A model generated the notes under the pieces. That model was not told the DNA's origin, did not search any database, and was given only the letters and a program-made list of their open reading frames with translations. Source: Heterotrichella gracilis (taxonomy: Eukaryota; Sar; Xanthophyceae; Tribonematales; Xanthonemataceae). From it: 59,581 nucleotides of DNA. Shown piece by piece: positions 1-59,581 of the stretch; position 1 is the stretch's first letter, and each line of letters begins with the position of its first letter. The translations under genes were made by a program, and so were the position numbers. The stretch is taken from assembly GCA_032358255.1 (NCBI GenBank), contig JAULBX010025531.1:1-59581 (forward strand). The letters run 5' to 3'.

Positions 1-372
1 GGTGCAGGTGGTTTCAGCTCAATATGGAATTTATAAACACCAAACAAACCTTACTCAGTTACGTGGCTCCCACTGTATATTTTATTAGGGTTTACCCTAA
101 ACCCTAAACATTGTAAGCACCTGGTAAAGATCGTCAGTGCTCGTCACATTTGCAGCAGACTGGCCTTTTGAGTAGCTTAGCGCATTCCTGCGCCTTCGGT
201 TGATGGGACTCCTGACGAATGTGTACATTAGTAGCACAGCTGCATGCATCCCATTGCTCTAGAGACCAGTGGTTCAGAGCCTCATTCCCATGTCCCTGCT
301 GTCTGTGTTTCACTTTGGTTGACCATTGCTGTAATGCCCAACTGGGTGCAACCAACTTGTGCTGTGGCGCAG
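1..372. other. Intron tail with telomere-like heptamers
   Basis: No coding exon is visible. This is most likely the end of an intron of the H+-ATPase gene that starts left of the window, because the next exon (from 373) begins in mid-protein after a GCAG acceptor. It holds TTAGGGTTT and two CCCTAAA units at about 86-110, in the sense of plant and algal telomeres. Confidence 0.6.
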
Positions 373-2666
373 GCATTGTGTACGGCGTGTACCTTGCGCT
401 GAGCACCTGGGTCCTGTTCTACGTGGCAGCAAAGACAACCTTCTTTGCAGACAGCATCGGCATGTTTGACCTCAACAACAAGTGGAGCCACCAGTACACG
501 TGGTGGGTGGTAATGAATAGAAATTTCCTCTATAAATTCAATTACAGTGTTTGATGCCAATGGGGTTAGGTGCGCAAGCATCTGTTTCACACAAACAAAC
601 AAGGTCTTGAGGACTTGCGTGGCTGCATTCATGTCGAATTCATTCCATGAACGGGGTTGCTATAGAATGTCCATAATAGAAACATGCATTATGGCGACAC
701 AAGCATGGCCATTGTACTGTATCCGTGTGTTTGGAGTGCAAGTTGTTGCCGCCTCTCATCCCAGAAGGTTGCAACTTTCTTTTCTTTAAAAGTTTGTTTT
801 TTAATGTAATGAAGTTGCAACCCACTGGGAGAAAAGGTGGCAACAATTTTGCTCTGCTCGTTGCGGATAGGGCACTGGAGGTTGTTCACAACTGTTGGTC
901 AGCATTGCGATTTTGATTGATAAAAGGTTCCCTCGCCCCTCTCCTCAAAGGTGCAACAACTTCCTGGCTGCCAACTACCCCACCATCAACCCCACGGGCT
1001 CCATCTGCCAGATCCCGCAGTACTCAAACTCCTTTGACTGCCCCTCCAACCCTGTCAACGCCCCCGACGTGGTCACCCAGTGCGCCACCGAGCAGTACTG
1101 GGTGCGCAACTCCATGCTCCGCACGCTCATCTACCTCCAGGTATGTAGCTATATATATGACCACCCATTGGTGCCATCCCTTGCCTCAACGGGCAGCACA
1201 TTAGCCTGTGTCGCACCCTGACTGCACAATGTGAGTCCGTTGTGTTCCCACATGGATCATCACTTCTGGGCGTTTCCTTAAGGAAATTTCTTCCATTTAT
1301 CCCTCCCCTGTGACATTTGGATCATGGGGTTATAACCCTAGTTTGGGTGTATAGTCCTGAGTGCACAACTCAATGCTCTGCGCACTTATCCAGCCGAAGC
1401 ACACCAACCTGGCACGCACAACAAAGGCCATTAAAAAATGTTACAACCCCGTTGCACAGTCATAAGTTCTGTGCCTCCCGGCAATGACCACCAACTGGTT
1501 CGCCCCTTGACCCCAGGTGTCCATCAGCGGCCAGGCGCTGGTGTTTGTGGTGCGCACCATGGGCCTGTCTTGGACGTCGCGCGCAGGGGCGCTCACCTAC
1601 GTGGCCTTCGCCGTCGCCCAAACCCTGGCAACCATCGTGGCCTTCTTTGGCTTCAACGGCTACCCCAACCCCGCCTCCAGCCAGACTGCGGACCCCTGCC
1701 AGTTCTGCACCCTCTCCTCCGGCGGTTTCTCCCCCTTCCTGGGCACCCGCAAGGCGCCCATGGCCAACACTGAGAGTGTTTACATGGATTCCATCATAGG
1801 CTGCACCGCGTATGTGATCGTGGCGTGGATCTGGTCGTTCATCTGGTGAGCTGAAGCTAACGAGTGGTTCCCATTCCATTTGCTGCGCCATGTCAGTCCA
1901 TGCCGTCACATTACATCAATATATGTGTCAATTTGCATATTGCAGATGCCATGATATATTTGATGTCAAGTGGTACATTTACTCTTCAAACTTTGTGCCA
2001 TGGAATATATCATGACAATTTGTGTTCATCACTGGGTTGCATGCCACAGCATGTGTATGCCTGCACACCTGGTGTCGTACTCTCATCCTCCTCACCCCCA
2101 ACCCCCATCGCCAGGCAAATCCCACTCGACTTCATCAAGTGGGGCATGGCGTGGATATTGAACGAGGACGGCTTCCGCCACCGCCCTGCCTTTGAGAAGG
2201 ACGTCACTGCCATCAGGCGCATCAGGAGGGAGTCAATGGTGCCGGAGCCACCCATGGTGCCACAGGTGGGTGTGGTGGGTGTACGGGTGGGGGCATGGAG
2301 GCATCAGCAGATGTCCCTCAGGTGGTTACATGCATTATCTCTGCCAGACGTCCAGGCGTGAATTGCATGCATGGTGCCATTTTACTGCCACGTGGCCGCC
2401 ATTAGGCTCACCAGGAGGGAGTAGGGAGTGCTAGAGCCGCCCTCATCATGAACCCCCAAGCCAAATTTGTTCCTCCCCTGCAGATTGGTCGCGTCAGTTG
2501 GGCCAACCCCCTGGGCCGCGTCAGCATCGCCACCCCTGGCCCCGACGCTCCCCCCGAGCAGCAGCAGGAGCACATGACGCGCATGACGCGCGCATCCATT
2601 GTGCGGGTGTCGGTGACACCGGGGCCGCACTCGCGCACTTCCATCGCGCCAGGCGCACAAGTGTAG
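373..2666 (+). CDS. Plasma-membrane-type H+-ATPase (P3A P-type ATPase), C-terminal part
   Basis: Proton pump that energises the plasma membrane. Only the last five exons are in the window: 373-502, 951-1140, 1517-1845, 2115-2265 and 2484-2666 (stop TAG), about 326 residues with phases that agree at all joins. The segment holds the last four membrane helices: GIVYGVYLALSTWVLFYVAA, then after the luminal loop RTLIYLQVSISGQALVFVVR, then YVAFAVAQTLATIVAFFGF, then TAYVIVAWIWSFIW. PLDFIKWGMAW follows, matching the conserved PLDFIKF border between the last helix and the cytosolic tail in plant and algal pumps. The phosphorylation site and nucleotide domain lie outside the window. The cytosolic tail is short, rich in Arg/Ser/Pro, and ends PGAQV, not in the plant 14-3-3-binding YTV. 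A decayed copy of the end of exon 2115-2265 lies in the following intron. The donor of the first exon (503) was chosen for phase; 500 is possible. Confidence 0.88.
2393..2455 (+). repeat. Echo of H+-ATPase exon end inside the next intron
   Basis: The stretch with CACCAGGAGGGAGTAGGGAG and AGAGCCGCCC repeats the end of exon 2115-2265 (around 2215-2262, CATCAGGAGGGAGTCAATGG and GGAGCCACCC) about 190 bp downstream, in the same orientation. The copy carries an in-frame TAG and no good donor, so it is intronic. Confidence 0.7.
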
Positions 2667-3719
2667 ATGACTGGAGGTGGGCATGGCGGGTGTGCCATGT
2701 GTGCGGGATGGAAAGGGGTGGCGGGAGGTGTGGCGCATCGTTGCCAGTGCTGCAGATCTTGAGATGGGTGTGTGGCACTTCGATGTACATTATGGGCAGT
2801 GGGCGCGTTCCCTCACATCGCCAGAGCTGAAGTACTGGTGCAATGCGGATTGGGAGGCTTCAGAATTGAGTGGGTTGAAATTGAGCCAGGTCTCCAAGTG
2901 ACATGCGGGATGCACTTGCACCCCAGACACTATCTGGAAGGTTTGTACGTGTACATTACAAGCAAGCACTGTGTGCACATTCCATGCCTTTGATTGCATG
3001 TTTATGTTTCTGGGCTGACGTAGCAGTAAAGTAGTTGGTTGAAACTGAATCGCGTACTGTTGACTACACCACCCTGGAGGTGTTGCATTTCAGCGTAGCT
3101 TTCCACATGGTGGTTGTCAACTTTTAGCGGTATGTATTAGGGTGCCTGATGGTAGATTGGTGCCGTTACTGGATCGACGGCATGCATGTGTACTATTGTT
3201 TTATTAGAATCAACAGAGCTCTGATCATATTCACGTAGTGCCTGCATGCAACGTTGATCCCAGGAACACTTCACTGGAATTGATGTACAGTGCTTATCTT
3301 GTGCTTGTGCTAGTGATTATCTTGTTGACTTTGTTTTGTGTTGCTGGACCTTTGCAACTTGCAACCTTGAAGGCCTGGACTCCGATTTGGTAGCGTACTT
3401 GACAGCTGTCTGCAAAACCTGGTTCGATCAGGGGCCGTGTAGTGGTGTATCAAACCTGTACTGGTGTTAGTCGTGATAATGGTGTGTGTCATGTACAGCA
3501 ATCCAGTGTTAGAGCTTTGTGCACACCTGGTCACTATTTTGCTCAACATGATGGATCTGTAAAAACCCTAAAGTAAACCCTGGGAACAGCCCCCAGCTTG
3601 AACTCTTTAGCCTCAATTTGAGGATACCGTGCTTGGGTTTATCTGACAGACAACGAAGAAGTTGGAACAACTTGCTCTGGGGCATCGCTGTGAAGCGAGT
3701 CCCACTTGTGCATGGCAGT
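2667..3719. other. Intergenic spacer, no gene recognised
   Basis: It follows the stop of the H+-ATPase and precedes the JmjC gene on the same strand, so it should hold the ATPase 3' UTR and terminator and the JmjC promoter. No conserved protein, RNA gene or clear element was recognised. An open frame runs into the JmjC first exon from 3618, but its first ATG in frame is at 3720. Confidence 0.5.
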
Positions 3720-6700
3720 ATGGTAGCGCAGGGAACTGTGGACGTCGTGAACGCCAGCATAGCGCCAGAGACTTTCTGGAAGGAGTACATCAGCAGGCGT
3801 CAACCGGTATGGCAATTTGCCATAGAAATGTCTAGCATGCAGACAGATGCAGGTGTCGAGGCGTAAGGCCACCCCTGTTGCAGGTTGTGTTTGATAGCCA
3901 TCTGACCGATGTGGCCTGGCACGCCACAGAACGGTGGTCAGACGAGTACCTGAGAGACAAAGCGGTAAGCAAAATATACACGCAAATATTTGCGCGTGTG
4001 GCTGCACCTGTTTGCATCTCCACTTGCATGCTTTGCTCGCAGTTTATGCATGCATTGCGTAGGCAATGCATGCATATAGGCTGTCGAGACACCGCGACCA
4101 TCCAAGCTCGGTACCTCTCATTAATATAAAGACCGTATATTTTATCCGAACCAGTCCTCGCTGTGGTTGACGGCGACGCAAACTTTTGGCCACCAGCTTT
4201 TCCCGCCATCACCACAACCCGGTTCCCCAGGGCGATGCGCTGCTTGCGGTTGAGCAGCGGGAGGGCTCCGCCGACAGCTTTGGGCGGGGGAAAAAGTTCA
4301 AGCTCACGTTTGCAACGCTCCTCTCCGAGATGGCACGTGGCAATGGCGACCTGTACCTCACAGCGCAGGAGGTGCGCACCCTTATGGAAACCCTAGGGTT
4401 CAAACTGCTATTTCTGGTGCGTAAAAAAACCCATGATATCAGATACACCGTGAGAAGTGCACTAACCTGGCCATCCAAGCAACAGCAGCATCAAGGGGTC
4501 GAGTTGCATCCCTTTACAGCACCATTCTCGGAAATCCGCGTGCGTACAGCAATATCAGTGGATGCGCTGCCGCAAACCTCTCGCGCATGTACGCGCAAAA
4601 CCGTGAGTGCTTGGATATGCCTTGTGGCATGACGCATGCTGCCCTGTAACATGCCATGGTACTCATATCCCCGCAGGTGTAGCGGGAAGGTTGCCCTTCA
4701 CCCCACCTCACCTCACGCACCACCAACTGAAGCTGCATGAGTCTTGCATTTACCCCCAAATTCTGTCCATAGAATGCGAGGTCTTGGGTATCCAAGACCT
4801 CCCATTAATGTTGTGCTGCCCAGGTGCATGGTACGCCATCATGGACTCATCATGGTTCTCATGTTTTACTCAGCATGGCACCAATCCCAGCTAATCTTGC
4901 TTTCAAGCGGCAAAGTATATATATATGTTGTGCTGCCCCGGTGCACGCCATGCCCCGATGCACGACAGGGCAGCATGTGCCCACCCATCATGTGCCCACC
5001 CATGTACTCCCATGCCTGCAGGTGAGGCCCGACCCCGATGGCCACCCTGGTTGGACAGCGCCCCCCGTGACCCAGCTGCAGGACGACCTCCCCTTGGTCC
5101 CCGCGCTGTTCTCCCACCTTGCACTCCACCAGGTCAACCTGTGGGCAGGATGTGCACCAGAAGGTAAGATGCGCCTCTCTTACAGATTTGCATAACCGTT
5201 AACAGAATCCTGATACACACACATGCGCGCGCAGGCCTGCACCAATGTACAAGCACGCATGTATGCCTATTTCAAAGCTTAATGCGAGGGTTTACGGTTC
5301 AGGGTGGTAAATCCGGCCCCTTCATCCTGCAGGCTCCAGCTCTGGCCTGCACCATGTACATACAGTTTGAGCCATGTGCATACAGTGTGAGATCCCAAGG
5401 TCTAGGGTTGTATATCCAACCTCATCTCCACCTGCAGGCTCCAGCTCCGGGCTGCACCACGACTTCCACGACAACCTGTACGTGCTTCTCAGGGGGAGCA
5501 AGAGGTTCCGCATGTACCCGCCGCAGGCCGCACGCAGCATGTACACCCAGGGGGACATACGCAAGGTGCATGAAAACGGGAGGATCGTGTACAAGGGGCA
5601 GGTGCGCAGGAAGGGGGGGCAATGGGTGGATTGGCGGGGTTGTTGCAAACCACTCTATGAAGGTACTCTTTCCAGCTGTTGGGTGTCAGTATACGAGCTA
5701 TGTAAACAGAGCAGAGCATCCCATTCCGTAATCCCCTGGCCATTCTGTATGTTGCTTCAGGGCTGTGTCAAGGCACTTCTGCCTAGAAATCAGGCATGAG
5801 GGTCATCCAGCAACCAAAAATATCCTGTTCCTATTGGTTTGCATCTGTAGCACTGGCGTCCACATGCTGTCCCTGTACCTTGTCGTCACGTAGGCTTAGG
5901 GTTTATCTGTAACAATGGCGTCCATATGCTGTCCCTCGGCAGGGCGACATTGGCGCTGATGGTGTGGAGGCCCAGGAGGCTGCCAGGTGGCGGCGCAAGG
6001 GGGAGGCGCAGGCGGAGCTGGAGGCTGCTGAGAGGGCATTGGAGGCAGGTGAAAAGGTAGGGAAATAAATACATAAGGCCGTGGATTCCTTGGTGAGGAG
6101 CAGGAAATGAGGGACAATTGGGCCAGGCTGGGTACGTCCAATTACTTGCATTCAGTTGCGTTTTGGCTGAGGGGGGCGGTGTAAAGTTGCTTGCTTAGCC
6201 CATGGAATGGTTTGCAACATATTCTTTTAATTGTTGGTGACAACCTGCACATTCTATCAAGGCTTGTTTCCCACTAATAGTTCCTTTTCGTCACTTTCCT
6301 TCCCTTGTTTAGGGTGCCGCCAAGCGGCTGCGTGTGGCTGAGCAGGCCCTTGACAGGGTCCTGGATATGGAGCTGGGGGAAGAAGATGGCGAGGGTGACG
6401 GGGAGGACGAGTTCAAGGACGATTACATGGATAGTGATGAAGAGGGGCCATCAGGTACTGCCCAGAATGTATTTGCTTCATGTTCACTGTAGAAAATGCG
6501 AATGTCTCCACGTCAAGTAGTTTTGGCATGGTGGCCTATTGTCAACAACGCACCTTCAGTGTACGTGAGCAGTCTGCTTTTGGGCACTGTGCGTTCAGCA
6601 ATGTCAAGGTATCTTCCAATCAGGATTACCTCCCTTTAGGGTGTATTTCCCTATAGGCTGCCTTTCCCCAAGGGCTCCCCTTTTACTAACGTCATTGTCA

Positions 6701-8154
6701 AAAATTATAAACCCTAAACCCTAAACGGTGGATTTCGCTTGTCCCCGTGTGCAGGCAGTGACCAAGGGGAGGAATGGGCGGCAATCGACGAGAGTGCATC
6801 GCTCATCCCCAGCTTCAGCCAAGTAGACCTGAGCAAAGGGGAGAAAGACATCAAGGGGAACTTCCCGCTCTTCCCGGTACGCATGTTGTGTAGGGCACTA
6901 AACAGGCGCAGTGGCACTATTGCATCGAGAGGACTAAACTTGTGAGAGTTTTACATGGGACTGGCACCTGGCAGCGAGTTGTGGAGGATAGAAATGCATG
7001 CCATGTGGCCACTGTTGGTGTATGCATCCCTCAGGGGCAACGATAGTAAGTGTAACTGTAGATGTAGTGGGTACCTGGGTGGCTGTTAAATCTACCATAC
7101 CTCGTAACTGTCTACACAGTGTTTCCCTGCACCTTAATCGCTTACCCATGTCCCCATTCTGGGACTTGGTATATGAAATACTTTAATAAGTCTTTTGATT
7201 GCATTGCTTGAGCGCATGTAAGCACAAGTAAGTACATCCCAAATCCCCCATATACCTTAACCTGTCCACCCAATTTCCCAGGGCACGGCGGCAGCCCTTG
7301 AGGTGCGTCTGCGCGCTGGCCAGATGCTGTACATACCCGCGGGCTGGTTCCACGAGGTGACGTCATTCGGCGGGGGGCAGGCCGGCGGACACATGGCGCT
7401 CAACTACTGGATGCACCCACCCGATAACCTGGACCCGTCGCAGGAGGGCATGCGGGCGCCCTACAGGTGAGCGCGCACTGGCATAGGGTTGGGGGAGGGA
7501 GGGTCATGTGGCATTTTGTTGTCGGTGCTGTGGTGGTGGTGTTGTTGAAGTGGGTGGTCATATAGGAGGTAGACGATGTTTGTGCTGTTCATTGTCTGCA
7601 ATAGTCCTACATCCTTTTCTGCGCACCCCCACGCCACCTATCCAATGCGCTAGTGCCTCCAGATCATGCAGGGAAGGATAGTGCAGTGGAATAATCAGAT
7701 TGTTCAGGTATTTAAATCCAATCATCTACTGTGAATTATTTCCGATGTTGTCACCAGGTCTGGGTACTGGCAGGACTTCATGGCGAAGAGGCTGGCCTCG
7801 GGCAGATACACCGCACAGGCACCACCTACCGATGGAGTTCCTGTGAAAACCCTTGGTAAGGGTTCACAGGCATCCGCCAACGGTGTGGGGCCGGGGCACC
7901 ACGGCGGCAGGGGCACTGCTGCAAAGGAGCCGATAGGGGATGATGGCGGTGATGGGGAGGGAGGAGGGGGTGAGGGCGATGATGGGGAGGATGAAGGCGA
8001 TGATGGAGGGGATGGCGAGGGTGGTGTTGGGGGTGCAGTGCGCAAGCGGCTGCTGTTTTACACAGGCCGGCGCAAGCACCTGCAGCGGTTCTCCATGGCT
8101 CAGGCGCGCTGTGTGTGGGACACGCAGGTGTGGGCCGCATGGCCAGGCAGGTGA
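3720..8154 (+). CDS. JmjC (cupin-8) Fe(II)/2-oxoglutarate oxygenase, plant JMJ31-like
   Basis: Probable protein hydroxylase or demethylase of 524 residues. Exons: 3720-3806, 3884-3964, 4231-4371, 5022-5163, 5438-5601, 5943-6056, 6313-6454, 6755-6876, 7282-7466, 7758-8154; all phases agree. The iron site is visible as HHDFHDNLY (HxD, exon 5) and the distal His in AGWFHEVTS (exon 9). KRF after the HxD strand is a candidate 2-oxoglutarate contact. HQVNLWAG and NYWMHPPDN are core strands. Between the two halves lie a charged helical stretch (exons 6-7, Ala/Glu/Arg-rich) and an acidic run, an insertion that also occurs, from memory, in plant JMJ31-type proteins. The last exon encodes a low-complexity Gly/Asp/Glu tract (about 7930-8040) and a basic tail. 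The start was set at the first ATG of the open frame. The substrate cannot be told from sequence. Confidence 0.85.
4045..4076. repeat. Perfect 14-bp inverted repeat (hairpin) in JmjC intron 2
   Basis: TATGCATGCATTGC, a 4-base spacer GTAG, then its exact reverse complement GCAATGCATGCATA. It lies in the intron between exons 2 and 3 of the JmjC gene and contains the palindrome ATGCATGCAT, which is common across the window's non-coding DNA. Confidence 0.9.
4809..4950 (+). repeat. Direct repeat in JmjC intron 3
   Basis: ATGTTGTGCTGCCCAGGTGC (from about 4809) recurs about 115 bp on as ATGTTGTGCTGCCCCGGTGC (from about 4924). Both lie in the intron before exon 5022-5163. This is a local tandem duplication with no exon sequence recognised in it. 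Confidence 0.75.
5321..5360 (+). repeat. Upstream echo of JmjC exon 5 start with its acceptor
   Basis: CTGCAGGCTCCAGCTCTGGC followed by CTGCACCATG copies the acceptor and first codons of exon 5438-5601 (CTGCAGGCTCCAGCTCCGGG, CTGCACCACG) about 105 bp upstream in the same direction. The copied acceptor AG is intact, so it is a potential decoy 3' splice site just before the iron-binding exon. Confidence 0.8.
5836..5942 (+). repeat. Duplicated acceptor region before JmjC exon 6
   Basis: ATCTGTAGCACTGGCGTCCA followed by CATGCTGTCCCT (about 5844-5876) recurs at about 5908-5938 as ATCTGTAACAATGGCGTCCA with ATATGCTGTCCCT, which runs into the true acceptor at 5942. Only the second copy keeps the CGGCAG acceptor. 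Confidence 0.75.
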
Positions 8155-9289
8155 GGAGGCAAGGAAGCGCAAATATGCTAGCGAGAGCGTAACTAGTTCA
8201 ACTAGTACGATACTCAAGCGGCATATATTACCATTGAGCCTGCCGCAGTGGCACTGCTTTTCAGTACAAGTAGTTGGCTCCTCCCATCACGTCAGCACCG
8301 TGCTAGAGGCTAGGTAGGCCCCAGGGGCACACTGTGATGGCACACTACTCATTGAATTGCTGTGACAGTCGTCGACTACTTGATCAGCTTGAATGGCAAC
8401 GCCGCAACAGTGGTGGTAAGGCCCTTGGCTCAGCCAAACCTTGAAGGAATTGCCAACATGGGCCTGGTGTCAACGTGACCATCCTATTGGTGTGTGCCGA
8501 CACGTGCTGCAGGACCGCGAGTGTGTGTTGTGCCTGGCTGTCTCCTGTGGGTATATTCTTTCTTGGTTGACCGTGTTGGCGGCGGCACTTCAACGTAAAC
8601 ATTTAACACGCATGAAATTGATGGGTGCAAGCCTCAGTTACGACTAAGAATCATAATGATTCTTGGTTGGACTCAGGCTGGCGACCCTCAATTTCATGCT
8701 TGTTGAATGTTGACGTTGATGTATTGCCGCCAATGATACAATGGCTTTGTGACATCGAGTTGGAAGTAATTTATAAAAGGTGTTTGTACAGTTTCCTGTA
8801 GTCGCTACAGCCACTGGCCATTAAGCACAGGATTGCACAGCCGTCACTGCCTCCCCAAAGGCTTCATCAATGCCACTCCGCACTGCCAACATCTGGTCAG
8901 ATAGCAGCTGCCACAAGGTCCTTTTGCAACATCTACTTTGCGGCAATCAATTACTGTCAGGAAGAACATTAACGGAAAATCGGAGATCTCATAATATGCA
9001 TGTACCTCCGGGATCTGCTGCAGTTGCGGGTGGAAGCAGTTGCCAAATCCGAAGCCCTGCAGGCTGATGCAGGTATTATCAACGACATGGCCAGTGCCCC
9101 TTGGTTGGAACCATAGTCACACAGCTACCACCCTTGGTAGCCCACATAACCAACTCCATCCCAAACCCCATCCAACCCCCATTCCTGCACACACCCAGCC
9201 AGAAAAGCGCACATTGCCCAGCGCCGCTCCCTGATGGTTCTCCCACTGTGTGACACCCCATCCCTTCATTCCCATCAGCTTGCATCTCG
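8155..9289. other. Convergent spacer between JmjC and SF3B4 genes
   Basis: The genes on both sides point into this region, so it holds both 3' UTRs. It contains the long foldback at 8576-8733. No other gene or element was recognised. Confidence 0.6.
8576..8733. repeat. Long imperfect foldback, about 79-bp arms
   Basis: The left arm (8576-8654) and right arm (8656-8733) are near reverse complements around a single base at 8655. The tip is AAGAATCAT against ATGATTCTT. Further out, CATGAAATTGA pairs with TCAATTTCATG, and the outer ends TTGGCGGC and GCCGCCAA pair. Mismatches and small bulges occur along the arms. It lies about 420 bp downstream of the JmjC stop, probably in or near its 3' UTR. 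It could be a MITE-like foldback element or the precursor of a small RNA; sequence alone does not decide. Confidence 0.85.
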
Positions 9290-12200
9290 CTACCTTGGCG
9301 GGGGTAGCGTGGGTGGGCGGAACTGCGGCGGGGGCGGCGGTGGCGGGCCCTGGTACCCCCCCGGTGCCGGTGGGGGCATGCCGGGGTAGCCCCCTTGCTG
9401 CGGTGGTGGGGGGCCGCCATAGCCCCCAGGCCCCGGTGGGGGTGGGGGTCCCCCTTGATACCCCCCTGGTGGTCCCCCCTGGTACCCGGGTGGGGGTGCA
9501 CCATACCCTGGTGGAGGTGGCCCCCCGTAGCCTCCTGGGCCGGGCGGGGGTGGGGGTCCGCCGTAGCCCCCAGGTGCGGGTGGTGGTGGGCCCCCCTGGT
9601 AGGGGCCCTGTGGGGGCATGCCGGGGTAGCCCTGCTGCATGGGTGGTGGGTAGCCGTGCATGGGTGGGGCCATGCCGGGCCGGGGAGGGGGCTGCGCACC
9701 CCATGGTGGGGGCTGCTGGAACCCTTGCTGGGCTGGTGGGGGGGGTGGGGGGGCTCCCCACGGCATGGGGGCGGCTCCCGGGGGTGGTGGGGGTGGGGCG
9801 CCGTGACCGGGTGGTGGCTGCATGTAGCCGTTGCCCATGGGGGGTGCGGGGGGGGGCATGGGGGCACCGGCAGCAAAGCCTGAGGCTGCGTTGATTGGCT
9901 GGTTGGGTGCTGGGGACTCCTGGGGCGTTTGCTTGGGGCCTGCGGGGAGGGGGGGTGGGCGTAAGACACCCATGCACCCAAGACCGCGGCAGCATCTGGA
10001 ATATGGTGTCAATTGCTAAATAAAGTTTGAAGGCTAAAATATCATCCCTGTGAAAAAAATCTTAATGGCATATCCGACGCACCCCCGACACCCCAACGAA
10101 ACCAAAAAAACTCAAAACAGGCAATCGCCACCTCCCAGCCAAGCAGCGAGTGCACCCCAGTGCACAACAGCATGTGCGGCCTGTTGCGAACAGCGTGTGT
10201 GGCCTGTTCTGCTGCGCCTGCTGTGCCTTCCAAGGAAACCCTAAAACCCTAAAACCTAAACCCTACACCCTAAACCGCACCTGTCGCGAACAGGGTGTGC
10301 GGCCTGTTCTGCTGCGCCTGCTGGGCCCGCTGCTGCGCCGCAAGCAGCCTTTCCGCCGGGGTGCCGTGCCGCTCCCCCTTGGTATCCTTCTTGAACGCAT
10401 AGCCCACTGACACCGCTCGATTGCACAGAAACTGGCCCCCCATGGCCTCGATGGCGGCGTCGCTGGCCTCGAAGCAGTCGTAGCTCACAAACCCGAATCC
10501 CCGGGATGCGCCCGTGTCTGGGTCGCGCATGATCTTGGGCGTGGCCACGATCACTCCAAACGCGCTGAAGGTGTCGTAGAGCAGCTGCGGGTGGGGGTTG
10601 GGGGGGGGGGATTGAGTGGGGGGATGATTCCGGGTGTTGTGGTATGGCGGCGTGCTGTGTGGTGACAGGTGGGGCGTCGTGCCGCAGCTTTGCAGGGTGT
10701 GGTGACAGGTGTGTGCCATGGCATGGGTATGCACAGAGGCGGCACAGCACTTCACCATGGCCGTGCTTTAAACCCTGAGTGCCCCCCCTCCCTGCACTGT
10801 CATCGGCAGGCAGCATCCCACCAGGCACCCCCAACCCCACCCACCCATACCTTTTCGTCCATAATCTTGTGCGCATGCAATAATAGGTATTGTTATCACA
10901 ATACCACTTCTAGGTCTAGAGTGCTTATATCCAGGTTGGACGACTTCTTGCCTCTTGCCCTCCCACCACCCACTTCAAGATACACCAACCCCTTCCACAC
11001 ATCGTTGCTACCAGCATCACCCACCACCATCCAATCCCCAGCACCAACCACCCTCTCCATACCCACACACACTTCACCATCACCCACCCACCTTTTAGTC
11101 CACCTCTGGGTCCAGCTTGCCCAGAACTAGGTTGGCGCCCACGTCCTGAGACTGCTTGCCCCTCTCACCACCCACTTCATGATCCCACCCACATCCACTC
11201 CCCAGCACCATCCACCCACCCACCCACCACCCACCTTTTCGTCCACCTCTGGGTCCAGGTTCCCTATGAACAGGTTGGCGCCCACGTCCTGAGACTTCTT
11301 GTCCTGGGAGGCCTTGTTCACGCGAATGGGCTTGCCATACACCTTGATCATGTTCAGGATCTTAATGGCCTGGGAACGGGGAAGGGTTCAAGGGTTAGGG
11401 TCTGGGGCGTGTGGCAAGGGCTGCTACGAGGATAGGCTTGGCAAAGTTGGCGCCGCCTATGCAAGGCTGGCTGGTAACTGCCTGGCTGCCTTGCTAGAAT
11501 GCAAGTAAATAACTAACACGTCTGCGCGGGTGGCAAAGAAAGTTTGTGTATGTGGAATGCAAGCAGCTAACGCCCCTATCCTAAACCCAATGTGCAGCCA
11601 CGCAAGTGTGTGCTTGTGTGTGCTTACATAGTCTGCGTCGTCCTCTGACCGGAACTCCACAAAGCCGTAGCCCTGGTGGATGTTGGTGACCCGGTCCTTG
11701 GGCAGGTACACGTTCACTGCGCGCACACGCACAGGCAGGGAGTCAACAGCAGGGGCTGGGAGAGCAACCGCAAGCATGCACCACGCAGTAGTGGTGCACG
11801 CACGGTGGACGCACTATTGCCACCTCACTAACACCAGCAGCGTAAGTGCATTCTCCATAAGACCGGCAGCTGTGTAGCGGCATCTGGGCACGTGCAACAT
11901 GCAACCCCAACCCACACCAGGACCCCGCAAGGTCAACCCATGGCGCAAGCAGCACCAGGATAGGACTGCTAGCGTTGCATGCGCAAGGCCGCCTGCTAAT
12001 CTGGCTGTATTGCAAGGTTGCATTGACCTAAGTGCAGACCTAGCACTAGCGGCAGCGGCAGCGGCGGCACTCACCCACTGGCCCCGCCTGCACAAACAGC
12101 TCCCACACCAGCTCCTCTGACATCTGCACGTGAGGGAATAAGGGTGTAGGGCGGGGTGGGATGCGTCAGCTTGCAAGCCTGAAGCGAACTGTGCATGCGG

Positions 12201-12592
12201 CTGCCCGGTTTGCCCATCGTGTTTCCAGGGAATCAAGTAAGTGACGCAGTTACTACTTTACACGTGTCCCAGGTGTATGCATCCACCAGTATTGGGCTTA
12301 AAACAAGCACTCCTGGCCGACAGGGGTCGCAGCCAAGTGCCAACCCCATACACGCCTCGCCTCGCATAGCCCCATATGCATGCATATGTGATGTGTTTAA
12401 ACCTCAACTGCATCACCTCAAGCAACCTGTGCAGGTTCCTCCCAAATGGATTCCTGCTCTGTTACTTACCTGCGGATCGAGGTTCCCCACGTATACAGTC
12501 GCATCTTGGTTCCTGTCATGTGCATGCTGGCCGATGAGGTTAGCACCCACGCCAGGGGCAATACGGCCTCCAGCCGTCCCAGCAACTGACAT
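9290..12592 (-). CDS. SF3B4: Splicing factor 3B subunit 4 (SAP49), two RRMs plus Pro-rich tail
   Basis: U2 snRNP component that helps tether U2 to the branch region. Exons on the minus strand: 12592-12470, 12123-12075, 11716-11628, 11369-11235, 10584-10281, 9939-9290; 449 residues, near the usual length (human 424). RRM1 reads [12 protein letters not shown], then [20 protein letters not shown], with RNP1 [12 protein letters not shown]2 starts [20 protein letters not shown] and has RNP1 [30 protein letters not shown] is the conserved post-RRM motif. Exon 6 is a Pro/Gly/Gln-rich tail of about 217 residues with PPPP and GGYGGPPP repeats, as in animal and plant orthologues. The stop follows LPPPR. 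Introns 4 and 5 carry decayed copies of the ends of exons 4 and 5. It is divergent from the SLC35-like gene. Confidence 0.95.
10158..10232 (-). repeat. Downstream echoes of SF3B4 exon 5 end
   Basis: Read on the minus strand, the sequence encodes a near copy of the exon 5 end: [16 protein letters not shown] and, in another frame, [13 protein letters not shown], matching [12 protein letters not shown] of the real exon end at 10281. The unit that gives NRPHTLFAT is itself repeated in shorter form (NRPHMLLCT). It lies just beyond a run of telomere-like heptamers in the intron before the Pro-rich exon. Confidence 0.8.
10231..10276. repeat. Telomere-like heptamer cluster in SF3B4 intron 5
   Basis: Five to six degenerate copies of CCCTAAA or CCCTAAAA follow each other right after the donor side of exon 5 (exon edge at 10281). 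This is the densest interstitial telomere-like run with an exon border on one side and an exon echo on the other. Confidence 0.85.
11090..11160 (-). repeat. Downstream echo of SF3B4 exon 4 end, with a stop codon
   Basis: Plus-strand TCCACCTCTGGGTCCAGCTT and AGGTTGGCGCCCACGTCCTG copy the exon 4 edge at 11235-11310 (TCCACCTCTGGGTCCAGGTT, AGGTTGGCGCCCACGTCCTG) about 140 bp away. On the minus strand it would read [17 protein letters not shown] and then TAA, where the real exon has DEK and its donor. It is an inactivated copy of a piece of RRM2. Confidence 0.9.
11956..12025 (+). repeat. Copy of a dispersed intronic repeat (family A)
   Basis: It runs from CAGGATAGGACTGCTAGCGT through CCGCCTGCTAATCTGGCTGT and lies in the SF3B4 intron between exons 2 and 3, in antisense to that gene. 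It matches the copy at 23505-23574, so the family occurs in both orientations relative to host genes. Confidence 0.7.
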
Positions 12593-13358
12593 GGTGTTCC
12601 CTAAAGCCCCGGCTCAAAGGTGCTATATTGATTCGTGCAAGCTGTATATGCCAGGAGCCATCACCGAAAGTTTGTCAAGTGGCCACGGACTGTCAATGCC
12701 ATGATGGCCCTGCCTGAGGCAGCAAGGGCTGGTGTACGCGCAGCAAGTCAGGACCCAGAAATCAGTTACTACTGTAACGTATGATATGGTCTTCCAACGC
12801 AGCGCTGTGCAATCCGTTTGAAGGGACGGCTGTGGCAGCGCCCAATGCATGCACGAGGTACTCGAGGGACTGGCTTTGCAAGGGTGTCTGGACCAGCAAA
12901 TTGCAGTCACATAGCGCCTCTCGAGACTTTTGCCTTTGAGCTGTGTGCGGAAGAAGACCCAGCTTAAACACCAACCCTGATGGGTCTTGCCCAGTCTCAG
13001 CCACCACCTCCTCACTCCCCCCTGTGAGTCACAGGCTGTAGTGACGTCAGCAGGCCGGTCAGAGTCTCCAGCAATGTGATAGTTCAAGTTTTGCTTCAAA
13101 AGTATCGTTGGACGCTGCCAGGTGATCGCTGTTGTCTGCGTCCCAATACAAGCTTGCCCGTTGAGGAGTCTGGAGTCCCAATGCGCCCAGTCGGTGTCGT
13201 TGTGTGTGCTCCAAGCTGCGGTATTGAATTCAGCGTGTGCCTTGGCTTTGAATACGTGTGCACCCCATTTGGGCTCACGCTAATGCGCTGACTGCGTTCT
13301 ACGTAATCTACACAAGGGATAGAGCAATCAGCGTCTACCAGGTCCGTTTACATAGGCC
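12593..13358. promoter_or_regulatory. Divergent spacer, SF3B4 / SLC35-like shared promoter region
   Basis: The two start codons face away from each other across about 766 bp, so both promoters must lie here. No TATA box or known algal motif was convincing. Both 5' UTRs are included. Confidence 0.45.
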
Positions 13359-15247
13359 ATGAGTAGCCCGCGGCCATGGACCCAACCACACTGGTTCAAA
13401 CTGGGCCTGTCAGTCGTGGGCCTGACGTCGTCCCTCATGGTCTACTCCGTCGCCCAAGAGCGCCTGATGACGGTGGGCTTTGGCCGCAAGCAGCAGGTCT
13501 TCACCAGCACGCTGTTCCTGGTGCTGTGCAACAGGCTGACGTCGATCGTGGCTGCCCTGGCGATGCTGCTGTGCACCAAAAAGCAGCTGCGCCCGGTGGC
13601 CCCCCTGTCAGCCTATGTCCGCATCAGCATCTCCAACCTGGTGGCCACCACTACCCAGTATGAGGCACTCAAGTACGTGTTGTTATCAGGAAACACCTGG
13701 CAAGCACTCAACCCACTGCGCCCTGCACCCACCTACCCTGCACCCTGCACCCCCACACCCACCAAGCCCTGCACCCACCCACTCTGCACCCCACCCCGCG
13801 CTGCAACCACCCAACATGACGTCCATCCAACTTGGCAGGCGCCCTGCACCCACCCAATACCCACTCTGAAACCTACCCGCTCCACACGCGCCCTACCCTC
13901 CCACCCCCACACACACCCTATACCAACGCCCCTCCTGCACCCTGCACCCCCAACACACACATCCTGCACCCCACCCCACCCCACCCACACCCCACACCCT
14001 ACCCACACCCCACACCCCGCACCAACGCCTCCCCTGCCTCCCAGGTACGTCTCCTTCCCCCTTGCCACCATGTCCAAGTCCACAAAGACCATCCCCGTGC
14101 TGGCCATTGGCAGCCTGTTCCACAAAAAGCGCTACAGCTACAAAGACTACTCTGTGGGAGTAGCGGTGTCAGTGGGCTGCGCGGCCTTTGTCCTCACCGG
14201 CAGCACCCGCGCCCCACACAGCAGCTCAGCGGACGGGATCGCGGCTGGCTACGGGGTTTTGCTGCTGCTGACTTACCTTGCGGCTGACGGGTTGACGTCT
14301 ACCAACCAGGACGCGCTGTTTGTGAAGTATGGGCTGGAGGTGGCTGAGCTGGTGCTGTATACAAGCCTAGTATCGGCGCTGCTGTGCCTGGCTGCACTAG
14401 TCTTGACAGGTACGGAAGGATGATGATATCAACAATAACAGATAAATGTGTGCGCGGGAGGGATGCGTCCACCAACAGTGCAACACACCATGCATTCCTG
14501 CCCGTACTCGCTGCTGCCAGGACTGAACTGCCTGGCGCTGCCCGTGCAAGTCCATCAGCTACTATGGCATTACCTGCTATTGCTGGAATGCTGACCGTTG
14601 AACTCTTCTGTATGTGACAGGTCAGCTGTTTGTTGCGCTGGTGTTTGTCGCTGACCACCCCTCGGTGTGGGTGTGGATAGCCACCGTGTCGGCAGCCTCG
14701 GCCACCGTGCAGTTCCTTTCCTCCTACACGGTGAAGCAGCAGGGGGCGTTTGTGTTTGCCCTGGTGATGACCACGCGCCAGCTGCTGTCCATCCTGGTGT
14801 CCTACATCTACTTCCAGCACCCGCTGAGCGGGGGCCAAGGGTGAGTGGCGAGATGGGTGGAACCCTAGTTTAGGGGGTTGGGCATGCAGTGTGCAGCGCC
14901 AACGCTGTATTTCCAAGACAAGGCTGAGGCATTGCTGGAATAATAATCTAGGCGGATTGATGCGTCGCAGGGATCGGGGATTAAATGTTGTCCTGATCGG
15001 GTGTATGTGGCTGTTTGGGCCAGCGCGCGTCTGTGTAGGGGCGTTCAACCATTAATGTGTGACCTTTTGCAGGTTTGGTCTCGGGGTTGTGTTTGCTGCC
15101 CTCTACTTCAAGACCCTGCTGCAGCTTGGCAAGCAAGCATACATGCACCTGAACGGGAAGAATGCTGCCAGTGAAGGTACCGCGTCACACCCTGACCTAG
15201 GGTGTTGTTACAGCCGGCACAGGGTCCTTGCAATGCCTATAGTATGA
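13359..15247 (+). CDS. SLC35B/UTR5-like nucleotide-sugar (or PAPS) transporter
   Basis: Multi-pass Golgi or ER antiporter of the drug/metabolite transporter superfamily, 357 residues. Exons: 13359-13672, 14045-14409, 14621-14840, 15073-15247. Family motifs are visible: FKLGLSVVGLTSSLMVYSVA in helix 1, then TTQYEALKYVSFPLATMSKS with the KSTKTIPV signature, DGLTSTNQDALF, VKQQGAFVFALVMTTRQLLS and SYIYFQHPLSGGQGFG. This layout matches the plant UDP-Gal/UDP-Glc transporter 5 group and its SLC35B2/B3 (PAPS) relatives; substrate cannot be chosen from sequence. The last exon may read through to TGA at 15245-15247, as modelled, or splice at 15177 (GTACCG) to an unrecognised exon. A decayed copy of the last exon end follows at 15271-15345. 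Intron 1 is extremely C/A-rich. Confidence 0.85.
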
Positions 15248-16654
15248 GCAGTGTATCACCTCCAAATCTGCTGCATTTTCAAGACCCTGCTGCACCTGGA
15301 AGAGGCAGCATACATGCACTTGAACGGGAAGGCTGTGGTACCGCTGCAGGACCTGACGTGTGCATGCGGTGGTTCCAACTGCTGTCCCTGTGCATCGCAG
15401 GGTCGCAGGGGGATGCATACAGGGTGTGAGTGCTGCAATCTAGCTGGCGCAGCACAGCGGCTAGATATGTGTATAAAACAGACAGCATGTGCGAAGGCCG
15501 CGCAGGCTGGCAAGGTGTTGCAGGTGGTGCTCTGCCGATAGATTTTGCCTATTCTTCATTCAGTTTTGCTTTGGTTCCTGCATTACAAATATAGTGCCTA
15601 CCTTTCTTATTTATCTGGTCTGCAAGACGATGCCTGACCACTTTTTTACTCTTACTGTTGGGAGTGAGTGCCCCGCATAGGATGATTACCCTAAAACCCT
15701 TAAGTAGATCGATACTCGGTTCGATTTTGCTTCGTAGTTGTTTGTTGAGCCTGTTCTGTGAGCGTGATCTGATGTCTTCAAGCGTAGAGGCGTGTCGCCT
15801 GGTTGCAGTGGAGGCGACCTGACCTGATAGTGGATGCCCCATTGCCCACCATCCGCAAACCTATAAGTCCAATGCCATGGGTGGGGTCTTGCCCTTGTTG
15901 GTGTTGTCAATCGCAGGGAGTTGTAAAGATCAGCCTTTTCATGCCATGCCTGCGTGCCCACCAATGGCGCAATTTGTTTGAACACAAGGTTTACTTGGGT
16001 GCCCCAACTCGACGTGTGTGTACGCCCGAGTAAATGCACAACATGCCACATATTATGGCCCCAAGGAGGGGACATATCTCTGGTGATGCATAAACCTGGC
16101 GGCCAGTGGCTACCAGTATTGTAGCGTGACACTGTGTGCAACGCTTGGCGGCGTGGGATGCCTTAGGTTTTCTTATGAAAACGTGCAAGCTTACATTAAG
16201 CACGTCACGGCCTTTGCAGTGATATTGCCTGCCATAAATTTCCCATTTTCAACAGTGGGCAGCCCGCAAGTAAAAATGGCAACGCAGGTCGGGATGTTGA
16301 TGGGCATAAAACCCTACCCAGCACAGCACAACTAAAAATAACTTCCTTTTTTTCTAGGTACCTGCACCTGTTGAGTGTACAAAGGCGAGGGAATAGTTCA
16401 TTCAAGGAAAATCTTAAACGGAGCAAGTGAAATATCAGCTAGGGACTACCAGCCCACTTTCACTCAACACTTGCCACTCCTCGAAACTGGCTGTAACTGT
16501 GGCACCGTATGATGCATGCATGCATGTGAGCCTTCTCCGCAAGCGGTGTCAAAGCTTGGCAAGTTGAAAACCACGTGTTCGCTGTCATATGCACCGAAGT
16601 ATACATTGCGTCAACGCCTGACCCCGCGGGCGCCTGCCAGCTGACAGGCAGGCA
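15248..16654. other. Spacer with exon echo, otherwise no gene recognised
   Basis: Apart from the echo of the transporter's last exon at 15271-15345 and a CCCTAAAACCCTTAAG telomere-like patch near 15688-15705, no coding exon was recognised. It should hold the transporter 3' UTR and the SEH1 promoter. Confidence 0.5.
15271..15345 (+). repeat. Downstream echo of transporter exon 4 end
   Basis: TTCAAGACCCTGCTGCACCT and TACATGCACTTGAACGGGAA copy TTCAAGACCCTGCTGCAGCT and TACATGCACCTGAACGGGAA of the last exon (15108-15160), about 190 bp downstream and in the same direction. It includes a GTACC match to the candidate donor at 15177. It encodes FKTLLHLEEAAYMHLNGK against FKTLLQLGKQAYMHLNGK. Confidence 0.9.
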
Positions 16655-18278
16655 ATGTACTCCACCAGCCATCCCTTGTTGGGCAGTGCACCTGCAACCA
16701 CCGTGGGCTACGACCACTACAGGCAAAGGATAGCCAGTGCACGCGACGAACAGCTATCGGTGCACGTTCAAGACAGCCAAGGCGATGCCTGGAAGTTGCA
16801 AAGCACTTGGGCAGCCCCTCATCACCATGCTGTAACGAAGGCAAGTGCTGGAAGCCCCCAAACCCTCACTAGCTTGAGGACTGTTTTAAAAGTGTACGCA
16901 TGGGTATCTTCTAAAAGTCCTGTACTTGTTGGATTCCTTGTTACTGGGCAAATGCATGCGTTGCGTTATGCGATGGCATATTACTTGGTACGATATGCAT
17001 GCACATGTATTTTGCACAGCTAGCCCTTTGTCACACAGCCACGCATACGCAAGTCCTTCTGTTCTCAAGTACAGCAAAATTAAAACAATTTACTTTCCTT
17101 TCCCCCTGCAGATAGCGTGGTCCCACCCCGAGTTTGGGCACACCGTTGCTTCTGGGTCAGCCGATGGCTCGGTGTGCGTGTGGGAGGAGTCGCCCGCGGG
17201 CAAGTGGCAGCTGGTGGCAGAGCTGAGGGACGGGAAGCAACGCATTGTGGGGCTGGAGTTTGCACCCAGGCAGCTGCAGCTGCTCCTCGCTGCAGCGGGG
17301 TCAGACGGGGCTGTGAGGTACAGCGCATTGATCGCCAGCCCATTGGACCGAACATCGTGCTGATTATGCATCAATCCCAGTTCCAACCCAAGTTTTTGCA
17401 TTGCCAAGTGTTGGCCAGAAACTTAGAGCACCGCTGGATTGGCGCAGGGTGTATGAAGGGGGCCTTGCTGCCGACAAAGGGAGTGGCAAGCGATGGACCA
17501 TAGTGCAGCAGCTGCAAGTCCAACCAAACTGTACAGCCCTGCACTGGCGGCCCTACACGCGAGGCCTGCCCCCCATGATGGTGGTTGGCACCAGCTCAGG
17601 CGCAGAGGTGTACACCTTCAAGGCCACATGGGGCACGTGGGAGCTCGCAGCGCGGCTGCCAGGGCAAGGACCCGTGGCAGACGTGGCGTGGGCGACCACG
17701 TTACAAAAGCCGGTGGAGACGATTGCAGTGGCGCATGGGACGTGCGTCACGCTGTATGCTGTGCGAGGTCCAGCAAACGACCTGCAGGTGAGCGGCACAC
17801 CATTGCATGTCCTGGGACGTGCACTTGCAGCCATCTTGCACCTGGTCCAGCTGTACTTTGCCATTGCACACCATCGCATTGGGCCCACATGCACTGATTT
17901 GCCTGTTTTGAAACGCACACAGTAGTTCCAACTCGCGCAAAATACACCGCTGGAGACCACGTGGCAGGTGCAGCCATGTGGCACCAGCTGTGTACCTTGC
18001 CATGCACGCCAGAAACCCACATGGCATGGCATGTACCCACAAGACATTGCGCTGATTTCGCCTGCCATTGCACGCAGGTTTCACAAATCACGCAGTTACA
18101 GCATCCATCGCCCGTATGCGGGCTGGCGTGGAACGTATTTGGCATGCTGCTGGCTGCTAGCCTGACCAGCGGGGCTGTGCGGCTGTGGAGGGCCAACTTG
18201 GCTGGGGAGTGGCAAGAGGAGCTGACGATGCTGGGCTGCGCGCCACCACAGGACGACGCCTTTGACATGGTTGACTGA
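16655..18278 (+). CDS. SEH1: Nucleoporin SEH1, WD40 protein
   Basis: Beta-propeller subunit of the Nup107-160 (Y) complex and of the SEA/GATOR complex. Exons: 16655-16840, 17112-17317, 17448-17787, 18078-18278; 310 residues, slightly shorter than animal SEH1. Recognised by IAWSHPEFGHTVASGSADGS and VCVWEE (the SEH1 WAHPEFG signature), then GLEFAP, VQPNCTALHWRP, PVADVAWAT and SPVCGLAWNVFGMLLAASLT followed by GAVRLWRAN. Intron 1 uses a GC donor (GAAG|GCAAGT at 16841) instead of GT. The first exon gives a weak first blade; the start is the first ATG of that frame. The gene converges with the SPC3 gene, the stops being only 295 bp apart. Confidence 0.92.
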
Positions 18279-18572
18279 TCTACTCAGTGCTAAGTGCGAC
18301 TGCTGAACATTGCGCGGACTGACATCAAACAGAGGCCCATGGTTGGCTGATCTATACACCGACGTTGCGTTTGCTTTCTGTGGCCGGGGCTGGGATCCCG
18401 CCATCTGGTATGAGTGCTTGCCGGTACTCAATATCTGCGTTGTGATAGGTGTGGCATCACATATTCATCTGGACCCTTGAAGCCTGCAGCAATCCATCGC
18501 AATTCAGCAATATGCAACTGCCTGATGATGGTGATGGGTATGCAAAATTTTGGCTCATCTGATGGTTTTGAA

Positions 18573-19542
18573 TCAATGCGTGTGATAATTAAGGTCCAGG
18601 TCCCTACCTGTGAAATTTTGTCGATGGGTCGTTAGCGCACCTACAAAAAAAATCACCTGTCAGCAGGGGATTGAGAGGAAATTACAGCACATGGAAGAAC
18701 TGCAATGAGTTTCTCCTTACCAACTTTGGGCATGACATTCCACACCACGCTGACGTTGAAGTCCAGGCCTCGCAAGTTTGTGCCTTGGTCAATGAAGTTG
18801 AACGGGAATTCTAGCTGCAAGGGTTTAACTTCTACATCTGCTTCTTTCTGTAATACAAAGGCACGTCAGTGACGCTGGTGGCCACGATCAGGGCAAGGAA
18901 GCCACTACTGGTGGTCAATATCATGGCTAGAATGCGCTGTGCTGTCCCACCACCCACGCACCTGGCTAAGGATGATCTGGTTCCATATGACCTGTTGGTT
19001 GAGTTGGTTTTTCTTTGTTTCATAGACCACCTCAACATAGAGGAAGATCTGCTTTGTGTTCCACGTAAACACTGACCGCAGGTCCGCATCTAGGTCCAAC
19101 GAGAGCCATGCCTGCAGTAGGGGAGGCACCCATGTCAGCATCCTGGCAAGCACGTTGTTTGAAGACCCCCGTTGCTTGAGACGAACTGGGATCTTGCCTG
19201 CTCGTTGTTCCTTTGTCGTTGTAGGCCCTCTACTTGCAGGTTGGTGACAGTGACTTGTGGGTCTGATGAGTGCACAAAGTCTGCAAGAAAATAGCAGCTG
19301 TTACACAGGTGTGAAAGCACAGCACAACACAACTCGCCCTGTTATGCTCGATCATCGAAATTGCGATGAAAGCAGTACCCGCTTGCTGGACTACAGTCCC
19401 AGGATAGCGTGCAAAGGCGGGCAATGCATGCATATGCGCCCAGTACATGCGCACCTGTCAACGTGGCCAGCACACAGATACCAGCCAGCACGGTGCTTGA
19501 AAAAGTCAACAGTGCGTTGATCCGATACCAAAACGAATGCAT
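18573..19542 (-). CDS. SPC3: Signal peptidase complex subunit 3 (SPC22/23, SPCS3)
   Basis: ER membrane glycoprotein subunit of the signal peptidase complex. Exons on the minus strand: 19542-19455, 19280-19198, 19111-18962, 18847-18721, 18640-18573; 171 residues, the usual size. The N-terminus MHSFWYRINALLTFSSTVLA and GICVLATL form the single membrane anchor. The luminal part has LDLDADLRSVFTWNTKQIFL followed by YVEVVYETKKNQLNQQVIWN, which match the conserved ITFDITADL, FDWNVKQLFLYL and NNALNQVVLWD blocks. The end is LDFNVSVVWNVMPKVG and a short tail. Intron 2 has a GC donor (GAGCAG|GCAAGA, donor at 19197). The tail after MPKVGA is less conserved, so the last exon is the least certain. Confidence 0.9.
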
Positions 19543-20097
19543 CGTGGTGGGCTGCTCAAAGCGTGTCCAGAGGGCTGGTCGAGCGAAAGATGGTCCCGAT
19601 TTGCTCAAGCTGCGACTCGAAGGCGAATGGCTGTACAGCAAACAGATATAGCGCTGCCTGTTCTTGGGGAGTTTGTGTTCCTTCTTCCCCGGTTCGCACT
19701 CATCTAGAACATGCACATGTATTGCGCAGTGTAAATTGCACTGCTTGTCCCAGGGATAACCAAACACTCATGTGACGAACCATTATAATCATAATAATAA
19801 TGGGCGACCTCTATTTCTAGAATAGGTTCTAGTGGAAAACACCGTTGTTTCGCAGCCGTGAGCCGCCGCCCACAATCACAAGCACGCAGCAGTCGACCGT
19901 TTGCATCCCTCATTGCATGCATGCATCTGCGCATATATGCTGCACTGTAATATGCCGCTGCCCAGTACGTTTGGACTGGTCATGGTGGTGCCTGACATAC
20001 CCAGCTGTACAGTCCGAGTCAATGCAGCATTTTTGACCCGCACATTATCATTATCTGACTGAAACCCGTCGACAATCGAAGTTTGGAGAGGCTGGGC
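19543..20097. promoter_or_regulatory. Divergent spacer, SPC3 / SET-MYND shared promoter region
   Basis: About 555 bp between two outward-facing start codons. TGCATGCATGCA near 19914-19925 is one of the many such palindromes of this window. No firm promoter motif was identified. Confidence 0.4.
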
Positions 20098-23000
20098 ATG
20101 AAGGTCGATGGCAAGGTGCTGCAGGATAGCTTGGAGCTCAGGTCCGTGTGAGAAAGCATAGCATAAGTGTGACTATTACAGTGGTGCTTGTGTAACGGTG
20201 GGACTCGTGTGCCCATCACCTCGTTGGCCATACACCTGTACTATGGCTAGTTATCTTGGCGCTCTGCCCTACTGGGTTTATGGTTTCCTTGTGTGTTCAC
20301 ACGCAGGAAGAGCCATTCCAGAGGGCTGGCTGTGTATGCTGTCAAGGACCTGCCACTGGGAGCAACCATAGTGCAGGTAACCGACGCGGTGCGGGCACAC
20401 ACAAAGCCAAGCACGCCATGGCGCACCAAGCCTTTATGCTGCCAATATCCTGAGTACCCCCCTACGCACTCGCACCAGTCTTTTTGCTGCTGTTAACCTC
20501 ATTCTTCAAAGTCTGCCCCCCCCTCCCGCAGGAGCACCCGCTAGCTGTTGGCCTCTCCCGCAGCTGCCGCCCTCAGCTGTGCTCCCGCTGCCTCACCCAG
20601 CTCACACCCAAGCAGAAGCTGGACCCACCAACTTGCGACAGGTGGGGAATGAGTTGGTGGGTGGGGGTGTAGGTATGTCTTTGCAAGGTTGGCAGTGGGC
20701 ACCACCTGTCTAGTTGAAGGCGGGAGGGTGGTAGGGTTGGGACCCACTGTCCGGGCCAGGGGCGATGGCGGTGTGCAGGCAGCAGTTGGTCGCATGGCCT
20801 GGAACACGCACCAGCCACCTACACCATGCCAATGTGTGTGTGTGTCCCTTGCCTGCCATTCTTTAACTATTTTTTTAGAAAATGGCTCCCCGTTGTAAAT
20901 TTGATATAAATACATGTTTTCTCTGCAAGCTGTCGAGGTGGGCCTTCGCGGCATGGCCTACTGTAGCACACCATTCGACGGGTAGAGCTCTCATCCCTTC
21001 CCTTACAACGCCCTCCTCCTCCCCCTTCCCTGCAGCTGCCAACATGCAGTGTACTGCTGCAACTACTGCCGCAAGACAGACGCGCCCGCACACGTGGGCA
21101 GCGGCGAGTGTGCTCTGCTTGCCAATGGAAGCGCAGCGGCTCACCTGGGGCCATTCTTGCGGGAGGCATGCTTGGCACTCAGGCTAGCGCACGCAACCCC
21201 GATGGTCCCGCCGCTGGCTGATCACTGGGAGGAGCTGGTGGGGATGGAGGGGGAGGGGTAAGTTGAGGGGCGGGTGCTTTCCTTTTGGATTCCAGGGTAC
21301 ACCGAAGTGCAAATACATTGGTGTCAATGTAGTTGGGTTTCCTGCATGCGCCGTGTATGCAGCGAGGGTGGTACCCGCATTACCGCTGCCGCTGCCCTGC
21401 ATCTGCCTAATCATGGGAGGAGATGTTGGGGATGAAGGAATAGGGGTAAGAGGACTGGGCAGGGGAAAATGCATTTTATTCAGTAAGGTAGGGTGGTGCT
21501 CCAAATTGTTCTACATTTTGTGGCGACTTTAAAATATACATGCATTATTCTTACAGCTTCAGCTGTACAACAAAAACATCCTATGTCATCTGCATCCGTG
21601 ATCAGATGATTTATATATGTGGTGTAGGGAAGGCGAGCCCCTGGAGTTGACATTGGAGTATATGCGTCAGGCAGTGGAGGAGACACATGCCAAGGCGCAG
21701 GGTGGGGACACAGCTGTCAGCACCACAGAGGGCCACCTGGCACTGGCACAGGCCCTGGGGCAGACCCTCAACAACGCCATGGAGGTTAGTTGGTTGAGTA
21801 CATGCGTTCCATCAATACAGCCAGATGCTTATCGGTCTTGCACCTTACGAATTGCCTCTGATTGCCTTTGATGCCATTTTGCAGCGTGAATGTTGCAAGC
21901 ACTGGGCACTGCGAGTCGTCTGAGGGGCCTGTTTCTACAGTCAACCTGTAACAGCCTACCATTGAACCCTAATCTCACCCTCCCCTTTCCCCTGCTCCCC
22001 AGATGACCCCCCTGCTGGTCACCCCCAGCCCCGTGGGCGCATTTGGCCCCTCGCCCCCCCTGGCCCTCTACCACATGTCCTCCAGGTTCAACCACTCATG
22101 CCGCCCCAGCGCCGTGGTCAGCTTCAAGTCCAACGGCACACTGGTGGTGCGCACGCTCACGCAAGTGCCAGCGGGCGCTGAGGTGCGGATTTTGAATATA
22201 GCTATGTACCTGTATGTTTTTCATGAATTACGTGTATTGCCTTTGGGGGGAATTCCTGGCCCTGCCCTGCTTGTTTTGGTTCCAAGATTTCACATGGGCT
22301 TTCTCTGCTTTTGGTTCGTGGGCAGGTCTGCGCCCTCCTGTTTCTTGTCGTTTTACCCCTTCCGCTCATGAATCTGAGCTAAATTGGTTCCTTCATGTTC
22401 CATTTTGGTTGCTCAGGTGTGTATTGCCTACATCGATGTGTCAGAGCCTGCTGAGGAGAGGCAGAGGCTGCTGGCCAGGCGGTTCTGCTTTGCCTGTGCC
22501 TGCGACAGGTGCTCTAATCCCGGGGATGGGGATGGCCTGATGGGGAGGCTGGTGGATATGCCAGGTGACCAGAGGGTAGCAATTCGAAGCAATTCTTGGG
22601 TCTGAGAAACCAAAGACGAGTAAAATGAAAAGAATCAAAAGAAAAGAAAGAATAACTTCAGAAGGACTCACATAATGTGATGTATATTCAAGTCTCCCTG
22701 ATATATATTGCAATATGGCGCATCATTGAGCAGTTGTGGCGCTTTTGGCCCAGTGCAGCTTGCGGTGTTGACTGGTTGTTGTGTCTGGTGGTGTGTGAGC
22801 ACCCACATACAATGCACCCACCTCCACCATGCAGGGTCTACATGCCGTCCTCGTGGTAGTTGCGGGGTTGCAAATCATAGAGGGCGCACCACGATGGCAC
22901 GCACATCCCAATCCTACCAAAGTAATCAGCCTCTCCACCCCTTCCACTTCCCACCGCGCAGGTACCCCTCCTTTGGGCCCCTCCTTCTCACACCGTGCCC

Positions 23001-24397
23001 AGCAGGTATTAGAGAGGGTGCTGGATGAGTACGTGGAGCAGGTAGGGCCACATAGGAGACTAAAACTCATCGGCCCTTCTGCGCTGGTGAAAGGCATATG
23101 GTGGATGCATCCCCTCTGGGAAATGCATGTAATGTAATGTAATGTAATTGGCCCTCTATTCGTCAAATGTTTTGCCATTCAGCCTCTCCCACCTCAACCC
23201 CTCGACACCAAAGATGGTACCGCTGACATCCTCCTTCCCCCCTCTCTCCAGGATGACTGCGTGGCCAGCTGGCGGGCACTCGAGCACCACCTGCACACCT
23301 GGCTGTCCCGCGGTGCCCACCCCTGCCACCAGCGCTGCATGGAGGCGGCTGCACTGGCGCAGAGCTGCTGCTGGGCCACGCTGCGCCAGGTACCAGCAAG
23401 CATTTGTCATGACACTACAGCAACAGTCAAACTGCGCACGGTCAACGTTGGTGGCTTCTGTGTCAATTCAAACTGCGCACGGTCAACGTTAGTGTCAACT
23501 GTCTCAGGATCAAACTGCTGACGCCGCAATGTGCCAGACCGCCTGCTAACCTGGCTGTATTACTGGAATGCATGGGAGCTGCCTGACTCAGGCTGAGCCA
23601 ATCTGTCAAACATTTGGCCCCAGTAAAACAACATATGAACAAATTTCAAAAAATTTCAAGTTATTTAATAGCAATGATGCACCGAAACAAAGTACTGGGT
23701 GAAGCCCTATGTCATCCCCGAGGTTTTCCTAGAGTATCGACTGTTTTCCCCTCTGGCTGTGTCCAGGTGGCGCCCAGCAGTGCCCTAGGGTTGGCAGCAG
23801 CAGCCAGGGGGACGTGTTACGCACTGCTCATGGCGCTGGGGGGAGAGCTGGTGCTGGGATGCGGTGAGAGGGGGGGAAATGGGGGGACCCTGCAAGGGTA
23901 TTTGTGGTCCCTGCCTTTTAAGATATTTACTGGATGATCCTACTTTCCCCATCCCCAATTGCTTCACACTGGATTTTAGGGTTTAAATTTGATCAGTGCC
24001 TTGCATGCGCCCACCCTGCGCAGCTGTGTACCACTCTATAGATGTGGCAATAGGTCACGCTACCTGCATGCATCCTTCCGCTTCCCTTCCCCTCCTCACA
24101 CCACACCACACCACATCTCATTCCTCCCCTCCCACTTCAACCCCCACCATGGTCCCTCCCGTTGGAGAGGAAAACATGAGCAAAAACGAATAAAACACCT
24201 GAAACATGAACAAATCTGAATACTACCTGAAACATGATAAAAATATAAAATAAATCTTACTTGAAACATGGCCTGCAGGGGAGACCGGACTTCTTGCTTC
24301 AGCGGGCACCCAGTGGAGTGACGCAGCACGGAGGATGTGCATGCTCATGGCAATCATGCACAAGCAGACACCGCAACCGCAACTGCCACATCCCCTA

Positions 24398-24429
<32 letters not shown>

Positions 24430-26508
24430 GCAGCCGCAGCAACAGCAGCAGCCACAACCGCAGCCACAGCCACAGCCACATCCTGCACCACCACCTGCGG
24501 AGCTGCCAGTGGCTGTGGGTGTGGTGTTGGGTGCGGGGCGATATGGGGGTTTGCCGGTGGTGCATGGGCTGACAGAGACCGCTGGGGTAAGGCGGGTGGG
24601 TGGGTGGGTGGGTGGTTCCATCACGTGGGCCTCACACAGTGTTAAGTCTGCACCAAAACCCTTAGCTCTATATAACAGTAACATAGAACATGCGCACCGA
24701 CCACACCATTAGGGCATGGCGCACAATCGCTGAATATAGCGTTGCTGAATATAGCGTTGCTGAATATAGCGTAACCCATGCCACTGCAGGCCCACCTTCT
24801 GGCATTGGCTCGACACCTTGAACCCTTCACTGCAGGCCGCACGTGCATTTCAGAGTTACGCTGCTGTAACGTTTGCCGAAATCAATCCTAAATCCATTTC
24901 AGAGTTACGCTGCTGTAACACAATGAAATCGCATGCCCGGCCAACATCATCCCCCATGCTAAGCAGGCTAGCCCAATGCTCGCTGACTGGAACCCTAAAC
25001 TCTCCAACACCATGGTGCTGCAGGCTGCATGGCGCACGCTGTCTGGCATCACCCTGACCAGCGCCACCCAGCTGCTGGACCAATCAGGCGACAGTCAGGT
25101 GCCAGGTGGCGGCTGGGAGCTGCCCCCGGACCTGCGTGACCTCCCCTATCGACTGATTGATAGCCAACCTCTGCTGGATGCGGCTGCTGAGCATGTGGTC
25201 AGCCTGCTGGAGCAGCAGCAGGTGGGAGGCTGGGGTTTTGGCTGTGGTTTTGTGGGTTTGGTTAGGGTTTTGTGGAATTGGCTGTGGTTTTTGGGCGTTT
25301 CTGGGGTTTTGGGGTGTTGCTAAGGTTTTGGTGCGTGGGTAGGGTGATATGGGTGGAGATGTGTGGCGTGGGTGGATTTTGACGGCGTGACATGCAAAGC
25401 CGTCCTTTTGCAGCACCGTGATTCTTTGCAGTGATGAATCTTTCAATTTCCGTTGCCGGGAACATGAGATATAATACCGAGATGCAACAGAAATCGTGTT
25501 TTGACCAGTTATGATCACTGTTGCGTGCATTCAAGGCCCAGGCTGGTATATATGTGGTATATCCTTGCATGTCTTTCAAGCAGAGAACGAGCTGACCCTT
25601 GAAACCTGCTGCATTGGAATCCATTTACTGTACCCTTCCCACTCACCCGTAGGCTGCTGACAAGCAGCCAGCAGCACCCTCACCGTCTCCTCCCGTGGCT
25701 GCACTGGATGAGGCCGTTGCCCAATGGGCGGGGGGGAGCAGGGGGGGCGGGGAGGTGGCGGCGCTGCAGCGGGTGGCCAGTGGCAGCGTGTGCTGCATGG
25801 CGCGAGCGGCTGACCTACTCACGGTGGGTGGCGCATGGGGTGTTGGGGGTGGGGTAATGGAGGCCTATGAGCCTTGATGTGGGGCAACTGCATACATACA
25901 TCGATTTGCAAGTTGCATGTTGGACTTGGTTTGGTTTGGTGCCAGCTGCACTTTGGGCTGTCCATCGCGGTGTGGGCCATACAGCGGGTGGCCAGTGGTG
26001 GCGTGTGCTGCATGGCATGAGCGGCTGACCTGCTCACGGTGGGTGGTGCATGGGGTGGGGCAGGGCCTTGTTTCAGTCCCTCAGATATATGTGGAGGTTG
26101 GATGTCTTCAGAATTTGAACCCTTGCAAGGGACAGGGGTTTCTGTGAGTAGGTGGATGGATATGACGGTCGAGGAGGAAGGCGGCGGTGAGGCCATGCAC
26201 ATGCTGACTTGCAGTGCCGGGAACCATTCGAGTTATTCAATGAATGATGGATGGCATCGTGCATACTTTGGCCGGGACCCTGGCTTGCCGGCGCAACACT
26301 GGTTGCACAGTGGAATGCAGGGAAACCACAAATCTAAGGGGTTCCATGTCCCCTGCAGGTAGCCTATGGTGAGTCCCACTCGGTGAGTGAGGCCAACGCC
26401 TTCCGGCCCTACCACTGCAACCTGCCACCGGGGCTGGCGGGTGTCATGGTGCGGGAGGCGCAGGCAAGGCAGCGATTCAAGCCATACACCAAGGGCAGTG
26501 CGCAATGA
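20098..26508 (+). CDS. SMYD-type SET and MYND domain protein with poly-Gln insert
   Basis: Probable protein-lysine methyltransferase, about 723 residues. Exons: 20098-20141, 20307-20376, 20532-20641, 21036-21257, 21628-21784, 22003-22182, 22417-22564, 22962-23041, 23252-23389, 23767-23863, 24279-24586, 24967-25221, 25653-25823, 25946-25987, 26359-26508. The SET start is HSRGLAVYAVKDLPLGATIV. The MYND zinc finger is CSRC, then CDSCQHAVYCCNYCRK and a late Cys. The SET core has SSRFNHSCRPSAVVSF and GAEVCIAYIDVSEPAEERQR. Post-SET is CFACACDRC. Helical repeats of the TPR-like C-terminal domain follow (HFGLSIAVWAIQRVAYGESH). Exon 11 encodes a CAG-derived Gln run and then alternating Gln-Pro. A possible extra exon at about 24790-24870 was left out because no good donor fits its phase. 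Introns hold several direct repeats and an echo of exon 13. Confidence 0.85.
23427..23490 (+). repeat. Direct repeat in SET-MYND intron 9
   Basis: CAAACTGCGCACGGTCAACG occurs twice, at 23428 and 23469, about 40 bp apart. The repeat has no recognisable exon origin. Confidence 0.85.
23505..23574 (+). repeat. Copy of a dispersed intronic repeat (family A)
   Basis: From CAGGATCAAACTGCTGACGC through CCGCCTGCTAACCTGGCTGT, this aligns along about 70 bases with 11956-12025 in an SF3B4 intron. Shorter matches occur at 52415-52482, 11432-11503 and near 56905-56970. It has no inverted ends or coding potential that I can see. Confidence 0.7.
24397..24485 (+). repeat. CAG/CAGCC repeat coding for poly-Gln and Gln-Pro
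   Basis: CAG and CAA codons, with CCG and CCA interspersed, form an in-frame run of about twelve Gln, a second Gln run and then Gln-Pro alternation in exon 11 of the SET-MYND gene. Mixed CAG and CAA codons point to coding constraint as well as slippage. Confidence 0.9.
24729..24773 (+). repeat. 15-bp unit repeated three times
   Basis: GCTGAATATAGCGTT is repeated in tandem three times (the last ends GTA). It lies in the SET-MYND intron after exon 11. The function is unknown. Confidence 0.95.
24845..24922 (+). repeat. Direct repeat around a candidate exon end in SET-MYND intron
   Basis: CATTTCAGAGTTACGCTGCT followed by GTAAC occurs at about 24846 and again at about 24895, 49 bp apart. The GCTGCT|GTAAC junction looks like a duplicated donor, and it follows a frame encoding AHLLALARHLEPFTA. 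It may be an exon end with its echo, or purely intronic. Confidence 0.75.
25982..26060 (+). repeat. Echo of SET-MYND exon 13 end, abutting exon 14
   Basis: CAGCGGGTGGCCAGTGGTGG, then GTGTGCTGCATGGCATGAGC and TGCTCACGGTGGGTGGTGCA, copy the last part of exon 25653-25823 (25767 onward) plus its donor, about 215 bp downstream. The copy has a TGA in frame. It begins exactly at the last two codons (CAG CGG) of the short exon 25946-25987, so the donor of that exon lies inside the copy. Confidence 0.85.
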
Positions 26509-27373
26509 CATTGGGGCGATAGGAAAAACTAGGATTATTTGTTGTACACCTTTCACTTTGGTTAACTTCATTCGTGTGAAGTGTGCGCCTTGAGGTCTAT
26601 ATTACATTGTTAGCTGCGTGCAATGCGCATTATATGCTTATTACAACTAGCAGGGGCAGCCAAATCAGCAGCGAGCTTTTAATGTCAAACATTTTGCACC
26701 AACAAGCTCTGTCTTGAAAGGCCTTGACCACATCGGAATATTTGAGAATCCAAAACCCTACAAGGCCTTTGGCGTCTGTTTTCTTTTCTTTTCTTTATCA
26801 ACCCGGCGGGTAATCCCAACGGCGGGCTATCGGTGGCGTACTTAACCATCATATCTGCAGTTCATTTTCCCCTTCCGCTAAGCAGTGGGCAAGCATCACG
26901 TATACACCCACCTGGCTGCAGCCATGCTTGTTCAGCACTAGCCCACTATCATCTAGGCTAGCCCACATGCGCTCCATGGCTGGTTTGATTGTTGCGGGTA
27001 CACTTCAATTTCCAGGCCCCTCGGGTCAAGCAGGCAGCAACCTTATCATCACTACCCGCCCTCAACAGATACCACCTCCAGCAAGGTGGCCACCACCCCC
27101 TCCGCCACCCACCAATTGAGGCTGGGATGATCTGGGACGCATGCACACGATTCGGGGATTTAACATGGTTTCTTGCATCCCAATCGCATCCTGGCATTTG
27201 TAAGCCACAGATTTGCATGCGACTTCCAATTGTAAGGCTGCCTTTACGCATGCACCTCCTTGCCTTGACAGGCACAAACAAGCGTTAGCAACGACACGGC
27301 TAAAGCAGAAGCATCCAGAACGTACTCCGTGTGTGCCCACGTCCTATATAGGCTGCAACCACCGAGTCGCAAT
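26509..27373. other. Spacer between SET-MYND and MsrB genes
   Basis: Genes on both sides are on the plus strand. A pyrimidine run, TTTTCTTTTCTTTTCTTT, lies near 26778-26797. No gene was recognised. Confidence 0.5.
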
Positions 27374-28658
27374 ATGTCTTTTGCACTCGCTTCCAAGGCT
27401 TTCTCCACACCGAGCTTGCTCCCAAACAAAACCAGAGCACTTTGCCAGTCTCCAAAGCTTTTGATCAGGAACTTGCCTTTCGGCTTTAAGAACTCATCCC
27501 TTCGGCATCGTAACTTGTCGATCAAGGCTCAGGACCCCAGCAGCATGGCAGACACCACACTTGACAAGAACACGCCAGAAGACGTCTGGAAGAAGATATT
27601 GACAGCTGAGCAGGTGGGCGCGTGTGAATTGCTCCTTGTCCTTATTTTTCCAACGTCTGCTGCAACGAAACTGAGCGGTTGTGGCCAGACTAGTTGCCTG
27701 TTTTTGTGCATCTTAAGTTGGGTGATTGCTGGCAAACACGCTGTCCACTGATTGCTTGCGCCCGCATTTGCAGTTCAACGTCCTGCGCCAAGCGGGCACG
27801 GAACGGGCAGGCACAGGAGAGTACAACAAGCACGCTGAAGAGGGCACATACGTCTGCGGGGGCTGTGGGCAGGCACTGTACATGTAAGTTATATGCATGC
27901 TATTACTCAAAACTGAGCAGACTGTCAGTTCAGCCCATAGACGGAGTTGCTTACTTTGGCATTTTGAACAGATCCAATGCTCTTGTGGTGCCACTGCTAT
28001 GGTTGCCCTCATCAGACTAGTGACCTTGTCGTTTAGCTATGTCCTATGGAACAGTGGCATTGCCCTTGTGTTCCTACCACAAGTACTAGCATTCAGGAAT
28101 ACTGAAGAACTTTTCCTGCTCAGGTCCGAGACCAAGTTCAACTCGGGCTGTGGCTGGCCTGCCTTCTATGACGAGATCCCAGGCAGCGTGGAGCGCAAGG
28201 TGGACGACGCCTTTGGCATGCGGCGCGTGGAGATAGTGTGCAGCAAGTGTGGGGGCCACCTGGGCCACGTGTTTGAGGGAGAGGTGCGTGCCGCTTTGCC
28301 CTGGACCCATTATGCACCCACCCCCTTGGACCAGTGCCCGCTATGGTGTTGTTGCATAAGGACTACATGTCATGCAGCATGCAATGTGCGGGCATTGCCC
28401 GCACTTTGGCATGTTGGCGCTTATGCACTTGACCCACTGCCTTGCGTGGCTTCCCCTTGGCCATGGATCATGCTGTTTTTGCCTGTGTGTGTGAGCCTGC
28501 GCATCCAACTGACCTCAGCACAGTGGAGTTCCCCTTATTGCTTGTGCCGGTTCATCTGACAATTTGCCCTTGCGCCACTGCAGGGCTTCCCCACACCCAC
28601 CGACCAGCGCCACTGTGTGAACAGCGCCTCGCTTAAGTTCAAGAAGGGCGACAAATAA
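27374..28658 (+). CDS. MSRB: Methionine-R-sulfoxide reductase B, probably plastid-targeted
   Basis: Reduces the R epimer of methionine sulfoxide in oxidised proteins. Exons: 27374-27613, 27774-27883, 28124-28283, 28584-28658; 194 residues. The first roughly 58 residues are rich in Ser, Ala, Lys and Arg with few acids, as in a chloroplast transit peptide. The SelR domain follows: [16 protein letters not shown], the zinc pairs CGGC and [35 protein letters not shown] and the catalytic [11 protein letters not shown]. All signature residues are present, so it should be active. The start is the first ATG of the frame. The neighbouring SET-MYND gene is on the same strand. Confidence 0.95.
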
Positions 28659-29806
28659 ATGGCCGCCATGGCGTAGATGCCGTGCAGTGAGTCTGGAGAG
28701 CAGGGGGGGTAGTGGTGGACATGGACTGCAGAGTGAGATTGTTGACAGTACCCGATGGTGTTGAGCAGCGTGTGAGGTTGGACAGGAGTGAGCAGCATGC
28801 TGTGACTCTGAAATTTGAGTCACTGTGTGCATTAGCGTGTGTTTTGGGCTGAAAGAGCACCATTGTTGCTGCCATTGGTGTGGCTCAGTTGTTGATGGGG
28901 TTTTCCAAAAGGGGAGTACTTGTGGTGATATTACACATTGTGCAGGTTGCCTGCTATTTTGAACTTTTTTGACCTGGCGTTAACCTGCCAGGCTTCCATT
29001 GTCCTACCTTGCACAGTATGTCTCTCATATGCTTTAGAGGGTAGTGGGGTTTATTTGCTCGCAGCAAACGGGCCGCTATATTTTGTGGTAAAACCCAGCG
29101 TGTAACTCGCACCCACACCCGCCACCTACAATACCATGTTTCAACACCACGCACACTGAGGTCCACCTACTGGGGTGGAAAGTGGCAAGCATTTTGTCAA
29201 CAATATGCAGTCAACCCTGTGACCAGATGCGGATTATTGCCAGCACATATGGCTGTTCAATTCGATAAGGAAACAGTTGTTTAGCACTACCAGTATGCAA
29301 AAGCCTTGAAACGACAACCCAACAATGCTGCAAAGAAATAAAAAATATTTATTCAACAAAAAGCATACGTTGTAACTGTTACAGGCAGTATCGTAGTGCT
29401 GCCACTTGTTGCCTTCCTACAGTGTGACAAGAGTAATTGTGCACAGCGGCGTGCTTCTCAAGCCTGGCCCCTTCTAAGCACAGACCTCCAGTACGTAGCA
29501 CTTCAGAAGCCACGATCCTCTAGCGTCTGTTCCGATAGCAGATTCAACCTGTACACATCCACAACCTCTGTCAGCAAACAGACTCGCTGGTGAACCGACA
29601 AATGGCGTCACAAACTACAGGCGGACAAGTGAGACAATCAAATGGGCTGCCATATCAACTTTTTGGGCATCTCACTTGGCAGGGGATTTAATCCTTTACA
29701 ATCGAAGCCAATGTTGGAAGGCCTGGTATACCAGACCTGTTGGGCTCAAGCTGTGCAACGCAACTGCTGACTATGGCTGTGCTGCTGGCATGCATACATG
29801 TAACAG
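28659..29806. other. Convergent spacer between MsrB and the MDP-1-like gene
   Basis: It should contain both 3' UTRs. On the minus strand a TGTAA, the usual green-algal polyadenylation signal, lies near 29697-29701, about 110 bp past the MDP-1-like stop. Nothing else was recognised over about 1.1 kb. Confidence 0.45.
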
Positions 29807-31095
29807 CTAAGCATCGCACCCAGCAGCCAGCTCCTTCGCGGTTGTGCCCTTGGACACTCTGCGAGTAGCGATGCCCAGCTTCTTGCCCATGGCAACACCA
29901 GTGGGGTCAGCTGCACAGCAGGGGCACAAATCATCAGGATTGGAAACCCAATATAAAACATTTTCTTATTTTGGGTAATATGGCCTATGCACTGGTTTGA
30001 AAGCTGCATACTGTATACAGGCCTGTCTACCCAGGTGTAACCCCACCGGTTTACATATTTTGACATTCAATTACCTTCAAAGTACAGCATTTTGCTGTAG
30101 GAGATCCCCGTCTTCCTCTTCAGGGCCTTGAGTTGCTCTTCAACTGGCTCCTCATGGGTCAACTCCTGCAAGCCCAGGCGAAGGAATTTATAGGAGCAGG
30201 AAACAGGATAGAGGCGCACAAAAAGTTTGGGCATATTTGAGGTTACATTATATCCATTGTGCGGCATATTACAACTAGTATGTGCCATGGCACACACCTC
30301 ATCAGCGGCTCCAATGCAGGTATGCGCAAAGTGGCCAGACTGAATGCCTCATTTTACGCCTACACTCTGCGATCCAATGCCGAGGGGCATTTGGTGCCAG
30401 GAGTTGCTACAGTCCCAAGATTTCCAGGCGCAATACTATGGAGGCATAGTTTGAAGCTTTGGGCACTTGCTGCGCACAGCAATGTGCAAAGAAGCTGCAT
30501 GAAGCACTGCTTGGTAGGTTGCTGCACCATACCGCAAAGGTCAGCCCTTCCTTGAGGGTGAGCACAGTGAGGAAATCGTCTGCCTTCTCTTCATGTGCTT
30601 TCAAATTGCACTTGTAGACGCAGGCTACTGTGATGCCCTTCGCTTTCAGGGCAGCCAGCACGCCTGGGACGTCCACGTATGCTGAGGGGATACCCTCTGT
30701 GTCGTCTAACCCCAAGGAGTAGTCGCTGCAGCAACACCAGTGCGGTAAAAAGGAGGGAGGGAACAAGAGCTGCTAGCAGCATGGCCACTACTGCACTCAG
30801 CTCATTTTAGGGTACAAGACAAGCACAGACAGTGGTTTGTACAGGTTGCAAAGGTTCCATAGGCTAGAGCACGCCTGATGCAACCTCACGCTTGTGGGGT
30901 GAACCAGAGGGAAATTGGAAGCACATGGGGGTCAGGTATTGCGTGAACACCGCAGAATGTAACGTACCACTGGTATGGCCACAGAACAAAGTCCAGTCCG
31001 AAAACCACCAGGGCAGGGAGGGCTGAGGCTTTGCTTAGTTGAGAGCACGATTCTTCAAAAGCAGTTCCAACTGGTGGGGTCAGCAGCTCAGCCAT
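29807..31095 (-). CDS. MDP-1-like HAD-fold protein lacking catalytic motifs (probable pseudophosphatase)
   Basis: Minus-strand exons: 31095-30968, 30725-30533, 30165-30075, 29910-29807; 171 residues, the size of magnesium-dependent phosphatase 1. Homology is visible in LPALVVFGLDFVLWPYQ (family VVFDLDYTLWPF), VPGVLAALKAKGITVACVYK (family PGVLxxLKxxGIxxAIASR) and LKALKRKTGISYSKMLYFEA (family KTGIPFSxMLFFDDE). Three catalytic motifs differ: the DxDxT nucleophile reads GxDxV, the motif II Ser/Thr position reads VYKC, and the DD of motif IV reads EA. The motif III Lys is not evident either. The fold may be kept for another role, or the gene may be decaying. All joins keep phase and no frameshift is needed. 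It is divergent from the ELO gene. Confidence 0.75.
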
Positions 31096-31645
31096 CGGTG
31101 GCTGTGCAGCGTGTATCGCTTGTGGACTATCTCAACTATAGTTTACTGCTGTCCAATACGTGTGGGTGGGTTGCCGAGGGTGTACCAGGACACTGGAATA
31201 AGTTGCACGGCATGTGATGTGAGAAACCAACACATGACTGGTGGGCGAAGGCGCAGTGACCAGTGGTGAGCGTCTGTACCGTATTTGGCGTTGCACCTAT
31301 CCTACCTCTCGGGGTGCTTACCAATACCGTGTCAACTACACTGGCCTTTGATGGGTGCGCTGGTACAATTGGGCCTGTTCCTGGCAGCTCCCTCCCGGGG
31401 ACTGGACGCGGCCGGTCCACCGACCGAACATTGGGCGTGGTGGGTGAAGCAGTATCACTCCAAAAGAGACCCTATTACCTGCCGCACAAAGCTAACAGGG
31501 CCTTCACCAGGCGCTGTCTTGCCTGTGTGTGTGACGTGGCTGCGAAGGGGTTGTCATCCAACCAGATCACTGGTGTTGAAAATTTTGCATGCATGCATTA
31601 GACATGCGCCAACCCTGACCACCCAGAGGATCTCTGCCTGCCGCC
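31096..31645. promoter_or_regulatory. Divergent spacer, MDP-1-like / ELO shared promoter region
   Basis: About 550 bp separate the two outward-facing start codons. No specific motif was identified. Confidence 0.4.
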
Positions 31646-33592
31646 ATGGCGGAAATCAAGCAGCTATGGTCAGCTTACGACAGCTACGTCTCAAACCTGG
31701 TGTTTGGCACTCTCACCAAGCTGGGCATCACTGAGTTTCACCGGGGGCCCTCCGTACTGACCGCCGACCTCCCCTTCATCGCCAGCCCCACCCCACTTCT
31801 GACCTTCATTGCAGCCTACCTTGCAATCGTGGTTGTCAGCGTGCTCGTTCAGAGCTCAAGTCGGAAACCTAAGCCAGCATCAGACCCAGCATGGCTGCGT
31901 TACCTGGTGCAGCTCCACAACCTGTTCCTGATCGGCCTGAGCGCCTACATGTGCACCAGCGCAGTGTTCAACGCCATCAAGTACAAGTACAACTTCTGGG
32001 GCCAGGGTTACGACGGCAAGGAGACAGACATGGGGCGGACCATATACATCTTCTACGTGTCCAAGATGTATGAGTTCATGGACACGGTATGAGTGGGATC
32101 CAGCAAGTGCAGCTGAATACCCAATGTTGAGCCAACTTCTGCTACTTGAGCAACTTGTGCTGTTGCTGCAGATCATCATGCTTCTGAAAGGGAAGCTGGA
32201 GCAAGTGAGCTTCCTCCATGTCTACCACCACGCATCCATCTCCGCCATCTGGTAATGATCCATACGCCCGGATCGCCGTTTTTTGTTGTTGCGTTTCCCG
32301 GTAGTGTCCGGCAAATATTGCACACCTCCCCCAGCCAGCGATTAATACGCTGCCACCTGTCTCTCTTGCAGGTGGATGATTGCGTACATAGCGCCTGGCG
32401 GTGATGGTAAGCCTGCCGTTGCACCATATGCATTGCCTTCACACCCCTCAGCAAGGCTCCTCCTGCAAACACGGCACATGACGTAGTCATCCACCAAAGC
32501 GCCAGCTTTTTTGCATCGCCTCTTCCCACCATTCATTGCCGCTTCTATCGTCGACGGGATCCCTGGTTCCTCCCCTTCTCAGTGACCCTGTCTCTTCCCC
32601 CCCTTGCAGCGTGGTACTCGTGCGCCCTCAACTCGTGGGTGCACGTGCTGATGTACACATACTACCTGCTGGCGGCGGCGCTGGGCAGGGACGAGAAGGC
32701 GCGCAAGAAGTACCTGTGGTGGGGAAGGTAGGGCTCAACCAGCGCCAGCCACGTGGCACGATCACGCACACCCACAGCCAGCGCCAGCCACGTGACACCA
32801 GCATGCGCATGCACAGCCAGCGCCAGCCCCAAACGGCACCAGCATGATATATGCACAACCAGCGCCCAGATGCATGTGACCAGGATGCATAACCGACCAC
32901 TGGGCGTATTGGGCCAGTATGCATAGGCACAGCTACTGTGCGGTTAGCTGGTTTGTGTGGCTAGGTACACTTGCCACCTTGTTATGTGATCCTGGCGGGT
33001 GCAAATGGTACATGCAAATTGTATAAAAGTTTGTGAAATGCTGCACTCTGCCCTTGCGCATACGCTGGTACCTGCTCACCTGGCAGTCGTTGGGGAGGAT
33101 GCATTGTGTTTTTAGAACCAAGGGCTCTCCCGGGCTAGGGGCATGTCGGAGGGAGACTGTGATGTCCCATGCCCTTTGAAATTGTTGGCATGCAGCGGTA
33201 CACAAAACGGTAATCCCCCATTTAGTATGCGCGTCGCCGTGATGCACCTAGTAGCATTCAGCGTCCTGGAAGCGATGGCGCGCCAGGTGTGCATCCATGC
33301 ATTGGCGTCCATCCCTCCAGCACAACCTCCCGCACACCACCCAACTGCCTCACCCCACCCCCCTGACCACCCCCTCTGTGCCCCCCCCCGCAGGTACCTG
33401 ACCCAGTTCCAGATGTTCCAGTTTGTGACCATGATGGCGCAGGCCGCCTACGCCTACTTCTACTCCCCCTACCCCGCCTTCCTGTCCACGCTGCTGTTCT
33501 TCTACATGCAGACGCTGCTGCTGCTGTTTGGCAACTTCTACGTAAGGAAGCACGTGCTGGGCAGGAAGACAAGGAAGCCAAAGAAGGCATAG
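31646..33592 (+). CDS. ELO-family very-long-chain/PUFA 3-ketoacyl-CoA elongase
   Basis: Integral ER enzyme that condenses malonyl-CoA with a fatty acyl-CoA. Exons: 31646-32086, 32172-32251, 32372-32406, 32610-32727, 33394-33592; 290 residues, standard for the family. ELO signatures are visible: FYVSKMYEFMDTIIMLLKGK, the histidine box FLHVYHHAS, NSWVHVLMYTYYLLAA and YLTQFQMFQFVTMM. Several hydrophobic helices span the rest. The C-terminus KPKKA fits the KxKxx ER-retrieval signal. The first exon continues into a conserved LHNLFLIGLSAYMCTSAVF helix, as in PUFA elongases such as algal delta-5/6 types, but chain-length preference is inferred only. Intron 4 holds a short tandem repeat. Confidence 0.93.
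32735..32870 (+). repeat. Degenerate minisatellite in ELO intron 4
   Basis: AGCCAGCGCCAGCCACGTG or close variants recur about every 40-45 bp at roughly 32737, 32775, 32816 and 32859, separated by CACC/AGCATG-rich spacers. No exon origin was recognised. Confidence 0.8.
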
Positions 33593-35344
33593 GGTCCAGG
33601 GTTCAGAGCTTAGGGTGCAAATCGTGTACCCTGCAGGGTTTGCTCTGGGGTTATGTGACAGGGCAGGGAGACATAGGAAGGCATTGGGTGGCCTATAGGG
33701 AGTTTGCCATGTGGGGGTTGTCGGCATTCTAAGTATGGTGGCAGGGAGCAGCTGCATTGCAATGAGGCGTGGGGGACTGTGGGTAGTGGCTGTGTAGACT
33801 GAGGGGACTGTGGGTAGTGGCTTTGCACGGGACTAGGAGAGTTTCGGAGAGACATCATGTAGGTCAGCTGACAGGGTATAGCATTTATTTCAAACAGGTA
33901 CTGCAATGGTGTGCAAAATACTTGGCATTCTCTGAGCCAAAGGTCTTGTTACCCGTGGCGTGGGGTTTGACGGTCCTGATTATTGTGCTTGACTGCTAGG
34001 CACAATTCCTCCAATGTGTTGACTGAGATTCATTTGAAATAATTAGGGCACATTCGAAGCACGTGCTAGGACGTTTAAATCTAGCAATGTCAAGGCATAT
34101 ATTGATGAGGAGAACGTCGATAGACGCCATGCATGCCTGATAAGTGCCACCCATTGACAGTCACTGTGTGCACAGTTGGTGGCATGTGCAGCTTTGAGGT
34201 GTCGTTGTACCTCCGTTATAGGGGTTACAAAAATCTTGGGAGGGGTGCACTTGATCACAGGAGAGAGTGGGGGGGAATGGGCAGTCAATTTTCCTGAGGA
34301 AAAAACAACAACTTTTAAGTCTTTATGAAAATGGAAAGTATTTGTTGTTTTAAACTTCTCTGACAAAACCCGCAGGTTGAGTCTTTGTGCCTGCTTCTGT
34401 TCAGGAGTTGTACCTTTGTGGTTTGGCACACCTGGTAACGTTATAACAAGGCTGTGCGTCGTATGGCAGCGCCCAATAATCGCAAGCTGTGAACCCTCCC
34501 AGAGGACCCACGACGCACCACTCATCATGCCCCTTGCGCTTTTTGGCACAGTCTGAACGTCTGTTGAGAAAGCTCTTTGCGTAATGTTTCAGTCGCTGTC
34601 GGGCGCCAAGGGGGGCGTGAAACCTTGTGTGGCGACGCGCCGTGGAACCACATCTCCTGCCCGGCATCCACGGGGAAATTGCACATGCAGCACGGGAGTG
34701 GTCAGTGTACCAGCTTTCCCCTTACCGTACGTTGCAAATTCATGCGCCTGATGCAAGTTCAATTTCTTGCTTTTGCTCGGCGTGCATCTGGGCCTGTTGC
34801 ACTCCCTTCAAGGCGTACAATGGCGTGTGCCAGGCATATGCATGCGTGATGGCGTCACGTGGGGCACTTGCCCGGCATGCGGGGTTTTGCAGGGTTTCGG
34901 GCCGACAAAGCCGCTCCCTGGACACAGCAACCCGGTATTGTCACTAAGCCACGCTCATCTCACGCTTGCAGGACCATATGCCTCCCCGCTTCAACCGGCA
35001 CGATAACAGGTACTGTCCTACCTAAGGGTTTTAGCATGCCTGCACCCCCCACCTGCTGCCCCACCACCAGGCACGCTTCACCGCTCACACGACATTTAAA
35101 TTAGCATGGTAGAAGCATGTGATTTTCCATGGCATCCAACTATTGAGTTTGGCACGGAAACCCACGTTGGCATGAAGGTGTATGACATCATGTGGCGAGA
35201 AAGTGCTTGCTTTCTGGCTCCCTACTTGTGCCGCTACCCACCCGCTAAGTTACATATGCCATGCGCATCACCCAGCAAACCCACATCAAGATGCACAAAG
35301 TCTGTGCCTGTGCAGCCCTGCCCCCTTCCTCACACAACCATCAC

Positions 35345-35404
35345 CCCTGTGCAGACCCCAGCCGCACTATCTGCGCCTGCGTTCTGCAGCATCCTTGCCT
35401 CCAC
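35345..35404 (+). repeat. Distal upstream echo of LON-gene exon start
   Basis: CCCTGTGCAG, then AGCCGCACTATCTGCGCCTG and ATCCTTGCCTCCACC, copy the acceptor and first codons of exon 35582 (CCCTGTGCAG, AGCCGCGCTATGTGCGCCTG, ATCCTGTCTTCCACC). The copied acceptor is intact. Confidence 0.85.
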
Positions 35405-35454
35405 CTACGCCCACATCTAAGTCTAGTCAAGGGATAATTTACACGTGCGCACTG

Positions 35455-35520
35455 CATGAGGTTATAACTCGTGCACTGCGCAGTGCACAAGCCGCGCTAC
35501 TGTGCTCCTGTTCCACTAAT
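35455..35520 (+). repeat. Proximal upstream echo of LON-gene exon start
   Basis: GCGCAGTGCACAAGCCGCGC followed by CTCCTGTTCC copies GTGCAGTGCACGAGCCGCGC and CGCCTGTTCC of exon 35582, 99 bp upstream. Similarity reaches into the intron side (AGGTTATAACTCG against AGGTTATTAC and GACTCG), so the duplicated unit spanned the intron-exon border. Confidence 0.9.
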
Positions 35521-35581
35521 CCCTGGACCCCACCCTAAACCCTAACATAGGTTATTACATTATGACTCGCACCCTGTGCAG

Positions 35582-37937
35582 TGCACGAGCCGCGCTATGT
35601 GCGCCTGTTCCGTGACATCCTGTCTTCCACCCCGCCAGACAGCGACCCAAAATTCCTGCACGTGATGAGCGCAAGGGGCCCCAAGGGGGGAATGCTGCAG
35701 GATACGGTGGAGGGGATGGCGCGCATAGGGTAAGGGACCAGAACCCTGCCTTGGACAATGCACGTTAAGTGCATTGGCCGTATCACCGTGCATGCGTGGT
35801 CGTAGTGTGGGCACACACACAGCTTGCATGGTCTGCTGAATCGCACCCCACTTGGCTCCCCAGGTGCGTTGCCACCGTGAAGAAGGTGCAGCACTTCCCA
35901 GGGGAGGTGCTGGAGGTGGAGTACGAGGGGAGGAGGAGGTTCAGGGTGGTGGATGCAGGCGCGGCGCAGGGGCAACCCTACCTGGTGCGCTAAGGGTGTA
36001 GGGGTGTGGGGTTCATGGTGGTGGATGTTGGCGGGGGATAGGGTCCTTGCAGGGGAAGCCGTACCTGTTGGGATGCCGTGGAGACCCATATACCCTTGAA
36101 AATGTGAAGTGTAGTTCTGCTTGCTCTACTCTACCGAGGCCAGCTCACATGGCACAGCTCACATGGTCCACATGGTGTATATTACACATGCAAGATTGTG
36201 CTTTATTGTTAGTTCTCCTGTGTCTCCAATCTCTGTTCAGGATTGACGCCCCCCAGTGCTGTCGCTTGCTGTGGTTCAACCCCTGCTGGCCCCCCCGCAT
36301 TCCCACTCTCCTTGTGGCGGGCTCTAATCACCATTATGTCATTTTATGGGTATTGCTGCCTCCCTTGCAGACCTGCCTGGGTGAGTGGTACGATGACAGC
36401 CAATCGGTGCGCGTGGATGATCTGGAGCGCCAGGTGTACTCATCACTCAAGCGCCTGCTGCAGCTCACACAGGCGCTGAGTGGGGGCAGGGGGCAGGTGC
36501 CCTGGCTGCCGGCAGCAGTGCAAAAGTGAGCGAACAGGGGGAGGGAGGGGATGTTGGACAGCGGGGGGAGGGCACTCGTCTTGACGTGTCAACTATCAGA
36601 GCTTGCATGGCCCTTATGGCTCGCTGCCAGTTTCTGCTGGAGGATTTTGCCCAATGTTGTGGATGGGCCTTGTGTTGCAAAGCACGTGACACCATCAGCA
36701 AGTATATCATTACAGGAGCCATCACTGACGGCATCAGAGGGAAATCATGCATTGGGGTTCTGTGCTGCTCTTGCATGCATATCTAGGAGTGTCAGTAATC
36801 TGCAGGAATACCAAACCGCTGCAGGCTTATCATAATGTTCGTACCCACACACCAAACCTCTCCCCCCCCCTCAACCCCTCCTTCTCCCTCCCCTTTCCAG
36901 GCACGCCCCTCCCCCCCCTGCCGCCCCCTCGCTGGCGGACTCCCTGAGTGCAAGCGGGCTGAGAGCGGGCCACGACATATCCACCTGGCGGCGCGCGGGG
37001 AGTGTGTATGGGGGCCAGGAGGGGAGGGGGCCGCAGGGGGCGGGTGACCCGTACCAGGTAGGGGCAGTGGACTGGAAGGCAATGCCTTGATCTTGGCTAC
37101 CTCTAGGGTCAGAGTTTAAGATTTAGGGTTGTATACCCATGCTTGTATAACCCAGCGCGCCTGTTCCATGACTGGGAGAGTGACTTTTACCGCCCGATTT
37201 TTTATTAATATTGTATTGAGGTCATCGCCATCAGCATCGGCATGGGCAGCAGCACAGGAAGGAATGCTTGAAAATGTCACCCCCTTTGACTGGTCATAAA
37301 TTGTGGCCATTGGGGCGCCATCCTGATCGCCCATCATCCTCTCGCCTGGCGCAGGTTGCGAGCGAGGCTGTTGGCAAGTCTCAGCGCCAGGAGCTGTTTT
37401 CCTTTGCCGCTGCCGCCATGGTGGATCTGCCGCCCGCACACAGGCTGGCACTCATGCAGTGCAGGGAGACGGGGGAGAGGCTGGAGGTGAGGGACAGGGG
37501 TGTAGGGTGTAGGGTATGCGGCATGAGCACAACTTGCTTGCTCTGTTGGTTGGTTGTTTAGCCCAATGGAAGTTACCTGCTTTGTAATCAGGCTAGAGTA
37601 TATTTTTTTGAGTTCAAGTGCATTTGTTGACAGTGTAGGTCAAACTGACCTAGCGTGCCACATATGGTCAAATATGCGACCAGAGTCTGATCAGGCCTAG
37701 TATATGCTGATGTATTCTGACGGACCCTTTGCACGGAGTATTGTGTTGCAAACAGCCCACAGCTACATGCTGTGTCCTCACTACATGTTCCATGTGTCTA
37801 CCCCCTGCACACCCCTCACCATGGCACGCATGACCCCCTTCCACCCATTCCTGCAGTTTGTCCAGTCTGCTGTTGGACCCTACATCAGGGAACTGGAGGC
37901 AAAGCTGGCGCTGAAGAGGGCTGTGGGCACAAGCTAG
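35582..37937 (+). CDS. LON substrate-binding (LON N-terminal) domain protein, 5' end unresolved
   Basis: Exons found: 35582-35729, 35864-35984, 36371-36525, 36901-37057, 37355-37486, 37857-37937 (stop TAG); about 264 residues, phases consistent. HEPRYVRLFRDIL matches the conserved HIFEPRYRxMxxDxL of LON domains. GMARIGCVATVKKVQHFPGE and VEYEGRRRFRVV are the following beta strands, and GEWYDDSQSVRVDD matches the usual VExxxD region. After a low-complexity Pro/Gly linker come SFAAAAMVDLPPAHRLALMQ and the helical end. No protease or AAA module is present, so it is an accessory LON-domain protein, as seen in plant plastids and in cereblon relatives. The exon with the first strands was not found. 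Reading through 35985 gives a stop at once, which supports the donor there. Confidence 0.75.
36014..36072 (+). repeat. Downstream echo of LON-gene exon 35864-35984
   Basis: TGGTGGTGGATGTTGGCGGG and TGCAGGGGAAGCCGTACCTG repeat GGTGGTGGATGCAGGCGCGG and CGCAGGGGCAACCCTACCTG at the end of the exon, about 65-75 bp on, including the CTG|GT donor position. Confidence 0.8.
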
Positions 37938-40010
37938 GGAGGGGGCTGTTGCGCACCACCTGGAGGGGGGCGGGGGCCTATAGATGCCATGTGGCACACG
38001 TCCTTCAGTACCTCCCAATGCATGTGGTGATGCAGGTTGTCCTGGTGATCATGATGAGGCCATCACCATCACCAGGGCACTGCCGCCATCATCAGTTGCA
38101 AATTTCATGGAAGCCCGTTTGTTGACAAAAGAGGGCAGTTGGACTGGTCAGCTAGGGCAGCTGTTGTATATAAAGTGTGAGGGGGGAAATGTCCATACAG
38201 TAACTGTACATTATGTTTTTCAGTGCTTTTGTAGTGCCGCCGTGTGTGAGGACGTTTTGTTTCTTTAAAGAATTCCTTTACCTGGCATGGCATGTGGTGC
38301 GCTGTGCTGCCTAGCAAGGTCACAAACCACTACCATGCGCACTGCCACCACCACCACCCATGGCACCACCACCAATAATTGGCAGCCAAATATTGAATTT
38401 CTTTAAAGGGTCTGTGGTGTGTGTGCGCGTTGACAGGCGGAGTTGTTTGTACACGTTGAAGGGACACTGACAGAATTCTCAGTTGGGTGCGGGGGTGATG
38501 CCCGGGGTGTGATGGTGGCGATGGGGCAACCAAAACGGCTCCTTGAGCAACGAGCAAAGCTTGCAAGTTTTGGGTGATTTGCAAAAGTGCTGGAATGTCA
38601 CTCCTTCGTTGGGTGCTTTCTGTTTTAAATGCCAACCTTTGAAACTTCCACTAGTGGACAATGCGTGCATCAGTGGTGTTGCCATGCGAGGTGTACTGGC
38701 CTGAAGGGCGTGTGAGAGGTTGCCGAAACGCAGCATGCCCACTTTGAATATTAGAAACAGATACGCATGCACGTGCATTGGGCCGATGGTGTTGGTACTG
38801 CAATCCATGCATAAGGTGGACCAGCGAAGCGGCAGATGCATGCATGCACCCAGCCAAGCTTGCAACCAAGCCTGCGAGAGCTCCTTGTATGTTGATGGGC
38901 ATCAAAAGCTCATATCCTATGTGCTGCTGGGTACTACCACCTTCCAAGGGTCCTTCTGTCAGGCGTGGCTATCGTGGGCCACGGCACCAACCCTCCTGAC
39001 ATGGCAGGCCTTGTCTCGCATGCCGAGCAGGAAGGTGTTGGAAACGCTGCACCCACCTGGGGCGATATCTTTCTGGCCACTTGGTCCATCCTCATGCACT
39101 CACCCTCCAGCAGGAGGTCGTTGGTTGTGCTGTTTTGTGGCTGCACTATTAGCATCCCCCTTCTTGCCCCCCAAGTCAGCACGGCGTCAGACAGCTTTGA
39201 CTGCACACATATATAGGCTGTTGACCAGCAACACGAGCAACTTTGTTTGTTTGCGTGAACGTTGCAACCTTCCATCAATACTCCGGTCTTGGTGCAATCC
39301 GCTTTCAAACAGCTATCACATTGCCTATTCCTCCAAGTTGCGCTGCAGCAAGCTTATAATCGCGGCTTAACTAAGCCGCGATTGCCGAGGGGAACCCCCT
39401 TTTGGAGGATGGACAGCCGAAGGCCTGCTTCTGTCCTCCAAGCGCTTTGCAAAGGTGAGTGCAAGCGTGTGTTATACCTGATTTGCGTGTGCAACGTCGG
39501 TGCGTCGCCACACGGGCGAGGGTTGTGGTTTGAATAGCAGTCCCTGCGGTGGGGGGCCTCGGTACCACCGGTGTGCGAAAGAGCCGCACAATGTCCCTCA
39601 TTCCAACGCTTTCTAGGCCACAATAGTGCTTTGTTATATGGCATCACGTATTCTGCGTTGATCGTGCGTCTGATCACGTTGATTGGTTGGTCATTTGCCT
39701 CTGACCACCATTCGCCGACCTGCTGATGGGTTTGAAACCACTTACAACCAAAAACCTTTGCACCCGCACTCTGGGAAAGCCGTGCTGACAGCACCAGGCT
39801 ACCAGTATTGTTTATTGACGTTTTCAGCGTTTCTTTTTTTCGTCTGCAGCTAGTCTCGTATAAGTCGGCCGTCCCACGATTCCCAATGCTGACGCCACAT
39901 GTTACATGCGTTGACCGTGCATAAAAACGAGTTTGCACCCTCACATGCACCCTTGTTTCACGCCTCTGCCCCGCACTATCTTGAACAATGTGTCTTTGTG
40001 TCTTTTTCAG
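37938..40010. other. Unresolved stretch of about 2 kb
   Basis: No protein family was recognised on either strand. The longest open frame is on the minus strand (39354-39950, 198 codons), rich in Arg, Ser and Thr without known motifs. Another minus-strand frame (38934-39308) has a plausible donor near 39057 but no homology I can name. A 12-bp perfect palindrome lies at 39358-39383. The left end is the LON-gene 3' UTR. Confidence 0.4.
39358..39383. repeat. Perfect 12-bp inverted repeat
   Basis: AATCGCGGCTTA, then AC, then TAAGCCGCGATT. It would form a strong short hairpin. It coincides with the end of the 198-codon minus-strand open frame. It could be a transcription terminator-like stem, a protein-binding palindrome, or the edge of an element. 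Confidence 0.9.
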
Positions 40011-42040
40011 GCGCCCGCGAAGCTTTTCTCAACGCATTTGCGTTCAAGGCCTCCCACCATGGTGCCCGACGTGTGAAGCTCCTCTCATCTCACCACCGCA
40101 CTGCGGGGCTTGGCCAGGGCTTCACCTGGGGCCGTTCGATGCCTGGCCAGTGCTTCTTCTGCGGGTACTCTGGTCACCTGGTGCAGCACCCCATCGTGCT
40201 CCCACCCATCGCACGAGTGGTACTGCGGCCCACCCCCGAAGCTGCGACCCAACCACGGTGCAGCGAGGCTGCAGCAGCTTCCACCCAAGCTTCAGCAGCA
40301 GTCTTGACCCCAGCCGTCCAGGAGGCCCAAGTTGCCACCTCTTCAAATGAGGTGCACCAGCAGAGGACGGCTGGCACCCAAGGTGTGTTTGGTCTCATTT
40401 GAGACCAGTGCATTGCACTTGTGCTGGTGTTTTCCCTGTGATGCCTAGCACCTTCAAAGGTTGAATTTACCCCGTGATTTACGTGCTGACAGCCACTGTT
40501 TCCACTGTGCAGGGTCCCCAGCCGAGCCAGTCGATGAGGGCGCACACAGGAAGGGTGCTGAGATGCTCTGCTTGGAAGCAGGGCACCAGCAGCTGAGGCC
40601 TCCTAGGAGCAGCACCGCAGGTGGGTTGCGCGCACATGCATGGGCGTACACACTAGTACTGGTCTCTTTACCTTTGTGCCTTGTGATACTTGTGACGTCT
40701 ATGGAGTGTCCCGGTAACAACCCTGATGCTTTCCTGACACCTGCTGGCTCTTTTGCAGGGTGGGGCATGCCAGTTGATGAGGGTGCGGAGCAGATCCATC
40801 TGGACGCACAGCAGGTGCAGCACCAGCAGCAGAGGAGGGCCTCAGAATGTAGGTTTTAGCGCACACACTTGGTTTTGTTGCCTGGTCAGAGGGCATTGTG
40901 ACGCCCAGTACCACCCACTGATGTGGTTCTAACTACTGCTGTGGTTGTGCAGGCTGCCGCAGGATGCGGATGCTCCTCACGAGGGATGTGCCGCCAGTGC
41001 CCCGGGTGTGCATCAGGAGGGAGGCCGAGCCAGTGGCGCAAGGTGCGCAGGAATGACAGGTCTCCTGTTTTGCTGCCACGACTCCTTGCCATCCTTATTT
41101 GCCCAATTTGCCAGCCAGTGTGTTTAGGGTTTTAGGGTTTTGCAGCCGCTGTGGCGCAGCAGTGCTTTTGTTGCTAGGTTTTTTGCCCTGCATGCACCAT
41201 TCCTTGCGCGGTGTTCTGATACCCTGTTTCACATCCTGTGCAGCCCCGGCTGGCCCCATTGTGGCCCTGTCCTGTGCAGTCCCGGCTGGCCCCATCGCTG
41301 CGCAGAGGCTCGCAGCGGCGGCCCTCTACACCTGGATTAAGAACCAGGAAGCGAGCTCCTGGGCAGCTGCCTTCAGCATCAACAACAAGCTCCCTTCCCT
41401 CATTGAGGATCTCTCACGCCAAGCGCAGCAGCACCCAGTCATGACCATCAGTGCCTGGGGGAAGGGCGTGCACATGGGACAGAGCGCGCAAAAGCGCATG
41501 AAGCTGGGCCCCATGGATGTGACATGGCTCAGGTAGGGGTAGTATTGGACAGGAGAGCAACTCCCTTGCATTTGCGTAACGCTGCTTCCTCAACCAACGC
41601 GCCTATTCAAATTGAGTTTGTGGAGTATTTTACTGGTTATACATATATATTTCTTTGGCATGCCGCAGGACGCTCTCATTCGGGCAACAGCTGGAGTCTG
41701 CGGTAATGCAGCGGGTGGTGCAGGGCAGCCTGCTGATGCAAGTGGCAGCACCAACCGCCGTCCCCTTCATCCACATGGCTCACATCAGGCAACTGGATGA
41801 GAAGATTGGCATGGCCGCCTATTGGGTGGTATGGCGCGTGCACGTGCAGGTAGTGGACAAAGTGGACGGAAAAGCCTTGCTCTTTGCTCACTCCTCTTTG
41901 CCTTGTGGCATCCTGCGTCAGCAACCAAGTGCAAATGGCATCCATGGTGGTGTTTGCTGATGGGCTGGTGCTGAGCATGCACATGGAGGTCTTCCACCGG
42001 GAAGATACCCTCTGGAGGTGCGAAACGTTCTGTGTAGCTT
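40011..42040 (+). pseudogene. Kinase-locus copy 1: N-terminal region plus degenerate kinase N-lobe
   Basis: Likely exons: 40011-40382, 40513-40620, 40759-40848, 40953-41042, 41244-41532, 41669-41849; phases agree through these. They encode a Ser/Ala/Pro-rich start with FFCGYSGH, two related PVDEGA segments, a PAGPIVA repeat, and a helical module (ASSWAAAFSINNKLPSLIED, LGPMDVTWLR). A kinase start follows, but the glycine loop reads IGMAAYWVVW where copy 2 has VGEGGYGVVW. The next exon, which should carry the ATP-binding Lys, is about 180 bp shorter than in copy 2, and the remaining FADGLVLSMHMEVF segment is in the wrong phase. So copy 1 cannot make a kinase. The exons before 41042 could still splice into copy 2, making one gene with an extra module. 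Confidence 0.6.
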
Positions 42041-42190
42041 GATGCCGCATGTGCACTGATTAATAGTACATTCATGCTATTATATAATCAGTTAAAGCTA
42101 ATCTTAGTTCGTCCAAAAATGGTTGATCTTGAATTTAAATCTCCCCACCCCAGCGCAGCCCCTGACAGTGCCGTGCATGTGTCTGTGCAG

Positions 42191-43882
42191 GATGCGGGTG
42201 CCCCTCAGGGTCCAAGGCGTGCCCCAGGCGTGCATCAGCAGGGAGGCAGCGCCAGTGGCGCAAGGTACGCAGGCCTGACCGGTCCCCTGTTCTCCTTGCC
42301 ATTCTGCTTGCCATTCGTTTTCTGCCTGCATGCCTGTTAAGGATTTAGGCTTTAGGGTTTTGCAGTGCCACAGCAGAGTTTCTGTTGCTGGGTGTTTTGC
42401 CCAGCATACACCATTCCTTGTGCGGTGTTCTGATCCCCTGTTTCACATCCTGTGCAGTCCCGGCTGGCCCCATTGTGGCCCCATCTTCTGAAGTCCCGAC
42501 TGGCCCTATTTTGGCCCCATCCATTGAAGTCCCGACTGGGCCCATTGTGGCCCCATCCTGTGAAGACCCGGCTGGCCCCATCGTTGCGCAGAGGCTCCCA
42601 GCTGCAGCCTTCTTTGCATGGCTCAAGAACCCTGAAGCCAGCCCCTGGGCGCCATCAACCATCACCGACAACATCCTCTCTCAGATCCCTGCCGTCATCG
42701 AGGAGCTCTCCCTCCAAGCCCACCATCACCCAGCCGTGCTCATCAATGCCCAGTGTCAGCGCATACAGAGGGTGGGGATGGGACCCACGGACGTGACCTG
42801 GCTCAGGTAGGGAGAGCATTGGACAGGAGAGCAATGCCCTTGTACCTGCTATCTTGACTTCCTGTGGCGCGTCTGTTGAAGGACAGGTTGCATTGTAGTG
42901 TACTGTTCATTTTCCGATTTCTAGTATGGCCCACAACTGGGTTGCGTAGTATGTAACTGTTTATTCACCTATTTGTTTGGCGTGCCGCAGGACGTCCTCA
43001 ATCGGGCTCCAGCTGGATATGGTGGTGATGCAGCGGGTGGTGCTGGGAAGCCTGCTTGTGCGACTGGCAGTACCAATCCCTTACATCTACATGTCAGACA
43101 TCGAGGAAATGCACGCCAAGGTTGGCGAGGGCGGCTACGGGGTTGTCTGGCATGTACAGGTATGAAAATATTGGATGGGAAAGCACTCAGTGCCTTCCCT
43201 TCTCTTTGCTCACTTCTCTTTGCCCAGTGGCAGCGTAACTAATTACTTGATGGATTCTCCCTCGTGCAGGTGGAGGGTTGGGACCATCCACTTGCCCTCA
43301 AGCCCTTCAAGGGCCCAAATGCAACGGGCAATCCAGCGGATGCGCTGCGCGAGGCCGTTTGTATGGCGATGTATGCCGGCTGCCACAACCTCATCCAACT
43401 GGAGGCCATCGCGGTGTCAGAGGATGGGCTGATGCTGGGCCTGGTCATGGAGCTGTTCCCGCTCTCGGGGGACAGGCTCTGGAGGTGCGACATGCCCTTG
43501 TTAGCCTGATGCTGCATGTGATTAAATCAGTCAACTCAATCAAATTTGTCCACAAATCATTGGGCAGTTGATTGTGAATTTGAAGCTCCCCACCCCTACC
43601 ACCCCTGCTCAGCCCCTGACAGTGCATATGCGTGTGCCTGTGCAGCGAGTGCTTGGAGCCTTTGCCCAAGGGACCTCTGCAGCGGTTGCAGAACATGGTG
43701 TATTTTGCGGGCTACCTGGGCACCGCTGTGGGGGAGATGCATGATGGGGGCATGGTCCACCTCGACCTCAAGCCAGCCAACGTTTTGTGGCGCATGAAGC
43801 AAGGCCGGCCCTCCCTGGTCATTTCTGATCTGGGCGGCGCAAGGCTGGTGGAAGACAATGGGATGGCGCAACTGTTCATGTA
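42191..43882 (+). CDS. Kinase-locus copy 2: protein kinase-like, C-lobe missing
   Basis: Likely exons: 42191-42264, 42458-42806, 42991-43159, 43270-43484, 43646-43882. The first exons parallel copy 1 (ACISREAAPVAQ, PAGPIVAP repeats, ASPWAPSTITDNILSQIPAV, MGPTDVTWLR). The kinase part keeps the glycine loop VGEGGYGVVW, the Lys in LALKPF, the helix-C Glu in REAVCMAMY, the hinge LVMELF, the catalytic loop HLDLKPANVLW and DLGG in place of DFG. The frame then meets ATG TAA at 43878-43883, at a strong GTAAGT donor. No activation segment, APE motif or C-lobe was found in the next kilobase. The protein may therefore end early, or the remaining exons may be lost or unrecognised. The true 5' end may be in copy 1. 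Confidence 0.65.
42458..42590 (+). repeat. Four 36-bp units coding for a 12-residue repeat
   Basis: Units read VPAGPIVAPSSE, VPTGPILAPSIE, VPTGPIVAPSCE and DPAGPIVAQRL. Copy 1 has only two units (41244-41310). Each unit starts where the acceptor CCTGTGCAG of the first unit lies; in the inner units of copy 2 the acceptor-like bases have become TCTGAAG, ATTGAAG and TGTGAAG. The repeat therefore appears to be a multiplied exon edge that became coding. Confidence 0.85.
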
Positions 43883-45090
43883 AGTTTAGCCATGCCCATG
43901 GATCTACATCGCCATGCCCTGTGCACGCTGCCTGCTTGTGCGCATGCATGGGCCTACGATGATGGCGCTTGCCTTGTGCCAATGCCTGAACTCTCCACCT
44001 CACCCACGGTCCACCTCCTGCAAGCATATTGCCTCCTCGCCCCTCCCTGCCAAGCCCCATGTCTGTGTGCCTCAGTATAATACAGATTTATTGTCTACAC
44101 AGTTTATGTTTATGATCGTATCATATGATGCAGACAACAGATGGGTGCGGTCACTATGCACCATTTGCATGTGGAGCACTACTGTTTTTGTTTTGTGGGG
44201 CATTTCAACTGTTCAATGGTTATGAGATGACCCAGCATAAAAGATTTTGATTGTACCAGCTGCGATTGGGCGTGTGGTGCACGCTTATGCAGCATGTAAA
44301 CATGATTTTTGAATAAACCATTCAAATGCCACAATCTGTGTATTGGCACTACATGACGGCGGCCGCTGCGTATGGAACCAAGTGCTGCTCGTAAGATGCT
44401 TGCAGGATTGGGGCAAAAATAGAGCCTCTGGCATCGCCAAAGGTCTGAATAAAGTAGCAGTACAATATGCATGGCCTCGCGTGGCAATAAAGCTAGACCG
44501 ACTGTCCACTCAAATTTGACTCCAGTGCCAGGGCAGTAACTGCGATACTCACAGCGCATGCATATGCCTCGCGTCAAGGAAATGGCACTTGTGATGGGAT
44601 GGGATGTGATAGTATGATGTGCCACCTGAGTGGGCTTCCCCGTGAGTGGTCCAGGTGGGGCTTCATAAGTGACCAAGGTTGGGGCTGAAAGCAAATGACC
44701 CTTGCAGACTAGACTCCGAAAGGCAGCAGGTCCTTTTAGGGTTCCTGTTAGGGTTTCATTCCTCTCGACCCTGAAACTGAGTTGTGCAGAAACGTTAGTT
44801 CCAGCAGCGCAACGGTGTCAAGAGGGTTTCGCAAGGAAGCTGACTTGCAAACCGTGCCGGCAAGCTAACCACCACAAGTAACCTGCCGTCACTTCCTAAG
44901 CAGCAGCAATCCACTGCATGTTATGCATGCAGCAAGCACATGCATGCACCCGCCGGGGATCGGATCACCCAACAGCTATTGCTCCTACCGCGCACGGTAG
45001 ACCCGTCACCACGTCTGCCAACTACACACGCATCGTCTCGACTTCAATCTCCACAGCACCTGGCGAACTGACGAGCCCAGGGCGCTGACC
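43883..45090. other. Spacer between kinase locus and NVL gene
   Basis: No kinase C-lobe or other domain was recognised on either strand. It contains ATGCATGC palindromes near 44924-44946 and should hold the NVL promoter at its right end. Confidence 0.45.
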
Positions 45091-53821
<8,731 letters not shown>

Positions 53822-54411
53822 GCCCCAGTTTTGGGTTCCTTGGTCAGGGCGTTCTTGGCAATTTTTTTTGCAGTCTCACATTTCCTCTGTCTTTTGTGGG
53901 GAATGGACTCCCTTGGGTGACTTTCCATAGGCCCCTGGGGCTATGCGCAGTTGTTATGCACCTCAGCATCGGTTTTCAATTCATTGGTTTGGTATTAGGG
54001 TGGGCTTTGAGAAGCACCTGCTTCTGCTGTCAAAACTTTGAAAGGCATTGAGAAGTTGAGTGAACTGCTCCCACTGAGTGTTGCCAGAAGCTGAGCTGGG
54101 TTCGGGTTTGACAGCCCATTGTAACAATAATATTCAAGTGGTCAGGGGGGGTAATGGGCCGGGTAAAAACGGGTCAGCAAGCTTGGAGACGGACAACAAA
54201 CGCAGGCGCAACAAAAGCACATGTTGACATCAAGCTTCTCGAGAAGCTGTACTAAAGTTCCAGACTTTAGAACCTTGCCTGCTCTGCGACCGGCATCTGA
54301 AAAACAGCTCGCATGCCGTTCGCCCCACTCCAGTCGTCCATAGAACAAGATGTTGTGGGCACTTGCTGAGTGACCGGTTTCTGGCTTTTCGCGACAATAT
54401 TCTGTGACGCA
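53822..54411. other. Spacer between NVL and the CFAP43-like gene
   Basis: Both genes are on the plus strand. It should contain the NVL terminator and the CFAP43-like promoter. No gene was recognised. Confidence 0.45.
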
Positions 54412-57400
54412 ATGTCGCTGACCACAGAGTATGTGCTGCTGTGGTGGTTTCTGTCAACGTTGGGCAGTGCATGCATATAGATATGGCAAACATGACGGTG
54501 CTCTCTGTTGCAGATGTGCCACAGGGCCAACCAGCAAAGTGCTGTGGTCCGGAGACAGCTCAGTGGTCTTTGCTTCTGGAAACATCATAGTCCTTCTGGA
54601 CTCCGAAACGCTTACCCAGGTATACAAACGTTGCACTTCCCTTGTGTTTGCACCACTAGTGGGCGACCACTGACGCTACTTCCACCGCTGCAGAAAGTGG
54701 TATATGGTGCTGGGAGAGGAATAGATTGCATCGCAGTTTCCAATAAGAAGAAGCTGCTTGCGTATGCAGAAAAGGTAGGCCCACAAAAAAAACCCCCCAG
54801 CACAGTCTAGTGGAAAGAGTATGAAGCAGGGAGTTGGGTTCACAAAAGTGGCCTGTTTGCAGGGCTTTGAACCCAAGATATACTTGGTGAGGTTGAATGA
54901 CTTCAAGCCTCTCAAACAGCTTGCCAAAACCGACGCTATGGAGTATGGTTCTCTATCCTTCTCCAAGGATGGTGACTTCCTGGTTGCAAGCTCTGCAGGC
55001 CCCGGTCGCCGCTTGTATGTCTGGCACACTGAGAAGGTCTGCCCAAGTGAATGAGTGGTAGTAGCTCCTTATTGCAGCTTCAGCAAATTCATTTCTTTTA
55101 CAGTGTGCTTATGGTGCAGGGACAAATGTTGTCTCAAACTGAAACACACCTGGACTACACGACACTGGCATTCGGCCCCGACAACTCAGAATGTATTGTT
55201 GCAGCCACAGACAAAACCATTCACTTCTATAGACTGTTGTCCTTTTGTGGGAAGTACGTCTTGGAACAGCAGCATGGCTCGCATCTTCAAGGTAAGCAGC
55301 ACGTGGGGTGTAGGGTTGTAGGGTTTAGGGTTCATCTCAATTACAGCTTTCAGGTGGGCAGCAAAAATGATGACAGTTATATGTTCTCACTGGAAGATTA
55401 TCCACCCCTTGCACCTTAAGCAATGTGACGTGGTGTCAATCAGGGTGGGAGGCAACCTCCTTTGCCTGGGGTATGGACAACACAATCCACGTGGGGAACT
55501 CGAAAGGCCAAGTGGCGACAACCCTGTTCACTGCTAATGACACCCTGGAGCAAATAGCGCCTTCACAAGCGCTGCAGACCCTTTATGAGGGCGAGGGAGC
55601 AGCTGTGACTAGTCTCTGCTATGGCAAGGATGTGCTTGTTGCCTCCTTCCTGGGCAAAGGAGTCAGGTAGGGGTTGAGTGGCATGCAGAGGGTACAGCGA
55701 CTAGCCTCCTCCTGCGTCAGCCTGAATGCGTCTCGCCAACGTGGGCTATTATATTTATTTCATTTGTTTTTTGGGTATCTATCAAGTCCCATTCCCCCGT
55801 CCTGATCCCGCCATTACTGTTGTACAGTCAGTTCCTCAATTTGCCAGTCATCACTGCATTGTGTGCCGTTTAGAATCTTCAAGATCAACCGCCAGGAGAA
55901 AGCATTACAGACACTGCTTGCACTGGAATCGTCAGCATTGCTGCAAATCAGGGCTTTGCAAATTGGGGGGGCACAGGATGGTGTCTTGTGCGGAGTGGGG
56001 TCTGATGGGTGCATCAACTTCCATTCCCTTGCCAGCACTGCAGCTGACACGGTATGGTGCGCTTGCAATGTGTTCCCCGTTATGCAATCCAGTGTTGCAG
56101 AGGTTTCCTTCCAAACATGCAAGTGCATGCAGAAAGATGTGGAGTTGTCTCTGCCCAAAGAATCCACAGTGCTTTTTGAAATGCGTCGCCATTATCTGTC
56201 GACACATGCAGCTATGTTGCTCAAACAACTGGCAGTTGACGCCATCTCCATTCATGCAACCACTTGACCCCTTTACAAGTATTAGCAATGCTTTAAATAG
56301 TGTAAGCTAATTTTAGCTCTTGACCGTTCTGGGGACGCTGCAGGAGTGCAAACGCCACCTATTCCACCCAGCCCTCATCACCGGGCTCGCTGCCCTACCC
56401 ACTGGCAGGACCATCCTGTCCACATGCGCAGACAGATGCCTGCGCCTGTGGGATGGCCAGACCCAGCAGTGCAAGATGATCACTCCCGTGGCCGCGGATC
56501 TGACCTGCATCGCCGCGTCACAGACCACTACTGCCGTGGCTGTGGGGTCCAGCTGTGGAGTGCTGCGTGTGTTTGACATTGACCTGTCCACACCTGCCAT
56601 GTGTGTGGTGGCGCGCAAGCGTGTGCACGCTGGCGCCATAAATGGTGTGCAGTTTGGGATGGCGGGCCAGGTGCTGGCGAGTGTGGGGGAGGATGACAGG
56701 TACGTGATGACATCAGTAGTGTTTATCACTCACTATACGTGCAGTACTTCCAGCCATGGAACACTGCTTGACAATGGGTAGATGTAGAGGGAGTGCATCA
56801 TTCATCAGGGTACACCGCTGGATACTCGCTGTGGGACCTTAGTGTGGACCAGTCTCAACCTTGGCGCTATTTCTTGTGATTTCACATTGTGCGCTGAGGT
56901 ATGGTGCCGCGGGATGGCGCAGCCTGCGCAAGGGTGACTTCTGATCTGGCTGCAGTGCTGTAGCTGCTAAAATTAATATCTAACAAAAGCATATGATTTT
57001 GCAGGGTGTGGTGCTTTCACGTGAATGAACAGCTTCAGCTGCACGTGATAGGCTTTGTCAAGCTGCCAGGCGGTGCAGCGCAGATGCAATGGAATGATGC
57101 CGGCAACGCCAATGCCGCAGATCTGCTCATCCTACTCAAGGACAGGACGCTGCTGCATGTGCATTTCACCACGCCACTGGCACACGCTCAAGGTGCGCAT
57201 CACTGTAACAGTTGCACTTATATATTTGGGCAAACGTTCGTCTATTTAGGGTTTAGGCTTGAAGATTTTAGCTTTAAGATTCATCTATGACATAAATTCC
57301 ATTTAGTTATTGCTATGATCAGCATATAATTTCTATACAACCTTGTCATCGTCAAAGACCCTTTGACATTGTTCCCATGCTGCGATGTGGAGCCATACTT

Positions 57401-59396
57401 GTGTAGGGAGGTGGACTTCCTTCAGCAACCTTCCACTGCCTGCAGGCCCGGAACTCGAGCTCCGCCCCCCCCACACAGCTGCGCAGCGCCACCAGCTTGA
57501 TGTCCCAATCCTCAGCTTCACCTCGCTACCCTCAAAGGCCAGCGGCCCATCCATCATCGGCACAGGCATGGACAACACCCTGCGCCGCTTCAATTTGCCT
57601 CCGCCCCCCATCCACTCACCCGACGAAGAAGAGGCCCCCCCAGAGGATGAGGCCACCCTGAACCAGCTGTACGCATCTTCCTCGTGCAAGGCGCACCAGA
57701 AGGCGGGGGGCTGCCTGGCGGTGTGCCGATCAGGCAGGCTGCTGGCCAGCGCAGGGGCGGATGGTGCTGTGTCCCTGCGCCCAGTGGAGCTTGATGGCAC
57801 CTCTGGGCTGAGAGAGTACTGGGTGCACAGCTCACTCACAGGTCAGCGCCCTGCATGCGCATCCTGTATGGCGCTGTATGTCTGAACCTGGATTTATCAT
57901 GTAGTACGCATCTTGCATCACATGTGCTTCCAGATTCATGCTCTGCCTTGTCGTTTATTCTTTACCCTACCTACTCGTGTATTTCTGTTCTATTTGCTAC
58001 AATTTCCCAATGTTCTAAACAAAAAAAGGAATAAAAAAAGTGGGAAATAGATTATCAAATCCTTACCTCAATTTGCTGCTGCTGCTCCTGCCTGCAGGGG
58101 GGGCGCACTGTGCTGTGTTTGATTCCACCGGCCACTACCTGTTCACCGCTGGAAATCAGGGGGACATGATGGTGCACAGCGTGAAGAGTGCGGGGGACAG
58201 ACACCTGTCAGAGCCACAGCAGCCCGGGGCCAGCCAGGTGTCATGGGAGGGCGTCCAACCAGATCGGCCTGACTCTGATGACGAGCTCATCGAGGTGAAC
58301 AAAGAGTGAATGTCCTGGTCTTGTAATCAGGGGAAGTATTCCATGTTATATTGCAAATGTCATAGTCTGGTCAGATTATATGATCAGGCTGGGTCAGCCT
58401 GATGATATACCCAGGCTGGGGCCCCTGACCACGCCCCTGTGAATATTGCTTCCTGGTGCAGGCAGGAAAGTTTGCATGCATGCGGGCAAAGGGCCGCTAT
58501 GTACGGGGATGGTAGCAGGAGGGGGGCTCCTGTGTGCACAAGAGGCGCTGGGGGCCATTGCATGAATGGGGTCAAACGATTTGATAGGCACCTGCCAATC
58601 ATCTCCTGTTGTCTTGAATTTTTTTCCATGCGCTTGAATTTTTCAATTTTGGTGCATGCAGGAGGAACTGGCACCATGCAGGGACGCAGCTCAAGTGCAG
58701 AAACTGCGCGAACGATTACAGAATCTGCACAAAAAGTTTGACGCGCTACAGGATAACAGCAAGAGGTAACGTAACATTTCTTCAGATTCCAATTGCATGT
58801 GCATGCAGCAGAGTAATACCCCACAGGCAGTGACAGCCTTTGCAACCGTTAGCATGGAGCCGTACTCTGAGCCTTTGCGCAGAAACCAACAAGGTTAGTA
58901 ACATGTAGTAAAGGCTTCCATGCCAAATGCCCTTGTGCAGCTTACTGTGCATCATCTCACGGATTCGTTGTGTGTTCAGGTTTGCAGAAGGTGATCCATC
59001 GGGTGCAGGGCTGGGCAGTGCTGTGCAAGGTGCCTTGGGTGATGCAGTCAAGCACATGCAGGTAATTGCCACATGAGATGCATTCAATATGTCACATGTT
59101 GTTGCGACTGAGATTATAGGTGGTGCTTGCATTTAAGTATTGTGGTAATTGCATTTTGCCTGTTTTTCTGTGCATTTGATGCTCAAGTTTGTGCGCCTGC
59201 CTGTGTGATATTAATGCATACCATTCCTCCACACCCAATTGGATTGAACGGCATGCAGGTACAAGTAGAACAAGAGGTGCTGCAGGGCCATCTGCACGCC
59301 ATCAATGGGCAAATCAGCAAAGTGAAGTCCAAGTACTGGGATGGCTTGCAGCAAAAGCCAACCACGCTGTCAAGCCTGTCAAATGAAAACATTCTG
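54412..59396 (+). CDS. CFAP43-like axonemal WD-repeat protein, C-terminus outside the window
   Basis: Axonemal protein that, with CFAP44, links the I1 inner dynein arm to the doublet. Exons: 54412-54428, 54514-54619, 54694-54774, 54863-55036, 55120-55291, 55444-55666, 55874-56051, 56344-56699, 57005-57192, 57446-57841, 58098-58294, 58662-58765, 58980-59061, 59259-59396 and on; 804 residues so far. Beta-propeller segments include VVFASGNIIVLLDSET, YGSLSFSKDGDFLVASSAGP, WEATSFAWGMDNTIHVGNSK (family WxPxxxLYIG), ILSTCADRCLRLWDGQ, AGAINGVQFGMAGQVLASVG and GAHCAVFDSTGHYLFTAGNQ. The coiled-coil part begins with EELAPCRDAAQVQKL and NLHKKFDALQDNSKR. VKSKYWDGL recalls the conserved CWD site. CFAP44 is the main alternative. 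Exon 8 could start at 56317 instead; exon 1 is tiny and less sure. Confidence 0.82.
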
Positions 59397-59469
59397 GTGC
59401 GTAAATTCACTCGCAGGAATAGCTAGAATAGGCCGATATTATCTGGAAAATAGCGTTTAAATTTCATGA

Positions 59470-59500
59470 AACTGTAAAATAAATAAATAAATAAATAACT
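59470..59500. repeat. AAAT microsatellite
   Basis: About six AAAT units (AAAATAAATAAATAAATAAA) lie in the intron that runs off the right end. Confidence 0.95.
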
Positions 59501-59581
59501 ACGATCCTCATCTCAAGTATGAGGGCGTTGGTTGAGGAAGAGACAGAATGAGAGAGAGCCAGCCTCGGAGGCTGGTCATTC

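Follow-up and report, generated by a model that had tools for sequence, protein, structure and literature searches.

Excerpts of published work describe several systems that are close to the one reported here. In primates, rodents and the horse, interstitial telomeric sequences are telomere repeats inserted in one step at double-strand breaks, and at a few horse loci the insertion is accompanied by a direct target duplication, which was interpreted as a staggered break (PMC7215372). The excerpt of that study gives deletion as the commonest change, and the human intron share of 31% was deemed compatible with random insertion. Small tandem duplications arise in human and mouse cells when breaks with 3′ overhangs are filled in by CST-guided Pol alpha-primase (PMC8355091). 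A tandem duplication in a potato RdRp gene spans an intron–exon boundary together with its splice site, and an 83-bp duplication lies within the first intron (PMC4974935). Duplication has been treated more generally as a source of introns (PMC3443670, citing Gao and Lynch, 2009 and Hellsten, 2011). The telo boxes of land plants are short AAACCCTA units scattered in genes, for which an origin by telomerase plus recombination has been proposed (PMC3022908).

As in interstitial telomeric insertions, the genome analyzed here carries its own telomere repeat inside chromosomes, with target duplication detectable at a minority of the intronic tracts (38 of 110). The excerpted study had duplication at a few loci, whereas here copies of 21-88 bases flank that share of the tracts and introns carry tracts at 5-8 times the intergenic density. 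The parallel with CST is that stretches of tens of bases are duplicated when long overhangs are filled in, and CST is also telomere machinery; its products are tandem and telomeric filler is not mentioned in the excerpt of PMC8355091, whereas here filler lies between the copies. The potato excerpt concerns one gene, a tandem duplication and a new intron, whereas here many genes are involved, the copies mostly enclose filler, and introns mainly lengthen. Introns born by duplication, as excerpted, likewise obtain their splice sites from local gene duplication, but in-register border pairs are rare here. Telo boxes are enriched in 5′ UTRs and slightly under expectation in rice introns according to the excerpt of PMC3022908, which does not mention flanking duplications, whereas the units found here are concentrated in introns and their tracts can be flanked by copies. 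The preliminary description of this DNA held that no named description of the pattern existed, which was too strong given the published border-crossing duplication in potato. No telomere-filled intron duplications were found in the literature surveyed by titles and abstract openings, in which subscription journals are thinly covered. Telomeric insertion at breaks, fill-in duplication, border-crossing duplication and duplication as an intron source are known separately; what looks new is their union in one widespread process, confined to gene bodies, by which splice borders are copied, and with it the scale, the intron bias and the border copying.

Copies of exon edges within introns

The window, the whole stretch of DNA that was analyzed, comprises positions 1-59581 of contig C303 in a 68.5-Mb assembly of 903 contigs. 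The sequence has the character of a nuclear genome of plant type, perhaps that of a green alga. From its sequence we built by hand a curated set of 65 introns in eleven genes (66 with one added LON intron). When the exons are joined, the curated chains form a single open frame with two exceptions, one past a terminal stop and one without the LON intron. Two of the 65 are GC-AG introns (16841-17111 and 19112-19197). Pfam searches with ten window pieces supported Cupin_8, RRM, UAA transporter, SET, SPC22, WD40 and AAA assignments, and gave no match for the pieces labelled H+-ATPase and LON, both of which are labels by reading. We take the AAA gene to be NVL, the RRM gene to be SF3B4 and the Cupin_8 gene to be of JmjC type, names assigned by reading.

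A self-trained gene finder recovered 62 of the 66 curated introns exactly, as measured on its own training window. The sample consists of 20 10-kb stretches of the same genome, with 218 predicted introns and 436 edges. Two stretches without predicted introns, L001 (G000:C1:5001-15000) and L013 (G000:C180:5001-15000), are from bacterial contigs in the assembly; they have a GC content of 0.36-0.38 and dense long ORFs, including one for a GroEL-like protein, and C1 is 894 kb long. These contigs are presumably from Bacteroidota. Both stretches were excluded from array counts, spacers, young pairs, tract-flank tests and 7-mer coverage, and were still counted as intergenic for the unit-placement ratio, the rarity of inverted matches and the 400-base gene-flank counts. 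Stretches L002-L020 sit 5-15 kb from contig starts and have a pair rate about 2.6 times that of the interior subset, which is defined as the window plus L021-L025.

For each intron, the 80-nt exon edge was aligned against the remainder of its own intron, and a score of at least 28 was taken as an echo; non-cognate introns, the reverse complement and wrong-side placement served as controls. In the window, decayed same-strand copies were found for 12 of 130 edges (nine exon ends and three exon starts), each within the intron of that edge, compared with 0.27 expected from non-cognate introns, and there were no inverted copies and one wrong-side copy among 106. The sample gave 66 of 436 edges against 1.6 expected, with four inverted copies and 9 of 304 on the wrong side; exon edges set against other introns gave 0.80 and 0.78 expected matches at score 28 (218 introns). 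Ungapped direct matches in the window number 91 at offsets of 20-400, compared with 0-10 at five far-offset sets. The exon-edge echoes in the window and the sampled genome are thus confirmed as a real observation (Table 1).

Offsets of the 68 echoes from window and sample with a score of at least 34 range from 43 to 289, with 66 at or below 225. Identity in the window runs from 76/77 in the NVL pair down to about 78%, and the exon parts of echoes have a median identity of 85% (44 cases). Among echoes with homology reaching the border, GT is retained in 15 of 19 and AG in 11 of 15 (26 of 34 together). Beyond the border, homology continues at about 60% identity, versus 25%, on average to 50-60 nt (34 echoes). 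A search of the genome itself with three query stretches yielded no useful empty allelic or paralogous site or second haplotype.

The preliminary description had counted at least fifteen echoes in the window; the 12 curated cases and three outside that set (35345/35572, 35462/35560 and 10180/10280) bring our own count to about fifteen. Its account of their geometry, with all copies in the orientation of the exon, exon starts copied upstream and exon ends downstream, agrees with the inverted and wrong-side counts above, and its interpretation as local direct duplication across borders is supported. Neither the non-cognate nor the inverted controls had a comparable rate. The ages form a continuous range, as proposed under continuous production and decay, and the suggested decoy sites are retained as GT and AG. 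An echo assigned to a kinase locus was not recovered. What we found there was a 36-base tandem repeat at 42446-42587; this and a similar repeat at 41231-41292 contain exon-start sequence with AG and lie, by reading, inside a kinase-like coding exon.

Table 1. Echoes, their source borders and associated telomere-type tracts in the window.
Feature	Position	Strand	Support
Exon end of first gene, echo source	2209-2253	+	36/46 to 2398-2442
Echo in following intron (2266-2483)	2398-2442	+	edge alignment to 2209-2253
Exon-start echo with AG in intron 5164-5437, Cupin_8 (JmjC-type) gene	5326-5354	+	edge alignment, Pfam
Further partial copy, Cupin_8 gene intron	5234-5251	+	17/18 to 5344-5360
Telomere-type 7-mer between Cupin_8 gene copies	5403-5409	+	
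Functional 3′ splice site and exon start, Cupin_8 gene	5431-5459	+	27/29 to 5326-5354
Intron-internal pair 5844-5874 / 5906-5936 with tract 5896-5905 between	5844-5936	+	28/31
Echo of RRM-gene exon end; intron outside curated set	10180-10227	-	44/48
Telomere-repeat filler AAACCCTAAAACCCTAAAACC..., RRM gene	10236-10276	-	
Functional exon end (by reading), RRM gene	10280-10327	-	
Echo of exon end 11227-11294, donor GTGGGTGG	11084-11151	-	63/69
Echo of exon end 15117-15160, UAA-transporter gene	15288-15331	+	38/45; Pfam UAA
Echo of exon end 21214-21262, with GGGGTAAG, SET gene	21403-21450	+	40/49; Pfam SET
Echo of exon end 25767-25842, with donor	25982-26057	+	70/76
LON-labelled gene: echo 35462-35514, telomere tract 35532-35545, exon start 35560-35611	35462-35611	+	45/53
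LON-labelled gene, further copy	35345-35405	+	
AAA gene: exon end 47916-47937, telomere tract 47963-47976, echo 48008-48029	47916-48029	+	20/22
AAA gene: echo 49125-49152 of exon start 49168-49195, in 43-base tandem array	49125-49195	+	25/28
AAA gene: exon end 49963-50014, tract 50005-50047, echo 50057-50107	49963-50107	+	44/52
AAA gene: exon end 51620-51653, echo 51705-51738	51620-51738	+	30/34
AAA gene, youngest of the window: echo 51963-52039, exon start 52121-52197	51963-52197	+	76/77
AAA gene filler with telomere-type units	52047-52118	+	between 51963-52039 and 52121-52197
Copy-tract-copy sites	5326-5459, 5844-5936, 10180-10327, 35462-35611, 47916-48029, 49963-50094, 51963-52197		

Placement and filler of the duplications

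Splice borders are not markedly preferred. Intron-internal tiles of 80 bases have a local match in 13% of cases versus 9% for borders in the window, and in 19% versus 15% in the sample. The border-to-internal pair ratio is 1.07, where random unit placement expects 1.10, or 1.85 when corrected for intron growth. A border-specific mechanism was rejected, as border and intron-internal rates roughly fit random placement.

The distribution between introns and intergenic DNA is uneven. At offsets of 60-220 we counted 59 border, 22 intron-internal, 3 exon, 2 intergenic and 2 other arrays, with mixed arrays entered as border; the opportunity was 64 kb for borders, 35 kb for introns and 80 kb for intergenic DNA. 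Arrays are about 25 times less frequent in intergenic than in intronic DNA (p = 5e-10), and the interior subset has 14 border, 3 intron and no intergenic arrays. Within 400 bases of genes, a range that should include UTRs, one pair at an offset above 60 was found in 42.8 kb. Because inverted matches are about equally rare everywhere, the intergenic deficit does not come from chance matching. Gene-body CpG methylation was considered as a cause of the gene bias and appears too weak, with an observed/expected CpG ratio of 0.44 for introns and 0.53 for near-gene intergenic DNA. The rate also varies strongly among the 27 10-kb stretches (chi-square/df of 4.6): duplicate pairs reach 19-45 per 10 kb of intron in L006, L008, L017, L018 and L019 and are absent from L003, L022, L024 and L025.

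Contigs C70 and C140 have TTTAGGG arrays at their ends, and we therefore take this to be the genome's own telomere repeat. The genome has 5,629 matches to two units, counting overlapping ones and those at contig ends, compared with 5 for the reversed pattern. Coverage by the telomere 7-mer is 0.0334 in introns, 0.0045 in exons and 0.0069 in intergenic DNA. Young pairs were defined as ungapped, with identity of at least 0.92, at least 24 bases and an offset above 40; some overlap and a few are minisatellites. None of the 33 young pairs is head-to-tail, 29 enclose a filler of 6-200 bases, and a TTTAGGG unit is present in 17 of these 29 (11 of 22 after removal of overlaps and telomere-like copies). 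A few young spacers (L018, L019) are themselves minisatellite arrays. The clearest case is in L007 (6724-6926), where identical copies (65/65) surround a 72-base filler with telomere units; by reading, each copy has the AG and exon start of a minus-strand gene. Head-to-tail status is mixed among older pairs, and short tandem arrays do occur. Over all spacers, 43 of 85 contain a telomere 7-mer, compared with 17.8 expected and a maximum of 29 in 500 draws, and the 7-mer is richer in spacers than in flanks of the same introns (n = 83, p = 5e-4). Fillers with telomere units are commoner in younger pairs (22 of 40 at identity of at least 0.88, 15 of 43 below). Neither this filler nor the near absence from intergenic DNA had been part of the preliminary description.

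The association was also examined from the side of the tracts, using intronic tracts of at least 14 bases with telomere-like 7-mers masked at up to one mismatch. The copies that flank the 38 of 110 tracts are all direct, and no tract is flanked by inverted copies; the corresponding rates are 6.9% for random intron positions, 20% when the random positions are drawn from the tract-bearing introns themselves, and 7-10% around six other motifs. Of the intergenic tracts, 3 of 14 are flanked, versus 0.7%. The effect is present in the interior subset (6 of 21 versus 2.5%, p = 1e-5) and in L002-L020 (32 of 89 versus 8.7%). In the window, 14 of 71 tracts are flanked by copies at a score of at least 26, a count without its own random control. 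Of 50 flanked tracts of at least 10 bases, 17 directly adjoin the nearer copy (a gap of 0) and 31 lie within 6 bases of it, and in the AAA gene the tract at 50005-50047 begins at the second base of the intron. Just outside the copies, telomere units reach 0.103, compared with 0.033 in the average intron.

Possible origins of the duplications

We propose, with a probability of about 0.6, that the echoes are repair products of staggered DNA breaks in gene bodies, which were filled in and joined with captured filler. Two strand breaks about 20-90 bases apart would produce a break with long overhangs, and fill-in of both overhangs would place the inter-break stretch on both ends. Extra sequence may then be caught between the ends before they are joined, giving the order copy, filler, copy. 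For roughly half of the young cases, the captured filler would include telomere repeats, (TTTAGGG)n, of either orientation. Where the copied stretch extends over a splice border, one intact border would stay beside each exon, so that the event would be tolerated and the intron would grow by copy plus filler, with the spare border copy landing in the intron and decaying there. The strand order expected from telomerase extension (G-rich by the left copy, C-rich by the right) is absent, with counts of 12:12 and 12:12, which suits capture of telomeric fragments or cDNA better than direct extension. On the coding strand, intronic tracts of at least 10 bases in window and sample show a strand bias, with 95 C-rich and 45 G-rich. 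Against the proposed repair route, about half of the young fillers are without a telomere unit, as is the 126-base filler of the SET gene (25843-25968), for which the genome search gave no second match. About half of the tests show homology extending beyond the border, so some events were tandem or turned into arrays. A transposon or introner family seems an unlikely source, since exon edges find no counterpart in other introns (counts above) and the SET filler found none elsewhere in the genome.

Ordinary short tandem duplication, which we consider unlikely, would also resemble an echo where it crosses a border and one copy is selected while the other decays, and faster decay of the intron parts of both copies could make them look spaced. 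It would account for the continuation of homology into the intron (26 of 47 spacers homologous at p<0.05), for a border-to-internal ratio that fits random placement and for the rarity of wrong-side copies. Young pairs have had little time for such decay, however, and at offsets above 40 they are not head-to-tail; the roughly 25-fold scarcity in intergenic DNA and the telomere filler between copies also argue against it, and plain tandem duplication as the main form was rejected on the young pairs. A second possibility, which appears quite improbable, reverses the order of events: telomere-like intron tracts, being G-rich and fragile and stalling replication or transcription, would come first and provoke template switching that duplicates their surroundings. 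Tracts and duplications do share introns, with 5.5 telomere units per kb in the 62 introns with a border echo and 2.0 in the 300 without, and the pair rate per 10-kb stretch tracks telomere-motif density (Spearman 0.66). The flanking of 20% of random positions in tract-bearing introns, which are rich in duplications, and the enrichment of units outside the copies leave room for such an origin. Simple switching, though, should repeat the tract too or put a tandem copy before it, and no other tract is found near the 10180/10280 and 49963/50057 pairs, nor in the 24 and 34 bases beside the L007 copies, although L007 does have another tract at 6616-6638.

It is very unlikely that the copies are genuine alternative or tandem exons retained in mRNA, although the gene finder calls some young echoes exons, exon–echo mismatches are most frequent at codon position 3 (0.229, versus 0.126 and 0.088 at the others; 46 cases), and gaps are few (32 columns in 2,043 aligned exon positions). 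Silent-site evolution of the true exon would explain part of the excess at position 3, and the homology runs into the intron. Moreover, in the lysyl-tRNA synthetase gene of L019 the gene model reads one segment twice, whereas the solved homologue 9jkl_A has one copy and aligns once; of the ELANAFTEL segment, the first copy alone aligns to it. The SAICAR synthetase gene of L008 matches solved homologues. A gene-finder or assembly artefact seems extremely improbable: the models are home-made and two sampled contigs are bacterial, but the effect holds in the hand-built window introns and without the bacterial contigs, and the 5-25% divergence between most copies is not expected from assembly error.

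Taken as a whole, the interpretation in the preliminary description is supported for duplication across borders, decay and intron growth, and is not supported for two of its parts: the border as a focus, given the ratio of 1.07 against 1.10-1.85 expected from random placement, and plain tandem duplication as the main form, given the 0 of 33 young pairs found head-to-tail.

Intron growth and intron birth

Introns with a border echo have a median length of 316, compared with 256 for those without (62 versus 300 introns), in line with the lengthening that had been suggested. Intron birth would be marked by in-register copies at both borders, which occur at a score of at least 14 in 3 of 360 introns, versus 0.25. 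Intron birth as the main outcome was rejected on these few in-register cases and is at most a minor route. On the minus strand of L017, a predicted 318-base intron (8431-8749) has an in-register direct repeat of 20/21 (ACGTGCAG/GTGCTGCTC) over both borders, and is a candidate for intron birth by duplication.

A broader reading, possible but doubtful in our estimate, is that gene-body-directed repair capturing telomeric sequence is what mainly drives intron growth in this lineage, and at times intron birth. Much intron sequence would then be layered debris of copies and filler, with borders constantly duplicated and shed as decoys, and the process would be tied to spliced gene bodies and not to the genome as a whole. 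Intron growth and decoy splice sites are poorly understood, and cases caught in the act are few. This one genome seems to offer an age series of border duplications, in which the telomere filler may be the signature of a repair route. If this is true, telomeric sequence would serve as patching material within genes.
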